Notes under the pieces: model-generated
What the model saw: only the letters and a program-made list of their open reading frames with translations
Database searches by the model: none
What the model was told of the DNA's origin: nothing
Program-made: the position numbers and the translations under genes
Part shown: positions 1 to 64,000 of the stretch, in pieces
Layout: every line of letters starts with the position of its first letter
Position numbering within the stretch: the first letter of the stretch is position 1
NCBI RefSeq assembly: GCF_003382365.1
Contig: NZ_QTSU01000001.1
Location: 1,178,001-1,242,000 of the forward strand
From: Lysobacter silvisoli
GTDB taxonomy: Bacteria > Pseudomonadota > Gammaproteobacteria > Xanthomonadales > Xanthomonadaceae
Length of the DNA: 64,000 bases
Direction: 5' to 3'

Positions 1-74
1 CTGTAGCCGCGGGGGCGTCGAGCCTGCGCATGGCCACCATCAAGACCCAGGGGAAGCGCATTCATGTCGTTTAG
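1..74 (+). CDS. C-terminal tail of an upstream gene (partial)
   Basis: Frame 3 is open from the window edge to a TAG at 72-74 and encodes about 23 residues ending in TQGKRIHVV. It overlaps the first 11 bases of the MMPL gene, which fits the tightly packed same-strand arrangement that follows. Too little is visible to assign a family. It could instead be leader sequence with an open frame by chance. Confidence 0.35.
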   Translation, partial: VAAGASSLRMATIKTQGKRIHVV

Positions 75-2601
75 AGATCGAATCGTAAGCCGATTGTCCG
101 AACACTTCGGGAACGTTCCGGATGCGTTGCGCAAGCGGCGCCTGCTGGTCGGCGTGGTCTTCGTCGCCTTGCTCGCAGCCAGCGTCATGGGCATCGGCAA
201 GCTGCGCATGGACATGACCATCGAGGGCTGGTTCAACAAAGAAGATCCGACCCTGGTCGCGTTCAACCGCTACCACGCGCAGTTCGGCAGCGAGGACGGC
301 GTCTACATCGTCTACAAGCCCAAGGACGGGGACGTGTTCTCGCCGGCTTCCCTGGAGGCGGTGCGCGGCATCCAGGACGATCTGATCAACTTCCGTGCCA
401 AGCTCAAGGAGGGCGAGGCATCCGCGCTGGAGCACATCGTCAAGGTCGACACCCTGGTGAACGCCCCGGTGCTGACGGTCGACGGGGACGTGCTAGCTTC
501 CAAGCAGCTGGTCGGCGACACGGTACCCACCTCGCCCGAGGCGATCGCCCAGATCAAGGCGATCGCGGAATCCGAGAAGCAGCTGCCGCTGCAGTTTTTC
601 TCGCGCGATCACAAGTACGGCGGCATCTACATCGAGACCGACTTCGGCACCGTCCCGGTGGATGCGGAGGCGGTCACCGAGGACACGGTTCTGTCGCTCG
701 ATCAGACCGCATCGCCCGGCGAGGACAAGCCCGGTGAGGACAAGCCGGTCGAGTTCAAGCCCACCGACCAGGCCGATTACCTGAAGCTGTTCGAGGAAAT
801 CAAGAAGATCCTCGGCAAGCCCGAGTACGCCAAGCAGTTCGACTTCTATGCCGTCGGCAACACCGCGGCCGCCGAGCACGATGTGAAGATGTCCGAAGAG
901 ATGGGCATGCTCTACATGGCCGCGTTCGCGATCATCATGGTGCTGCTGTGGTTCCTGTTCCGCTCCGCTTCGGCCGTGGTCTGGTCGATGCTGATCGTGA
1001 TCCTGAGCACGGTCTTCACCCTGGGCGCGGCCGGCCTGCTCGGGCTCACCGTGACCGGTTTCCTGATCCTCACCATCCTACTCATCCTGACCGTGGGCGT
1101 GGCCGATTCGGTGCACACGCTCACCGGCTACACCCGCCTGCGCACCTCCGGCATCGATCATCAGGATGCGTTGCGCCGAACCTACAAGTTCGCCGGCGTG
1201 GCGCTGCTGCTGACCGGTCTGACCAACATGACCGGCACGATGGCGCTGAACATCACGCCGGTCGTGCCGATCCAGAGCTTCGCGATCATGTCCACACTGG
1301 GCATCCTGTTCGCCTTGCTGCTGACCTTCTATCTGCTGCCGGTGCTGATCGACCTGTGGCCGACGGTGCCAAAGAAGAAGACGATCGTCGTGACGCAGGG
1401 CAAGAAGCGGTTCCTGGATTTGCTGCCGCGCCTCAAGTCGACCCTGGACAAGGTCGTCCCGCTGGTGGAGAAGCGCCCGATCGCCTTCATCGTTCCCTTC
1501 ATGCTGGTGCTCGCGTTCTCCATCTACGGCGCGACGCGGGTGAAGATCGACTCGCAGATACTGGACCAGTATCCGGCGGACTCGACCTTCACCCAGAGCG
1601 TGAAGGTGGCGGACGACCACATGATGGGCGCCTACGCCATGGTGCTGTACCTGGATTTCCACGAGGACTTCGCCCTGCAGGATCCGGACGTGCTCAAGGC
1701 CATGGACGAGCTGCAGAAGAAGTTCGAGACCAAGTACGGCAAGTACGTGGTGATGACCAACTCCATCGCCTACGTGGCCAAGGACGCCAACCGCAAGCTC
1801 AACGGCAACGCCGCGGCCTACGACCGCATCCCGGACACGCGCGAAGCCCTGGCGCAAACGCTGTTCATGTTCAACAGCGCGAATCCGAGCGAGCGCCAGC
1901 GCCTGGTCGACGACAACTACCGCAAGGCCAATATCAAGATCTCGCTGCACAGCTACGGCTCGTACGAGTACGACGAGGTCTTTCAGCAGATGCGCGCCGA
2001 CATCGACGAGATGATGGCCAAGCTGAAGGCGAAGTACCCCAAGACCGAGGTATCCATCACCGGCATCTTCGCGCTGGCGATGCAGGCCGCCCAGTACATC
2101 ACCGAGAACCAGGTCATCACCTTCGGCATCGCCCTGGTGGTGGTGAGCGTGATCCTGCTGATGGTATTCGGTTCGTTCAAGGTCGGACTGATCGCGTTGA
2201 TCCCCAACCTGATTCCCGCGCTGCTCGCCCTGGGCGTGCTCGGGGTCACCGGGGTGCCGCTGGATTTCTTCACGATGATGCTGGCGCCGATCATCATCGG
2301 CATCTCGATCGACGACACCGTGCACTTCATCTCGCACTACCAGCAGAAGCTGGCCGAGAAAGGCGATGTCAACGCCGCTCTGCGCGAGACCATGACCGAA
2401 GCCGGTCCGGGCGTGGTGTTCACCGCGCTGATTCTGGGTCTTGGCTTCGGGATCATGGCGATCGCCTCCGCCGCGGGCACGTCCAACATGGGCAAGTTCG
2501 GCGCGCTGGCGATCTTCATGGGCTTGCTCAACGACCTGTTCCTGCTGCCCGCGCTGCTGCTGGCATTCAAGCCGAAGTTCAAAAAGGAGACCGTTGGATG
2601 A
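64..2601 (+). CDS. MMPL/RND-superfamily membrane exporter
   Basis: This 845-residue inner-membrane protein has the two-fold RND/MMPL layout. One transmembrane segment lies near residues 25-45, a large periplasmic domain follows, and two blocks of five to six membrane helices lie at about 285-430 and 690-840. The families known for this layout (HpnN, MmpL, BstA-like) move hydrophobic lipids such as hopanoids, sterols and mycolates. An acidic, lysine- and proline-rich insertion with repeated GEDKP lies near residues 218-230. The ATG at 64 is preceded by a GGGGAAG purine stretch. The stop overlaps the next gene as ATGA, so the pair is probably translationally coupled. The cargo is unknown; lipid export is inferred from the LolA-like and START neighbours. 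Confidence 0.85.
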   Translation: MSFRDRIVSRLSEHFGNVPDALRKRRLLVGVVFVALLAASVMGIGKLRMDMTIEGWFNKEDPTLVAFNRYHAQFGSEDGVYIVYKPKDGDVFSPASLEAVRGIQDDLINFRAKLKEGEASALEHIVKVDTLVNAPVLTVDGDVLASKQLVGDTVPTSPEAIAQIKAIAESEKQLPLQFFSRDHKYGGIYIETDFGTVPVDAEAVTEDTVLSLDQTASPGEDKPGEDKPVEFKPTDQADYLKLFEEIKKILGKPEYAKQFDFYAVGNTAAAEHDVKMSEEMGMLYMAAFAIIMVLLWFLFRSASAVVWSMLIVILSTVFTLGAAGLLGLTVTGFLILTILLILTVGVADSVHTLTGYTRLRTSGIDHQDALRRTYKFAGVALLLTGLTNMTGTMALNITPVVPIQSFAIMSTLGILFALLLTFYLLPVLIDLWPTVPKKKTIVVTQGKKRFLDLLPRLKSTLDKVVPLVEKRPIAFIVPFMLVLAFSIYGATRVKIDSQILDQYPADSTFTQSVKVADDHMMGAYAMVLYLDFHEDFALQDPDVLKAMDELQKKFETKYGKYVVMTNSIAYVAKDANRKLNGNAAAYDRIPDTREALAQTLFMFNSANPSERQRLVDDNYRKANIKISLHSYGSYEYDEVFQQMRADIDEMMAKLKAKYPKTEVSITGIFALAMQAAQYITENQVITFGIALVVVSVILLMVFGSFKVGLIALIPNLIPALLALGVLGVTGVPLDFFTMMLAPIIIGISIDDTVHFISHYQQKLAEKGDVNAALRETMTEAGPGVVFTALILGLGFGIMAIASAAGTSNMGKFGALAIFMGLLNDLFLLPALLLAFKPKFKKETVG

Positions 2602-3521
2602 AAACCGCTTGCCGCATTTTTCTCGCGGCGCTGGTCCTGGCCGCGCCGACGGCCGCCCTGGCGCAGGATGCCCGCGACATCATGATCAAGGTGGACGACG
2701 CGACCAATCACAGCTACTCGTCCTCGGTCCGCCTGGTCAAGTTCTCGACCTGCCGCTACAGCGTGGCCGGCGGCAAGCTGTCCTGTACCGAGAAGCCGCG
2801 CGTGGTGATCTTCGAGTCGTTCAGCAAAAGCCGTCGTCCGGCGGGGCGGCGCGACAACGACAACAAGGGCCTGGACGTCATCATCCAGCCGATCAGCGAC
2901 AAGAACACGGCGATGCTGTCCTGGGGATACGCGGAGGACGACAAGGCCACGGATTCCTGGGTCTACCTGCCGATCCTGAGCAAGGTGAAGCGCATCGTGT
3001 CGGTGGCCGACAGCAACGAGAGCGGAGCGGTATTCGGCTCGGAAGTGTCGGCCGAAGACGCGGATGTGAAGAAGGTGCGGGACTACACCTATAAGTTGCT
3101 GGGCGAGGACACCTTCCGCGGGCGCCCGGTCTGGAAGATCGAGTCGACCCCGACGGCCAGCCGCCGCAAGCGCTCCTACTACGGCCGCATCGTCTCCTTC
3201 GTCGACAAGGAACGGTTCATCGTGCTCAAGGAGGACCTCTACGATCGCTCCGGCAGGCATTACAAGCAGTACTCGGTGCTGGAGACCAAGCAGATCGGCA
3301 ATGTCTGGATGGCCACGAAGGCCGTGATGAACAACCTCACCAAGCGCCGGATCACCAACTGGGAGCACACCGATGTCGCGCTCAACGTCGACATCGATGA
3401 AGAGTTCCTGAGTCAGCGCTCGCTGACCGACTTCGCCTATCGCGAGCGGCACATGCAGGTCTACCGCAAGTATCTGACCCAGGGCAACGCAGGTACACAG
3501 CAGGGAGCAGCAAAGCAATGA
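2598..3521 (+). CDS. LolA-like outer-membrane lipoprotein-sorting protein
   Basis: This 307-residue protein has a clear signal peptide (residues 1-22, ending ALAQDA). The mature part is of the LolA-like beta type seen in proteins annotated as outer membrane lipoprotein-sorting protein, which often sit beside MMPL exporters. A central segment of type SWVYLPILSKVKRI and a following Arg/Lys-rich strand region fit that family. It probably works as a periplasmic carrier that takes a lipid from the MMPL pump. It overlaps both neighbours by 4 bases (ATGA at 2598 and at 3518), so the three genes form one transcriptional and translational unit. The ligand cannot be read from the sequence. Confidence 0.75.
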   Translation: MKTACRIFLAALVLAAPTAALAQDARDIMIKVDDATNHSYSSSVRLVKFSTCRYSVAGGKLSCTEKPRVVIFESFSKSRRPAGRRDNDNKGLDVIIQPISDKNTAMLSWGYAEDDKATDSWVYLPILSKVKRIVSVADSNESGAVFGSEVSAEDADVKKVRDYTYKLLGEDTFRGRPVWKIESTPTASRRKRSYYGRIVSFVDKERFIVLKEDLYDRSGRHYKQYSVLETKQIGNVWMATKAVMNNLTKRRITNWEHTDVALNVDIDEEFLSQRSLTDFAYRERHMQVYRKYLTQGNAGTQQGAAKQ

Positions 3522-4816
3522 ACACGTCCAAAGACAAGGAAATCTACGACTGCATCGTGGTGGGCTCCGGCACCGCCGGCGCCGTGATCGCGCGAGAACT
3601 CAGCCGCAGCGGGCAGAGGGTGCTGATCCTGGAGCGTGGGAAATACATCCCGCTCAAGGAAAACGTCTGGACGCTGGGATCGATGTTCAACGAAGTACCC
3701 GTGGCCGACAAGCTCAAGGACGCCAGGGTGTACGCCGCCGGTGGCTCCAGCGCCATGTTCATGGCGGTCATGGACGAACCGCCGATCGAGGCCTATCGCG
3801 CGCTCGGCATCGATCTGCAACCCGCCTACGACGCGATGCGCCTGCAGGTGCCGCTGGCCGAGATGGCCGATGCGAACATGAGCCCGCAGGCGCACAGGGT
3901 CCGCGAAGCGGCGCTTGCGCTCGGTTACGACTGGAAGAAGAAGCTGATGCTGGTCGACCAGTCCAAGTGCAGCGGCGGCGCCTACTCGTACGAAGCCAAA
4001 TGGAAGGCGCTGACCTTCGTCGACGAAGCGGTGCGCCTGGGCGCGGAGCTGAAGTGCCAGACCCTGGCGGAGCGTGTGTTGATCGAGGACGGGCGAGCGG
4101 TTGGCGTGGAATGCCGGATCGGCGGCAAGAGCGTCCGCTTTCGCGCCGAGCGGGTGGTCGTCAGCGCCGGCTCGCTGGCCACGCCGCTGCTGCTGCGCGA
4201 AAGCGGGTTGCAGCATGTCGCCGCCGGCGGCTACTACATCGACCCTTGCTTCACGCTGTTCGGGCGCGTGCCGGGGCTCAAGGGCGTGGACAGCTTCTGC
4301 GGCACCATGGAAACCACGCTCGAAGACGGCATCGTGCTGAAGGACGCGAACGTGCACAGGCTGCCGTTCCGCATGTTCATGCTGCAGTTCGGGCAGTTCT
4401 CGCGAATGTTCGCTTACCCGGAGAGCATCGGCGTGACGGTCATGGCCCACGACGAAGTCGGAGGCGGGCTTTCGGCCGATGGCCGCTACAACAAGACCCT
4501 GGATTCGGCGGTGTTCGACAAGCTCGCCCGGGGCGAGCAGGCGGCGCGCGCGATACTCGAGCGCGCCGGCGCCGGCTCCATCTTCAAGGCGCCGATGTTC
4601 TCCGGCGGCGCCCTGGGCACCTTGCGCGTGGGCAGCGATGTCGACGCCAGACTCGAAACCAGCGTGCGCGATCTCTACGTCTGCGATGGCTCGCTCATCC
4701 CGGAGAACGGGCGGGTCGCGCCGACGCTGACGCTGCTGTGCCTGGCGAAGTACCTCGCCGACATCCTGACCCAAACCCAGCGTGCGCCCGCAGAAGCCGA
4801 AGCCGTGCCGGCCTGA
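3518..4816 (+). CDS. GMC-family FAD-dependent oxidoreductase
   Basis: This 432-residue flavoprotein has an N-terminal Rossmann motif VVGSGTAGAVIARELS (about residues 13-28), a second FAD-contact region VVVSAGSLATPLLLRESG (about 212-229) and the C-terminal GMC signature region VCDGSLIPENGRVAPTLTL (about 388-406). GMC enzymes oxidise alcohols, sterols and sugars with oxygen or another acceptor. It is short for the family, which is usually 500-600 residues. The Asn that normally sits in the NPTLT-type motif is Ala here (about residue 401). It has no signal peptide, so it should be cytoplasmic. Its coupling to the exporter and carrier genes suggests it oxidises the transported lipid or its precursor; the substrate is not known. 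Confidence 0.8.
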   Translation: MNTSKDKEIYDCIVVGSGTAGAVIARELSRSGQRVLILERGKYIPLKENVWTLGSMFNEVPVADKLKDARVYAAGGSSAMFMAVMDEPPIEAYRALGIDLQPAYDAMRLQVPLAEMADANMSPQAHRVREAALALGYDWKKKLMLVDQSKCSGGAYSYEAKWKALTFVDEAVRLGAELKCQTLAERVLIEDGRAVGVECRIGGKSVRFRAERVVVSAGSLATPLLLRESGLQHVAAGGYYIDPCFTLFGRVPGLKGVDSFCGTMETTLEDGIVLKDANVHRLPFRMFMLQFGQFSRMFAYPESIGVTVMAHDEVGGGLSADGRYNKTLDSAVFDKLARGEQAARAILERAGAGSIFKAPMFSGGALGTLRVGSDVDARLETSVRDLYVCDGSLIPENGRVAPTLTLLCLAKYLADILTQTQRAPAEAEAVPA

Positions 4817-4881
4817 CCGCCGTCACCCCCAGCGGCGCTCGTGTTCCATCAACCAACTCATTGCAAAGACAGGGAGACAGC

Positions 4882-5694
4882 ATGAACGATGTATCCAATA
4901 CCACGGCCACGGACAAGGCCGCACGCCCCAAGAAGGTCAAGGATCCGCTCTGGAAGCGCATCTACTTCGTCTTCAGCCTGTTCGTGATGGCCGTGCTCGT
5001 CGCGCACTTTTCCTGGGTGGCCTCCGGTTCGGCGCAGTGGAAACTGGCCAAGGATGAGGACGGCATCAAGGTGTACGTGATGAAGGCGCCCGGCGATGCC
5101 ATGTTGAAGCTGCGGACGGTGATGGAAGGCGACTACACCCTGTCCCAGCTGGTCTCGCAGCACATCGGCGTCGGCGACACCCTGCAGGTCTGCAAGGAGT
5201 GGATTCCCGGCTGCGTCGACATGAAGCGCATCATGCATTTCAACCCGGCGCGCGGCTACGACCGGGATCTGTGGCGCGTGCAAGTGCCCGGCCCGTTCGC
5301 CGATCGGGAACTGCTGATCTCGACGATTTTCCATCAGGACAAGGCCAGCAAGAAGGTAACGCTGGACGTGGTGGGCATGCCCAACAGCTTGCCGCACACG
5401 CCGGGCGTGGTGCGCCTGGAGCGCATCCATAATCAGTGGACCTACACGCCTCTGGCCAACGGCAAGATGGAAGTGGTGCTGATCCAGGACGTCGGCTTCT
5501 CGGACGTCGGCTTCGTGCCGTACCCGTTGCTGAACCTGACCCTGGTGGACGACAGCCACAAGTTCTTCGCGACCACGCTGCGATCGAGCTTGCTGGAAGA
5601 CAAGTACGTCAACGCCAAAGTGGACATCGTCGACCTCGAGGACATCCGCCGACCGGATGCCGGCAGCCAGGCGGCACAGAGCGCCAGCCCCTGA
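4882..5694 (+). CDS. membrane-anchored START-domain lipid-binding protein
   Basis: This 270-residue protein has a basic N-terminus and one transmembrane helix (about residues 28-48). A START/polyketide-cyclase-type domain follows (about 52-255), with features such as VCKEWIPGCVDMKRI, DRDLWRVQVPGPFADREL and a C-terminal amphipathic helix. START domains form a hydrophobic pocket for sterols, phospholipids or polyketides. The start ATG follows a good ribosome binding site, AGGGAGACAGC. The 65-base gap from the GMC gene contains no obvious terminator, so it is probably part of the same operon. The role is inferred to be membrane-proximal presentation of a lipid to the exporter or oxidases. Confidence 0.8.
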   Translation: MNDVSNTTATDKAARPKKVKDPLWKRIYFVFSLFVMAVLVAHFSWVASGSAQWKLAKDEDGIKVYVMKAPGDAMLKLRTVMEGDYTLSQLVSQHIGVGDTLQVCKEWIPGCVDMKRIMHFNPARGYDRDLWRVQVPGPFADRELLISTIFHQDKASKKVTLDVVGMPNSLPHTPGVVRLERIHNQWTYTPLANGKMEVVLIQDVGFSDVGFVPYPLLNLTLVDDSHKFFATTLRSSLLEDKYVNAKVDIVDLEDIRRPDAGSQAAQSASP

Positions 5695-5787
5695 GCCCCA
5701 AGCAGCGGGGTAGGGCGCTCGCAGCCGGTTGCTCGTGAGCATGCCCAACGGACCCGAAGCACGACCGAGAATGGAAGGAACCAGATC

Positions 5788-7035
5788 ATGACCGCCACCA
5801 CGCTAGAAGCCGAGAAGCCCCAGGAAGCCGGGGCGACTCTGGAGCTGTTCAACCCGTTCCAGCCGGGGTTCGACGAGAACCCCTACGACCACTACCGGAC
5901 GCTGCGCGACACCAACCCGGTGCAGGAACACCCGATGGGGTTCTGGTTCGTGTCCCGCCACGCCGACGTGTCCGCCCTGCTGCGCGACGCCCGGCTGTCC
6001 GTAGCCGACCACAACCTCGCCCCCGGCCCGATGCGCGACCAGTATGAGAAACTCATCGCCAACGCGCCGGTCAAACTGGTGACGCTGTTGGACAGCGACC
6101 CGCCGGACCACACCCGCCTGCGCTCGCTGGTGGGCAAGGTGTTCACGCCGCGCGCGATCGCCGAGCTGGAGCCCATGGTGACCGAACTGGTCGACGACGC
6201 GCTGGACCGCATCGCCGATGCCGGCTCGGTCAACCTGATCGACGCGCTCGCGTTCCCGCTGCCGTTCGCGGTGATCTCCACCATGCTCGGCATGCCGGAC
6301 ACCGATCCCAAGCGGCTGCTCGAATTGACCGAGACGCTGGTCATCGCGCTGGAGCCGGTCGCCGATGCCGACGTGATGACGTCGATCGTCGACGCCGAGG
6401 TCGAGCTGTCCGCCATGATGCGAGAGGTCATCGCCTGGAAGCGCAACAACCCGGCCGACGACCTGCTGACCGCGCTCATCCAGGCGGACCATAACGGCGA
6501 CTTTCTCTCCAACGACGAGCTGGTGGCGCAGATCCTGCTGCTCTTCATCGCCGGCCACCATACGACCGTCAACCTGGTCGGCAACGGCGTCACCGCGCTG
6601 TTGCGCCACCCCGACCAGCTCGCGCTGCTGCGATCGAACCCGGATCTCATCGGCAACGCGGTCGAGGAGTTCCTGCGCTACGACAGTCCTACCCACCAGA
6701 CACGTCGCATCACCCTCACGCCGTATCAGGTCGGAGGCCGGGAAATCCCCGCCGGCGCGATGATGATCGCCTGCCTGGGCGCGGCCAACCGCGACGAGCG
6801 GGCGTTCGGTCCGGATGCCGACGTGCTGCGGATCGACCGCGAGCAGGCCCGTCACCACGTGTCGTTCAGCGTCGGTGCGCACCACTGCCTGGGCTCCGCG
6901 CTCGCCCGACTGGAGGGCAGGGTGGCGATCAGCCGGTTGGTGAACCGGTTCCCCAAACTGGCCTTGTCCGGCCGGGTGCGCTGGAACGGACGCATCAACC
7001 TGCGCGGCGCAACGGACGTCCCGATCAGCGTGTAG
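5788..7035 (+). CDS. cytochrome P450
   Basis: This 415-residue soluble bacterial-type P450 has the heme-binding motif FSVGAHHCLG with Cys367, the K-helix EEFLR and the I-helix IAGHHTT (about residues 254-260). The usual acidic residue before the conserved Thr is His258 here, an uncommon variant of the AGxxT(T) proton-delivery motif. P450s of this size use external ferredoxin and ferredoxin reductase, and neither is encoded in the window. The start ATG follows a GGAAGGAACCAG purine stretch. Its position after the START and GMC genes suggests hydroxylation or other tailoring of the same lipid-like substrate. The substrate cannot be named. Confidence 0.92.
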   Translation: MTATTLEAEKPQEAGATLELFNPFQPGFDENPYDHYRTLRDTNPVQEHPMGFWFVSRHADVSALLRDARLSVADHNLAPGPMRDQYEKLIANAPVKLVTLLDSDPPDHTRLRSLVGKVFTPRAIAELEPMVTELVDDALDRIADAGSVNLIDALAFPLPFAVISTMLGMPDTDPKRLLELTETLVIALEPVADADVMTSIVDAEVELSAMMREVIAWKRNNPADDLLTALIQADHNGDFLSNDELVAQILLLFIAGHHTTVNLVGNGVTALLRHPDQLALLRSNPDLIGNAVEEFLRYDSPTHQTRRITLTPYQVGGREIPAGAMMIACLGAANRDERAFGPDADVLRIDREQARHHVSFSVGAHHCLGSALARLEGRVAISRLVNRFPKLALSGRVRWNGRINLRGATDVPISV

Positions 7036-7040
7036 GCACG

Positions 7041-7065
7041 TGCCCGACGGGATCGACGTCGGGCA
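7041..7065 (+). terminator. hairpin between P450 and biotin-carrier-like gene
   Basis: TGCCCGAC (7041-7048) and GTCGGGCA (7058-7065) form a perfect 8-bp stem with a 9-base loop just after the P450 stop codon. No T-tract follows, so it may be an attenuator, an RNA stabiliser or a weak terminator rather than a classical intrinsic terminator. Confidence 0.4.
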
Positions 7066-7095
7066 ACTCCCGCAGCTTGCCAATCGAGGCATCCA

Positions 7096-7515
7096 ATGAA
7101 CCTCCGCAGAGTTCGATATCTGCTCCAGCTCATGAAGACGTCAAGCCTGGCCGAAGTCGAGGTCAGGGAGAATGGAGTGGATGTACGCGTCACACGATCG
7201 CCCAGGAGCGAACCGCCACTGATTCAGCCGCAAGCGACGACGATTGCGAGCCTCGGCAAAGCCGAGGCACCGCGGCCGGACGAGCACATCGTCCGTTCGC
7301 CGATGGTCGGCATTTCCTATGCGGCCGCGAGTCCCGATCAGCCTCCTTTCATCAGCGTCGGGAGAACCGTCAAGCGAGGAGATGCGCTCGGGATCGTGGT
7401 GGCATTGGGCATGGCCAGGACCATCAAAGCGGGCGCGTCCGGGACGGTACTCGGAATCCTGGTCGAAAATGGCCAGCCGGTGGAATTCGATCAGCCGTTG
7501 TTCGTCATCGGCTGA
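7096..7515 (+). CDS. biotin carboxyl carrier-like protein lacking the biotinyl lysine
   Basis: This 139-residue protein matches the acetyl-CoA carboxylase carrier (AccB) layout: an N-terminal helical region, a linker, and a C-terminal biotinyl/lipoyl fold (about residues 63-139). Motifs such as [24 protein letters not shown] and PLFVIG are typical. The biotin attachment motif, normally EAMKM, reads VALGM here, so the acceptor lysine is Gly105 (GGC at 7408-7410). The rest of the fold, including the hammerhead strand pattern, is intact, so the protein should fold but cannot be biotinylated at the normal site. It sits 60 bases after the P450 gene on the same strand. It may have a structural or sequestration role, or be an inactive remnant. 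Confidence 0.82.
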
Positions 7516-7562
7516 TCCACTGTAATGCGACTAACATTCTGAAGCGCTATTTTTGCATCATC

Positions 7563-7636
7563 GGCCGGGTGGCAGAGTGGTTATGCAGCGGACTGCAAAT
7601 CCGCATAGGTCGGTTCAATTCCGGCCCCGGCCTCCA
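7563..7636 (+). tRNA. tRNA-Cys (GCA)
   Basis: A complete 74-base cloverleaf is visible. The acceptor stem GGCCGGG (7563-7569) pairs with CCCGGCC (7626-7632). The anticodon stem is GCGGA/TCCGC with loop CTGCAAA (anticodon GCA). The T-arm is GTCGG/CCGGC with loop TTCAATT. The discriminator base is T, as is usual for tRNA-Cys, and the 3' CCA is encoded. The tRNA lies on the + strand after the biotin-carrier-like gene. Confidence 0.97.
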
Positions 7637-8140
7637 ATGTGCGCTTCGAACTGCCGAGTGCCGCGCCCGCAGATCCCGTATCAACGGCGATGGGCAAAGC
7701 GCAGCACGGTAGGCGCGTCCAGTTGGGAGTAGAGACGACCCATCCTGCTTCGCTGCCTGCCGCCGCTTCTCTGAAACAAGATTCGCGGCCGCCTGGCCGC
7801 CGTCCGCAGACGCAAGCGAAAGCACGCTTCAGCCTCGGCAACGCGATTCGTTGCGTGACGCGAACCGCATTTCTGCCAAAGCCGGGATGCGAGTTCGCAA
7901 TCCTGGTACTTATCAATCGCCTCACAACCGCCTGTAATAGAAAAGCCGCTCCCGTTACTCGCTGCCTGTGCGGCAGAACACGACGGGGCCTTCGGAAGGA
8001 TGCCGGAGAGATGACGAAGAAAGACAAGGTTAGTCTTTCCCAAGCCGGGAACTCGCGTCCCGCACTGCCCGCGCCTTCGGTTTCGGCCTCGACGAGGTAA
8101 TCGCCGTCCACGACGACCCTTCCCGTTTAGAGGATCCCCC
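7637..8140. other. 504-bp stretch without a convincing gene
   Basis: I see no supportable gene here. One open frame (7639-8100, +) begins in the tRNA flank and encodes an arginine- and proline-rich sequence without a domain or a clear ribosome binding site. The stretch lies between the tRNA and the DUF2306 gene and may be a decayed part of an insertion at the tRNA. Confidence 0.5.
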
Positions 8141-8782
8141 ATGCTCCGCCTCTTGCTGCGACCGATCCCGCTGATCCTGTTTTTGGTCTTTTTCACCGCC
8201 ATCCCCATCCTGAACTCGCTCGTCAACGTATTCCAGATTCCGACCGGCACCTATCCAGAAGACAGCGCTCGGCTGGCCGTGGCGCCCCTCTCCTGGTTTG
8301 TCCATGTTCTGGCTGGAGTCGCTTTCGGAATCACGGGCCCGGTGCAATTCGTTCGCGCGCTGCGCCAACGCTTCGGCGCGCTGCACCGCGTGTTAGGGCG
8401 GATCTTCGTTGTTTCGGGAGCGATCATCGGCCTGTCGGGTCTGTCGATTCTGGCGCAGGTGACGTCGCAAAGAACGCCCATGGTCGATATCGCCCGCGGT
8501 GTCTTCGGCGTGGCGCTGCTGATCGCGCTCGCCCTGGCAATGGCAGCAATTCGGAACCGGGATTTCCAACGCCACCGCGCCTGGGTGATCCGCGCCTACG
8601 CGGTCGGCATGGGGCTGGGAACCGTCGCGGTAGTGTTCTTCCCGATCTATCTCGTCACGGGCCAGCCCCCCATTGGCCTGGGCTCGGACATCCTCTTCGT
8701 CGCATCCTGGGTCCTGACCATCGTTTTCGCCGAAGTGGTCATCCGTCGCTCCTGCCGCGCGCACCCCAAAGCGTTCGAATGA
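8141..8782 (+). CDS. DUF2306-family integral membrane protein
   Basis: This 213-residue protein has about six hydrophobic segments and the DUF2306-type arrangement. A loop between helices holds RFGALHRVLGRIFV, and a second conserved basic cluster, RNRDFQRHRAWVIRAYAVG, lies around residues 143-161. The family has no established biochemical role. Its conserved histidines and arginines near the membrane suggest cofactor or metal contact, but that is inference. An AGAGGATCCCCC stretch precedes the ATG. The gene lies alone between tRNA-Cys and a copy of the tRNA anticodon arm. Confidence 0.75.
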   Translation: MLRLLLRPIPLILFLVFFTAIPILNSLVNVFQIPTGTYPEDSARLAVAPLSWFVHVLAGVAFGITGPVQFVRALRQRFGALHRVLGRIFVVSGAIIGLSGLSILAQVTSQRTPMVDIARGVFGVALLIALALAMAAIRNRDFQRHRAWVIRAYAVGMGLGTVAVVFFPIYLVTGQPPIGLGSDILFVASWVLTIVFAEVVIRRSCRAHPKAFE

Positions 8783-8783
8783 G

Positions 8784-8804
8784 TGCAGCGGACTGCCAAT
8801 CCGC
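8784..8804 (+). repeat. duplicated tRNA-Cys anticodon arm (att-like)
   Basis: The 21 bases here match 7584-7604 inside tRNA-Cys at 20 of 21 positions; the one change turns the anticodon loop GCAA into GCCA. Anticodon arms are common integration cores for tyrosine integrases. The copy therefore suggests an old integration into tRNA-Cys that left the 7637-8783 segment. No integrase is present between the copies. Confidence 0.6.
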
Positions 8805-8825
8805 GTGGGATTCAGTCTCCCCCTC

Positions 8826-9344
8826 TCAAGCGGCCCCGGGATTGCCGGAGACCGCCGCCAGCCGCAGGCGCGAGCGCAGACGCAGCAGCTGCCAGGACAC
8901 GCCGATCAGGTAGACCACGAACGTCCCGCCGACCAGCGCCAACAGCTTGGGATCTTCCGGCCCGCTGGCCCAGGGTTGCGCCACCGGCACCCGGGTCAGG
9001 GTTTCGGTGTAGCCGGGGATGAAATGGAAGAACAGCGCCAAGGAGTAGCCGACGATGGCGACATAGGCCGAGGCCCGACCGAAGCCGCGGCGACGCTCGG
9101 CATACCAGGCCATGGCCAACACCAGCAAGGTCACGATGCCCAGCACGTGCGGCTTGCCGAAGCCGCCGTGGCGGAAGATGAAGAAGCCGGTGATGCAGGT
9201 GGCCAGCGTCAGCCAGACGAAGGCGCGCCCCGAGCGCGAGGCCAGCGCGATCTGACCGTGGCGGATCAAGGCCGCAAAACCGGCCGCGACCGCGACCAGG
9301 CCCAACAAGGTATGGAACATTCCGAAGCCAGTGATGCCCAGCAT
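8826..9344 (-). CDS. small integral membrane protein, unknown function
   Basis: This 172-residue protein has about five hydrophobic helices. It begins MLGITGFGMFHTLLG and contains a loop FIFRHGGFGKPHVLG (about residues 55-69) and FHFIPGYTETLTR (about 106-118). The repeated His residues next to helices resemble DUF2306-like or heme-contacting membrane proteins, but I do not recognise the family with confidence. It is transcribed against the DUF2306 gene, with 43 bases between the stop codons. No operon partner is evident, because the next minus-strand gene starts well upstream at 10242 and ends at 9568. Confidence 0.6.
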   Translation of the reverse strand: MLGITGFGMFHTLLGLVAVAAGFAALIRHGQIALASRSGRAFVWLTLATCITGFFIFRHGGFGKPHVLGIVTLLVLAMAWYAERRRGFGRASAYVAIVGYSLALFFHFIPGYTETLTRVPVAQPWASGPEDPKLLALVGGTFVVYLIGVSWQLLRLRSRLRLAAVSGNPGAA

Positions 9345-9567
9345 GACGGTGTCCTCGTGTCGATCGGGCGCCGCACCGCGAACCGATGCGGCAGCGGAAT
9401 CCGGGCCGTCGGCGTTCCGGCGGCCGGCTCATGGGTATTGGACAGCAACGCCGGAAGCTTGGAACGGCGCGCGCCAGTCCCCGACTGCGTGCGCTCGGCG
9501 GCGGGACTACTGTAGCGCCAGTTGGGGTAGGGCAGCAGGGTGGGGAGCGAATTTCGAACGCGAGGCG

Positions 9568-10242
9568 CTAGCCTCCGGCCACCGCCACCCAGCCGCGGAA
9601 CGAAAAGCCCGCATAGAACATCGCCACATCGCCGAACCCGGCTTCCTCGAGCAGCGCTTCTTCCTCCTGCGCGGTGAGCAGCGCAAGCTTCCGCGCCATG
9701 CCGGCGCCCGATGCGGCGGCCTGGGCGAAATCGGCCTGCGGCCCGGCGCCGAAGGCCACCGACCGCGCGAGCCACAAGGTGTCTTCGTCGTCCGACGGCA
9801 GGCAGTGATGGGCGACCACCAAGGCGGCTCCGCGTCTGAGCCGTGCGCGAACCGCTTTCAGCAGGGCCAGGCGCTCCGGCCGCGGCAGGAAATGCAGCAC
9901 CAGGAAACAGCTTGCGCCATCGAACGGTGCGCCTGGAACATCGTCGACATAGCCTTCGATCCAGTCGACGCGCGAACCCAGCGGCCCCAAGGCCTGGACG
10001 GCCAGGTCCAGCATGGGCCGCGACGGATCCACCGCGGCGAAGGACCAATCGGGCCGTGCTTGCGCAAAGCACTTCAGCTCCAGACCGCCGCCCGCGCCGA
10101 CCACCAGCATCTTCGCGTCGTCGGGCGCACGCTCCGACAGCAGCAGGAGCGACATCAGATGCAGATCGGCCAGACCCGGCACCATGCGGGCGGCCTTCTG
10201 TGCGTAGCCGGTCACCTGGGCGGCTTGATGGAAGTGGTCCAT
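9568..10242 (-). CDS. class I SAM-dependent methyltransferase
   Basis: This 224-residue protein has the Rossmann methyltransferase core. Motif I reads LVVGAGGGLELK (about residues 48-59), an acidic residue lies in AAVDPS (about 70-75), the post-I region is WIEGYVDDVP, and motif III-like SCFLVLHFLPRPERL follows. I chose ATG at 10242 because GGGAG lies 7 bases upstream on the transcribed strand. An in-frame ATG at 10272 would overlap the MFS gene. It is downstream of the MFS exporter in one operon with a 19-base gap, so it may modify a compound that the pump exports or confer resistance to it. The substrate is unknown. Confidence 0.8.
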   Translation of the reverse strand: MDHFHQAAQVTGYAQKAARMVPGLADLHLMSLLLLSERAPDDAKMLVVGAGGGLELKCFAQARPDWSFAAVDPSRPMLDLAVQALGPLGSRVDWIEGYVDDVPGAPFDGASCFLVLHFLPRPERLALLKAVRARLRRGAALVVAHHCLPSDDEDTLWLARSVAFGAGPQADFAQAAASGAGMARKLALLTAQEEEALLEEAGFGDVAMFYAGFSFRGWVAVAGG

Positions 10243-10261
10243 GGACTGCTCCCGATCGTTG

Positions 10262-11839
10262 TCATGACGCATGCGCAGGCTCCGATGTCTCGTCGATCGC
10301 AGCCGGCCCGCGCAGGAGCACGAACACGAACAGCAGCGCCATGACCGCCGCGCCCGCCCACATCGCCTGTTGCCAGCCGTCGACGAAGGCCTGACGGGCG
10401 GCGCTTTGCAGCGCGGTCGCATACGGCGCACCGTTCGCCACCTCCATCGCGTTGGCGATGCCGCGCTGCGCAGCCGCGGCGGCATCGGCCGACAAACCTG
10501 GCGGCGCGGCGAACGCAGTGGCGTAGCCGGCCGAGAAAACGGCGCCCAGCAGGGCCACCCCCAGGGCGGTTCCGAATTCGCGCGTGACATCATTGAGCGC
10601 GGATGCCACGCCTTGTCGGTCGTTGGGCAGCGAACGAGTGATGGCTTCGGTGGAAGGCGCCATCGACAACCCCATGCCGATGCCCATGACGATCATCCCG
10701 GGCAGGACGCTGAGATAGCCGCCCGGTACGGACACCTGCAGCGCCATCATCGCCAGACCGATGGCACCGAGCAGGATGCCGCCGGCCATGGTCATGCGCG
10801 CGCCGATGCGCGCGGCCAGGCGCGGAGCCACGCCCGAGAAACCCATCATCAATACCGCCATGGGCATCAAGCCCAGCGTGGCCCTGAGCCCCGACCAGCC
10901 CAATACCGCCTGAAAGAACGGGTAGAGCACGATGAACACGCCGCTTTGCACGCCGAACCAGATCAACAGCGAAACCGATCCGCTGGTCAGCCGGCGCTGG
11001 CGAAACAGTCGTACGTCCAGCAGGGGAGCGGGGTGCCGACGTTCCCAGGCCACGAACGCCACGCTGGCGGCAGCACCGAACGCGGCGGCGCTTAGCGTCC
11101 CAATCGCAGACCAACCCACGACCGGTCCCTCGTGCAGCGCGAACGTCCAAGCCATCACCGCGATGATCGACAGCAGCGCACCTACCAGGTCGAATGCGTG
11201 CATCGGCCGCTCCCGTGAGTCGGGAACCGAGCGGATTGTCATCACCAGGGCGATCAGGACCAGCACGACCGGCAATGCGAACAGCCAGCGCCAGCTCAAG
11301 TAGTCGACCAGCACAGCGGAAAGGAACATGCCAATCACGCCACCGCCGCCGGCGACGCCCGTCCATACCCCGATTGCCTTCGAACGCTCGCTCTCCGGGA
11401 AGATGGAGGTGATCAGGGACAGCGTGACCGGCATGATCGCTGCCGCGCCGACACCGCTGAGGAAGCGCGCCGCGAGCATCACCGGCGTGCTGGGCGCCAG
11501 CGCCGAAGCCATGTTGGCCACACCGAACACGATCAGGCCGGCGACCAGCACCGGCTTGCGCCCCCAACGGTCGCCGACGGCGCCCAGCGGCAGCAGCAGT
11601 GCCGCCAGCGTGATCGCGTAGGTGTTGATCATCCAGAGGACCTGGCTCTGCGAAGCGTCTAGGTCCACAGCCAACGGCGGCTGGGCCACGTTGAGCCCGG
11701 TGACGGCGGCGATGACCGCCATCAGGGCGATGCAGACCGCGATCAGGAGGATTCGGCGCTCGCGCGGGCCTGGCACGGTCTGAGCAGGCGAGGATGTGGC
11801 GCCCGATTCGATGGCGGGCTGCCGTGTGGCGGTGGACAT
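10262..11839 (-). CDS. DHA2-type MFS multidrug exporter (EmrB/QacA-like)
   Basis: This 525-residue transporter has about 14 transmembrane helices. It carries the MFS loop motif LGAVGDRWGRKPVLVAG (about residues 80-96) and the motif C-like stretch VWTGVAGGGGVIGMFLSAVL. Such pumps export drugs by proton antiport. The native start ATG is at 11837-11839, directly next to the left end of the transposon, inside its target duplication. Its original ribosome binding site (AGGAG on the minus strand, 34761-34765) now lies beyond the right end of the element. Translation may instead begin at a TTG inside the transposon at 11902, which would add 21 residues in frame. The Rrf2 regulator at 34889 was its original divergent neighbour. 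Confidence 0.88.
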   Translation of the reverse strand: MSTATRQPAIESGATSSPAQTVPGPRERRILLIAVCIALMAVIAAVTGLNVAQPPLAVDLDASQSQVLWMINTYAITLAALLLPLGAVGDRWGRKPVLVAGLIVFGVANMASALAPSTPVMLAARFLSGVGAAAIMPVTLSLITSIFPESERSKAIGVWTGVAGGGGVIGMFLSAVLVDYLSWRWLFALPVVLVLIALVMTIRSVPDSRERPMHAFDLVGALLSIIAVMAWTFALHEGPVVGWSAIGTLSAAAFGAAASVAFVAWERRHPAPLLDVRLFRQRRLTSGSVSLLIWFGVQSGVFIVLYPFFQAVLGWSGLRATLGLMPMAVLMMGFSGVAPRLAARIGARMTMAGGILLGAIGLAMMALQVSVPGGYLSVLPGMIVMGIGMGLSMAPSTEAITRSLPNDRQGVASALNDVTREFGTALGVALLGAVFSAGYATAFAAPPGLSADAAAAAQRGIANAMEVANGAPYATALQSAARQAFVDGWQQAMWAGAAVMALLFVFVLLRGPAAIDETSEPAHAS

Positions 11840-11840
11840 G
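11835..11840. repeat. target site duplication, left copy
   Basis: GACATG immediately left of the transposon end is repeated at 34751-34756 immediately right of it. Because the last G could belong to the element end, the duplication may be 5 bp (GACAT), the usual size for Tn3-family elements. Confidence 0.85.
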
Positions 11841-11879
11841 GGGGTTCTGCCGAGATACGTGTAAAAATGCCCCACAGAA
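11841..11879 (+). repeat. terminal inverted repeat, left (39 bp)
   Basis: Read inward it starts GGGGTTCTGCCGAGATACG. It matches the reverse complement of 34712-34750 at 37 of 39 positions, with differences at positions 8 and 35. The GGGG start and the length are typical of Tn3-family ends. Confidence 0.93.
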
Positions 11880-11906
11880 CTCAAATAATTCTTTTGGCAC
11901 AATAAG

Positions 11907-12314
11907 TTAGCGGATATTTTGCGCCAGCCGATCGAGCGCAGGACACGCCTCTCCAGTCGCTACGTGATTGCACTCGTCCACCAACTGTTCCAGTTCCGCC
12001 TCCAAGAGCCGCAACTCTTCCATGCGTTGCCGGACTTCAGTCAATTTCCGCTCGGTCAGCAATCGCGTCTGCTCGCAGGTGCGCTGGCCTTTGACTTCGA
12101 GCAGGCCTGCGATCTCGTCGAGTCGGAACCCCACTGCCTGTGCCCGGCGGATAAATTGGAGCCGGCCGACATCGTCGGCACCGTAACGCCGCACGCTGCC
12201 CTGCGGCCGTTCGGGCTCCTGCAGTAGCCCTCGCCGCTGGTAGTAGCGGACCGTTTCGACATGCACACCGGCCGCTGAGGCCAGCCGGCTAATTGTCATC
12301 GCATTGGTGGTCAT
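11907..12314 (-). CDS. merR: mercury-responsive regulator MerR
   Basis: This 135-residue regulator has an N-terminal winged helix-turn-helix (ISRLASAAGVHVETVRYYQ, about residues 8-26), a dimerisation helix, and the three mercury-binding cysteines of MerR: Cys80, Cys115 and Cys124 (equivalents of 82, 117 and 126 in Tn501 MerR). It is divergent from merT across a textbook mer operator. It should repress and, with Hg(II), activate the merT promoter and control its own transcription. Its stop (11907-11909) lies only about 30 bases inside the left inverted repeat, so its transcript points out of the transposon into the MFS gene. Confidence 0.93.
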   Translation of the reverse strand: MTTNAMTISRLASAAGVHVETVRYYQRRGLLQEPERPQGSVRRYGADDVGRLQFIRRAQAVGFRLDEIAGLLEVKGQRTCEQTRLLTERKLTEVRQRMEELRLLEAELEQLVDECNHVATGEACPALDRLAQNIR

Positions 12315-12317
12315 GGC

Positions 12318-12348
12318 TTGACTCCGTACCTTGGTACGGAGATTACCA
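12318..12348 (+). promoter_or_regulatory. mer operator/promoter
   Basis: A -35 TTGACT (12318-12323) is followed by a 19-bp spacer and a weak -10 TTACCA (12343-12348). The spacer holds the dyad CCGTAC-CTTG-GTACGG, centred between 12331 and 12332. The long 19-bp spacing and this dyad are the hallmark of MerR-activated promoters, and the layout matches the classical merTPA promoter closely. Confidence 0.92.
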
Positions 12349-12355
12349 TGCCGAC

Positions 12356-12712
12356 ATGGCCCAGCCCCGATCTCGATCCTCCCTGCCTGCCCTTATGGGA
12401 GCCGCCGCCGCAGCGGCCGGCGCGTCTGTGTGTTGCGTGGTCCCTTTGGTGCTGGTCCTGATGGGCATCAGTGGCGCATGGATCGCCAACCTCACCGCCT
12501 TGGATGCCTGGCGCCCCTGGTTCAGCGCGGCCACACTGGCTTGTCTGGGTTGGGCGTTCTGGACGCTGTATCGCCCGGCGGCGCGGTGCAGGACTGACGG
12601 TGCCTGCGTCGATCCGGCGCAGCTGCGACGCCGCCGGCGCTGGCTCTGGATCGCCACCGGCTTGATCGCGCTGTTGCTGCTCTTCCCCTACTACATAGGC
12701 TGGTTCCTGTAA
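12356..12712 (+). CDS. merT: mercuric ion transport protein MerT
   Basis: This 118-residue inner-membrane protein has three hydrophobic segments. The paired cysteines of the first helix are present (ASVCCVVPL, about residues 23-31). A second cysteine pair lies in the cytoplasmic loop (CRTDGAC, about 78-84). MerT accepts Hg(II) from MerP and passes it into the cytoplasm. I chose ATG 12356, which gives the usual MerT length. It is the first gene after the mer promoter and is followed at 10 bases by merP. No merA is present to reduce the imported ion. Confidence 0.92.
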   Translation: MAQPRSRSSLPALMGAAAAAAGASVCCVVPLVLVLMGISGAWIANLTALDAWRPWFSAATLACLGWAFWTLYRPAARCRTDGACVDPAQLRRRRRWLWIATGLIALLLLFPYYIGWFL

Positions 12713-12722
12713 GGAGTTCCCG

Positions 12723-13019
12723 ATGCGCAAGATCCTCCTTGGTTTGATCCTCACAGCATGGATGGGGTTGGTCTCCGCAGCGCCCCCCAAGCAAGTCGTC
12801 GCCCTGCACGTGGAAAACATGACCTGCCCGGCGTGCAGCATCACCATCGATAAGGCCTTGGACAAAGTGCCGGGTGTGACGGCGCGCCGTGTCGACACTC
12901 AGGCGGCCACCGTGATCGTGACCTTCGATGCCGAGCGCACCAATACGGCGGCCATCGCCAAGGCCATCACCGATGCCGGGTTTCCTGCCACCGCCAAGGC
13001 GAGCGCGAACGGTGGCTGA
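12723..13019 (+). CDS. merP: periplasmic mercury-binding protein MerP
   Basis: This 98-residue protein has a signal peptide (residues 1-19, ending VSAAPP) followed by a heavy-metal-associated ferredoxin-like domain. The HMA motif MTCPACS (about residues 33-39) supplies the two cysteines that bind Hg(II). It is the periplasmic partner of MerT. An AAGGAG ribosome binding site lies 6 bases before the ATG. Its end abuts the next small gene, consistent with one mer transcript. Confidence 0.94.
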   Translation: MRKILLGLILTAWMGLVSAAPPKQVVALHVENMTCPACSITIDKALDKVPGVTARRVDTQAATVIVTFDAERTNTAAIAKAITDAGFPATAKASANGG

Positions 13020-13020
13020 G

Positions 13021-13233
13021 GTGCAACTGCAAAGCACGCTGACGTGCCCCGCGTGCGGGCATCAGGCAACCGAGACCATGCCGACAACCGCGTGCCAATT
13101 CTTCTACGAGTGCCCGGGGTGCCATACCTTGCTGCGCCCCAAGGCGGGTGATTGCTGCGTGTTTTGCTCCTACGGCACGGTGCCGTGTCCGCCCATCCAG
13201 CAAAGCAGCCCCTGCTGCAGCAACGTGGGTTGA
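13021..13233 (+). CDS. small GDCCVxC-motif cysteine-rich protein
   Basis: This 70-residue protein has two CxxC pairs near the N-terminus (CPACG and CPGCH), then GDCCVFCSYGTVPCPP (about residues 41-56) and a final CCSN. This pattern defines a small family often found next to mercury and other metal resistance genes. A zinc-ribbon-like fold or direct metal binding is likely but unproven. I chose the GTG at 13021; an in-frame GTG at 13012 overlapping merP is possible. As the last mer-strand gene, it ends 6 bases before the converging transposase gene. Confidence 0.8.
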   Translation: MQLQSTLTCPACGHQATETMPTTACQFFYECPGCHTLLRPKAGDCCVFCSYGTVPCPPIQQSSPCCSNVG

Positions 13234-13239
13234 TTCACC

Positions 13240-16206
13240 CTACGCGGCCAAGGCCAGAGGTAGTTCGATTTCGTAGGGTTCCGGGATCGCTTCCACGTCG
13301 ATGAGATAGTCGCCGAAGCGTTTGACGTGGCTGGTCACATAAGGACTGAGCGTAGCCACGTCTTCCGGGGTGATCTTCCAGCCCGCACGCATGAGCGATT
13401 TGATGATGCGGGTCTGCTCGACCACGTTGTGGAAGATGACGGCGTTGGACACCAGGTCGTTGTACTTGACCGCCTTCTCCTGTTCGAGCGGATCGTTGTC
13501 GGCGATGATGCCTTCCCCGCCGAAGAAGAAATGCTTGGCAAACCCGTTGTAGGCCTCGACCTTGTTGGTGGAGGCCGTGATCTGTTCGCGCAGCTCGCGG
13601 TTGGAGATGTACTGCAGCAGGAACAACGTGCGTACGGCCGCGCCCAGTTCGCGGAATGCCTGGTACAGGCGGTTCTTGCGGCTGTAGTTGCCCAGCTTGC
13701 GCAGCAGCGTCGAGGCGGCGATCTTGCCGGACTTGATCGACAACACCACCTGCATCAAATCCTTCCAGTGGGTCTCGATCAGGTCCCAATCGACCGTGTC
13801 GCGGAACAGCGGGTCGATGTGCTCGTAGCGAATGTCTGCGTCGGGCCGATAGAACTTGTAGTCCCGCCAGTTGCGAATACGCGGCATCAACTGGATACCC
13901 AGCAGGTGTGACAACCCGAACACCGGCAGCGACTGGCCCTGGGTGTCGGAATGCACGGTGTCAGGCTGGATGTCGGAGGTGTTCTTCAGCAGTCCGTCGA
14001 TGATGTACACCGCTTCCCACACACCGCACGGGATGAAGTGACTGAAGAGCGCCACGTAGGTGTCGGAGACGTGATGGTAGGCGATGCCACCGTAACCGCC
14101 GTAGCGAATGTGATACGAGGCCAGCAGGTTCTGATCGTAGAGGTCGTACTTGGTGCCGTCGGCGGCGGCGCTCTTGCCATCGCCCCAGAATTTGGGGAGC
14201 TGCAGGCCGGCATAGCTGTTGATGATGTCGCGGCAGGCCGCGGCCAGCTTGTTCGCGTCCACATGCCGGCGGTTGACGAACGACAGCATGTGCGCGGAGA
14301 CCGCACCGCGTAGGTGTCGCGCCGCCTGCGCCGGCCCGAGGTTGCAGCCGTAGGTGAACGTGGTGAGCACGTAGCGCTCAAGGGGCTGCTCGATCTTGGT
14401 GTCGGAGCCGGACAAGGGGCCGAAGTGCCGCGTCCAGCCGGTCCAGTGGGCGACATCGCACAGGATCTCGATGACGCTGCGCTCGCGCAGGCGGTCGAGG
14501 ATGGCCGTTTCCAGGGCACGGGCGTGGCTGCTCATCTCCTTGGCCTTGCTCCGCTTCAGCACCGGCAGCCCGTCCTCGCCGATGATCACCTGGCCGTTGT
14601 CCAGATAGCCTTGGTCGGTCAGCTCGGCGACCTGCAGCAGGCGCGATTGCAGCGCGTTGACGAACTCCACGGGCGTGGAAGGCAGATTCAACTGCCGGCA
14701 GTAGTCCGCCACCAGCGGTTCGCATTCGTCCCACGGCAGCAACTGGTGCCGGTAATCGGCATAGGTCTCCGAGCCGCGTACCGCCACGTCCCCGGATTTG
14801 AGTTCGTTCGCCAGCGACGAGAACACGCAAACCTCGAACAGGCGACGATGCACACGCTCCTCGCCGGCTTCGGTCCGGTGCACGATGGTCTTGCGCCACG
14901 GCTGGGAAGTGAACGCCAGATCGACCGGCTCGTCCAGCCAATCGCCGCGGGCACGTTCCTGGCGCAGGATCAGTTCGATGGCGTTGATCAGCGAGCGGTC
15001 TTCGGTCGTGGATTCCAGATCCAGGTGCCGCACCATCCGCAGGATCGTGGCCCGGTGGCTCTTGTAGAACGGCCACAACAGCGGCAGATGGTTGTCGCCG
15101 GCATGGGCGGCGATCGCCTCGCAGTCGGCCTGCAGTGCTTGTGCGCCGCCGCGCCGGGCGACCAGCTGGCGGATTTCGCGGCCGGCCTCGGTGTCGCTGG
15201 GATGGTGGTCGAGCACGCGGACCACATCCGACATGGTGGCCACCAACGCCTCGGTCTTCTCGCGATACCGCGCCCGCAACCGCTCCAGTTCCTCCCGGCC
15301 GCGGTTGTGGATGTTGCCCAAGCGCTTGATGAACATCTCCGCGAGGTCGTCGCGGGTCTGCACCCGGGCGCGGTGGATCAGGCACAGCAACACCGCGTGA
15401 CGCTTGGCCGGCCGGAAATCCCGCAGTTCGGCGGCATCCAGGGCGCGGGCTTCGGCTGCGAAGTGCTTGCGCTTGAGTTCGGGCACCTCCACCAGGTGCT
15501 GCTCGCTACCGACCAGGTTGTCCAACGCCGCAATGTGATCGAGCAGTTCCTGGAAGTGTTGCAGGGAGGCACGCTTCGGCAGCCGCTTGATCGCCTGCAG
15601 CGGGCTCTTCTGGCGAGGATCGCTGACCACCAACAAGTCATCCAGACGCTGCTTCTCGTCGGCCGTCAACCGTCCCGCAATCAGCGCAAAGTAACGGCCA
15701 TTGACGAGCGTGCGGATGCGCCGGGCCATGCGATCCAACGCGGAGAACGCCGGCAACTCGATGCGGTCGCGCACCAGTTGTTCGATCGCGACATTGATGA
15801 GGTCTGCCGGATTGTCCATGACGGCGGCCGCGTCGTTCATGGCGCGGGCAGCCACGCCGAGGCCGCCGTCGGCATAGGCGCGCACCTGCAGGTAGGCACG
15901 GATGCGCTGGTAGTAGCGATACCGCTTGTTGGGTGCGACCGGCGCCGGTTTCACCTGCACCCTGTACTTCAGTTCGCCGCGGATGTGACGCACCACCGCC
16001 GCGGGCACTTCCTCCAGGGCCGGAAAATAGCCCAGTCGCTGGAACGCCTTCAGCAGGACGGCCAGGGTCAGGCGGTGCGCGGGCTGCCGTGCCTGTTCGG
16101 CGACGAAAGTCAGTTCGGCTTCGGTGGGGGTGTAGGCGGCGACCAGTTCGCGGACGACGGGATTGCGCTTGAACTGGGGATACGCGGTCCGTTCGATCGA
16201 CGCCAT
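13240..16206 (-). CDS. tnpA: Tn3-family DDE transposase TnpA
   Basis: This 988-residue protein has the typical Tn3 transposase length. The N-terminal DUF4158-like DNA-binding region begins MASIERTAYPQFKR, and the C-terminal catalytic domain contains GDGKSAAADGTKYD, VHSDTQGQSLPVFGLSHLLG and a late acidic region near EAYNGFAKHFFFGGEG, in line with the DDE triad. It performs replicative transposition, making cointegrates. The frame is intact, with no stops. It reads toward the mer genes and starts 15 bases from the stop of the tyrosine recombinase gene on the same strand, so the two may be co-transcribed. Confidence 0.97.
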   Translation of the reverse strand: MASIERTAYPQFKRNPVVRELVAAYTPTEAELTFVAEQARQPAHRLTLAVLLKAFQRLGYFPALEEVPAAVVRHIRGELKYRVQVKPAPVAPNKRYRYYQRIRAYLQVRAYADGGLGVAARAMNDAAAVMDNPADLINVAIEQLVRDRIELPAFSALDRMARRIRTLVNGRYFALIAGRLTADEKQRLDDLLVVSDPRQKSPLQAIKRLPKRASLQHFQELLDHIAALDNLVGSEQHLVEVPELKRKHFAAEARALDAAELRDFRPAKRHAVLLCLIHRARVQTRDDLAEMFIKRLGNIHNRGREELERLRARYREKTEALVATMSDVVRVLDHHPSDTEAGREIRQLVARRGGAQALQADCEAIAAHAGDNHLPLLWPFYKSHRATILRMVRHLDLESTTEDRSLINAIELILRQERARGDWLDEPVDLAFTSQPWRKTIVHRTEAGEERVHRRLFEVCVFSSLANELKSGDVAVRGSETYADYRHQLLPWDECEPLVADYCRQLNLPSTPVEFVNALQSRLLQVAELTDQGYLDNGQVIIGEDGLPVLKRSKAKEMSSHARALETAILDRLRERSVIEILCDVAHWTGWTRHFGPLSGSDTKIEQPLERYVLTTFTYGCNLGPAQAARHLRGAVSAHMLSFVNRRHVDANKLAAACRDIINSYAGLQLPKFWGDGKSAAADGTKYDLYDQNLLASYHIRYGGYGGIAYHHVSDTYVALFSHFIPCGVWEAVYIIDGLLKNTSDIQPDTVHSDTQGQSLPVFGLSHLLGIQLMPRIRNWRDYKFYRPDADIRYEHIDPLFRDTVDWDLIETHWKDLMQVVLSIKSGKIAASTLLRKLGNYSRKNRLYQAFRELGAAVRTLFLLQYISNRELREQITASTNKVEAYNGFAKHFFFGGEGIIADNDPLEQEKAVKYNDLVSNAVIFHNVVEQTRIIKSLMRAGWKITPEDVATLSPYVTSHVKRFGDYLIDVEAIPEPYEIELPLALAA

Positions 16207-16221
16207 TGAAGCCTCATTCGG

Positions 16222-17175
16222 TCAGGGTGCGGGTAACGCCGGCGGCGGCAAGCTCGCCTCGATGCGCTGGCGCGCAAACGGGTCGCTGCCGTCGAGGTAG
16301 CGCATGGCCGAGTGCACGTCGCGCCAGCCGACGTATTCCATCAACGCCTTCACGTCCCAGCCGTTGGCATTGGCCCAGCCGGCGAAGCCGCGGCGCAGGG
16401 AGTGGCTGCTGTAATCCGCCGCATCCGGGAGCCCCGCCGCGGTGAGCAAGCGGCGCAGCAGTGGAATCAGGCTGTTGGGATGCAGCGGCGTTTCGCTGAC
16501 GCGCCCCCAGCGGTCGATGCCGCGGAACACCGGCCCCTGCGTGAGCTCGGCCGCAGCCGTCCATTCGGCGGTTGCCATCACTGGGCACAACCGCGACAGC
16601 GCCGGCACCTTGTAGGTGGTACCCAATGCCTGGCGGTCACCCTTGCTGCGCGGCAGGAAGCAGGTCATGCCTTCGCCCGGGACCAGGCGCAGGTGTTCGA
16701 CTTGTACGCGGATCAACTCATCGCCACGGAAGCCGCGCCAGAAGCCCAGCAGGATCAGCGATCGGTCCCGGCGATGGCGCAGTTCGTCCGCATAATCGCC
16801 GCGGTCTCGCGCCGCCGTGATCGCGCCCGCAAGCCAGTCGTCCACCTGGGCTAGCCGGGTCAGTTGCAGTGGCTCAGCCTGGGTCTCGACCGAAGGGTGC
16901 ACGGTCTGGATGCCCTTGAGCACTTTGCGCACCAGTGGCGCCCGGGTTGGATCGACGAACCCGTGCTCGCGGTGCCAGTGCGCGAGAGCGGCCAGCCGCT
17001 GTCGCAACGTGTTGTTGGCCAACTGTGCGGCATGATCAGCCAGGTAGCGGGCCACGCTGTCCGGCGTGGCCGGCAGGTGGCCGCCCCATTCGACCTCGAA
17101 GTGCCGCAGCGCCGAGGCGTAGCTGCGCTGCGTGTTCTCGCGCTCGGCGGCCTCCAGGTACCGTTCCAATGTCAT
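16222..17175 (-). CDS. tnpS: tyrosine recombinase (TnpS-type cointegrate resolvase)
   Basis: This 317-residue phage-integrase-family enzyme has an N-terminal SAM-like core-binding domain (about residues 1-100) and a catalytic domain. Catalytic residues are visible as Arg in GFRGDELIR, His-x-x-Arg in SSHSLRRGF, and Tyr in HSAMRYLDGS. The second His position appears as Trp in YVGWRDV, a common variant. In Tn4651-like transposons TnpS resolves cointegrates at rst with TnpT. The start ATG overlaps the stop of the upstream metal regulator (ATGA, 17172-17175), so the recombinase is coupled to a metal-responsive gene. The name is assigned from transposon context and could be a different resolvase type. 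Confidence 0.85.
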   Translation of the reverse strand: MTLERYLEAAERENTQRSYASALRHFEVEWGGHLPATPDSVARYLADHAAQLANNTLRQRLAALAHWHREHGFVDPTRAPLVRKVLKGIQTVHPSVETQAEPLQLTRLAQVDDWLAGAITAARDRGDYADELRHRRDRSLILLGFWRGFRGDELIRVQVEHLRLVPGEGMTCFLPRSKGDRQALGTTYKVPALSRLCPVMATAEWTAAAELTQGPVFRGIDRWGRVSETPLHPNSLIPLLRRLLTAAGLPDAADYSSHSLRRGFAGWANANGWDVKALMEYVGWRDVHSAMRYLDGSDPFARQRIEASLPPPALPAP

Positions 17176-17603
17176 GGGCGGCACACCGGATCGGTGCACG
17201 AAGTCGAATCGTTGCCCGGGTGCCGCAGCGCCCCCAGGATGGTGCAGGTGCCGCGCTCGCCGCCCGCGCACTGGGCGATCACGCCCTCCAACTCGCTGGC
17301 CATTCGGGTCAGCGCCTCGATCCGCTGATGGATGTCGGCCAGGTGCGCCCGGGCCAGCACATCGACGTTGCCGCACGACAGCTTCGGATCGTCGTTCAAG
17401 CGCAACAGGCTGCGGATCTCCTCCAGACTGAAACCCAGCTCGCGCCCACGGGTGATGAAGCGCAGCCGTTCGACGTCGCCCGGCGTGTAGGCGCGGTAGC
17501 CGCTCCCCGTTCGCGTCGGTGGTGGCATCAGTCCGACCCGTTCGTAGTAGCGGATGGTTTCCAGGTGGCAGCCGCTGGCGACGGCAGCTTCACTGATTTT
17601 CAT
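17172..17603 (-). CDS. MerR-family heavy-metal regulator (PbrR/CadR-like)
   Basis: This 143-residue regulator has an N-terminal helix-turn-helix, SGCHLETIRYYERVGL (residues 10-25), and a set of metal-site cysteines: Cys12, Cys77, Cys112 and Cys120, plus two more in the tail. Cys12 in the helix-turn-helix and Cys77 match PbrR/CadR-type sensors of Pb(II), Cd(II) or Zn(II). The Cys77-Cys112-Cys120 triad is also compatible with Hg sensing. It is divergent from the FTR1 gene across a 19-bp-spaced promoter. I used the ATG at 17603; the ATG at 17609 is also possible. It overlaps the recombinase gene at its 3' end. Confidence 0.85.
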   Translation of the reverse strand: MKISEAAVASGCHLETIRYYERVGLMPPPTRTGSGYRAYTPGDVERLRFITRGRELGFSLEEIRSLLRLNDDPKLSCGNVDVLARAHLADIHQRIEALTRMASELEGVIAQCAGGERGTCTILGALRHPGNDSTSCTDPVCRP

Positions 17604-17614
17604 TCGCATTCTGC

Positions 17615-17645
17615 TTGACTCTGTAGTGGCTACGGACTTTACGCT
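17615..17645 (+). promoter_or_regulatory. MerR-type promoter for the FTR1/CDF/czc genes
   Basis: TTGACT (17615-17620) and TACGCT (17640-17645) are separated by 19 bp. The spacer contains an imperfect dyad, CTGTAG-TGG-CTACGG. This matches the layout of pbrT-type promoters, so the divergent MerR-family protein probably activates the + strand operon in response to metal. Confidence 0.85.
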
Positions 17646-17694
17646 GAGCCTGTGCCCGCTGCCACCCCGGCCGCGGCCTGCTGCGTTCGTGCCC

Positions 17695-19671
17695 ATGCCC
17701 CTGCCGATTACCCTGATTCGATCCAGTCTCTTCGCCCTTCTGCTCGGGTGGGCCGCGCTGCTGCCGGTCCGCGCCGAATCGCCGGCAGCCAACCCACGCC
17801 AGACCTGGCAGATGCTCGACTACATCGCGGTGGACTATGCCGGCGCCGTCCAGGGCGGCCGTGTCGTTGCCCCCAGCGAATACGCCGAGATGCAGGAGTT
17901 CGCCGGTGCGGTCCGCACGCAACTGGCGAGCTTGCCTGCGACCCCGAAACAGCCGGCGCTGCTGGCGCAGGCCGACCGGCTGGCGGTGGCGGTGGCCACC
18001 AAGGCCGAACCTGCGCAAGTCGCGGCGCTCGCCCGCGGGCTGGCCGACGACCTGCTGGCCGACTACCCCATCGGGGCGGTGCCGACCTCTCCGCCGGAAC
18101 CGACACGAGCCACGGCGCTCTACGCCCAGCAATGCGCGGCCTGTCACGGCCCAAGTGGACGCGGCGACGGTCCGGCCGCCGCCGGGCTGGATCCGCCGCC
18201 GATCGCTTTCACCGATGCCGACCGCGCCGCCCAGCGCACGCCGCTGGCGCTGTACGAGGTGATCTCGCAGGGCGTGCCGGGCACCGGCATGGCCAGCTTC
18301 GCTGGATTGCCCGACGCTGACCGCTGGGCGCTGGCGTTCTATGTGGGCAGCCTGGCGTACTCGCCGCAGGCCCGTGCCGACGGTGAGGCGCTATGGCGCA
18401 AGAATGCCGACGCGCATGGCCGCATCCCCACGCTGGAAGCGCTGACCCGCACCCGCGAAGCCGACCTTGCGACGAGTCTGCCCGCGACACAGGCCAACGC
18501 CATCGTTGCCTACCTGCGTTCCCGGCCGCAGGCCGTCAACGAACCGGTGGCCGGCGCCGGTCCGCTGGCATTGGCCCGGCAGCGACTGGCCGACAGCCAG
18601 CATGCCTACGCCGCCGGCGATATCGCACAAGCCACGACGTTGGCGTTGTCGGCCTACCTCGATGGCGTGGAGCCGATCGAGCCGACATTGGCCGCGCGCA
18701 ACACGGCACTGCTGCGCGACATCGAAACCGCCATGGCCCGCTATCGCACCCAATTAGGGCGCCGAACGGCCCCAGCGGACATCGCCGCGCAGGCGACAAA
18801 GATCAATGCACTGTTCGATCGCGCCGAGGCGGTACTGCAGGATTCGCACACGGACACGACCACTGCCTTTCTCGGCAGCTTCACCATTCTTGTGCGCGAG
18901 GGGCTGGAAGCACTGCTGATCGTGATCGGCATGATCGCGTTCCTGCGCAAAGCCGAGCGCCGCGAAGTGCTGCCCTATGTGCATGCCGGTTGGGCCGGCG
19001 CCTTGCTGGCCGGCGCGGTGACATGGGCGGCGGCGACCTACCTGGTGGACATCAGCGGCGCCAACCGCGAAGTGACCGAAGGCGTGTCGGCGTTGTTCGC
19101 CGCCGCCGTGCTCCTGAGCGTGGGCATCTGGATGCACCAGAAGAGCCTGGCTGGCCGCTGGCAGCACTACCTGCACGCGAAGCTGTCGGCGGCGTTATCG
19201 CGGCGCTCGGCGGTCTTCCTGTTCGTGCTCGCGTTCGTGGCGGTGTACCGCGAGGTGTTCGAGACGATCCTGTTCTACATCGCGATGTGGAGCGAACAGG
19301 CCTCCGCCGCCATCCTCGCGGGTCTGGTGGCGGGCAGCGTGGTCCTGGCCGCCGTGGCGTTCTGGATGTTGCGCGTGAGCAAGCGCCTGCCGATCGGCCG
19401 GTTCTTCTCGATCAGTTCGATCCTGATCGCGGTACTGGCGGTCATCCTCGTCGGCAAGGGCATCGCCGCCCTGCAAGAGGCCGGTTGGGTATCCCAGGCC
19501 TTGGTGCAGGCGCCGCGCATCGAATGGCTGGGCATGTATCCGTCCTGGCAATCGTTGCTGGCACAGGTGGTCGTGGCCATCGCCGCGGTGGTCGGATTCA
19601 TCGTCAACACCCGGTCCGCACCGGTACCGGCACATAGCCCCAAGACCCAAGCAAGAGGGATAGATCAATGA
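17695..19671 (+). CDS. cytochrome c-FTR1 permease fusion (PbrT-like)
   Basis: This 658-residue protein has a signal peptide (about residues 1-25) and a periplasmic region with one c-type heme motif, CAACH (147-151), in a cytochrome c domain. A C-terminal FTR1-type permease of about seven helices follows. The two acidic metal-relay motifs are REGLE (401-405) and REVFE (519-523). FTR1 permeases import oxidised iron; the PbrT members of lead-resistance operons are thought to take up Pb(II). The start follows from the signal peptide, though a GTG lies 6 bases earlier. It overlaps the CDF gene by 4 bases and is the first gene of a metal operon. Confidence 0.9.
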   Translation: MPLPITLIRSSLFALLLGWAALLPVRAESPAANPRQTWQMLDYIAVDYAGAVQGGRVVAPSEYAEMQEFAGAVRTQLASLPATPKQPALLAQADRLAVAVATKAEPAQVAALARGLADDLLADYPIGAVPTSPPEPTRATALYAQQCAACHGPSGRGDGPAAAGLDPPPIAFTDADRAAQRTPLALYEVISQGVPGTGMASFAGLPDADRWALAFYVGSLAYSPQARADGEALWRKNADAHGRIPTLEALTRTREADLATSLPATQANAIVAYLRSRPQAVNEPVAGAGPLALARQRLADSQHAYAAGDIAQATTLALSAYLDGVEPIEPTLAARNTALLRDIETAMARYRTQLGRRTAPADIAAQATKINALFDRAEAVLQDSHTDTTTAFLGSFTILVREGLEALLIVIGMIAFLRKAERREVLPYVHAGWAGALLAGAVTWAAATYLVDISGANREVTEGVSALFAAAVLLSVGIWMHQKSLAGRWQHYLHAKLSAALSRRSAVFLFVLAFVAVYREVFETILFYIAMWSEQASAAILAGLVAGSVVLAAVAFWMLRVSKRLPIGRFFSISSILIAVLAVILVGKGIAALQEAGWVSQALVQAPRIEWLGMYPSWQSLLAQVVVAIAAVVGFIVNTRSAPVPAHSPKTQARGIDQ

Positions 19672-20276
19672 GTGACTGCGGCTGCCACCACGAAGCCAAG
19701 AATTCCCGCGAACGTCGGGTGCTATGGATCGCTCTGGGACTCAACGCCGCGATGGCGGTCATTGGCGGCATCGCCGGCTGGATCGCGCAATCCACCGGCT
19801 TGCTCGCCGATGCGCTGGACATGCTGTCCGATGCCACCGCCTACACGATCGGCTTGATCGCGATCGGGCGAACGGCCCGCTTCAAGGCCAATGCGGCCTG
19901 GCTCAGCGGCAGCATCTTGCTGGTGTTGGGCATCGGCGTGCTGGTCGAGGTCGGTCGACGGGTCATGTACGGCGCCGAGCCGCTCAGTAGCTGGATGATC
20001 GGCACCGCACTGTTGTCGCTGGCGGTCAACGTGAGTGTGCTGCGCATGTTGGCGCCACTGAAATCCGGCGAGGTGCATCTGCGGGCGACCTGGCTCTTCA
20101 CCCGCGCCGACGTGGTGGCCAACCTCGGCGTGATCCTGGCCGGTGTGCTGGTGCTGTGGCTGGATTCCCCGTATCCGGATTTCGTTATCGGCGCACTGAT
20201 CGGCTTGTATGTGATCAAGGAAGCCGTCGAGATCCTGGGTGATGCGCGCCGCGCCCAACGTGAGGCCAAGGCGTGA
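19668..20276 (+). CDS. cation diffusion facilitator-type transporter lacking the C-terminal domain
   Basis: This 202-residue protein begins MSDCGCHHE, a Cys/His-rich putative metal-collecting tail. It then has six transmembrane helices, with the CDF metal-site pattern in helix II (ADALDMLSDATAY, about residues 45-57) and helix V (FTRADVVANLGVI, about 144-156). CDF proteins exchange Zn, Co or Cd for protons. The usual cytoplasmic dimerisation domain of about 80 residues is absent, since the chain stops soon after helix VI. It overlaps both neighbours (ATGA at 19668, GTGA at 20273), so it is co-translated with the FTR1 and czc genes. Confidence 0.88.
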   Translation: MSDCGCHHEAKNSRERRVLWIALGLNAAMAVIGGIAGWIAQSTGLLADALDMLSDATAYTIGLIAIGRTARFKANAAWLSGSILLVLGIGVLVEVGRRVMYGAEPLSSWMIGTALLSLAVNVSVLRMLAPLKSGEVHLRATWLFTRADVVANLGVILAGVLVLWLDSPYPDFVIGALIGLYVIKEAVEILGDARRAQREAKA

Positions 20277-21564
20277 GGCGCTGGCGGACGTTACGTCGCC
20301 GCTTCGCGGCAACGCTGATCGCAATCTGCAGTGCCCTGGGTATACAGGCCCAGGCCGCACAACGTTTGACCTTGGATGACGCCATTGCTCGCGTGGCGCA
20401 GATGCACCCGGAGATTCGTTGGGTGGAGGCTCGCACGGTGGTGTTGGCCGCCGAGCGCGAGCGGGCCGAGCAACGCCCGCCCTGGATCGCCGGCGCCGAG
20501 GTCGAGAACGCGTTCGGCACAGGTCATGCCCGTGGTTTGGACAGCGCGGAGTTGACCCTGACGCTGGCCTCGGTCCTGGAGCGCGGCGGCAAACTGGACG
20601 CCCGGCGCACCCTGGCGCAAAGCCGCATTGATGCGATGGCCGTGCAGCGGGAATCCCGCCGGCTGGATCTGCTGGCCGAGACCGCGCGGCGTTACTTGGC
20701 GGTCGTGGCCGCGGAGCGTAGCCGGACGCTGGCGGAGGCCGACATGGCGCAACGTCAGCGCACCGTGGCAGCGGCGCGGCGGCGACTTCAGGCCGGCGCC
20801 TCGCCGGAATCGGTGCTTCTCACGGCACAGGCGGCACTGGCCCGAGCCGAACTCGCACGCGACCGGGCCGAGCAACAGAGAACGGCCGCCCGCCAGCACC
20901 TGGCCGCACTCTGGGGCGAACGCGCCCCCACCTTCGACTCGGTCGCCGGCGAGCCGCTGGCCTTGCCGACCATCTCACCGTTGCAAACGCTGGCAGCCGA
21001 GCTGGAACGCACCCCCGAACTCGCCCAGTTCGCCGGCGAGCGCCGCATTGCCGAAGCGCGCCTGCAGCTGGCGCGCACGGCGGCGACGCCGGACCTGGAA
21101 TGGCAAGTCGGTATCCGACGGCTGCAGGAAAGCGACGACACCGCCCTCGTGGCGGGGGTGTCGATGCCGCTTGGTAGCCGCGCCCGCGCGCAACCGGAAA
21201 TCCGCGCCGCCGACGCCGAACGGGAAGCTTTGTCGATCGAGCGGGAGGCCAAGGGCCTGTCGCTGTACTCGACGCTGGTCGAGGCGCACGGTCGTTACAC
21301 CGCAGCGCAGGTCGAAGTAGCGCGCTTGCAGCAGGACGTGCTGCCCAAGCTCGCTCGCGCCGAACAGGCCGCCGAGCGCGCCTACCGCGCAGGCGCCATC
21401 AGCTACCTGGAATGGGCGCAACTGCAATCCGAGCGGACCGCGGTCCGTCAGCAACAACTCGATGTCGCGCTCGATGCGCAGCGCGCCCTGATCGAAATCC
21501 AGCGCCTGACCGGTCAGGCGCTCGTGACCGCGCCGACAGCCGCTTCGTCTGGAGATATCGCCCC

Positions 21565-21568
<4 letters not shown>
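20273..21568 (+). CDS. czcC: TolC-family outer membrane factor (CzcC-like)
   Basis: This 431-residue protein has a basic N-terminus and signal peptide (about residues 1-30, ending QAQAA). Two long alpha-helical repeats rich in Ala, Arg, Glu and Gln follow, as in outer membrane efflux proteins of CzcCBA pumps. It provides the outer-membrane exit duct for the RND pump. It starts with GTG overlapping the CDF stop and overlaps czcB at its end. The substrate class (Zn, Cd, Co or Pb) is inferred from the operon, not from this subunit. Confidence 0.88.
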
Positions 21569-25688
<4,120 letters not shown>

Positions 25689-25707
25689 AGCCCGCGAGGG
25701 AAAGCAG

Positions 25708-25989
25708 ATGCACGAAGTCGATATCGAAACCGTGCGCATGGCGATGTTCGTCCACTCCGGCGTGAAGGCGGTGGACTCGCTGCGCCTGTATCGGTCTGTG
25801 GCTGGCACGGGCCTGGCCGCCACCCTCACGGTGGCGGCCCCCGATGTCGACCAGACCAACGTCCGCGACACGATCGCCACCGTCCTGCGCGAGCGGTTCG
25901 GTATCGACGAGGTGGACTTGCAGTTCCAGGACCCCGGGCCGATTCCGCACACGATCGATATTTCGCGCGGACTGATCGAAAAGAAGTAG
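25708..25989 (+). CDS. small protein resembling a CDF C-terminal dimerisation domain
   Basis: This 93-residue soluble protein has no signal peptide. The pattern MHEVDIETVRMAMFVHSGVK, a central strand region, then a helix TIATVLRERFGI and a strand VDLQFQD resemble the alpha-beta ferredoxin-like cytoplasmic domain of CDF transporters. It lies 19 bases after czcA with an AGGGAAAGCAG ribosome binding site and closes the operon. The CDF protein of the same operon lacks this domain, so the two may work as a split transporter. That link is inference; no characterised homologue is known to me. Confidence 0.6.
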   Translation: MHEVDIETVRMAMFVHSGVKAVDSLRLYRSVAGTGLAATLTVAAPDVDQTNVRDTIATVLRERFGIDEVDLQFQDPGPIPHTIDISRGLIEKK

Positions 25990-26010
25990 AGCCGTAGGTG
26001 AGATGGCGGC

Positions 26011-26439
26011 CTATTTCATCGGCGCGATGCGGGTGATGGTGCTGTCCATGCCCTTGGACTCGAACTCGAATTCCACCTTCTGACCGGGCTTCACCGACGC
26101 CACCTGTTCCGGCGATGCCTTGAACGCCATGGTCATCGCCGGCCATTTCAAGGCCTCGACCGGGCCGTGGGCGATGGTGATCTTGCCCGTGCCGGCATCC
26201 ACCGACTCGACGGTGCCGGTGGCCATCGCCATCGTGGCCGCCTGCGCGTCGCCGGCCATTTGCTTGTGCTCGGCTTCGGACATCTGCATGTCGGCGGCCG
26301 TTGTTGCGCCGGCGGACGGTGCGTCATTCGGCATCGGCTGCTGAGTTGCCTCGGGCATGGGTTGTTCCTCGGTGCTGCCCGGTTGTTGCGAACAGGCGGC
26401 CAGCAGGACGGTGGAAAACACAATGGCTTGAAGTTTCAT
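26011..26439 (-). CDS. cusF: CusF-like periplasmic copper chaperone
   Basis: This 142-residue protein has a lipoprotein-type signal (lipobox LLAACS, Cys16) and a Met/Gln/Pro-rich linker. A CusF beta-barrel follows with the Cu(I)/Ag(I) ligands Trp99, Met102 and Met104 in KWPAMTM; the usual upstream His is near residue 91. CusF hands Cu(I) or Ag(I) to the CusB adaptor. It is the last gene of the minus-strand cus operon and converges on the czc operon with a 21-base gap between stop codons. AAGGAG lies ahead of the start. Confidence 0.9.
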   Translation of the reverse strand: MKLQAIVFSTVLLAACSQQPGSTEEQPMPEATQQPMPNDAPSAGATTAADMQMSEAEHKQMAGDAQAATMAMATGTVESVDAGTGKITIAHGPVEALKWPAMTMAFKASPEQVASVKPGQKVEFEFESKGMDSTITRIAPMK

Positions 26440-26523
26440 GTGGAGCTCCTTTGGTTGGTTGAGCGGGATTTGAACAACACGCAGTGGCGGCGTTTTCGGC
26501 CGCCACGAAACGACAACGCGATC

Positions 26524-26880
26524 TCATCTGGGCGTGGTATCGACCGGTGCAGGGAACACCTGGTCGTACCGGCGCACCTTGCCCTGGACGAGCGAGGCAG
26601 CCATGCAGCGCCCAGACACGTCCGTGCCAATCCGTGCCGTACCGACACGATAGTCGCGGAATGTAGGCGCGAACTTCGGGTTGCCTACTTGCTGACGGCG
26701 CACCAGTTGGACTTCCTGCCCGGCCGCCAGGGACGAAGCGCGTGGATCCAGGCAGACCTGCAGGTCACCATCCGACACGGATGCAACCGTGCCGAGGCGA
26801 TTGGCCGGATACAACGAGGCACAGGCACTCAGCAAACCAACGCCGAGAGTAAGGAAAGCAATGAAGAGAAAACGTTTCAT
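26524..26880 (-). CDS. small lipoprotein of the cus operon, unknown function
   Basis: This 118-residue protein has a lipoprotein signal peptide (lipobox LLSACA, Cys20). A compact beta-rich mature part has two further cysteines (QVCLD and GRCMA, about residues 43 and 92). I do not recognise a characterised family. Its place between cusA and cusF, with short gaps (43 and 84 bases), argues for a role in copper or silver handling in the envelope. GGAG precedes the start. Confidence 0.65.
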   Translation of the reverse strand: MKRFLFIAFLTLGVGLLSACASLYPANRLGTVASVSDGDLQVCLDPRASSLAAGQEVQLVRRQQVGNPKFAPTFRDYRVGTARIGTDVSGRCMAASLVQGKVRRYDQVFPAPVDTTPR

Positions 26881-26923
26881 GATGGATCTCCAATTCGAGG
26901 GGTGAGCGGAACGGACGCGGCGC

Positions 26924-29900
26924 TCATGTTGCGGTGCCCGCTTTGGCGGCGGGCGAAATGGGACGAGGCAGGAATCGACCGCGCAGCAGCAGGAACGCGG
27001 CCGGAATCACCAGCATCGACAGCAAGGGCGCGGTGACCATGCCGCCGAGCATCGGCGCGGCGATGCGCTGCATGACTTCCGAACCGGCGCCACTGCCGAC
27101 GAACAGCGGGAACAGGCCGGCCAGGATCACGGCCACGGTCATGGCCTTGGGCCGCACGCGCAGCACGGCGCCTTCGCGGATGGCCGCTTCCAGCGTGGCG
27201 AGGGTGGCCGGCTCACCGGCGGCGATGCGCCGCTCCCAGGCCTGGCGCAGGTACAGCAGCATGATCACGCCGAACTCGGCGGCGACGCCGCCCAGCGCGA
27301 TGAAACCAATCATCGTCGCGATCGACACCGCGTGCCCGAGCAACCAGATCAACCATAGCCCACCGACCAGCGCCAAGGGCAGACTGAGCAGGATGATCGC
27401 GACCTCGCCGAAGCGGCGGAACACGAGCCAGATCACCAGGAAAATGATCGCGAGCGCTGCCGGCACCACCCACTGCAAGCGCGCCAATGCGCGCTGCAGA
27501 TACTCGTACCGGCCCGACCACGCGATGCCGTAACCCGGCGGCAGCTTCATTTGTGCGGCGACGGCGCGTTGCAGGTCGGCGACCACCGAGCCCAGATCGC
27601 GGCCGGCAACATCGACATAGACGTAGCCGACCAGGCGGCCATTGTCGCTCTTGAGCATCGGTGGCCCCGGGCTGAGCGACACGTCAGCCACCTGGCCCAG
27701 GGTGAGCTGCACGCCACCGGGCGCAACCAGCGGCAACTGCATCAGCGCGGTCAGCGAATCGCGCTGCTCGCGTGGGTAACGCAGCACGATCGGATAGCGC
27801 TCGCGGCCTTCGATGGTCTCGCCGATCGGATCGCCGCCCACGACGGTGGCGATGAGCTGCTGCAGGTCGGCCTGGCTCAAGCCATAGCGCGCCGCAACCT
27901 CCGGCCGGATGCGCACGTCGACATAGCGCCCACCGGTAACACGTTCGGCCAAGGCCGAACTCACGCCCGGCACGGTCCTGGCCACGCGCTCGACCTCGCT
28001 GCTGAGCCGCTCGATCACGCCGATGTCCGGCCCCGACACCTTGACGCCAATCGGACTCTTGATGCCGGTGGCGAGCATGTCGATACGGTTGCGAATCGGC
28101 GGTACCCACAGGTTCGTCAGACCGGGCACCTTCACTGCGGCGTCGAGTTCGGCACGCAGCTTTTCAGGCGTCATGCCCGGCCGCCACTGGTCGCGCGGCT
28201 TGAACGTCACCGTGGTCTCGAACATCTCGATCGGGGCCGGATCGGTGGCGGTGTCGGCGCGACCGGCCTTGCCGAACACGTGCGCGACCTCGGGCACGGT
28301 CTTGATCATGCGGTCGGACAGTTGCAGTAATTGCCGCGCCTTATCCGCCGACAAACCGGGCAGCGCGGTGGGCATGTACAGCAGCGTGCCTTCCTCCAAC
28401 GGTGGCATGAACTCGCTGCCGATACGGCTGTACGGAATCAGAGTCAGTACCAGCAGGAGGCCGCTCAAGCCCAGGGTCAGTCGCGGATGCCGCAGCACCC
28501 AATCCAGTACCGGCCGGTAGCCGGCGATCAGCACCCGGTTGATCGGGTTTTCCTGCTCGGGGCGGATGCGGCCGCGGATCAGGTAGCCCATCAGTACCGG
28601 AATCAGCGTCACCGACAGGCCGGCCGCGGCCGCCATCGCATAGGTCTTGGTGTACGCCAGCGGTGAGAACAGCCGGCCTTCCTGCGCTTGCAGCGCGAAC
28701 ACCGGCACGAACGACAGCGTGATCACCAGCAGGCTGGCGAACAGCGCCGGGCCGACTTCGGTCGCGGCCTGCGCCATCAGCTGCCAGCGTGCTTCGCCTT
28801 CGGGCTCACTGCCGTGTTCCTCGCGCCAATGCTCCAGATGCTTGTGCGCGTTCTCGATCATCACCACCGCCGCATCGACCATGGCGCCGATCGCAATGGC
28901 GATACCGCCCAGCGACAGCAGGTTGGCGGTGATGCCCTGGTAACGCATCACGATGAACGCGGCCAGCACGCCCAGCGGCAGCGTGATCACCGCCACCAGC
29001 GCCGAACGCAGGTGCCAGAGGAACAGCGCGCACACCAGCGCCACCACCAGGAACTCCTCGCCGAGCTTGTGGGTGAGGTTGCGCACCGCCTCATGGATCA
29101 GTTCGGAGCGGTCGTAGACCGGCACGATCTCCACGCCCTTGGGCAGGCTGGTCTGCAACGTCTTCAATCGCGCCTTGACGTTCTCGATCGCGGTCAGCGC
29201 GTCCTTGCCCGTGCGCAGCACGATCACACCGCCGGCGACTTCGCCTTCGCCGTCCAGTTCGGCGATGCCACGGCGGAAAGTCGGGCCGCGAGTGATCGTA
29301 GCGACCTCGCCCAGCAGCACCGGCACGCCATCCGCGGTGCTGATCGGCACCTGCTCGAAGGCTTCCTGACTGCGCAGGTAGCCTTCGCTGCGCACCATCA
29401 ACTCGGCTTCGCCTTGTTCGATGACCGAACCGCCGGTAGCGCCGTTGGCCGCATCGACCGCCTCGATCAATTGCGCCACGGTGAGGCCACGGGCGGCCAG
29501 CGCCTGCGGGTCGGGGATGATCTGCCAGGCACGCACGGCGCCGCCGACACTCGCGACCTCGGCCACATCGGGAATGGTCTTGAGCTCGTAGCGCAGGAAC
29601 CAATCCTGCAAGGCGCGCAGTTGGCCCAGATCATGCTGGCCGGTGCGATCGACCAGCGCGTACTGATAGATCCAACCCAAACCGGTGGCGTCCGGGCCCA
29701 GCGCGGGGCTCACGCCCTGTGGCAAGCGGTCGCGGACCTGGCTCAGGTATTCGAGCACGCGCGAACGCGCCCAGTACAGATCGGTGGCGTCGTCGAACAG
29801 GATGTAGACGAAGGAATCGCCGAAGAACGAGAACCCGCGCACCGCCTTCACGCCCGGCACCGACAGCATCGTCGTCGCCAGCGGATAGGTGACCTGGTCC

Positions 29901-30085
29901 TCGACGATGCGCGGCGTCTGACCGGGCCACTGGGTGCGGATGATCACCTGGGTGTCGGATAGGTCCGGCAGCGCATCCAGCGGCGTGTGCCGCACGGACC
30001 ACAGACCGGCGATGGCGAGCAGCACCGCCGCCATCAGCACCAGCACGCGGTTGGCGATGCAGGTCTGGATCAGCCGGGCGATCAT
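26924..30085 (-). CDS. cusA: Cu(I)/Ag(I) HME-RND efflux pump CusA
   Basis: This 1,053-residue inner-membrane pump has twelve helices and two periplasmic loops. The helix IV region [16 protein letters not shown] (about residues 396-411) is the monovalent Cu/Ag type of HME-RND pump. Met-rich positions in the periplasmic domain fit the Met relay of CusA. It starts at ATG 30085, overlapping the cusB stop by 4 bases. With CusB and CusC it should expel copper or silver from the periplasm. It is intact. Confidence 0.95.
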
Positions 30086-31563
30086 GGCTGCGTCTCCGCA
30101 TCGGCGGACAGCACATCGCGGACAGTGCAATCGGTATCCGCGCCCGGCGCGAATTTCGGCACCAGCTGCATGTCCATGAAGGGCGACTTGCCGGGCTTGT
30201 CGAAGTGCTGGTCCGGCTTCATCGGGTCGTACCAGTACTGCACCGGGCATGAGCGCGCGGTGGGAGTAGAGGCAGCTTTCGACGGCACCGGCGCGCTGCC
30301 GGTGTTCGGTCCCTCTGCCGGCGGTGCTTTCGCCGGCGACACAGCTTCTGGCGCACTCAAGCGTTCCAGGGCACCCGACAGGCTGGCCTCCGAGTCGATC
30401 AGGAACTGACCAGACACGACCACACGTTCGCCGCCTTGCAGCCCGGCAAGGACCTCAGTGCGCCCACCACCACTGCGCCCGGTACGCACGCGCACAGGAC
30501 GGAAACTGCCGTCGGCGTTTTGCACGATCACCCGGCTGTCGGCACCGGTGGCGATCAGTGCCTCGGTCGGTACCAGCGCCACTGCCGCGCCGGCCTGCGG
30601 TTGCAGCGTCACTTCGGCGAACATGCCGGGGGCAAGCACGCCGTCGGGATTGCGCAGCACGATGCGCGCCCGCTGCGTGCGGCTGGCGATATCGACCTGC
30701 GGCAACAACGCTTCGACTTCGCCGGGGAAGGTCTGGCCTGGTACGGCGGTGACCGTCGCTTCGACCGGGGTGCCGGGATGCAGGGACATCGCGCTGGCCT
30801 GCGGAATCGCCGCTTCCAGCCAGAGCGTGTCGGTTCCGTTGACGCGGAACAGCGGCGTGCCCGGCATCACCGCCTGGCCTTCGCGGGCGAGCACCTCGGT
30901 GACGACGCCGTGGCTGGGCGCGCTCAATGTCACGCTGCCATCGCGGGCCATCCCGCTCGGTACGCCGAGCACGCGCAGGCGTTGCTGCGCGGCCGTTTGC
31001 AGTTCGCGTGCTGAAGCAGACTGCGCCTGCCGCAGCGCCTGGGCTTCGGCCAGCGCACTGCTCCAGCTCGGCGCCAGCAGCGAGGCGAGTGGCTGGCCTC
31101 GCGTGACCTGCGTGTACGGGGCTTTCACCTGCACGCGGCTCACGAGGCCTTCGACGCGGGCGCTCACCACCGATTCCTGGCGCAGATCCCAGGTCAATGT
31201 GCCCGGTACGCGCACGGTGGATGTCAGGTGGCTGACTTCGACGTGCGCGGTGCGAATGCCGACGTTCTGCTGCAGGCCGGCGTCGATGCGCACACCGCCG
31301 CCAGCGACTTCGTCGGCGTATTTGGGCACCAACTGCATGTCCATGAAAGGCGACTTGCCGGGTTGGTCGAAGTGCTGGTCCGGCACCATCGGGTCGTACC
31401 AGTACAGAGCCTTGCGCTCGGCTTGGCTCGCCATCGGCGCGGCAGTCGTCGACATGCCATGACCGGCTCGGCGTTGCGCCCACCAGTAGCCGGTGCCGAG
31501 CCCCACGGCCAACAGCGCAACGGCGGTGGCCGCCAATATCAAACGGATCCTCGTGGACGTCAC
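30082..31563 (-). CDS. cusB: CusB-like adaptor with two heavy-metal-binding domains
   Basis: This 493-residue membrane-fusion protein has an N-terminal membrane anchor (about residues 8-29) and a heavy-metal-binding domain ([19 protein letters not shown], about 54-72, continuing to about 85). The barrel-sandwich, hairpin and beta-barrel adaptor domains come next. A second copy of the metal-binding domain lies at the C-terminus (about 443-473). Each copy carries the YDPM and FMDMQLVPK signatures. The usual CusB has only the N-terminal one. The DNA of the two copies is also closely similar, pointing to recent duplication or conversion. It starts with GTG overlapping cusC by 4 bases. Confidence 0.92.
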
Positions 31564-32864
31564 GGTGTGCTCTCCTCGGGCAGCAGGTAAGCCAACGCCG
31601 CCCAGGCGCGGCCGAGTTCGCCCAAGTGGCGGGCGTGTTCGATGTGCAGTTCGATTTCATCGCGGCGCGCTTGCAGCCACGGCTGCAAGTCGCCGCCGCC
31701 GGCGTAGGCGGTCAGCGCGGTCTTCGCGCGATCGCGGGCCAGCGGGAGGGATTCGGTTTCCTTGCGGGCGACCTGGCGCTGCAGGCCCTGCCACTCGGCC
31801 AGGGCGCGGCGGACGGTTTCGGTCTGGACGCGACGCGCGTCCTCGCGCTCGGCCGCCACGGCGTCGAGCTCGGCGCGCTTAGCTGACACGCCCCGGTCCT
31901 GCCGATTGCCCGGGAACAGCGGCAAGTCGATGGCAAACTCGACCATCAGCATGTCGCTGCGCGACACGCCGTTCGGCGTCCGGTCGCGTTGCCCGTAGGT
32001 CATGCCGAGGCTCCAGTCCGGCCGTTTTTCCGCAATGGCGGCATCGACTTCGGCTTCGGCCAGGGCTTCGCGCGAACGCCACGGCAGCAGCGGTCCTTGG
32101 CGGTCAATCGAGGTCAGCAGCGCGGCCGGAGCGACGGGCAGTTCCGTCAACGCGGGCGGTGCGTCCTCGGCTTCCACATCCGCTGGATCCACACCCAGCC
32201 ACCGCGCCAGTCCGGCACGAGCGGCCTCCAGCGAGGCCTCCGCGGCATCGATCCGATTCTCCAGTTCAAGCGCTGCGGCTTGCGTGGCCAGAGTGTCGGT
32301 TACCGTGCCGGTGCCGCCGGCGAGCCGTGCCTTGGCGGTGCGTATAGCGACGGAAGCCGGTTCGCGCAGGGTCTGCAGTGCCACCACTTCGAGTTGGGCC
32401 GCCCACAGAGCAATCCAGGCTTCGGCGGCGCCGCGCCGAACCGCCAACCGCTCGGCAACCGAGAGCGCTTCAGCTTGCTCGATGCCGCGATCGGCCACGG
32501 CCTGCCGCGCCTGGCGTTTGGCGCGAGCCGGAAATTCCTGCATCACGCCGATCTGCTTCATGGTCATGTCATCGGCGCGGAAGTCGAACGCGTCGGCGCC
32601 GGTGACCGGCCAATTCGCCAAGCCCAGCGTCAGTTTGGGGTCGCGCAAGGCGGCAGCGCGGACCGCTTCTTCCTGTGTGGCCGCGATTTGCGACTGGCGC
32701 GCCTTGAGGAGAGGAGCGCGCTCGGCCGCCAGGCGCTGTGCGTCATCGAACGAGATGCCGGCCGCGAAGGACCAGGCGGGAGCGAGAATGAAGCCAAGGG
32801 CCAGCACCCACGTGGGCCAACGGCAGGCGCTGCACCTGCGGTGCAGCGAGAAAGGAAAGGACAT
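31560..32864 (-). CDS. cusC: TolC-family outer membrane factor CusC
   Basis: This 434-residue outer-membrane efflux protein has a signal peptide (about residues 1-33, ending WSFAAG) and two helical OEP repeats. ATG 32864 is preferred because GGAGGT lies directly upstream; an earlier in-frame ATG would place that sequence inside the gene. It is the first structural gene of the cusCBA unit, and the overlap with cusB suggests coupled translation. It forms the exit duct for Cu/Ag. Confidence 0.88.
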   Translation of the reverse strand: MSFPFSLHRRCSACRWPTWVLALGFILAPAWSFAAGISFDDAQRLAAERAPLLKARQSQIAATQEEAVRAAALRDPKLTLGLANWPVTGADAFDFRADDMTMKQIGVMQEFPARAKRQARQAVADRGIEQAEALSVAERLAVRRGAAEAWIALWAAQLEVVALQTLREPASVAIRTAKARLAGGTGTVTDTLATQAAALELENRIDAAEASLEAARAGLARWLGVDPADVEAEDAPPALTELPVAPAALLTSIDRQGPLLPWRSREALAEAEVDAAIAEKRPDWSLGMTYGQRDRTPNGVSRSDMLMVEFAIDLPLFPGNRQDRGVSAKRAELDAVAAEREDARRVQTETVRRALAEWQGLQRQVARKETESLPLARDRAKTALTAYAGGGDLQPWLQARRDEIELHIEHARHLGELGRAWAALAYLLPEESTP

Positions 32865-32935
32865 GAGACCTCCGAACACGCAACGACGAGCGCGCCGCCG
32901 GGATCGGCAGCGCGGGAATGAGTCGCGTTCGGGGT

Positions 32936-33328
32936 CTAGATCTGCAGGCTACAGAAGCGTTGTGCCGGCGGAGGATCGGACCGGCAGGTGGGCACGTCTT
33001 CGTAGTACTGGGCCTGCACCGGCGGCAGCAACGCCTCGGTCATGGCGAAGTGCAATGGCGGCAGGGCCAGCGCCGGTACCTGTGGTGCTTTGAGATCCGG
33101 GCTGGTGACGTGGTCGCGCAGGCAGTGCTGGTCGCATAGGGCTGGTGCCTGCGGATCGGGCATTTCCATGCCTTCGCAGCCCGCCATCACCATCTGCGGC
33201 GCTGGCGGCGTTTCGCTGATCGGGCATGCATAAGCGGCGAGCGCGGCCTGCTGGAACAGCAACGCCAGCAGTGCCAGCCACGCAAAGCGGAGGCGGAGCG
33301 AACGAGTCCGGAATGCGCGCAGTTTCAT
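32936..33328 (-). CDS. Cys/His/Met-containing secreted protein upstream of cusC
   Basis: This 130-residue protein has an N-terminal hydrophobic signal (about residues 14-33). Its mature part contains a CEGMEMPD segment, CDQHCLRDH (about 65-73) and two late cysteines, so several thiol, imidazole and thioether groups could bind Cu(I). I do not recognise a named family. It lies 71 bases upstream of cusC on the same strand and is probably the first gene of the cus transcript. A periplasmic copper-binding role is inference. Confidence 0.65.
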   Translation of the reverse strand: MKLRAFRTRSLRLRFAWLALLALLFQQAALAAYACPISETPPAPQMVMAGCEGMEMPDPQAPALCDQHCLRDHVTSPDLKAPQVPALALPPLHFAMTEALLPPVQAQYYEDVPTCRSDPPPAQRFCSLQI

Positions 33329-33651
33329 CGGCGGGCCTCGCGGCGCAACACGACGCCGTGGCGAGCGGGCGCCACGGACAGGTTACGCGTGAGAGGGGCC
33401 AAGGATGGTGACATTGCCGAGTGAGTGTACTGCTGACTGCCGCTTGGAAGCGCGGCGAGTCCGAAAAGTTCCTGGGAATGGCGGTTCCGTACTACCTGAC
33501 GGGCGCCATTTGCCGTCTGGGCGGTATCAGGCGGGATAAACCACTATTATCCCGTCTGAATTTATAGTTGAATTATACCGATCTCCATAATTTGATTGGT
33601 ATGTAATTACGTGGTATGTAATACATTACGAAATCGTCTGAGGAGACGGCC
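33329..33651. promoter_or_regulatory. cus/tnpT divergent intergenic region with rst-like site
   Basis: This AT-rich region holds a 13-bp inverted repeat pair, 33527-33539 and 33547-33559 (12 of 13 matching), with a 7-base centre ACCACTA. That is the arm and spacer geometry of a tyrosine-recombinase core site. Direct repeats GGTATGTAAT follow at 33598-33607 and 33613-33622, just before tnpT, and may be TnpT binding sites. In Tn4651-like elements the rst resolution site lies at this position. The promoter for the cus operon must also lie here, but I see no clear metal-responsive operator. Confidence 0.65.
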
Positions 33652-34692
33652 ATGGCCCGCGGCGGGTTGTACAAGAGCGATGTACAGAAAGCCCGCGACG
33701 CGTTGCGCGCACAGGGCAAGCACCCGTCGGTGGACGCGGTGCGGGTGGCGCTGGGCAACACCGGCTCCAAGACCACGATCCACCGCTACCTGAAGGAGCT
33801 GGAAGAAGAGGAAGGGCAAGGCCCGGGCGCCAAGGTCGCGGTCAGCGAGGCCCTGCAGGACCTGGTCGGCCGACTGGCCGGGCGCCTGCACGAGGAAGCC
33901 GAAGCGATCGTCACCGAGGCCCGGCAGCGATTTGAAGCGCAGCTGCAGGAACGTGGCCAGGCGCTGGAACGCGCCCAGCAGGAAGCAGGCGCGCTGAGCG
34001 CCCAGCTCCAGCGCACCGAAACCGCCTTCCACGAAGAACAGACCGCACACGCCGCCATTCGGCAGACCTTGGCCGAGCGAGTGACGGAAGTCGCGCAACT
34101 CGGCGAACGCATCGCCGGCCTGACCACGCGCCTGGCCGAGCACGAGGCCCATGCCCAATCGTTGGAGCAGAAGCACCAGCACGCCCGCGAAGCGTTGGAA
34201 CACTACCGGACCTCGGTGAAGGAGCAGCGCGAACAGGAGCAACGCCGCCACGAGCACCAGGTGCAGGAACTGCAGGTCGCGCTACGGCAGGCCAACGAAA
34301 CCCTGACCGCCAAGAACCACGAATTGCTGCAGCTCAACCGCGACAACAGCCAGTGGCTGGAGCGACATGGAAGAATGGAACGGGAACTGGCGGACGCCCG
34401 CCGGGGCATCGAGGCCCAGCAAAAGGAACTGGACGCGCTGCGGCTTACGGCTGCCGAGCACCAGGCCCTGCAAACGCGCTGGGCGCAAGATACCCAGACC
34501 CTGGAGACCGTACGGGCGGAGTTCGCCGCCACTCGCGCCGATCTAACGAAGGAGCGGGAGCGTCGCGAACAGGCCGAGGCCGAGGCGTTGCGCGCCGGCG
34601 TACGTTTGACCACGCTGGAGCAGTTGCTGGCGCAGCTGCGGCCCGAACCCGTCGATAATTCAAGCGCCCAAAAAAATCCGGCAACTCGATGA
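33652..34692 (+). CDS. tnpT: KfrA-like coiled-coil DNA-binding protein (TnpT-type)
   Basis: This 346-residue protein has an N-terminal KfrA_N-type helical DNA-binding domain (MARGGLYKSDVQKARDAL, GNTGSKTTIHRYLKELE, about residues 1-55). A nearly continuous Gln/Glu/Arg-rich coiled coil runs from about 90 to 325. TnpT of Tn4651 has this architecture and assists TnpS at the rst site. The gene ends 19 bases before the right inverted repeat. GAGGAGA precedes the ATG. Unlike in Tn4651, the recombinase gene is not adjacent but about 16.5 kb away, at the other side of the metal cargo. Confidence 0.82.
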   Translation: MARGGLYKSDVQKARDALRAQGKHPSVDAVRVALGNTGSKTTIHRYLKELEEEEGQGPGAKVAVSEALQDLVGRLAGRLHEEAEAIVTEARQRFEAQLQERGQALERAQQEAGALSAQLQRTETAFHEEQTAHAAIRQTLAERVTEVAQLGERIAGLTTRLAEHEAHAQSLEQKHQHAREALEHYRTSVKEQREQEQRRHEHQVQELQVALRQANETLTAKNHELLQLNRDNSQWLERHGRMERELADARRGIEAQQKELDALRLTAAEHQALQTRWAQDTQTLETVRAEFAATRADLTKERERREQAEAEALRAGVRLTTLEQLLAQLRPEPVDNSSAQKNPATR

Positions 34693-34711
34693 TTTCACGG
34701 AGGAAATGAAA

Positions 34712-34750
34712 TTCTATGGGGCATTTTTACACGTATCTCGGCTGAACCCC
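34712..34750 (-). repeat. terminal inverted repeat, right (39 bp)
   Basis: Reverse-complement partner of 11841-11879, with 37 of 39 positions identical. Its outer edge is CCCC at 34747-34750, followed directly by the GACATG duplication. Confidence 0.93.
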
Positions 34751-34756
34751 GACATG
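34751..34756. repeat. target site duplication, right copy
   Basis: GACATG matches 11835-11840. On the minus strand it contains the original ATG context of the MFS gene (ATG at 34755-34753), still 5 bases downstream of AGGAG (34761-34765). Confidence 0.85.
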
Positions 34757-34888
34757 GAGGCTCCTGAGTGTGTATCAATAAGAGCTACGTAATGGGGCAC
34801 ACGTTTTGTTTCTTTCAAAGATACATATTGATGCGGGCAGGGTCAACGCTGCGGCCGGGGCCGCTTATCCTGCGGTTAGGGAGACGCT
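34757..34888. promoter_or_regulatory. original Rrf2/MFS divergent regulatory region
   Basis: This interval was the gap between the Rrf2 gene (+) and the MFS gene (-) before transposition. It retains the MFS ribosome binding site AGGAG on the minus strand at 34761-34765. TGTATCAATA (34771-34780) faces GATACATATTGAT (34820-34832), giving the inverted pairs TGTATC/GATACA and ATCAATA/TATTGAT. These are plausible Rrf2 operator halves, but the operator assignment is inference. Confidence 0.55.
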
Positions 34889-35317
34889 ATGAAGGACACG
34901 CGCTTGTCTGACGTGTTGCACGTGCTGCTGCACCTGGACCAGGTCGAGGAACCGGTGACGTCCGAGGTGCTGGCCCAGAGCATCGGCACCAACCCCGCGG
35001 TGTTCCGCCGCACCATGGCGGGCCTGCGCAATGCCGGCTACGTCCAGGCCGGGCGAGGGCAAGGCGGCGGCTGGAAGCTGGCCCGCCCGCTGAGCCAGAT
35101 TTCGCTGCTGGACGTCTACCAGGCGCTGGGACAGCCGACGCTGTTCGCGATCGGCAACCGCTCGGACCGGCCGGACTGCAAGATCGAACGCAACGTCAAC
35201 GAAGCGCTCAAGGACACCATGTCGCAGGCGGAAGATTTGTTCCTGCAGCGGTTCGGGGCGATCTCGCTGGATACGCTGGTGCCGAGTCGGGCTGGGCGGT
35301 CGAAGCATGAGCGGTGA
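34889..35317 (+). CDS. Rrf2-family transcriptional regulator
   Basis: This 142-residue protein has the Rrf2 winged helix-turn-helix (residues about 5-60, with SIGTNPAVFRRTMAGLRNAGYV), followed by the wing GRGQGGGWKLARP and a regulatory tail. Iron-sulphur Rrf2 members (IscR, NsrR) have three clustered cysteines. Only one is visible here (DRPDCKIE, about residue 93), so it is more like cysteine- or ligand-sensing members such as YwnA/CymR. It was divergent from the MFS-methyltransferase operon before the transposon landed between them and probably controlled it. Confidence 0.85.
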   Translation: MKDTRLSDVLHVLLHLDQVEEPVTSEVLAQSIGTNPAVFRRTMAGLRNAGYVQAGRGQGGGWKLARPLSQISLLDVYQALGQPTLFAIGNRSDRPDCKIERNVNEALKDTMSQAEDLFLQRFGAISLDTLVPSRAGRSKHER

Positions 35318-35387
35318 GGGGGCCGCAGGCGCCAGGCGCTGGATCGGGGTTAATACGCTAAGGGCTTGCTTGGATTGGCCATTCTTC

Positions 35388-35415
35388 GATTTACATAATA
35401 TGCATTATGCGAAGT
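35388..35415 (-). other. dif-like XerCD recombination site
   Basis: On the minus strand the 28 bp read as an XerC-type arm ACTTCGCATAA, a 6-base centre TGCATA and an XerD-type arm TTATGTAAATC. The enterobacterial dif (arms GGTGCGCATAA and TTATGTTAAAT, centre TGTATA) shares the inner arm halves, and the ACTTCG start resembles what I recall of Xanthomonas dif and of the filamentous phage attachment core TATACATTATGCGAA. The XerD arm lacks one base of the usual TGTTAAAT. It may be the chromosomal dif or a secondary dif-like site. Confidence 0.7.
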
Positions 35416-35543
35416 AATAGATCTCTGGAACCCACACCTCCTACGCCGCGCCCTTCGCGCCGTTCGGGCCTGTCTTAGGCCTGCTCATCGGCTTCTCGTA
35501 GCCCTCCTGCGCCAATTCTGGATCACTCGCCGCCACCCAGCCC

Positions 35544-35939
35544 TCAATTCGAGCGACAGCGAACCCAGCCTCCATTGCTCCCGCGCAGTTGCTCCCACCC
35601 GTTCTTCAACCGGCGCATCGCCTGGCCGCCGATGCACGCCAAGCCCATGGCGTTGGCGTCCGGCGTGCCGCGTTCTGGCAGGTACACGACCTCGCTGGCG
35701 GCGATCGGCCGCCCCAGGCGATGCGGCAAGTCCTGGAACATCTGGCGCTCCAGTTCCTGGCAGATCGTCTTTTGATGCCCCCATTCGTAGCGCTCGCAGC
35801 GCAGGTCGGTTTGGGTCAGCGGTGTCGGCTGTTTCGGGGCGGCCATGCGCGGGCGCGGCTTGGGCTCCACGGCGCGGATCTGGGCGGCGGCTGTTGCTGA
35901 GACCAGCAGCAGGCAGACGAGCATCCCTGCACTTCGCAT
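35544..35939 (-). CDS. small secreted protein, unknown function
   Basis: This 131-residue protein has a signal peptide (about residues 1-20, ending TAAAQI) and a proline- and lysine-rich linker. A mature domain follows with three cysteines (RCERYEWG, KTICQELE, GLACIGG) and a final WVRCRSN. I do not recognise the family. Proline-rich secreted proteins of similar layout are common in Xanthomonadaceae. It stands alone, converging on the Rrf2 gene across the dif-like site and ending 23 bases before the start side of the hydrolase gene. Confidence 0.6.
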   Translation of the reverse strand: MRSAGMLVCLLLVSATAAAQIRAVEPKPRPRMAAPKQPTPLTQTDLRCERYEWGHQKTICQELERQMFQDLPHRLGRPIAASEVVYLPERGTPDANAMGLACIGGQAMRRLKNGWEQLRGSNGGWVRCRSN

Positions 35940-35962
35940 AACGTCCCCTGACGTTCTTGTCC

Positions 35963-36835
35963 TCAAGCCAAGGTATCGAGAAAACGTCGGACGAGCACGC
36001 TCACTTCTTGCAGGTGGGTTTCCAGCAGCCAGTGGCCGCCGTCGTCGAGTAGGTGCAACTGTGCCTGAGGCAAGTCCCTCAGATAGGCGCGCGCCGACGC
36101 CTCGGGCATGTAGCCGTCGCGCGGGCCCCAGACGATCAAGGTCGGCGGTGTGTGCTCGCGCAGGTAGGCCTGGTACTTGGGGAACCATTCCAGGTTTTCC
36201 TTCAGGCCCTCCATCAGCGCCACGGCGATCTTCGCGCGCTGGGAGGTGGTCAGGTTCCAATGCAGCGTCCACAAATCCGGCGGGATGCGCTCGGCGACAT
36301 CCGGGCCGACGTCGTTGAGGAACTCCTCGCGATAGCCCTGCTCGCTGACGGCATCGACCAGTTGCCAGCGGCTTTCGGCGTTCGGATGCTCGAAATGCCG
36401 CAGGAGCCCCTCGTACTTGGGGCCCAGCGTGTCGGCGTAGATGTCGCCGTTCTGGATGATCAAGCCGGCGATTCGTTCCGGCGCCTGGATCGCCAGCCTC
36501 AAGCCGATCTGCGATCCGTAATCGTGCAGGTACAGCACGTAGCGCTGCAGCCCTGCCCCATCGGCGAACTTGGCCAGAAAGCGGGCGTAGCCGTCGAAGC
36601 TGTAGTCGAAATCCTCCGGCGTGTCGCTGTAGCCGAAACCCGGAAAATCCGGTGCGACCAGGCGCCAGCGGTCCGCCAGCGCGGGCATGAGGTCGCGGAA
36701 CTCGTACGAGGAACAGGGATAGCCGTGAGGCAGCAGCACGGCTGGTGCGTCCGCCCTTCCCGCCTCGCGATAGAATATTCGGTGGCCGTCGACCTTCGTA
36801 TAGCCATGCCGAACGGCGTTGGAGCCTGTGCTCAT
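35963..36835 (-). CDS. alpha/beta hydrolase, epoxide hydrolase/dehalogenase type
   Basis: This 290-residue protein has the alpha/beta-hydrolase fold with an Asp nucleophile in LHDYGSQIG (about residue 107). The oxyanion motif is LPHGYP (about 35-40), the acid is in WGPRDGYMPE (about 240), and the catalytic His is in DDGGHWLLE (about 268). An aspartate nucleophile rather than serine marks epoxide hydrolases and haloalkane dehalogenases. The start at 36835 removes a dubious upstream extension, though its ribosome binding site is weak. The substrate is not evident from context. Confidence 0.82.
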   Translation of the reverse strand: MSTGSNAVRHGYTKVDGHRIFYREAGRADAPAVLLPHGYPCSSYEFRDLMPALADRWRLVAPDFPGFGYSDTPEDFDYSFDGYARFLAKFADGAGLQRYVLYLHDYGSQIGLRLAIQAPERIAGLIIQNGDIYADTLGPKYEGLLRHFEHPNAESRWQLVDAVSEQGYREEFLNDVGPDVAERIPPDLWTLHWNLTTSQRAKIAVALMEGLKENLEWFPKYQAYLREHTPPTLIVWGPRDGYMPEASARAYLRDLPQAQLHLLDDGGHWLLETHLQEVSVLVRRFLDTLA

Positions 36836-36966
36836 CGTCGCTGCCTCTCGCTTGATCCGTATCGCCATGGAAGGCGGCAGCGGGTTGCGCATGCGTGAAG
36901 ATCAGGTTCGCTACCTGGCACTGGCCGTTAACAAGCAGGCCACACGTGCGACTGGATGTGTGGACA

Positions 36967-39900
36967 TCAATGAAAATCGCGTGAAACTACGCTCAACTCG
37001 CCCAACAGGTGGCTCAAGTCCCGCAAGTCGTTGGCGATCAGGTGCTGCACGCCGTCCACGTGTTCCCAGCGCCCGCGCACGGCCAGCAGGCGCGCGCCCA
37101 GCAGCGCCTTGCGCTGGCGTAGCGCCACATGCGACCACACCACCACGTTGACCATGCCGTGCTCGTCTTCCAGGGTGACGAAGATGGTGCCCTTGGCGGT
37201 ACCCGGGCGCTGGCGTTGGGTGACCAGTCCGGCGGCGTGCACGCCGCGACCGTGCTTTACGTCGCGCAGTTGGCGCGAATCCAGGATGCGTTGCCGCTGC
37301 AGGCGCGCGCGCAACAGGGCCAGCGGATGCGCCTGCAGGGTCAGGCCGACGGTGCGGTAATCGGACAGCACGTCTTCGGCCGCGGTCGGTGCCGGCAGGG
37401 CGACGGCGCTCTCCTCGGGGCTACCGGGCAGCAAAGGGCGTTGGCGTTCGATGCCGGCCACGGCCCAGCGCGCGGCGTGCCGGTGGCCGGCCAGGGCTTG
37501 CAGGGCGCCGGCTTCGGCCAGGGTATTGCGGGCTTTCTCGTCCAGGTTGGCGCGCAGGCACAGGTCGCGCAGGTCGGTGAAGGGATGCTGTGCGCGTGCA
37601 ACGACGATGGCGTTGGCCGTGGCCTCGGATAGCCCAGCGACCTGACGCAGGCCCAGCCGGATCGCCGGTTGTCCGCCGTCGTCCACGCCTCGGTGGTGGT
37701 GGCCGCCTTCCAGGGTGTTGTCCCAGTCGCTGCAGGTTACGTCTACGGGCAACACGTCCACACCCACGCGCTCGCTGCGACCGCGCCGCGCATCCTGCAC
37801 GATCTGGCTGGCCGAGTAGAAACCCATGGGCTGGGCATTGAGCAGCGCGCAGGCGAAGGCCGCGGGCTCGTGGCGCTTCAGCCAACAGCTGATGTAGACC
37901 AGTTTGGCGAAGGAGGCGGCGTGGCTTTGCGGGAAGCCGTAGGAGCCGAAGCCTTTGATTTGCTCGAAGATCTGGTCGATGAATTCGGAGGAATATTTCT
38001 TCTTCTCCATCAGTTCGCGAATACGCACACGATGGGGTTCCATGTCTCCTCCCCTGCCCCATGCCGCCATAGAGCGTCGCAGGCCATCGGCTTGTTCGGT
38101 CGAGTACCCCGCATGAATCACGAGTTCCATTACCTGCTCTTGGAAGAGCGGAATGCCCAAAGTAGGGCCTAAGATGTCCTTTACCTCATCGGACGGATAA
38201 GTCACCGGCTCTTTACCTTGGCGCCGCCGCAGGTAGGGATGCACCATGTCGCCCTGGATGGGGCCTGGACGAACGATGGCCACCTCCACCACCAGATCGT
38301 AGAAATCCTTGGGCTTCAATCGCGGCAGCATGCTCATCTGCGCGCGCGATTCGATCTGGAACACGCCCACGGTGTCGGCGATCTGGATCATGGCGTAAGT
38401 GGGAAGGTCGCCCGGCGGCAGCCTGGCCAGGTCTATCGCGTAGCCACGATGCCGCTCCACCAGGGCGACCGCCTTGCGTATGCAGGTCAGCATGCCCAAC
38501 GCCAGGCAATCGACCTTCAACAGCTTCATCGTCTCCAGGTCGTCCTTGTCCCACTGGATGATGGTGCGGTCGTCCATGGCGGCGTTTTCCACCGGCACCA
38601 CCGTCGACAATGGCTCATCGCTGATGACGAAGCCGCCCACGTGCTGCGACAGATGGCGCGGGTGATCGCGCAGCAACGCAGTCACCGCCAGTACTCGAGC
38701 AATCAGCGGGTTGTCCGGATCGAAGCCGGCCTCACGCAGGCGCTGGTCCATCGGCGTCTCGCCGTTGCCCCAGCCATAGCACTCGGCCAGCAGCGCGACC
38801 TGGTCCTGCGGCAGGCCGAAAGCCTTGGCCACGTCGCGCACCGCGCTCTTGCCGCGGTAACGGATGACGGTGGCCGCCAGCGCGGCGCGGCGGCGGCCGT
38901 ACTTGTTGTAGACGTACTGCAGCACCTCCTCGCGCCGCTCGTGCTCGAAATCCACGTCGATGTCCGGCGGTTCGTCGCGTTCCTTGGACAGGAAGCGCGC
39001 CATCAACAACCGGCTCTCGGACGGATTGACCACGGTGATGCCCAGGGCGAAGCACACCGCCGAGTTGGCCGAAGAACCGCGCCCCTGGCAGAGGATGTCT
39101 TTCGATTTGGCGAAACGGACGATGTCCTCGACCGTCAAGAAGAAGGCCTCGTACTTCTTGAAGGCGATCAGTTCCAACTCGCTGTCGATCTGTGCGGCGA
39201 TGCCCGGCGGCACGCCTTCGGGCCAGCGGTTGCGCATGCCGCGCTGGGTCAGCTCGCGCAACCAGGTGGCAGGCGTATGCCCGTCGGGCACCAGTTCGGC
39301 CGGATAAGCGTACTTCACCTGATCCATGCGGAATCCGCAGCGCCGCGCCAGTTGCACGGCGTTTTCCAGCAGTTCGTGCGGATAGATATTGCTCAGCGCT
39401 CGGCGCGTGCGCAGATGCCGTTCTCCGTTACGGAAAAGATGCTCGCCGCACTCGGACAACGGGCTGTTATGACGGATCGAGGTCATCACGTCCTGCAACA
39501 GTCGCTGGCGGCGCACGTCCATATGCACGTCGCCGCTGGCGACGGGCGTCATCCGCAGGCGCAACGCCAGCGTCAGCAGCTGTTCCAGGCGCGCCTCGTC
39601 GTCTTGCTCGCGATGCAGCTCGACGGCCAGATGCGCGCGTTCGCCCAGCAGGCTGCGCAGCCAACGCCCCTGTTCTTCATCGGGCACCTGCGCCGGCAGC
39701 CATAATGCGTACAAGCCCGGCGCGGCCGGGTCGCCCTCCCCCACCACGCGCTCCACATCCGCCCGGCTGAGCTTGTAACTGCCTTTGACGGCGGCACGGC
39801 GTGCGGTGGTGATCATTTCGCATAAGCGGGCATAGCCGGCCAATGTTTCCACCAGCAGCACGAACTTTGTCCCGCAGGTCAGTACGAACTCGCTACCGAC

Positions 39901-40209
39901 GAGCAGATCCATGCCTGTGGCTTTCGAGGCCTCGTAACCACGTACGATGCCGGCCAAAGAACACTCGTCGGTGATCGCCAGCGCCTTGTAACCGCAACGC
40001 ACGGCTCGCGCGAACAGGTCCTCCGCGCTGGACGCGCCGCGTAGGAAGGAAAAATCCGACAGGCAATGCAGCTCGGCGTAGGCCGGCAAGTCGTCGTCGC
40101 TGGGCGCGTCGTCGTTAGCGGCCTGCAAAGCCAGGCGCTGCGCGACTTCCCAGGCGCGCGGCGGCGAGCCGCCTGGGGAATCGTGTTCGCGTTCCTCGCG
40201 CCGGCTCAT
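36967..40209 (-). CDS. dnaE2: error-prone DNA polymerase III alpha-type DnaE2
   Basis: This 1,080-residue C-family polymerase has an N-terminal PHP domain ([17 protein letters not shown] near residue 43) and the polymerase palm with the catalytic acidic motif [15 protein letters not shown]. The C-terminal OB-fold follows. The length and order fit DnaE2, which copies past damaged bases in the ImuA-ImuB-DnaE2 mutasome. The ATG at 40209 overlaps the imuB stop by 4 bases; an upstream extension in the same frame lies inside imuB. It is the last gene of the lexA2 operon and should be induced by DNA damage. Confidence 0.96.
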
Positions 40210-41624
40210 GCGAACCATCCGTGCAGCATCCAGCCCTCGCGCTCGCCCGGCGGCGCGAAGGCCCAGGCCAGTTGGCCCTGCGAGGTTTCCAGCACGTAGT
40301 AATCGCGGCGCGCATCCTCGCCGTCCCACCAGCCGCTTTCCAGGCGCTCGGGACCGGAGACGATGCGCAGGCGCGAGTCGCGCAGCGGCACCGGCTGCGC
40401 CAGCAGCCAGGCCGGGCGCGGCGGCCGCGCCGGCGCCGCGCCGATGCGGGCGTCGTCGCCTTTCACGCAGCGCCAGGCACGTTCCGGGCGCGGGTCGCCG
40501 GCCGGGGCGACGCGATAAACGGCCTCGTCGCCCAGCCGCGCGCGCAGGCGTTCGCGCAGCTGCGGCCAGGGCAATTGCTGCTGACTGCGCACGTCGAACA
40601 AGTCGCGCTCGGCCGGCACGAACGGCGGCAGTTCGCGCGCCAGCAGCCGCAAAGCGACCACCGGCTGCTCGATCTGCACGCGCTCGAGCCGGTTGCGGGT
40701 GAGTTCGAACAGCATCGCCGGTTCGCGCTCGGCGGCCAGCAGCCCCACCTCCACGTCGCTATGGCCTTCCTCGTGTTCCAGCCGCAGCACGAAACGCTGC
40801 ACGCCGCCGTCGCGTATGGACAGGTAGGTGCACAGGTCGCCGATCAGGCGCCGCAGCGGGAACAGCAGCGCGGTATGGCTCTCGACTTCGTAACCCAGTT
40901 CGATGCGCGCATCGAAATGGTCCGGCGGCGCGTAGTACGCCAGCGGATCGTCGGCCTGCCCGCTCAATCGGTCCAGGTGTCCCAGCAGCGGCAAGCCGAA
41001 GCGCCGGCGCACCGCATCGCGCGGCAGCTCCAGCAGGGTGCGCAGGTCGCGAATGCCCATGCGGTGCAGGCGCTCGCCGGCTTCTTCGGGCAGGCGCGCA
41101 CGCCGCACCGGCACGCGCGCGAGCAGGTCGCGCATCGCCGCCGGCTGGTTCACCGCCAGGCCGTCGCGCAGGCCGGCGAACACGTGCGCGGCGCGCGGCG
41201 TAGGCGCCAGGGCGATGCGGTGCTGGAAACCCAGCGCGGACAGCTCCTCGCGCAGCCGCGCCTCGATGCGCGGCCAGGGGCCCAGCAGGCGAAAGCTGGC
41301 GCGTACCTCCAGCACCAGGCAGCCCGGCCATTGCGCGCTGACCAGCGAGCTGTGGCGGTAGGCCCACGCGGCCAGGAAGCGTTGCCAGCGCGCCTCGGCC
41401 TGCGGCTCGTATTCGACCATGGCGAAATCCGGCAGCAGCGCGTGCGCGGCGGTCAGCCGCATGCCGGCACGCAGGCCGGCCGCGGCCGCGGCCGCGTTCA
41501 CCGCATGCAGGCTGCGCAGTTGCGCCGGCCCTTCGACCAGCGCCAGCGGCGCTTCAGGCTCGGGCAGACGCCGGAGGACGGCATCCAGCGCCAGTTGCGG
41601 CAGCAGTACACAGGCCCACAGCAT
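40206..41624 (-). CDS. imuB: ImuB, catalytically inactive Y-family polymerase-like protein
   Basis: This 472-residue protein is of the DinB-like fold. The catalytic acidic motif of active Y-family enzymes (SIDE) is replaced by a [13 protein letters not shown] stretch (about residues 103-115), as known for ImuB. It acts as a scaffold binding the beta clamp, ImuA and DnaE2. It lies between imuA and dnaE2 in the damage-inducible cassette, with a 9-base gap to imuA and a 4-base overlap with dnaE2. Confidence 0.93.
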
Positions 41625-41633
41625 GCGCGCGCC

Positions 41634-42260
41634 TCACCCGGCCCTCATCGCGAACGCCTGCGCCGGCGCCGGACCGCCGCGGCATTTGCGCACCTGCCAG
41701 GCCACGGCGTTGCGCACATCGCGCACGGCCTCCAGGCGCAGCGCGGCCGGCGAAGGGTTGCCGGCATGCTTGCGGTCGCGTAGGGCGAACCCCAGGCATT
41801 GCCCGCTGTCGGCGGCGACCTGCAGGCGGCGCAGCGCCTGCGCATCGGCCTGCGCCGGCCAACCCAGCACCGCCGCGCAGGCACCGCTGCGCAGGCATTG
41901 TTCGAAGGCCCATAAAGCATCGCGCGCGGACGCGGCCACGATCTCGAGCATGGCCAAGTCCACGCCACCCGCCTGCCAGGCAGGCGCATACGGAATGTAG
42001 GGCGGCGCGATCACCGCCACGGTGCCGCCTTCGCGGCTGAGCCGCGCCAGCGTGGGCATCAGCAGCGCCAGTTCGCCCACACCGTCGGCGGGCAGCAGCA
42101 GTTCGGTCAGGGCGCGGCGCGGCCAGCCGCCCTGCGGCAGCAGCGCATCGAGCGCGGCATGACCCGTGGGCTCGCCGTCGGCGGCGATCGCGGCGTTGCG
42201 GCCGGCGTGCCACAACGAGCGCGTGGCCAGCAGCGTTTCCAGGGCGGCCACGGCGCCCAC
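41634..42260 (-). CDS. imuA: ImuA, RecA-like translesion-synthesis accessory protein
   Basis: This 208-residue protein has a degenerate RecA/SulA-like core. The region LDALLPQGGWPRRALTELLL (about residues 35-54) resembles the Walker A area of RecA but lacks the GKT triad. It supports ImuB in damage-induced mutagenesis. The start is the GTG at 42258-42260, which shares one base with the lexA2 stop (TAGTG), so the two genes are translationally coupled. Confidence 0.88.
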   Translation of the reverse strand: MGAVAALETLLATRSLWHAGRNAAIAADGEPTGHAALDALLPQGGWPRRALTELLLPADGVGELALLMPTLARLSREGGTVAVIAPPYIPYAPAWQAGGVDLAMLEIVAASARDALWAFEQCLRSGACAAVLGWPAQADAQALRRLQVAADSGQCLGFALRDRKHAGNPSPAALRLEAVRDVRNAVAWQVRKCRGGPAPAQAFAMRAG

Positions 42261-42865
42261 TAGCCCTTCCGCACCAAACCGCAGTAGACGCCCTCGATGG
42301 CGAAGTCCTGCCCCGCTTCCACCACGATGGGCGCGTGCGCGGCGTTGCGCGGCAGCAAACGGATGCCGTGGCGGCCGCGCTGCAAGCGCTTGATGGTCAG
42401 CTCGCCGTCGATGCGCGCGACCACGGTCTGGCCGTCGCGCGCATCGGACGTGCGGTGCACGCCGACCAGATCGCCGTCGACGATGCCGTCCTCGATCATG
42501 GAATCGCCCTGCACCTTGAGCAGGTAATCGGGCTGCGGCGAGAACATGCGCCGGTCCAGCCACAGCTGTTCGTCCAGGCCGATATCCGCGCCGATGGGCG
42601 GGCCGGCGGCTACGCGGCCCAGCACCTGCAAGGGCAGCAGCGGCGCCGTGCCGCCCGGCAGCCGCAGCCCGCGCTTCTGCCCCGGCGCCTGTTCCAGCAG
42701 ACCCTCGGCCAGCAGCGCCTGCACATGCTTTTGCGCGGCATTACGCGAGGCGAAACCGAAGGCCTCGGCGATCTCGGCCAGACTGGGCGACCGCCCGGAG
42801 GTCAGCTCCCGGCGCAGGTAGGCCAGGACGGCGGCACGCTGAGGGGGCAGATCGGGGGTGTCCAT
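42260..42865 (-). CDS. lexA2: second LexA-type SOS repressor (LexA2)
   Basis: This 201-residue repressor has an N-terminal winged helix (about residues 5-62). The autocleavage bond Ala-Gly lies in VAAGPP (about residue 84), and the latent-protease dyad is Ser in GDSMIEDG (about 122) and Lys in LTIKRL (about 159). In Xanthomonads and pseudomonads a second LexA of this type heads the imuA-imuB-dnaE2 cassette and represses it until RecA-stimulated self-cleavage. The start ATG directly abuts a perfect palindromic operator. Confidence 0.94.
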   Translation of the reverse strand: MDTPDLPPQRAAVLAYLRRELTSGRSPSLAEIAEAFGFASRNAAQKHVQALLAEGLLEQAPGQKRGLRLPGGTAPLLPLQVLGRVAAGPPIGADIGLDEQLWLDRRMFSPQPDYLLKVQGDSMIEDGIVDGDLVGVHRTSDARDGQTVVARIDGELTIKRLQRGRHGIRLLPRNAAHAPIVVEAGQDFAIEGVYCGLVRKG

Positions 42866-42867
42866 TA

Positions 42868-42885
42868 GGTGTACATTTGTACACC
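42868..42885 (-). promoter_or_regulatory. LexA2 operator
   Basis: A perfect palindrome, GGTGTAC-AAAT-GTACACC on the minus strand, ends 2 bases before the lexA2 start codon. GTAC-N4-GTAC elements are the known type of LexA2 operator, distinct from E. coli CTGT-N8-ACAG. Because it covers the ribosome binding region, transcription must begin within or just upstream of it, or the message is nearly leaderless. Confidence 0.88.
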
Positions 42886-43472
42886 CATCCGGGTCTGGAT
42901 GCCAGGGGTGGGCCGTTCCGGCGGACCAGCGGCAGGCACCCCGCCGCGCGCACGCTTGCGGAAACCTCATAACGTCGCCGGCACGTTCATCCCATGCTTG
43001 CGAATTGACTGCCCCGTCGCATGCACCAGCGCACGATCGCCTTGACTGCCGACAGGCCGCTGCCGATCATGCGCGGGAATACGAATCGACAGTGGCGCAA
43101 TGGCGCTTACGGGGAGAGGGCTCCCTGCCGTGGAACGGTTGGAATCCAACATCAGGCGTGTCCGGCTCGGCGGTTCGGGAGCCTGCGCCATTCCAACTCC
43201 ACTCGCGTCGTATCGCCGTGTCGTCGCGTCGCCGGATCTTGCAGATCCGCGTGCCGCCTCCCCTACTCCGAGCCAGGCCACTTTCCTAGCCGCCCTGCAG
43301 CGCCCGTACTCACGGGGCCGCGGGCTCGCCGTTTGGCTCATTAATCCGTTCTTAAACTCGTCCGCCTACGTTGGTCGCGATGCGCGCAGAGATTGCGTCC
43401 GCCGCCCAGTCAGCGCGGTCGCGGCTGCGATCTTCGCGCCTCCTCTTTACCCCTACCCTCACGGAACCCCCC
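42886..43472. other. 587-bp intergenic region without a supported gene
   Basis: Open frames on both strands are short, arginine- and proline-rich, lack clear ribosome binding sites and show no domain. The region separates the divergent lexA2 and RND-adaptor genes and should contain the adaptor promoter, but I cannot point to convincing -35 and -10 boxes. Confidence 0.5.
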
Positions 43473-44573
43473 ATGCGCGCACGCCCCCGGCGTTGGCTAG
43501 TCCCCCTCCTGTTGTGCTTGTCGCTGGCGGCGTGCGGAGGCGCCAAGGAAGACGAAGACACCGCTAAGACCTCCTCCGGCCTGACCGTGTCGCTGGCGCC
43601 GGCGCAATACCAGCCGCTGGCGCGCGCCGCGGTAGTGTCCGGGCCGGTGTCGGCATTCGAGGAAATGCAGCTGGGCGTGGAGCTCAGCGGGCAGCGGGTG
43701 ACCGCGCTCAAGGTCGATGTGGGACAGAGCGTGCGCAAGGGCCAAGTGCTGCTGGAGCTGGACCACCGCACCTTGGACAGCGAACTGGCGCAGGCCGAGG
43801 CCTCGCTGCGGCAGGCGCAGGCCTCGCTGTCGCTGGCCCAGGTCAGCTACGAGCGCGGCGCCAAGCTGGCGGCGCAGCAGCTGATCAGCGCCGGCAACCT
43901 GGACGAGCTGCGCGCGACCCGCGTGCAGGCCGAAGCGCAGACGGCCACCGCCCGCGCCGGACGCGATGCCGCGCAGCTGCGGCGCGACTTCGCCGAGCTG
44001 CGCGCGCCCGCCGACGGCGTGATCTCCAAGCGCCTGGTGCAGGCCGGCCAAGTGGTATCCGCCGGCACCGAGCTGCTGCGGTTGATCCGCGACGGCCGCC
44101 TGGAATGGCGCGCCGAACTGCCGGAGGAACAACTGGCCACGGTCGCGGTGGGCAATACGGTGGAATTGCCGTACGGCGGGCAGACCATCACCGGCCGCAT
44201 CCGCGCGGTAAGCCCGGGCGTGGACGCGCAGACGCGCACCGGCACGGTCTATGCCGATCTGCCGGAACCCGGCGCCTTGAAGCCGGGCGTGTTCGTGGAA
44301 GGCCGCATCCTGACCGGTGCCGGCCGCGCCCTGATGGTGCCCAGCGCCGCGGTGGTGCAGCGCGACGGCCATAGCTATGTGTTCACCATGAAGGACGCGC
44401 AGACGGTGCAGCGCAAGCGCGTGCGCACCGGCCAGACTTCGCAGGGCAAGGTCGAGATCCTCGAAGGCTTGAAGGAAGGCGAACGCGTGGTGGCCGAAGG
44501 CGCCGGTTTCCTCGGCGATGGCGATCGCGTGCGCGCGGTCTCGGCCCAGGCCGCGGAGAACAAGACGCCATGA
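43473..44573 (+). CDS. RND efflux periplasmic adaptor lipoprotein
   Basis: This 366-residue lipoprotein adaptor has lipobox SLAACG (Cys at about 19). A barrel-sandwich/lipoyl half-motif GQSVRKGQVLLELD (about residues 79-92) is followed by a helical hairpin with ASLRQAQASLSLAQ, a second lipoyl half (ELRAPADGVISKRLV), and a beta-barrel with a C-terminal membrane-proximal domain. ATG 43473 starts the signal peptide. It overlaps the pump gene by 4 bases. No outer membrane factor gene follows, so a TolC homologue elsewhere must serve. Confidence 0.92.
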   Translation: MRARPRRWLVPLLLCLSLAACGGAKEDEDTAKTSSGLTVSLAPAQYQPLARAAVVSGPVSAFEEMQLGVELSGQRVTALKVDVGQSVRKGQVLLELDHRTLDSELAQAEASLRQAQASLSLAQVSYERGAKLAAQQLISAGNLDELRATRVQAEAQTATARAGRDAAQLRRDFAELRAPADGVISKRLVQAGQVVSAGTELLRLIRDGRLEWRAELPEEQLATVAVGNTVELPYGGQTITGRIRAVSPGVDAQTRTGTVYADLPEPGALKPGVFVEGRILTGAGRALMVPSAAVVQRDGHSYVFTMKDAQTVQRKRVRTGQTSQGKVEILEGLKEGERVVAEGAGFLGDGDRVRAVSAQAAENKTP

Positions 44574-47500
44574 ATTTCTCCGCATGGGCGATCCGCCGCC
44601 CGCTGCCGGCGGTGATGGTGTTCTTCGTGCTCTGCGTGGCCGGCCTGTGGGGCTTCTACCAACTGCCGGTGGCGCGCTTCCCCGACGTGGCGTTCCCGAT
44701 GACCACGGTGACGGTGACCCAGCCGGGCGCCTCGCCCAGCCAGTTGGAAGCCGAGGTCACGCGCAAGATCGAGGACTCGGTCGCCACGGTGAACAACGTC
44801 AAGCGGGTGATGTCCACGGTCAGCGAGGGCGTGAGCACCACCAGTATCGAATTCCTGCTGGAAACCGATCTGGCCACCGCGCTGGACGACACCCGCGACG
44901 CGGTCACCCGCATCCGTACCGACCTGCCGCAGGACATCCAGGAGCCGGTGATCGCCAAGGTCGACATCGGCGGCACGCTGATGACCTACGCCCTGGTCGC
45001 GCCGCAGATGACCGACGACGAAGCCAGCTGGTTCGTCGACCGCGAGGTCACCCGCGCGATGTACGGCGTGCCGGGCGTGGCCCGGGTGACCCGTGTGGGC
45101 GGCGTGCAGCGCCAGGTGCGCGTGGACCTGGACCCCAACGCCTTGCTCGCCTACGGCGTGACCGCCGGCGACGTGTCGCGCCAGTTGGCCGCGATCCAGG
45201 TCGAACGCGCGGGCGGCAAGGCCGAACTCGACGGGGCGCAGCAGACCATCCGCACCCTGGGCACGGTCGGCAACGCCCAGGCGCTGCGCGATTACTCGAT
45301 CAGCCTGCCCGACGGGCGCGCGGTGCGCTTGTCGGCGCTGGCCAAGGTCACCGACGCCGCGGCCGACCCCAGCGAGGCCGCGCTGCTGGACGGCCGCGAC
45401 GTGGTCGCGTTCTCGATGTCGCGCACCCGCGGCTCCAGCGAGGTCAAGGTGGAAGCCGGCGTGCACAAGGCGCTGGACGAACTCAAGGCCGCGCACCCGA
45501 ACATCGACTTCCGTCTGGTCACCACGCTGATCGACGAGACCCACCGTTCCTACGATTCGTCGATGACCATGCTCTGGGAGGGCGCGCTGCTGGCCCTGCT
45601 GGTGGTGTTCCTGTTTCTGCGCAACTGGCGCGCGACCTGGGTGTCGGCGCTGGCGCTGCCGCTGTCGATCATCCCGACGTTCGCGGTGATGTATTTCTTC
45701 GGCTTCACCTTGAACCTGATCAGCTTGCTGGCGTTGTCGGTGGTGGTGGGCATCCTGGTGGACGACGCCATCGTCGAGATCGAGAACATCGTGCGCCACC
45801 TGCGCATGGGCAAGCCGCCGATCGAGGCCGCACGCGAGGCGGCCGGCGAGATCGGCAACGCGGTCATCGCGACCTCGCTGACCCTGGCGGCGGTGTTCGT
45901 GCCGGTGGCGTTCATGCCCGGCATTGCCGGCAAGTTCTTCCGCGAATTCGGCTGGACCGCGGCCACGGCGGTGCTGTTCTCGCTGCTGGTCGCGCGCCTG
46001 CTGACGCCGATGATGGCCGCCTACCTGCTCAAGCCGCACGGCGAGGAGAAAGGCGACTCCAAGCTGATGCGCTGGTATCTGGGCTGGGTGGACGCGGCGC
46101 TGCGCCATCGTGCGCGCACGCTGTGGATCGCCACCGCGCTGTTCTTCGCCTCGCTGGCGCTGGTGCCGCTGATTCCGGCCACCTTTATCCCGAGTTCCGA
46201 CGTGGGCCGCAGCAACCTGAGCCTGGAACTGCCGCCGGGCACGCCGCTGGAAGAGACCAAGGCGGTGTCCGAGAAGGCCCGCCAGTTGCTCAAGGACATG
46301 CCCGAGCTCAAGCAGGTCTACACCGCCATCGGCAGCGTGCTGGACCTGGGCGATCCCTCGACCACCGGCACGCCCGATGCGCGCAAGGCCACCCTGGTCC
46401 TGGACTGGGGCGTAGCCGACGACCGCGAGCGCGGACAGCGCGAACTGGAACGCGACGCACGTGCGCGCCTGGCCGACCTGCCCGGCGTGCGGGTGAGCTA
46501 TGTCAGCTCCGAACCCGGCGCCCTGCTGCAGCTGGTGCTGTCGGGCGACGATCCGCAGCACTTGCAGGAAGCGTCGACCGCGCTGGAGCGCGACCTGCGC
46601 GGCATCGAGGGCCTGGGCAGCATCACCTCTTCGGCCTCGCTGCTGCGGCCGGAGATCCAGATCCTGCCCAACCCGGCCCGCGCTGCCGACCTGGGCGTGT
46701 CCACCGCCGACATCGCCGAGGCCGCGCGCATCGCCACCGCCGGCGACTACGAACAGCGCCTGGCCAAGCTCAACCTGCCCGACCGGCAGATTCCGATCCG
46801 GGTCGGCTTCGCCGAAGCCACGCTGTCGAACCCGGCGCTGATCGGCCAGCTGCGCGTGCCCGGCCGGTACGGCCCGGTGCCGCTGGCCTCGGTGGCGGAG
46901 ATCCGCATGGGCAGCGGCCCCTCGCAGATCTCGCGTTACCAGCGCCAGCGCAACGTCACCCTGACCGCCGAACTCAACGGCCGCCCGCTGGGCGATGTCA
47001 TGGAGACGGTGCAGAAGCTGCCCAGCGTGACCCATCTGCCGCCCGGCGTGAGCTTCCTCAACACCGGCGACGCCGAGGTCTTCATCGAGCTGTTCGTCGG
47101 CTTCATGCTGGCGATGGCGGCGGGCCTGATCTGCATCTACATGGTGCTGTTGCTGCTGTTCAACCATGCGCTGATGCCGCTGACCATCCTGACCGCGGTG
47201 CCGCTGTGCGCGGGCGGCGCGTTCGGTGCGTTGCTGCTGACCCAGAACATGCTGTCGCTGCCGGCGCTGATCGGTTTGCTGATGCTGATCGGCATTGCCA
47301 CCAAGAACTCGATCCTGCTGGTGGACTACGCGGTGATCGCCGAGGACGAGCACGGGCTGAGCCAGCACGATGCGCTGATCGACGCCTGCCGCAAGCGCGC
47401 CCAGCCCATCGTCATGACCACCCTGGCGATGGGCGCGGGCATGATGCCGATCGCGCTGGGCTTCTCCGGCGACTCCAGCTTCCGCGCGCCCATGGCCATC

Positions 47501-47650
47501 GCGGTGATCGGCGGCCTGATCACCTCGACCCTGCTCAGCCTGATCGTGATCCCGGCGGCGTTCACGGTGATCGACGATCTGGGCGAGTGGATGACCAGGC
47601 GCTTCCGCCATCGCTCGTCGCATCCGGCGCAGCATCCGCCGGCGGCTTGA
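44570..47650 (+). CDS. HAE1-type RND multidrug efflux permease
   Basis: This 1,026-residue inner-membrane pump is AcrB/MexB-like. It starts MNFSAWAIRRPLPAVMVFF and has twelve helices, with the helix IV region VVVGILVDDAIVEIENIVR (about residues 398-416) holding the paired Asp residues of proton translocation. It sits in a two-gene operon with its adaptor. Substrates are typically amphiphilic drugs or secondary metabolites; the specificity cannot be read. No TetR-type regulator is adjacent. Confidence 0.95.
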   Translation: MNFSAWAIRRPLPAVMVFFVLCVAGLWGFYQLPVARFPDVAFPMTTVTVTQPGASPSQLEAEVTRKIEDSVATVNNVKRVMSTVSEGVSTTSIEFLLETDLATALDDTRDAVTRIRTDLPQDIQEPVIAKVDIGGTLMTYALVAPQMTDDEASWFVDREVTRAMYGVPGVARVTRVGGVQRQVRVDLDPNALLAYGVTAGDVSRQLAAIQVERAGGKAELDGAQQTIRTLGTVGNAQALRDYSISLPDGRAVRLSALAKVTDAAADPSEAALLDGRDVVAFSMSRTRGSSEVKVEAGVHKALDELKAAHPNIDFRLVTTLIDETHRSYDSSMTMLWEGALLALLVVFLFLRNWRATWVSALALPLSIIPTFAVMYFFGFTLNLISLLALSVVVGILVDDAIVEIENIVRHLRMGKPPIEAAREAAGEIGNAVIATSLTLAAVFVPVAFMPGIAGKFFREFGWTAATAVLFSLLVARLLTPMMAAYLLKPHGEEKGDSKLMRWYLGWVDAALRHRARTLWIATALFFASLALVPLIPATFIPSSDVGRSNLSLELPPGTPLEETKAVSEKARQLLKDMPELKQVYTAIGSVLDLGDPSTTGTPDARKATLVLDWGVADDRERGQRELERDARARLADLPGVRVSYVSSEPGALLQLVLSGDDPQHLQEASTALERDLRGIEGLGSITSSASLLRPEIQILPNPARAADLGVSTADIAEAARIATAGDYEQRLAKLNLPDRQIPIRVGFAEATLSNPALIGQLRVPGRYGPVPLASVAEIRMGSGPSQISRYQRQRNVTLTAELNGRPLGDVMETVQKLPSVTHLPPGVSFLNTGDAEVFIELFVGFMLAMAAGLICIYMVLLLLFNHALMPLTILTAVPLCAGGAFGALLLTQNMLSLPALIGLLMLIGIATKNSILLVDYAVIAEDEHGLSQHDALIDACRKRAQPIVMTTLAMGAGMMPIALGFSGDSSFRAPMAIAVIGGLITSTLLSLIVIPAAFTVIDDLGEWMTRRFRHRSSHPAQHPPAA

Positions 47651-47664
47651 TGCCGCATGGGTCT

Positions 47665-47693
47665 GCGGCCCGGGCATGGTGCGCCCGGGCCGC
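47665..47693. terminator. hairpin between convergent RND and MscS genes
   Basis: GCGGCCCGGGC (47665-47675) and GCCCGGGCCGC (47683-47693) form a perfect 11-bp GC-only stem with a 7-base loop, centred in the 66-base gap between the two converging stop codons. No T-tract follows on either strand, so it is best called a probable bidirectional transcript end. Confidence 0.6.
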
Positions 47694-47716
47694 TGGTCAT
47701 GCGGAGGAACGTCGCC

Positions 47717-48691
47717 TCACTCCGTCGGCGCGGTAGCGTCCAGCAGGTCGCGGGACTGCGACGCCGCGCTGCCGGCGCGCACCAGGTGCTGGCGTGCCTG
47801 CTCCGCGGCGGCGCTGTTCGAAGCGGACGCGGCGCCGGTCTTGCGCGCGGCCGCCATGGGCGGCTCATGGCGGCCCTGTTCCCAGCGCGAGGCCACGGCG
47901 ATCGCGCGGCCGCGCACCGCCTCGATATCGTCGCCGCGCTGGTCGATCCAAGCACGCACGCGCACGGCCTGCTTGCCGTCCGCATACGCCTGAACGAAGG
48001 TCTCCACAGGCGGGTCGGCCAGCACGCCGTCGACGCCGGCGACGCAGTCTCGCAGTTCGGCCAAGCGCGCTTCGGCCGCGCCCTCGCCTGCTAGGCTCAG
48101 GTCGAACTCGAAACGCCGGCTGGGGTTCTGGGTGTAGTTCAGGATCACGCTCTTGAACACGATGGCATTGGGCACGCGCAGGTTGTTGCCGTCCAAGGTC
48201 ATGAGCACGGTGGCGCGCGCGGTCATCGCCATGACCAAGCCCTCGTGCTCGGCGATCCTGACGTGGTCGTGCTGGCGGAACGGCTGGCGCAGGCTCAGCA
48301 GCACCCCGGCGATGTAGTTTTCGACGATGTCCTTGAAGGCGAAGCCCAGGGCGATGCCGACCACGCCCGCGGTGCCCAGTACCGCGCCGATCACCGCCGT
48401 GGCGTTGAGCAGCTGCAGGCCGGCGGTGAGCCCCAGCAGGGCCACGCCGCCCTTGATCGAACTGGCCAGCAGGTCCTTCAGGAAGGGATTGCGTCGCGCC
48501 ACGCGCTGCACCGCCGCACGCCGGGACAGCCAACCGCCCAGCCACCATGCGGCCAGGGTCATCAACAAGGCCGCCAGCAGCAGCGGGGCCGCGCTGAACA
48601 GCCGCTGCACTTCGATCAGCATGCGTTCGCGCGCGCCGTCCCAGTCCGGGCTGGTCAGAGGTACTGCGGTCTTCGTGGTCGTCAGCAACAT
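47717..48691 (-). CDS. MscS-family mechanosensitive ion channel
   Basis: This 324-residue membrane protein has about three to four helices, with a pore-lining Gly/Ala-rich helix VLGTAGVVGIALGFAFKDIV (about residues 101-120). The MscS beta domain follows (FRQHDHVRIAEHEGLV; TLDGNNLRVPNAIVF). The C-terminus has an Ala/Ser-rich tail. MscS channels release solutes on hypo-osmotic stress. ATG 48691 was chosen because the upstream extension lacks membrane character. It is monocistronic. Confidence 0.9.
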   Translation of the reverse strand: MLLTTTKTAVPLTSPDWDGARERMLIEVQRLFSAAPLLLAALLMTLAAWWLGGWLSRRAAVQRVARRNPFLKDLLASSIKGGVALLGLTAGLQLLNATAVIGAVLGTAGVVGIALGFAFKDIVENYIAGVLLSLRQPFRQHDHVRIAEHEGLVMAMTARATVLMTLDGNNLRVPNAIVFKSVILNYTQNPSRRFEFDLSLAGEGAAEARLAELRDCVAGVDGVLADPPVETFVQAYADGKQAVRVRAWIDQRGDDIEAVRGRAIAVASRWEQGRHEPPMAAARKTGAASASNSAAAEQARQHLVRAGSAASQSRDLLDATAPTE

Positions 48692-48944
48692 GCCTGCCTG
48701 GTCGTCGGTGCGAGCGTCGATGACGCGCTCGTGACCGTTCGCTTTCCCGCCATCGTGATCTGAACGGTTCACGCACGGGTACGCGCGATCGGATGACCAG
48801 GCTACCCGTTGCAGCGCGAACGTGCCGTGCATTCGCGCATCTCACGCGCGCGCCAACCTTCGCGCAAAAAGTTCATCACGCAGGAATCATTTTCCACGCA
48901 CCCACGCTTAACAGAATCGGGAATAAGTTGAGCCTGCGCTGTAC

Positions 48945-50339
48945 GTGGCGCTCATTCAACGCATAGGACTGCACTCCGTGTCTTCCAATACCGCGCTCCC
49001 GCGCGCGGACGATAGGGACCTCACCCTGCTGATCGTCGACGACGACCGCGACTTCGCCTTATCGGCGGCCGATTTCGCCCGCACCCGCGGCTACACGTCC
49101 TACCTCGCCCACTCGCTGGCGCAAACGCGCGACTTCGCGCGCCTGCCGGCGGTGGACCTGTTGCTGCTGGACCTGAACCTGCCCGACGGCTGCGGCTTCG
49201 ACCTCATCGGGCAGCCCGGCCTGCCGGAGCTGGGGCAGATCGCCATCGTCACCGGCGAGCCGACGATGGAATCTGCGGCGCGCGCGGTGTCGCAACCGGT
49301 GATGGACTACCTGGTCAAGCCGCTGTGTCCGGCGCGTTTCGGCCAATTGCTGGACCGGGTGGCCGCCAGCGCACGTCCGGCGCCCAGCGCCGAGCGCATG
49401 GGCATGATCGGCCGCTCCGCGCCCATGCGCCGCTTGGCCGCGCAGCTGCAACGGGTGGCGCCTTCGCCGTTATCGGTGTTGATCAGCGGCGAAAGCGGCA
49501 CCGGCAAGGAGCTGGCGGCGCGGGCGGTGCACGAGACCAGCGGCCGTAGCGGTGCCTTTGTCGCGGTCAATTGCGGCGCGATCGCGCCGGACCTGCTGGC
49601 CAGCCACCTGTTCGGCCACGAGCGCGGCAGCTTCACCGGCGCGGCCAGCCGCCATTTTGGCTACCTGGAGCAGGCCTCGGCCGGAACCCTGTTCCTGGAC
49701 GAGATCACCGAGATGCCGCCGGCGCTGCAGGTGTACCTGTTGCGGGTGCTGGAAACGGGCCGCCTGACCCGGGTCGGCGGCAGCGACGAGATCGCGGTCG
49801 ACCTGCGCCTGGTGGCCGCCACCAATCGCGACCCCGCGCAGGCGGTGGCGCAAGGCCTGCTGCGCGAAGACCTTTACTATCGCCTGGCCGACTTCCACCT
49901 CGAAATGCCGCCGCTGCGCAGCCGCGGCGACGACGCGGCGCTGATCGCACGCTCGTTGCTGGAACGCCTGAACCAGCGCTATGGCACCCGCAAGCGCTTC
50001 GCCGACGGGACCGACCTCGTGCTTTCCAGCCATCCCTGGCCGGGCAACGTACGCGAGCTCAACAGCACCGTGCAGCGCGCCTACCTGACCGCCGCCGGCG
50101 ACGAAGTGCGCCTGGTGCCGGGACCCAACATGCGCGTATACGGCAGCGAGGACGATCCGGGCAGCGTCAGCTTTCGCGTCGGCATGAGCTATGCGGACAT
50201 AGAGCGCCAGATGCTGCTCAAGACCCTGGCCCATTTCGGCCGCGACCGCACACGCACCGCGCGGGCGCTGGGCGTGAGCGTGCGCACCATCCACAACCAG
50301 ATCGCCCGCCTGCGCGAAAGCGGTCACCAGGTGGATTGA
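48945..50339 (+). CDS. sigma54-dependent NtrC-type response regulator
   Basis: This 464-residue regulator has a receiver domain (about residues 26-140), with acidic LLIVDDDRDF, phosphoacceptor Asp in LLLLDLNLPDG, Thr in IVTGE and Lys in YLVKPL. The AAA+ domain follows, with Walker A GESGTGKE, sigma54 loop GSFTGA (usually GAFTGA) and Walker B TLFLDEI. A Fis-type helix-turn-helix at the C-terminus contains RTRTARALGVSVRTIHNQIARL. It starts at GTG 48945, or at GTG 48978 if the first 11 residues are not translated. No full sensor kinase is adjacent; the next gene, 4 bases on, encodes a kinase-like hairpin only. Confidence 0.93.
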   Translation: MALIQRIGLHSVSSNTALPRADDRDLTLLIVDDDRDFALSAADFARTRGYTSYLAHSLAQTRDFARLPAVDLLLLDLNLPDGCGFDLIGQPGLPELGQIAIVTGEPTMESAARAVSQPVMDYLVKPLCPARFGQLLDRVAASARPAPSAERMGMIGRSAPMRRLAAQLQRVAPSPLSVLISGESGTGKELAARAVHETSGRSGAFVAVNCGAIAPDLLASHLFGHERGSFTGAASRHFGYLEQASAGTLFLDEITEMPPALQVYLLRVLETGRLTRVGGSDEIAVDLRLVAATNRDPAQAVAQGLLREDLYYRLADFHLEMPPLRSRGDDAALIARSLLERLNQRYGTRKRFADGTDLVLSSHPWPGNVRELNSTVQRAYLTAAGDEVRLVPGPNMRVYGSEDDPGSVSFRVGMSYADIERQMLLKTLAHFGRDRTRTARALGVSVRTIHNQIARLRESGHQVD

Positions 50340-50343
50340 GACC

Positions 50344-50586
50344 ATGAGCGATCCGCCGTCCTTGCCCACGCAGAACGCTCCCGCGCCCAACGAAGGCGAC
50401 TACGCACGCTGGCTGCACGGCTTGCGCAACGAGCTCAGCGCAGTGCTCATGGCCTGTGCGGCCGCCGATGCGGTGCTGGCCAGCGGAGACCTCGAATCGA
50501 CCCGCAGGAACCTGCGCCGCGCCGCCGATGCCTGCGCTCGCGGCACCGAGTTGTTGCGCAAGGCGCCGCGCCAGTCCTCCGATTAG
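50344..50586 (+). CDS. 80-residue protein resembling a lone histidine-kinase DHp hairpin
   Basis: After a proline-rich lead, residues 20-42 (WLHGLRNELSAVLMACAAAD) look like the H-box helix of a HisKA domain (pattern H-x-L-R-N-x-L). Residues about 51-73 (ESTRRNLRRAADACARGTE) look like its second helix. No ATPase domain follows. It starts 4 bases after the stop of the response-regulator gene, so the two are almost certainly co-expressed. It could be a phosphotransfer or phosphatase module, or a docking inhibitor for the receiver domain. The assignment rests on motif resemblance only. Confidence 0.55.
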   Translation: MSDPPSLPTQNAPAPNEGDYARWLHGLRNELSAVLMACAAADAVLASGDLESTRRNLRRAADACARGTELLRKAPRQSSD

Positions 50587-50658
50587 ATTGCCTTAGCTCA
50601 GAGCCGCCGATAAAGCCGCGCCGAAGCCGCCACGGCGGCCTCGGCGCAGCGGCGCAAC

Positions 50659-51930
50659 TCAGTGCGCCTGACCTGGGCCGCTGCCGGACCCGGTCTGCTT
50701 GGTCGGTTCCGTGCCCGTGCCCGCGCTGGCGGAACGTCCGCCGCCGCTGCGTTCGGCGGTGCCCTGGCGTCCTCCTTCCGAAGCGGTGGCCGTAGTGGGC
50801 GCCCCCTGACCGCGGCCACGCACGCGGATGCGGTTGTCCACGTCCTTGACGCCGGAGCAGGCGTCGGCGATGTCCTCGGCGCGGTGCTTCATCCAGCGAT
50901 CGCTGACTTCGCCCTCCAGCACGATCTTGCCCTCGCTGCAGCGCACTTCGATGTCGCTGGCGTCGAGCAGGTCGTCTTCGGTCAGGCGCTCGTTCAGGTC
51001 CTCGGCGATGCGCTCGTCGGAGCGTGTATAGCTGCGCGGACCGCGGCCGCGATTGCCGCGCAGGCCCTGCTCGCGATACGTCGACGGCATGTCGTCGTAG
51101 GCATGCTCACGCGCGCTGACCGGATTGGCCTCGAAACCCGAGCCATAGGCCGAGCCGCTGAAACCGCTGCGCGCCGCGTAGCCCGAGGAGCGGCCGTAGC
51201 CCTCGCCCATCGAGCGCGAACGCGCGGCGTGGTCGGTGGCGTACTGGTCGTCTCCTGTCAGGCGGTCGCGGCCGCCGCTGCCCGCGCTTTCCCCGCCATA
51301 CACGTAATAGCCGTGGCGGGCGTCGCCCTGTTCCGGCATGGGTTCGGCACCGCGGTAGTTCGGGCGCTGCGACCAGGGAAGTTCGTCTCGATCGTCGTCC
51401 CAGCCGGCGGACTGCGAGCGCTCGTCGAAACCACCGGCCCGCCAGCCGCTGTCGCCGTAGGCTTCGCCGCGATAGCCTCGCGGCTCCACGTCAGGGCCCT
51501 GTGCACCGTAGAAATCGCGTTCCTGCGCGGCTCGCGACTGTCGCGACGGGTTGCCGTCGTCCTGCCAGCCGCGGCCGTATTCGCGGCCGCCGCGCTCGGG
51601 ATCGTAGGCGTAATCGCGGAAACCGGCCCGCGACGCCTGGCGCGTCTTGTCCTGCGACCAGGATTCCCGCTCCGAAGCCTGATAGCCGCGTTCGGCGCGC
51701 GGGTGACGCGGGTCGTCGCCGGAGCCGGTACGGCGCGCCTGCGATTCGGAATGGCGGCCGCTGCGGCCTTCGTGCTCTCTCATTTCGTCTCTCCTGTCGG
51801 TCATGTCGTTCAGCCATTCGCGGCCTCTGTGCAAGGCGCGCGCACCCAGCCGCATCGCCTCCTGGGCCACGGCCTTGAGCTCTCCGGTGCCGGCGACGTC
51901 GCGGCTCCGGTGTTGTTCTGGTTTACGCAC
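50659..51930 (-). CDS. BON-domain protein with long low-complexity region
   Basis: This 423-residue protein has one BON domain near the C-terminus (about residues 308-378: RIAEDLNERLTEDDLLDASD, IEVRCSEGKIVLEGEV, then a VKDVDNRIRV strand). A Gly/Arg/Tyr/Ser/Asp-rich low-complexity region of about 250 residues precedes it, and a Ser/Gly/Thr tail follows. BON domains bind membranes or phospholipids and are common in stress-induced envelope proteins, but no signal peptide is visible. GTG 51930 has GAGGAGGA upstream. An internal ATG at 51783 also has a good AGGAG site, so two forms are possible. Confidence 0.75.
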   Translation of the reverse strand: MRKPEQHRSRDVAGTGELKAVAQEAMRLGARALHRGREWLNDMTDRRDEMREHEGRSGRHSESQARRTGSGDDPRHPRAERGYQASERESWSQDKTRQASRAGFRDYAYDPERGGREYGRGWQDDGNPSRQSRAAQERDFYGAQGPDVEPRGYRGEAYGDSGWRAGGFDERSQSAGWDDDRDELPWSQRPNYRGAEPMPEQGDARHGYYVYGGESAGSGGRDRLTGDDQYATDHAARSRSMGEGYGRSSGYAARSGFSGSAYGSGFEANPVSAREHAYDDMPSTYREQGLRGNRGRGPRSYTRSDERIAEDLNERLTEDDLLDASDIEVRCSEGKIVLEGEVSDRWMKHRAEDIADACSGVKDVDNRIRVRGRGQGAPTTATASEGGRQGTAERSGGGRSASAGTGTEPTKQTGSGSGPGQAH

Positions 51931-52198
51931 GGATATGTCCTCCTCGAGATGCGGGGTTTTCGCTGTCGGTCGTGGGTGGGTTCCTGATTGATCCCGCAAG
52001 TCGCGTGCCAGCGCCGAAGGCCGTCGCTCGCACGCTATGCGTGCGCACCTGCCACCGGCGCGAAGCAACTGTTGCCTGCCGCTGCAGATTGTTCGCGCGG
52101 CTCCGATCTGCGATGCACGGACGCGGCCATCGGCCATGGCATGAAGCTTGCGCATCTGTCCTTATCCAGCTTCTCCCCGCGAAGCGCGCGAGCCGAAC

Positions 52199-52783
52199 AT
52201 GAATGCCTCCAGCACCTCACAGCAACGGCCTGCGCTGGCCAAGCGCGACAAACAATTGGCCGACTCCTTCCCCGCCAGCGATCCGCCTTCCACCACCGAC
52301 CCGCGCGCGCCACAGCCGCAGCCGGCTCATCCGCATCTGTCGCTGTACCGGGTGGTGGCGGCCGAAGACGCCGATCGGGCCTACAGCGAGGACGCCGTTG
52401 CCAACGACGCGCGCTGGACCTCTCCCGGGCGCAGGGTGGTCTACGCTTCGCTCAGCCCCGCAAGCGCGGTACTGGAATTCCTGGTCCATGCACGGGGCGA
52501 GATTCCGCGCGAACTCCGCCTGGCCGTGGCCAGCGTGCCCGCCGATTGCTGCCACACCGCGGATCGGGTACCCGAAGACTGGGACCAGCGGCCGTATCGC
52601 GAACACGTGCGCCGCGTGGGCGACTGCTGGTTGGACAGCGGTTGCTCGCTGGGCCTGCTGGTGCCCAGCGCACTGTCGCCGCGCGAGAAGAACGTGCTGC
52701 TGAGCCTGTCGCACCAGGACTGCGCGCGCCTGCAGCTACTGTCGCAGGACTTGCTGAGGCTGGACACGCGGCTGACATCCTGA
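52199..52783 (+). CDS. RES-domain protein (NAD-degrading toxin fold)
   Basis: This 194-residue protein has a short N-terminal motif, DKQLADSFPASDPPST (about residues 17-32). It then has a RES domain, with Arg in SLYRVVAAED (about residue 51), Arg in ARWTSPGRRVVYAS (about 71-84), Glu in AVLEFLVHARG (about 92) and the conserved Ser region GCSLGLLVPSALSP. RES toxins degrade NAD+ and are normally paired with an Xre/DUF2384 antitoxin encoded just upstream, but none is found here. The gene is divergent from the BON gene. It may be a domesticated RES enzyme. Confidence 0.72.
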   Translation: MNASSTSQQRPALAKRDKQLADSFPASDPPSTTDPRAPQPQPAHPHLSLYRVVAAEDADRAYSEDAVANDARWTSPGRRVVYASLSPASAVLEFLVHARGEIPRELRLAVASVPADCCHTADRVPEDWDQRPYREHVRRVGDCWLDSGCSLGLLVPSALSPREKNVLLSLSHQDCARLQLLSQDLLRLDTRLTS

Positions 52784-52793
52784 TCGCCGCGAC

Positions 52794-53468
52794 TCAGCGC
52801 CCGCCTGCGCCGCCAGTGGTGGCCTGCAAGGTCTCGGCCAGCAAGCTCAGATCCTGCACCAGCTCGCGATAACGGCGATCGCGCTCCGGCGGCGGCGTTC
52901 GCAGCACGGCGGAAGGATGCCAGGTGGCCAAGGCGCGGCTGCGCGTATCCAGTTCGATCCAGCGGCCGCGCTCGCGACTCAGGCGGAAGCCGGCACCGAA
53001 CAGGGTCTGCGCGGCCATCGCCCCCAGGGCCACCGTCAAGCGTGGACGCAGGCGCAACCACTCTGCGGCCAGCCACACCCGGCATGCCTCCTGCTCTTGC
53101 GCGTTGGCGCGGTTATGCAGCCGGCGTTTGCCGCGTTGCCGGAATTTGAAATGCTTGACCGTATTGGTCAGATACAGGCGGCGACGATCCAGGCCCGCCT
53201 CGGCCAAGGCACGATCCAACAAACGGCCGGCCGGCCCCACGAACGGCCGCGCCGCCAGGTCCTCTTCATCGCCAGGCTGCTCGCCGATCAGCATGGCCTG
53301 CGCGCGTGCCGGACCCTCGCCGAACACCGTCGCCGTAGCGTGGCGCCACAGCGGGCAGGCGCGGCAATCGGCGGCCTGCGCACGCAAAGCACGTAGGCCG
53401 CCCTGCGGCACCGGCGCGGTGACCGGCTTGGCGAACGGCGGCGTGCGCGGAGGCGTGCCGGCAGCCAT
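52794..53468 (-). CDS. UdgX-family uracil-DNA glycosylase
   Basis: This 224-residue protein is of the uracil-DNA glycosylase superfamily. Motif GEQPGDEEDLAARPFVGPAG (about residues 62-81) has the UdgX-type GEQPGD core, and KHFKFRQRGKRRLHNR (about 104-119) holds the UdgX-specific KRRxH loop. In the studied mycobacterial enzyme this loop's His covalently traps the excised uracil site. A C-terminal ATWHPSAVLR motif supplies the second catalytic His. Cysteines in CRACPLW suggest the family's iron-sulphur cluster. It ends 10 bases from the RES gene and lies 7 bases from the VOC gene on the same strand. Confidence 0.88.
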   Translation of the reverse strand: MAAGTPPRTPPFAKPVTAPVPQGGLRALRAQAADCRACPLWRHATATVFGEGPARAQAMLIGEQPGDEEDLAARPFVGPAGRLLDRALAEAGLDRRRLYLTNTVKHFKFRQRGKRRLHNRANAQEQEACRVWLAAEWLRLRPRLTVALGAMAAQTLFGAGFRLSRERGRWIELDTRSRALATWHPSAVLRTPPPERDRRYRELVQDLSLLAETLQATTGGAGGR

Positions 53469-53475
53469 GCGCGCC

Positions 53476-53856
53476 TCAGCGCCAGACGTTGCTGTGCGCC
53501 GGGAAATCGCTGCGCTGCGGCGGCAGCACGCAGAAGCGCTGGCCGGTGGGCGCGGCCAGCACCCACCAACGCTTGATCTGGACGATGCGCGCGGCGCCCA
53601 GCCGCTCCAGACGCACCACCTCGGCCTCCACGTCGTCCGTTTCGATATCCAGGTGCACCCGGCTCGCGTGCGGCACCGCTTGCACCAGTACGCAGGGCTG
53701 ATCGGCGTGCACCAGCAAGCGACGGTACATGGCATCGGCCGCATCGCGCATGGGCTCGGTGCGGCAACCTAGGGCCTGGCCCCAGAATTGCGCGGCCCAG
53801 TCGGGGTCGGTGGTTTCGCAATCGATCACGACTTGGGCCAGTCGGCTTCTGTGCAT
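53476..53856 (-). CDS. VOC/glyoxalase-like domain protein
   Basis: This 126-residue protein has a single VOC module. It starts LAQVVIDCETTDPDWAAQFW and contains a central RVHLDIETDDVEAEVVRLER segment and a late RFCVLPPQ strand. The layout matches the glyoxalase-like domain family often annotated in actinobacteria and proteobacteria. Function is unknown, but VOC folds serve as metal-dependent lyases, dioxygenases or antibiotic-binding proteins. It is immediately upstream of, and probably co-transcribed with, the UdgX gene. Confidence 0.75.
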   Translation of the reverse strand: MHRSRLAQVVIDCETTDPDWAAQFWGQALGCRTEPMRDAADAMYRRLLVHADQPCVLVQAVPHASRVHLDIETDDVEAEVVRLERLGAARIVQIKRWWVLAAPTGQRFCVLPPQRSDFPAHSNVWR

Positions 53857-54094
53857 GCCCGCGCTCCCGGACGGTGACGAACACTGCGCTGCAAGCGTCA
53901 TGCCAGAACCGCGCGATACGCGGCGCGGACCAGCCACGGCGGCGCGATCGCGAAGCTGTGCGCTCCGCGTTCACTGAAGTTACTTCCCTGGTGCGAACAA
54001 ATTTCCCGATTCAGGCCATTTTTTCGACCCTATCGCATGATTTCAGGCAGGCGTTTGGACTCGGCGATCACGGCCATCTCGTTAGCATGCGTTC

Positions 54095-54850
54095 ATGGCC
54101 GCATCCGAACCCGCACTTCCCGCACCACCGGTATTGGCGAACGATTGGGCTCTGTTTCTCGACGTGGACGGCTGCCTGCTCGAGCACGCGCCCACGCCGC
54201 AACAGGTCTGCGTGCCGGAGCGGTTGGGGCAGCGCTTATGCGGTATCGCCGCGGAGCTGAACGGCGCGCTGGCGCTGGTCAGCGGGCGCTCTATCGCGGC
54301 GCTGGACGGCCTGTTTCCGGAATGCGCGCAGCTGTGCGTGGTCGGCCTGCACGGTTTGGAGCGGCGCGGTGCCCAGACCGACCGCTGCGCGCCCGAACCG
54401 CCGCCGGCGCTGGCCGCCGTGCTGCGCGAGAGCGATCGCCTGCTGCAGACCTATCCGGGGGCCTGCGTGGAAATGTCCGGGCCGTGCTTGAATTTGCACT
54501 GGCGCGCCGCGCCGCAGGCGGCGACGGCGATGACCGCGTTCGCCGAGGCGGCGCTGCCGCGCCTGTCCGGCTACGGCTTGCACCGTGGAGCGCACGGCAT
54601 CGAGGTGCGCCCCGGTGGCAGCGACAAAGGCAGCGCCATAGCCGAACTCCTGCAGCGCCCGCCGTTCCGCGGCCGGCGGCCGGTGTTCGTGGGCGACGAT
54701 CCGGCGGACGAATGCGGCTTCGCCGTGGTCAATGCGCACGACGGCATCAGCGTACTGGTGGGCCGGCGCGCCAACAGCGCCGCGCACCACGGCCTGCCCG
54801 GGCCCGAGCAGGTGCGGCGCTGGCTGGGCGCACAGGCGCAGGCGGCCTGA
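54095..54850 (+). CDS. otsB: trehalose-6-phosphate phosphatase OtsB
   Basis: This 251-residue HAD-superfamily phosphatase has the nucleophile motif ALFLDVDGCLLEHA (about residues 23-36), motif II in ALVSGRSI, Lys in GSDKGSAIAELL and the C-terminal acidic motif VFVGDDPADECGF (about 199-211). It removes phosphate from trehalose-6-phosphate to give trehalose, a compatible solute. The otsA gene follows after one base, so synthesis and dephosphorylation are coupled. Confidence 0.94.
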   Translation: MAASEPALPAPPVLANDWALFLDVDGCLLEHAPTPQQVCVPERLGQRLCGIAAELNGALALVSGRSIAALDGLFPECAQLCVVGLHGLERRGAQTDRCAPEPPPALAAVLRESDRLLQTYPGACVEMSGPCLNLHWRAAPQAATAMTAFAEAALPRLSGYGLHRGAHGIEVRPGGSDKGSAIAELLQRPPFRGRRPVFVGDDPADECGFAVVNAHDGISVLVGRRANSAAHHGLPGPEQVRRWLGAQAQAA

Positions 54851-54851
54851 C

Positions 54852-56300
54852 ATGGCGCGCACGGTCCTGGTATCCAATCGCGTGGCCTTGCCGGGTCGTC
54901 AGCGCCCCGGCGGTCTGGCAGTGGCATTGCGCGCCGCCGTGCGCGAAGACGCGGGACTGTGGTTCGGCTGGAGCGGACGCATCGGCAACGCAACACAGTT
55001 GCCGCAACGTTGCCGCGACGGCGGGGTGGACTATCTCACTGTGGGCCTCAACGAAGACGAGGCCGCCGCCTACTATCGCGATTATTCCAATCGCGTGCTG
55101 TGGCCGCTGCTGCACTCGCGTGTGGACCTGATCGACTACCAGCAGCCATGCAGCGAGGGCTACCGGCGCGTCAACGCCCGCTTCGCCCGCGTGCTCGCGC
55201 GCGAACTGCGCGGCGACGACCTGATCTGGGTGCACGACTACCACCTGGTGCCGCTGGCGCACGAACTGCGCAATCTGGGGGTGAGCAACCGCATCGGCTT
55301 CTTCCTGCATGTGCCCTTCCCTCCCGCCGACCTGGCCGCGGTGCTGCCACGGCATCGCGAGTTGTTCGGCTGCCTGGCCGACTACGATTTGGTCGGCGTG
55401 CAGACCCAGGCCGACGCGACCCATCTGCGCGAGTATCTGGACACGCACGCGCCTGTGGCTGGGCCAGGCGGCGCGATCCGACGCTCGCCGCGCGTGGATG
55501 CCTATCCGGTCGGCATCGACGCCGAAGCCATCGCCGCGCAGGCTGCGTTGGCCGAGAGCACCGACGACGTGCGCCGCCTGCGCGCCAGCCTGGGCGGCCG
55601 CGGGCTGGCGATCGGCGTAGACCGGCTGGATTATTCCAAGGGGCTGCCCGAGCGCCTGCGCGCCTTCGGCCAGCATTTAGCGCGCCACCCGGACCTGTGC
55701 GGGCAGCTGACCTACCTGCAAATCGCCACGCCTTCGCGTAGCGAGGTGGCCGAGTACCGTCACTTGCGCGCGGAGTTGGATGCGCTGGCGGGGCATATCA
55801 ACGGCGCTCATGCGCGCCCGGACTGGACGCCCATCCGCTACGTCAACCACGACTATCCCCACCGCGTGCTCACCGGCTTTTACCGTGCCGCGCGCATCGG
55901 CTTGGTCACGCCGCTGCGCGACGGCATGAACCTGGTCGCCAAGGAATACGCAGCCAGTCAGTCCGCCGACGATCCCGGCGTACTGGTGTTGTCGCGGTTC
56001 GCCGGTGCGGCCCAGCAGATGCAGGCGGCCGTGCTGGTCAATCCGCACGACGGCGACGAGGTCGCCGACGCGATCGCGACGGCCGCACGCATGCCGCTGG
56101 CGCAGCGGCGCGAGCGCTGGCATGCGCTGTGGGATGGCCTGCGCCGCGACGACATCGTGCAGTGGCGCCGCCGATACCTGCAGGACCTGGCCGAGTGCGG
56201 ACCGCGCGGGCGCGCCTTGCCGGCGCCTGCGCTCCCTTCCACGCCGCGCCACGGCACCGCCTTGGCCGCCCTTTCCCCCGCGAGCAAGACGACCCTATGA
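54852..56300 (+). CDS. otsA: trehalose-6-phosphate synthase OtsA
   Basis: This 482-residue GT20 glycosyltransferase joins UDP-glucose and glucose-6-phosphate. Recognisable motifs are VSNRVALPG at the N-terminus with GGLAVALR, YYRDYSNRVLWPLLH, VHDYHLVPLAHELR, the sugar-nucleotide motif VDRLDYSKGLPERL (about residues 257-270) and PLRDGMNLVAKEY (about 355-367). The end overlaps the next glycosyltransferase gene by 4 bases. Confidence 0.95.
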   Translation: MARTVLVSNRVALPGRQRPGGLAVALRAAVREDAGLWFGWSGRIGNATQLPQRCRDGGVDYLTVGLNEDEAAAYYRDYSNRVLWPLLHSRVDLIDYQQPCSEGYRRVNARFARVLARELRGDDLIWVHDYHLVPLAHELRNLGVSNRIGFFLHVPFPPADLAAVLPRHRELFGCLADYDLVGVQTQADATHLREYLDTHAPVAGPGGAIRRSPRVDAYPVGIDAEAIAAQAALAESTDDVRRLRASLGGRGLAIGVDRLDYSKGLPERLRAFGQHLARHPDLCGQLTYLQIATPSRSEVAEYRHLRAELDALAGHINGAHARPDWTPIRYVNHDYPHRVLTGFYRAARIGLVTPLRDGMNLVAKEYAASQSADDPGVLVLSRFAGAAQQMQAAVLVNPHDGDEVADAIATAARMPLAQRRERWHALWDGLRRDDIVQWRRRYLQDLAECGPRGRALPAPALPSTPRHGTALAALSPASKTTL

Positions 56301-57349
56301 AAATCGCCCAGATCTCCCCGCTTTACGAGTCGGTGCCGCCGCGCTTGTACGGCGGCACCGAGCGAGTGGTCGCGCACCTCAGCGATGCGCTGGTGGCCGC
56401 GGGCCACGAGGTGACCCTGTTCGCATCCGCGGACGCCCGCACGAGCGCGTGCCTGGCTCCCGTGCGCGACCAGGCGATCCGGCTCGACCCGACCCCGCTC
56501 AAATCCAACGTGGCGGCGCACTTGAGCATGATGGACGAAGTGCGCCGGCGCGCCGGCGAGTTCGATGTGCTGCATTTCCACGTGGACCTGCTGCACTTCC
56601 CGTTCTTCGAGGACTGCGCCGAACGTACTCTGACCACCCTGCACGGGCGTTTGGACCACAAGGACCTACCCGAGCTGTACCGGCGCTGGCCGCGCTACCC
56701 GCTGGTGTCGATCTCCGACCATCAACGCCGGCCGCTGCCGCATGCGCACTGGCTGGGAACCGTTCATCACGGATTGCCGCCGGACCTCTATCCCTTCGTG
56801 GCCGAGCCCAGCGGCGGCTACCTGGCGTTCCTGGGCAGGATCTCGCCGGAAAAGCGCCTGGACCGCGCGATCGAGATCGCGCGCCGCGCGGGCTATCCGC
56901 TGAAGATCGCGGCCAAGGTGGACAAGGCCGATCTGGACTACTTCCACGAGACCATCGAACCCCTGCTGGGCGCGCCCGGGATCGAGTTCGTCGGCGAGAT
57001 CGGCGATGCGCAGAAGGCCGAGTTCCTGGGCCAGGCCGCGGCGCTGCTGTTCCCCATCGACTGGCCGGAACCGTTCGGCCTGGTGATGATCGAGGCCATG
57101 GCCTGCGGCACGCCGGTAATCGGCTGGAACTGCGGTTCGGTGCCGGAGGTGTTGGACGAAGGCCTCAGCGGCCGCATCGTAGATTCCATCGATGCGGCGG
57201 TCGCGGCGGTGGCCGATCTGCGCGACTTCGACCGGGCCCGCATCCGCGCGGTGTTCGAGCGGCGTTATTCCGCCGCGGCGATGGCGCAGGACTATGTGCA
57301 GCTCTATACGCGTCTGGCCGCGCACCGGGGCCGCCTGAAGAGGGCCTGA
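56297..57349 (+). CDS. GT4-family glycosyltransferase
   Basis: This 350-residue GT-B enzyme has an N-terminal acceptor domain beginning MKIAQISPLYESVPPRLYGG (glycine-rich loop at residues 19-20). Its donor domain contains FLGRISPEKRLDRAI and the E-x7-E motif PEPFGLVMIEAMACGTPVI (about 260-278). Acceptor and product are unknown. Its position between trehalose synthesis and a debranching-type glucosidase, all in one overlapping operon, suggests alpha-glucan, trehalose derivative or stress polysaccharide metabolism. Confidence 0.88.
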   Translation: MKIAQISPLYESVPPRLYGGTERVVAHLSDALVAAGHEVTLFASADARTSACLAPVRDQAIRLDPTPLKSNVAAHLSMMDEVRRRAGEFDVLHFHVDLLHFPFFEDCAERTLTTLHGRLDHKDLPELYRRWPRYPLVSISDHQRRPLPHAHWLGTVHHGLPPDLYPFVAEPSGGYLAFLGRISPEKRLDRAIEIARRAGYPLKIAAKVDKADLDYFHETIEPLLGAPGIEFVGEIGDAQKAEFLGQAAALLFPIDWPEPFGLVMIEAMACGTPVIGWNCGSVPEVLDEGLSGRIVDSIDAAVAAVADLRDFDRARIRAVFERRYSAAAMAQDYVQLYTRLAAHRGRLKRA

Positions 57350-57351
57350 GC

Positions 57352-59472
57352 GTGGACTCGGCCACTACCGCCGCGCTGTACGCCAGCCACGTGCTCAAGG
57401 ACGGCGACAGTTTTCTGATCGCCAACGGTTACGGCGACATCGCCGGGCCCAGCGAGGGCCTGTTCCACAACGACACGCGCCTGCTCAGCCTGTACCGGCT
57501 GAGCCTGGGCGAGGCGCGACCGGCGCTGCTCGGCGCCTCGGTGTCGCGCGACAACGCCTTCTTCGTCGCCCACCTGACCAACCGCGCGCTGTCGCCGCTG
57601 GGCGAAGCCGGCACGCCGCAGGGGCTGGTGCACATCGCCCGCACCCGGCTGCTGCTGCACGAACGCATGTACGAGCGCATCGCCTGCACCAACTACGACT
57701 CCCGCCCGGCGCTGCTGCCCCTGCGCTTCGAACTGGCAGCCGACTTCCGCGACATGTTCGAGGTGCGCGGCAGCGTGCGCAAGGCGCGCGGCGAAATGCT
57801 CGCCTCGCAAGCGGACGGTTACCGCCGCCGCTTCCAGTACCGAGGCCTGGACGGCGTGCTGCGCAGCTCGTTCATCGCCTACTCCCACGCGCCCACGGCC
57901 GAGGACGGCAACGGGTTGGACATCCATCTGCGCATCGAACCCGGCGGCCACACCGAGCTGTACGTGGAGGCCGGCGTTGCCAGCCAGGACGATGCGGCGC
58001 CCTCGCGCCAACGCTACCGCCAGGCCGCCGCGCAGGCGCGCCTGCGCATGCGCCAACGCCAGCGCCGCGGCGCCCGCATCAGCAGCAACGGCCCCTTGTT
58101 CGACGAATGGATGCGCCGCTCGCGCTCCGATCTGGCGCTGTTGACCAGCGAACTGTCCAGCGGGCCGTATCCCTACGCCGGCATCCCCTGGTTCTCCACC
58201 CCGTTCGGCCGCGATGCGGTGATCACCGCGCTGCAGACGCTGTGGCTGGACCCGGGCCTAGCGCGTGGCGTGCTGCGCTTCCTGGCCGAGCATCAGGCGC
58301 AGGAGGAGTCCGCCTTCCTGGATGCGGCGCCGGGCAAGATCATGCACGAGACGCGCAAGGGCGAGATGTCCAGCCTGCGCGAGCTGCCTTTCGGCCTGTA
58401 TTACGGCGGCGTCGACACCACGCCGCTGTTCGTGCTGCTGGCCGGCGCCTACGCGCGCCGCACCGGCGACTACGGCTTCATCGACGGCTTGTGGCCGGCC
58501 TTGCGCGCGGCCACCGCCTGGATCGAGCGGGTCTGCGATGCCAACCCGTGGGGCCTGCTCGACTACGCCCGGCGCGAAGCCAGCGGGCTGGCCAACCAGG
58601 GCTGGAAAGACAGCGAGGACTCCGTGTTCCACGCCGACGGCCGCTTCCCCCCCGGCCCCATCGCCCTGGTCGAAGTGCAGGGCTACGCCTACGCCGCGTT
58701 CCGCGCCATGGCCGAACTCGGCCGCCGCCGCGAAGATGCCCAGGCCGATGCCTGGGAGCGGCGTGCCGAGCGTTTGCGCGCGACGGTGCAGGAAAAGTAT
58801 TGGATGGCCGAGGCCGGCTACTACGGCATCGCCGTGGATGGCGAAGGCAAGCGCTGCGAAGTGCTGGCGAGCAACCCAGGCCACCTGCTCTACGTCGGCC
58901 TGCCGGATCCGGCGCATGCGCAGGCGGTGGCGGAACGAATGATGCAGCCGGCCTTCTATACCGGCTGGGGCCTGCGCACACTGGCCAAGGGCGAACCGCG
59001 CTACAACCCCATGTCCTACCACAACGGTTCGGTGTGGCCGCACGACAGCGCGCTGTGCGCCGCCGGCCTCGCGCGCTACGGCGGCCGCGATGTGGCCGCG
59101 CGCCTGTTGCGCAGCGCGTTCGAAACCGCGGTGCATTTCGACATGCGCCTGCCCGAGTTGTACTGCGGCTTCGCCCGCCGCCCGGGCGCGCCGCCCATCC
59201 CTTACCCCGTGGCCTGTCTGCCGCAGGCCTGGGCCGCGGGCTCGCCCTTCATGCTGCTGCAGGCCTGCTTGGGCGTGGAGGTGGACGGCGAGCAGCGGGT
59301 GGTGCATGTGAACCGGCCGAAGTTGCCGCCAGGCATCGACGACGTGCGCGTGCATGGTCTGGTCGTCGGCGAGGAACGCGTGGATCTGGTGTTCAAGCAG
59401 TTCGGCGACCGCGTCGGCGTGTTCAGCGAAAGCCGCCACGCCAGCGCGGTGCCGGTCAACCTGCGCAACTGA
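57352..59472 (+). CDS. amylo-alpha-1,6-glucosidase (glycogen-debranching type)
   Basis: This 706-residue protein starts with GTG 2 bases after the previous stop. Its N-terminal beta domain of the bacterial debranching family contains FLIANGYGDIAGPSEGLFHND (about residues 21-41). A C-terminal (alpha/alpha)6 barrel follows, with PYAGIPWFSTPFGRDAVIT, YYGGVDTTPLF, NQGWKDSEDSV and MSYHNGSVWPHD; the last two hold the likely catalytic acids. These enzymes cut alpha-1,6 branches in glucans or act on related oligosaccharides. It is the last large gene of the ots cluster. Confidence 0.9.
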   Translation: MDSATTAALYASHVLKDGDSFLIANGYGDIAGPSEGLFHNDTRLLSLYRLSLGEARPALLGASVSRDNAFFVAHLTNRALSPLGEAGTPQGLVHIARTRLLLHERMYERIACTNYDSRPALLPLRFELAADFRDMFEVRGSVRKARGEMLASQADGYRRRFQYRGLDGVLRSSFIAYSHAPTAEDGNGLDIHLRIEPGGHTELYVEAGVASQDDAAPSRQRYRQAAAQARLRMRQRQRRGARISSNGPLFDEWMRRSRSDLALLTSELSSGPYPYAGIPWFSTPFGRDAVITALQTLWLDPGLARGVLRFLAEHQAQEESAFLDAAPGKIMHETRKGEMSSLRELPFGLYYGGVDTTPLFVLLAGAYARRTGDYGFIDGLWPALRAATAWIERVCDANPWGLLDYARREASGLANQGWKDSEDSVFHADGRFPPGPIALVEVQGYAYAAFRAMAELGRRREDAQADAWERRAERLRATVQEKYWMAEAGYYGIAVDGEGKRCEVLASNPGHLLYVGLPDPAHAQAVAERMMQPAFYTGWGLRTLAKGEPRYNPMSYHNGSVWPHDSALCAAGLARYGGRDVAARLLRSAFETAVHFDMRLPELYCGFARRPGAPPIPYPVACLPQAWAAGSPFMLLQACLGVEVDGEQRVVHVNRPKLPPGIDDVRVHGLVVGEERVDLVFKQFGDRVGVFSESRHASAVPVNLRN

Positions 59473-59586
59473 GGCGCCGGCATGTTCATCGGACCGGATC
59501 GGACGAGGAAAGGGAGACCTGCGGCGGCGCTGGCACGCGGCTTGCTTCGTCAGCAGATGCGGATCGCGTTACGTCGGGAGCCCAGC

Positions 59587-59823
59587 ATGAACTCGGAACG
59601 GGACCATCGCGAACAGTTGGAGCGTGCCTTGGACGGCCTGGACCACGCGGTCGCGGCCTGGCTGGCCGATCCGCCGGAACGGCGCGTGCTGGAGCGGGAG
59701 TTCGAGATCGCCGTAGCGCGCATCCTGGTCCACACCGGAGCACTGGACTACGACTACGTGGTCGGCCGCATCCGCCACAGCATCCTGAGCTTGTTCGAAC
59801 CGCGTTCCCCCACCTTGCACTGA
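59587..59823 (+). CDS. small conserved-looking protein, unknown
   Basis: This 78-residue, mostly helical acidic protein begins MNSERDHREQLERAL and ends with VVGRIRHSILSLFEPRS. It has no cysteine, signal or membrane helix. GGAGCCCAGC precedes the ATG, and the gene lies between the glucosidase and the UbiB-like gene on the same strand. No function can be assigned. Confidence 0.55.
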   Translation: MNSERDHREQLERALDGLDHAVAAWLADPPERRVLEREFEIAVARILVHTGALDYDYVVGRIRHSILSLFEPRSPTLH

Positions 59824-59842
59824 GGGCATACAGGAGCACGCG

Positions 59843-61537
59843 ATGAACACGAACCCGCAGGATCCGCCGCATAGCGAGAACGCTGCGATGCGTGCGGCGC
59901 GCATCCTCGCCTTCGTCGCCAAGTACCGGCATATCGCCGCGTTCTCGGACCTGGGCGCGGAAAGTGGAGCGCAGCCCGAAGCGGCGCGTCCGCATCCGGA
60001 TGCCGAAGCCTTCGTACGCGACCTGGAGACGATGGGGCCGGCATTCGTGAAGCTGGGCCAGGCGCTGTCTACCCGGCCGGACCTGCTGCCCGAGGACGTG
60101 CATCGCGCCCTGGGGCGCATGCACGACCAGGTCGGCCCGGTGCTGCCGTATGCGCAGGTGCGCGAGTTGGTCGAGCAACGCCTGGGGGCGCGCTTGACCA
60201 AGGTGTTCGCCGAGTTCGACGAAACCCCGATCGGCAGCGCCTCGCTGGCGCAGGTGCATGCCGCGCGCCTGCGCGACGGCCGCGAAGTGGCGGTGAAGGT
60301 GCAACGCCCCGGCATCGAGCAGGTGATCGCCACCGACCTGGACATCCTGCGCCGGCTGGCCCGCACCGCGGACAAGGTCACCCCGACCGGCCGGCGCGTG
60401 CATTTCGCCGATTGGCTGGACGAATTTCATCGCGCCTTGCAGGGAGAGCTGGACTATCGCGCCGAGGCGCGCAACCTGCATCGCTTCGGCGACTACGTAT
60501 CGCCGTACGCGTCGCTGTACGTTCCGCAGCCCATCTGGGATCTCTGCGGCCCCGCGCTGATCACCCTGGAGCGCGTGCACGGCCGCAGCGTGCTCGGCCT
60601 GTCCGGCCTGTTGCGCACGGAGTGCGACTTCGACGCAGCGGCGGCGGACCTGTTGCGCGCTTATCTGGACCAGACCTTCCTGCACGGCGAAATCCACGCC
60701 GATCCGCATCCGGGCAACGTGCTGCTGGCCGACGACGGCCGCCTGGCGATCATCGACCTGGGCATGATCGTGCACGTGCCGCCGCAGCGGCGCGAGCGCC
60801 TGCTCAAGCTGATGCTGGCCGCGCTGGACGGTCGCGGCGAGGACGTGGCCAGCGAAATGACCGGCATCTCGGTGCGGCTGGAAGGATTCGACGAAGTGCG
60901 CTACCGTCGCGAACTGGGCCATCTGGTCGGCCGCTATGCCGCGCACCAGGCCGAGGAAAGCCTGGCCGAGGGCAGTCTGCTGATCGAGGTGGTGCGGGTT
61001 TCGGTGGACTGCGGCCTGCGCCCGCCCGCCGAACTGGGCCTGCTGGGCCGCACCCTGCTCAATCTGCAGGCGGTGATCCACGCCCTGGCCCCGGAACTGA
61101 ACATCGAGGCGGTGGTACGTCCGCACTTGCGTCAACTGATGCGCCAGCGGCTGGCGCAGGGGCTGTCGCTGTCGGGTCTGGCCGCCGAATCGCTGGAGCT
61201 GCAGAACCTGATGCGCGAAGCGCCGCGCAAGCTGCAATCGCTGCTGTCCCTGTTGGCGGACAACAAGCTGCAGATCTCGATCGCCGGCATGGAAGAGTCG
61301 CGGTTGATGGAAGCGCTGCAGAAGATCGCCAACCGGATCAGCACCGGCGCGATCGCCGCCGCACTGATCCTGGCCTCGGCCCTGATCATGCGCATCGATA
61401 CGCCTTACCGGTTGTTCGGCTACCCGGCGCTGGCGCTGGTGCTGTTCCTGCTGGCTTGCGTGCTGGGCCTGGCCCTGGTGGTCAGCGCCTTGCTCAGCGA
61501 CCGCAAGGCCCCCAGCCGCAAGTCGCCGCCGCCCTGA
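59843..61537 (+). CDS. UbiB/ABC1-family kinase-like protein
   Basis: This 564-residue atypical kinase-like protein has the family KxGQ motif FVKLGQALSTRPDLLP (about residues 69-84). The Ala-rich nucleotide loop is IGSASLAQVHAARL (about 129-142), Lys is in VAVKVQRPG and the catalytic loop is HGEIHADPHPGNVLL (about 280-294), with metal-binding Asp in IIDLGM. Two hydrophobic helices lie at the C-terminus (about 500-560), typical of the family. UbiB members support ubiquinone synthesis or lipid trafficking. It is not in a ubi operon, so it may be a second, specialised member. Confidence 0.9.
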   Translation: MNTNPQDPPHSENAAMRAARILAFVAKYRHIAAFSDLGAESGAQPEAARPHPDAEAFVRDLETMGPAFVKLGQALSTRPDLLPEDVHRALGRMHDQVGPVLPYAQVRELVEQRLGARLTKVFAEFDETPIGSASLAQVHAARLRDGREVAVKVQRPGIEQVIATDLDILRRLARTADKVTPTGRRVHFADWLDEFHRALQGELDYRAEARNLHRFGDYVSPYASLYVPQPIWDLCGPALITLERVHGRSVLGLSGLLRTECDFDAAAADLLRAYLDQTFLHGEIHADPHPGNVLLADDGRLAIIDLGMIVHVPPQRRERLLKLMLAALDGRGEDVASEMTGISVRLEGFDEVRYRRELGHLVGRYAAHQAEESLAEGSLLIEVVRVSVDCGLRPPAELGLLGRTLLNLQAVIHALAPELNIEAVVRPHLRQLMRQRLAQGLSLSGLAAESLELQNLMREAPRKLQSLLSLLADNKLQISIAGMEESRLMEALQKIANRISTGAIAAALILASALIMRIDTPYRLFGYPALALVLFLLACVLGLALVVSALLSDRKAPSRKSPPP

Positions 61538-61683
61538 ACCGCATTCGAGGCCAAACGTTGGGCGACGCTCACATTATCGGGACCGCGCGGTAACGCGACG
61601 ATGACCACACTGGCTAGCGTCCCCCACGGCGGCGGCAGACCGATGGACACGCCGCCGCCGCGAACAACGACCCGGAGACCACG

Positions 61684-62106
61684 ATGAAAGTCGACAGCCT
61701 GATGACCCCCTCCCCCACGGCCGCCGCGCCGTCCACCAGCCTGCGCGCGGTCGCGCGCATGATGCTGGATCACGACGTAGGCGAAATTCCCATCGTCGAC
61801 GAAACCGGCGCCCCGCTCGGCGTGGTCACCGACCGCGACATCGTGGTGCGCCTGGTCGCCCACGGCCAGGACCCGACCCAGGTGGCCGCCAGCGACTGCA
61901 TGACCAGCCCGCCGGTGACGGTGGCTGTCGATGCGGACATGAAGGACTGCGCCGAACGCATGATGCGCGAGCAAATCCGGCGCGTGTTGGTGGTCGACAC
62001 CCAAGGCCGCCTGTGCGGCATCGTCGCCATGGCCGATCTGGAACGCGATCAAAGCCTGCGCTCGGTTCGGGCGGAGGTGGGCCGACGGGTGTCGCAGCCG
62101 CATTGA
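61684..62106 (+). CDS. CBS-domain-pair protein
   Basis: This 140-residue protein begins MKVDSLMTPSPTAA. It contains two CBS repeats (about residues 5-62 and 72-128), with characteristic GVVTDRDIVVRLV and GIVAMADLERD ends. CBS pairs bind adenosine nucleotides or SAM and act as energy sensors. No fused effector domain is present. It stands alone 146 bases after the UbiB-like gene, with a purine-rich GACCCGGAGACC before the ATG. Confidence 0.88.
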   Translation: MKVDSLMTPSPTAAAPSTSLRAVARMMLDHDVGEIPIVDETGAPLGVVTDRDIVVRLVAHGQDPTQVAASDCMTSPPVTVAVDADMKDCAERMMREQIRRVLVVDTQGRLCGIVAMADLERDQSLRSVRAEVGRRVSQPH

Positions 62107-62897
62107 GGGCCACGACGCAAGATCGCGCATGCCCTCACCTCAAGCCCTCTCCCGCAAGCGAGAGTGAGGCGAAAAGCAGCAGGCAGCGCCGGATGCATCC
62201 CCTCTCCCGTTTGCGGGAGAGGGTTAGGGTGAGCGAAGCGAATGCTTTTGATCCCCGCTCGGGCACCGAACTCGCCGCGCAAACAGAAGACCCGGAGAGC
62301 CTGCCCCCGCGAAGGCCGGGGGGCGGCGCACAGGAGGTGCGCCGTTTTTCGCTGGCACAGGATGTGCCATCGAAAAATCCCCGCGCGCGCATCGCTCTCG
62401 CAGGGGAGCTCTGGGGAAGCGTTTTTCTTTGGTCACTTTCTTCTGACGCTTATCAAAAGAAAGTGACCCAGCCGCTTGCGGACGGAAGCTGTTGCTGTTG
62501 CTTCAACCAGCACACCCAAACACCTGCGCGAGCTCGGAGCTGATCGCGGCTTACGCCGCTCCTACCCCAAGGCGCCAGGGCAGACCGCACGCCGACCGAG
62601 AGCTTCGTCGTAGCTGCGGATTCGCGGTCGCAGCTTGCGCAGCTCCTACCCCAAAGCCGGGAGCAGGCAGCGCTAGGCCTCCGCGAGCTCGGAGCTGATC
62701 GCGGCTCACTCCGCTCCTACAGCAGGTCCCACAGAGACCGGAGCGTTCGTCGTAATCGCGGGGGCGTGGTCGCAGCTCACGCAGCACCTGCCCCAAAGCT
62801 GGGAGCAGGCAGCGCCAAGCCTCCGCGAGTTCGGAGCGGATCGCGGCTCACGCCGCTCCTACCCCGGAGCGAGAGCGCTACGAGGGATTGGAGGGCG
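62107..62897. repeat. extragenic palindrome and tandem-repeat region
   Basis: This stretch of about 790 bases holds no convincing gene. It contains a perfect hairpin, CCCTCTCCCG-TTTG-CGGGAGAGGG (62200-62223), of the REP type common in Xanthomonadaceae, with an imperfect sister copy just upstream (about 62141-62166). GGCGCAC/GTGCGCC and GGCACA/TGTGCC mini-hairpins lie at about 62324-62373. A 12-bp perfect inverted repeat, GGTCACTTTCTT (62431-62442) with AAGAAAGTGACC (62457-62468), follows. A degenerate tandem array of about 140-160-bp units then runs from about 62527, each unit beginning GCGAGCTCGGAGCTGATCGC or close to it (about 62528, 62687 and 62827). Confidence 0.8.
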
Positions 62898-63239
62898 CTA
62901 GCGCGGGGGTGCGCTGCTGAGTTCGTAGACGTAGGCTTCGACTTGGCGGCCGTCGTGCAGCAGGGCCACCGCAGGAACGCGTCGGTAGCCCTCGCCCTCG
63001 AATTCGTCCAGACGCGCCCAATGCGCCGCCAGTTCCGGCGAGCTGAAAACCAGCCCATCGACGGGCTCGGCGCTTTCGTCCAGCACGATGCCGGGATAGC
63101 CCGCAGCCGCGCCCCAGCCTTCGGCGAGCAGACGGCCACGCATTTGGGCGGGCTCCCATTGTCCCGGCACGTCGGCCAGCACGTGCGCGTTCGGGCGGCC
63201 GGGCGCCAGCGTTCCGTATACGAAGAGTCGGTCGGTCAT
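62898..63239 (-). CDS. gamma-glutamylcyclotransferase-like (AIG2-type) protein
   Basis: This 113-residue protein has the GGCT-fold signature RLFVYGTLAPGRPN (residues 4-17), with the Tyr-Gly-Thr-Leu substrate loop, and the conserved acidic residue in LDEFEGEGYRR (about 77-87). Related enzymes release 5-oxoproline from gamma-glutamyl compounds or act as gamma-glutamylamine cyclotransferases. The exact substrate is not known. It is monocistronic and converges on the repeat region. Confidence 0.87.
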   Translation of the reverse strand: MTDRLFVYGTLAPGRPNAHVLADVPGQWEPAQMRGRLLAEGWGAAAGYPGIVLDESAEPVDGLVFSSPELAAHWARLDEFEGEGYRRVPAVALLHDGRQVEAYVYELSSAPPR

Positions 63240-63328
63240 GCCGCCCTGGATAACACGAGCGGAGGGCGGATTTCCATGCCTCCAGTTACGATGCCTCCGC
63301 TTGGAAAGGCAGGCGCGTCCGGCCAGCG

Positions 63329-64000
63329 TCAGGGCGTGCCGTCGCCGTAGTAGTGCGCCGTAGCCGGGTGCGTGCGCAGCGACTGTGGCCGATAAGGCCG
63401 GCGCAATCCGCATTGCATCACCTCCTGCAGGGCGAAACGTTCCAGCACCGACGGGTCCAGCTCGGCCGTAGCCGGTATGTCCCGCAACCGCTCGGGCCAA
63501 CAGATGCCGAACCAGTTCAGCAGACGATGCTTCTGCCGGAACGCATGGCGCTCGCAGTGCTGCGGCCCGCCCGCGTCGGGGAACAGGTACAGCTTGCTGC
63601 GGTCGATCCGCACCGGGTGCTCCAAGGCCAGGGCTTCGCCGAGCATCCATTGCAGGGACAGATCGGACAACCGCGACTCCTCCTCGGCATAGCTGCCGCC
63701 GACATCGGAATGGTTGCCCGGGAACCAGCGCTGCTGCAGCTGCGGCGCGCGCCCCTCCCTGGCCGCCTTTTCGCCTTCGGCGCGGCCGCCCCACTCCACC
63801 CGGGCGAAATGGCGGCGGGTTTCGTCCACCGCCAGCGCATGGCGCACGATGGGGACGCGCGGGTCCAGGTAACGGTCGAAGTGCTTGCCGTGCCACAGCG
63901 CGAAATGCCAGGGCCACCACCGGGCGCGAGCGCCCTTGGGCGACATGCGCACGGTGGAGCGCAGGTACAGCAGCAGCACCGCGCCGAACAGCACGGCGAA
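63329..64000 (-). CDS. Tle1-like phospholipase effector (DUF2235), C-terminal part
   Basis: The visible 223 residues continue beyond the window edge. A hydrophobic segment (AVLFGAVLLLYLR) leads into VPIVRHALAVDETRRHF and RWFPGNHSDVGGSYAEEESR, which match the DUF2235/Tle1 alpha/beta-hydrolase region carrying the catalytic Asp and the following conserved segment LSDLSLQWML. Family members are lipases delivered by type VI secretion, usually encoded next to immunity lipoproteins and VgrG. The nucleophile serine (GFSRG) would lie outside the window. No immunity gene is visible downstream. Confidence 0.8.
   Translation of the reverse strand, partial: FAVLFGAVLLLYLRSTVRMSPKGARARWWPWHFALWHGKHFDRYLDPRVPIVRHALAVDETRRHFARVEWGGRAEGEKAAREGRAPQLQQRWFPGNHSDVGGSYAEEESRLSDLSLQWMLGEALALEHPVRIDRSKLYLFPDAGGPQHCERHAFRQKHRLLNWFGICWPERLRDIPATAELDPSVLERFALQEVMQCGLRRPYRPQSLRTHPATAHYYGDGTP

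Follow-up and report, generated by a model that had tools for sequence, protein, structure and literature searches.

We analysed a 64,000-nt window of the Lysobacter silvisoli genome (GCF_003382365.1, contig NZ_QTSU01000001.1), and all coordinates are window positions. The locus comprises a gene for an MFS exporter followed by a methyltransferase gene, a gene for an Rrf2-family regulator on the other strand and, separating the two, a Tn3-family transposon (Table 1).

Table 1. Features of the transposon, its borders and its flanking genes
Feature	Position	Strand	Details
SAM-dependent methyltransferase, 224 aa	9568..10242	-	ATG 10242, 19 nt past MFS stop; Methyltransf_25, 1e-10
Putative DHA2-type MFS exporter, 525 aa	10262..11839	-	frame intact; Pfam MFS_1, 1.1e-52
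Target duplication GACATG, left copy	11835..11840		sequence reading and computation
Tn3-family transposon	11841..34750		22,910 bp, GGGG...CCCC ends; ends aligned
Left terminal inverted repeat	11841..11874	+	end alignment, genome scan
merR	11907..12314	-	TIGR02051 MerR, 3.9e-42; 143.4 bits against a cut-off of 150.85
merT	12377-12712	+	Pfam MerT
merP-like heavy-metal-associated protein	12723-13019	+	Pfam HMA
TnpA transposase, 988 aa	13240..16206	-	DDE_Tnp_Tn3 (PF01526), 4.3e-149; NF033527, 768.9 bits against a cut-off of 500
Tyrosine recombinase, TnpS-like	16222..17376	-	Phage_integrase, 1.4e-10
Metal-efflux passengers	17554..32879		FTR1/cytochrome c protein, cation diffusion facilitator, two RND pumps and outer-membrane factors
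KfrA_N protein, TnpT-like	33652..34692	+	Pfam KfrA_N, 2.9e-28
Start codon, stranded	34714..34755	-	13-codon frame, now stopping at the inner border of the repeat
Right terminal inverted repeat	34717..34750	-	end alignment, genome scan
Target duplication GACATG, right copy	34751..34756		sequence reading and computation
Ribosome binding site AGGAG, stranded	34761..34765	-	5 nt before ATG; -6.6 kcal/mol
Best operator-like site, GTATC-N7-GCTAC	34772..34788		rank 1 of 63,984 window positions
Second and third best operator-like sites, overlapping	34796-34812, 34808-34824		ranks 2 and 3
Promoter-like site TTGACC-17-TATCTT, stranded	34818..34846	-	aimed at the lost MFS start
Rrf2-family regulator, 142 aa	34889..35317	+	Pfam Rrf2 (PF02082), 3.4e-31

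By both PF01526 and NF033527 (above its cut-off), TnpA is a Tn3-type DDE transposase. It is about 86% identical to the transposases of 25 plasmid records among the matches listed, all from Xanthomonas, which presumably belong to TnXax1-type elements; no plasmid record covers 80% of the element, the best reaching 45%. The tyrosine recombinase gene (16222-17376) corresponds to tnpS, a mark of the Tn4651 subgroup, and from its position we label the KfrA_N protein at 33652..34692 TnpT-like. The two genes are divergent and 16.3 kb apart, and an inverted repeat at 33527-33559 that precedes the tnpT-like gene is a candidate for rst. One of the two RND pumps among the passengers is of the CusA/CzcA type. 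In the accessible text of PMC7157771, tnpS and tnpT of the Tn4651 subgroup are divergent with rst between them. As far as the accessible parts of PMC7157771 and PMC6304161 describe them, TnXax1 and other Tn3 transposons of this subgroup share with our element a Tn3-type TnpA, a tyrosine recombinase and a divergent helper gene; unlike them, the L. silvisoli element carries mer and metal-efflux passengers, and its tnpS- and tnpT-like genes, although divergent, lie far apart.

In the Tn3 family the terminal inverted repeats measure about 38 bp and start with GGGG, and target duplications are 5 bp long. Here, GACATG (11835-11840) is followed by the element start GGGGTTCTGCC... from 11841, and the element end ...GGCTGAACCCC at 34750 is followed by GACATG (34751-34756). 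The terminal inverted repeats are of the Tn3 type, starting with GGGG; they are identical at 33 of 34 positions and, with two more mismatches, extend to position 41. The 34-bp end occurs in exactly two copies in the genome when up to 3 mismatches are allowed (reversed-pattern control, 0). With GGGG at both ends the duplication measures 6 bp; assigning one more base to one of them shortens it to 5 bp (GACAT or ACATG), so the form GACAT(G) used in the initial annotation is fair. As that annotation proposed, the duplication holds the MFS ATG on the minus strand (ATG 11839, inside the left copy), and the ends, the duplication and the AGGAG-5 nt-ATG arrangement at the right copy place the insertion between a ribosome binding site and its start codon. 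Rejoining the flanks does restore this order on the minus strand: AGGAG (34765-34761), CCTCC, ATG (34755-34753).

The best NCBIfam models for the MFS protein are of the SmvA, EmrB, LfrA and QacA/B types, each scoring below its own cut-off (for EmrB, 224.2 bits against 230.2). An alternative methyltransferase start at ATG 10272 would give 234 aa and overlap the MFS gene; the query used in methyltransferase searches was 9568-10245, one codon longer than the frame from ATG 10242. The MFS start at 11839 now reads GGCAGAACCCCC-ATG, without an AGGAG-type ribosome binding site, and its anti-Shine-Dalgarno pairing (-2.8 kcal/mol) is matched or bettered by 43% of the 1604 ATGs in the window. Homologues loosely back this ATG as the native start: in 75 of the 80, a start codon of the ATG or GTG type lies in frame within residues -10 to 15, a weak test.

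Between the element and the Rrf2 gene, 132 bp are left (34757-34888). Pairing at the stranded start next to them is equalled or exceeded by 5.0% of the 1604 window ATGs, so the ribosome-binding-site match alone is only moderately beyond chance; the weight of the case lies with the target duplication, the terminal repeats and the matches to the operator motif. The promoter-like site at 34818..34846 is the only sigma-70-like site in 34650-34960, where shuffled sequences average 0.3. The claim that the native promoter and ribosome binding site were left beside Rrf2, 22.9 kb away, is supported by this stranded region and its promoter-like site; the accompanying ‘rewiring’, as a change in expression, is something that we infer.

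The Rrf2 protein carries the Rrf2 domain (PF02082) and scores 52.7 bits with the superfamily model TIGR00738, under the cut-off of 73.3. Regulators of this family with Fe-S clusters have three cysteine ligands; this protein has one cysteine in its 142 aa. Upstream of related Rrf2 genes, an inverted repeat, GTAAC-N7-GTTAC, is present in 17 of 21 regions, whereas none of eight mononucleotide-shuffled sets had it in more than 3 of 21. These 21 regions came from 27 by merging those that were at least 75% alike, with the window not used, and part of the recurrence may reflect common descent despite the merging. The three top operator-like matches in the window all fall within the 132 bp (34772-34824). 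The best of them fits 8 of 10 positions of the motif, and the third covers the -10 hexamer of the promoter-like site. The best score was reached by 16/5000 mononucleotide and 24/3000 dinucleotide shuffles of the region, and a chance origin of the site was rejected on this basis; the best and third sites were jointly reached in 0/3000 dinucleotide shuffles. Among the 80 loci with MFS homologues, 17 sites in 1,017,197 positions are at least as strong as the best window site. The score of that site, 12.2 bits, is below those of 19 of the 21 relatives (leave-one-out), and immediately ahead of the Rrf2 start, the location of the site in most relatives, the window has no operator-like match. On the MFS side (11841-12400) no comparable site was found, the best reaching 4.3 bits. 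At a host paralogue, L163, which was left out when the matrix was built, the same matrix gives two strong sites between Rrf2 and a divergent oxidoreductase gene. Binding of Rrf2 at 34772-34824 is a prediction from motif matches.

Methyltransferase relatives were compared at 29 loci of family genomes besides our own, part of a longer match list. Rrf2 lies within about 1.5 kb at 8 of them, 4 divergent (L122, L123, L125 and L150) and 4 tandem, and is absent from this distance at the other 21. L122 and L123 are nearly identical. No MFS homologue occurs within about 1.5 kb at any of 19 related Rrf2 loci (L092-L110), and the 80 loci of MFS homologues, each viewed with as much as 6 kb of flank, show no Rrf2 or methyltransferase gene of the window type, so the pairing of Rrf2 with MFS is seen only in the L. 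silvisoli genome. The upstream neighbour chosen for the MFS homologues was in many cases an FAD oxidoreductase (21), a cupin-HTH protein (19) or a methyltransferase (16); 76 of the 80 loci were scanned (L013, L044, L065 and L080 had short or poor candidate frames), and some picks may be wrong because one frame per locus was taken by composition score.

The MFS gene itself was sought in overlapping sets of 120 relatives and of 20 genus, 395 family and 369 class genomes, each including the L. silvisoli genome. It was found in none of the other genus genomes (0/19), family genomes (0/394 at E 1e-90) or class genomes (0/368), with the best 3-4 candidates per genome scored in the family and class sets. 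Among the 120 relatives, the sole matches at E 1e-60 besides the gene itself were in two genomes, G028 and G047 (35-36%). Homologues in named genomes (80 loci kept of 195 relatives) are mostly actinobacterial, at 57-68% identity. Six plasmid records match at E 1e-60, every one of them actinobacterial. No empty site was seen in the genus, family and class genomes searched, because at the limits used the MFS gene was found in none of these relatives. The right-flank DNA at 36967-41624 is 81% alike in four genus genomes over its full or nearly full length; the other 15 match it in pieces, mostly at 65-70%. Window DNA left of about 36963 has no match in 14.5-15 kb taken from four close relatives, and of the chosen window genes only a hydrolase matched these stretches, weakly and partially, in three of the four; the transposon neighbourhood itself therefore appears to be accessory. 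In genome G015, about 1.2 kb of the corresponding 6.25 kb maps to contig C2 of the L. silvisoli genome, and the remainder gives short matches only.

We propose, with a probability of about 0.78, that a Tn3-family element inserted once, on the MFS start codon, and cut the MFS-methyltransferase pair off from its control region on the Rrf2 side. The MFS gene would before then have been divergent from the Rrf2 gene, and the comparisons support reading the 132 bp as a former shared control region that held the promoter of the pair and putative Rrf2 operator sites. On entry of the metal-resistance transposon, the promoter, the ribosome binding site and the site for the regulator would have stayed behind on the far side of the element, lost to the exporter and methyltransferase, which Rrf2 would now be unable to reach. 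The pair now lies behind the merR of the transposon, and translation of MFS would begin at an ATG that lacks a good ribosome binding site or, giving an added N-terminus, at an upstream start. Output should be low and deaf to the Rrf2 signal, because of this position and the poor start site; present expression of the pair, and any phenotype, are matters that we infer. The stranded promoter-like site now faces the interior of the transposon, opposite in direction to the TnpT-like gene, with its ribosome binding site preceding the 13-codon frame. That control was swapped in both directions, with the pair passing from an Rrf2 signal, probably a thiol or redox one, to the mer unit and the stranded Rrf2-controlled promoter driving RNA against the TnpT-like gene, is quite improbable; if true, a host stress regulator may tune the resolution of the element.

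An accessory neighbourhood, missing left of about 36963 in four close relatives, and an empty site that was not seen are what would be expected if the flanks had never been one locus, the element having arrived in a larger rearrangement and the GACATG match being fortuitous. With equal bases, however, six identical letters at the two exact ends would arise by chance about once in 4096; the genome has a single pair of ends, and the right flank has a start codon, ribosome binding site, operator-like sites and a promoter-like site in fitting order, which together make this extremely improbable. A real insertion next to a chance neighbour, in which Rrf2 regulates only itself and the pair was never under its control, is a more serious alternative, and the insertion would then have removed a promoter and a ribosome binding site and no regulator. 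Such a history is consistent with the absence of an Rrf2-MFS pairing at every other locus examined, with an operator score under 19 of 21 relatives and with the 21 of 29 methyltransferase loci that have no nearby Rrf2. We nevertheless regard it as unlikely, given that the three top operator-like sites lie on the MFS side, one over the -10 of the MFS-directed promoter-like site, and that the methyltransferase family adjoins Rrf2 in 8 of 29 loci.

It is similarly unlikely that the exporter was switched on, the pair being expressed equally or more from the transposon through merR read-through or an outward-directed promoter in its end. The nearest upstream gene on the MFS strand is now merR, whose stop lies 67 nt from the MFS ATG; the MFS reading frame is open across the gap, no terminator-like site was found in 11780-12420 by a simple scan, and the MFS and methyltransferase frames are both intact. 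An in-frame CTG inside merR (11941) pairs well, at -6.4 kcal/mol, CTG being a rare start codon. Against this, the same scan found no sigma-70-like site in 11780-12420 on either strand, and a promoter reading outward from the left end was rejected on that result. Pairing is weak at the ATG, at an in-frame upstream GTG (-2.2) and at two TTG codons (-0.9 and +1.9), and MerR represses its own promoter.

Promoter loss by transposon insertion is a known kind of event: insertion sequences and transposons replace or remove the promoters of their neighbours, as ISAba1 does upstream of resistance genes. The L. silvisoli case resembles such events in that an intact gene beside a mobile element would come under changed control. 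It differs in that the insertion split the ribosome binding site from the ATG and that the probable native control region is still legible beside the regulator. An oxidoreductase at one related Rrf2 locus (L108) has 3fbs (‘Oxidoreductase’) as its best PDB match (1.7e-106) and DepH as its second (3.1e-94), and that beside the MFS homologue at L060 matches 4ntd (1.8e-75), presumably HlmI. The Rrf2-methyltransferase loci of relatives carry an oxidoreductase like the DepH/HlmI/GliT dithiol oxidases, so far as the accessible text of PMC11317636 describes these; the DepH-like oxidoreductase has no match in the L. silvisoli window. No description of GTAAC-N7-GTTAC as an Rrf2 operator appeared in the titles and abstract openings of the matches listed, mainly from the open literature, a weak negative. 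The locus is unusually easy to read: a single insertion has left the two halves of a probable regulatory region legible, one to each side, and the loss of control is therefore testable promoter by promoter. The comparison also yields a testable operator, GTAAC-N7-GTTAC, for an Rrf2 subfamily found together with DepH-like oxidoreductases and methyltransferases.

The transposon sits between the ribosome binding site and the start codon of the MFS exporter, as the initial annotation had proposed. Its ends are identical at 33 of 34 positions, both opening with GGGG, and the 34-bp end occurs exactly twice in the host genome (up to 3 mismatches allowed). GACATG flanks the element on both sides. The annotation had also placed the MFS ATG within this duplication and predicted that rejoining the flanks restores AGGAG, 5 bases and ATG; the sequence bears out both claims, as the minus-strand MFS gene begins at the ATG of the left copy and, on that strand, the ATG of the right copy is preceded by AGGAG-CCTCC. 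Pairing with the anti-Shine–Dalgarno sequence is −6.6 kcal/mol at this stranded start versus −2.8 at the present MFS start, values equalled or bettered by 5.0% and 43%, respectively, of the 1604 ATGs in the window. We hold the reconstructed insertion history with high confidence.

Coordinates of features at and around the insertion
Feature	Position	Length	Remark
tRNA-Cys gene	7563-7636
Left GACATG	11835-11840
Transposon	11841-34750	22,910 bp	ends aligned
Tyrosine recombinase gene	16222-17376
Inverted repeat	33527-33559		13-bp arms, 7-bp spacer
TnpT-like gene	33652-34692
Right GACATG	34751-34756		contains the stranded start
Stranded region	34757-34888	132 bp
Sigma-70-like site	34846-34818		TTGACC-17-TATCTT
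Rrf2 gene	34889-35317		right of element, after 132 bp

Both genes to the left have intact reading frames: the exporter (525 amino acids) and, behind it, the methyltransferase (224 amino acids from ATG 10242, 19 nt past the exporter's stop, or 234 from an alternative ATG at 10272). An in-frame ATG or GTG occurs at residues −10 to 15 in 75 of 80 MFS homologues, with which a native start at 11839 is compatible, although the homologues do not fix it.

The stranded region contains a single sigma-70-like site, aimed at the lost start (shuffles average 0.3). For candidate operators, we sought inverted repeats in 27 regions taken from other genomes, each upstream of a related Rrf2 gene, leaving the window out and merging regions at least 75% alike into 21. 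GTAAC-N7-GTTAC was found in 17 of the 21 with at most one mismatch, a recurrence that may be partly due to common descent; in eight sets shuffled by mononucleotide, no repeat reached more than 3 of 21. With two mismatches allowed it occurs in 18, mostly immediately 5′ of the Rrf2 start codon. A matrix built from these 18 sites places its top three of 63,984 window positions all within 34772-34824. The best score was reached by 24 of 3000 dinucleotide shuffles of the stranded region (best and third together, 0 of 3000) and at 17 of 1,017,197 positions across 80 MFS-homologue loci. At 12.2 bits this site scores under 19 of the 21 relatives (leave-one-out), and the scan found none immediately 5′ of the window's Rrf2 gene. 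As a positive control, the host's second Rrf2 gene, outside the matrix, has two 23.3-bit sites between it and a divergent oxidoreductase gene (L163:1750-1930).

A related methyltransferase occurs in 43 of 247 family genomes, including the host's. Excluding the window's locus, 8 of 29 loci examined have an Rrf2 gene within ~1.5 kb (21 do not), divergent in L122, L123, L125 and L150 and tandem in L124, L127, L136 and L140; all eight carry a related oxidoreductase. The divergent loci resemble the window's layout minus the element, except that they carry the oxidoreductase and no MFS gene. The oxidoreductase at L108 best matches 3fbs (named only 'Oxidoreductase'), with DepH second. At MFS homologues in other phyla, the chosen upstream neighbour was an FAD oxidoreductase (21/76), cupin-HTH (19/76) or methyltransferase (16/76); one adjoining FAD oxidoreductase is closest to PDB 4ntd, which we take to be HlmI. 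These neighbours suggest a possible recurring set directed against dithiol-type compounds, a pattern that does not tie the MFS gene to Rrf2. The MFS gene was found, at the limits used, in none of 19 other genus, 394 other family or 368 other class genomes, and there is therefore no empty site for comparison.

Similarity to four close relatives ends abruptly at ~36963; window DNA to its left has no match in their adjoining 14.5–15 kb and is therefore accessory. Within it, 3518-7051 (by eye, a GMC-type oxidoreductase and a P450) is 87–91% alike in only 2 of 19 other genus genomes, G006 and G018, its second half occurring twice in G006. The tRNA-Cys gene, with a 93% copy elsewhere in the genome, may mark an integration site.

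The element belongs to the Tn3 family and encodes a Tn3 transposase, a tyrosine recombinase, a KfrA_N (TnpT-like) protein, merR, merT, a merP-like gene and a long metal-efflux block. Its transposase is ~86% identical to those of the 25 plasmid records listed, all Xanthomonas; no plasmid record matching 80% of the element was found. It is likely a member of the Tn4651 subgroup, for which a divergent tnpS/tnpT pair with the resolution site in between has been described (PMC7157771); here the divergent tnpS- and tnpT-like genes lie 16.3 kb apart, with metal-efflux genes in the interval. The inverted repeat preceding the TnpT-like gene may be the recombination core; a comparison with DNA preceding the recombinase gene yielded no more than a 9-base match.

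The evidence supports the view that the insertion cut the MFS–methyltransferase pair off from both its promoter and likely Rrf2 sites. The stranded promoter-like site is now aimed against the TnpT-like gene, and the stranded start heads a 13-codon frame. The pair would now be expressed through read-through out of merR, whose stop lies 67 nt upstream of the MFS ATG; the MFS frame is open across the gap, and no terminator-like site was found there. Translation starts at the MFS ATG, GTG and TTG codons would be poor; an in-frame CTG within merR pairs well with the anti-Shine–Dalgarno sequence (−6.4). Our confidence in any effect of the insertion on the cell is low, and that the pair has lost Rrf2 control we hold with moderate confidence.
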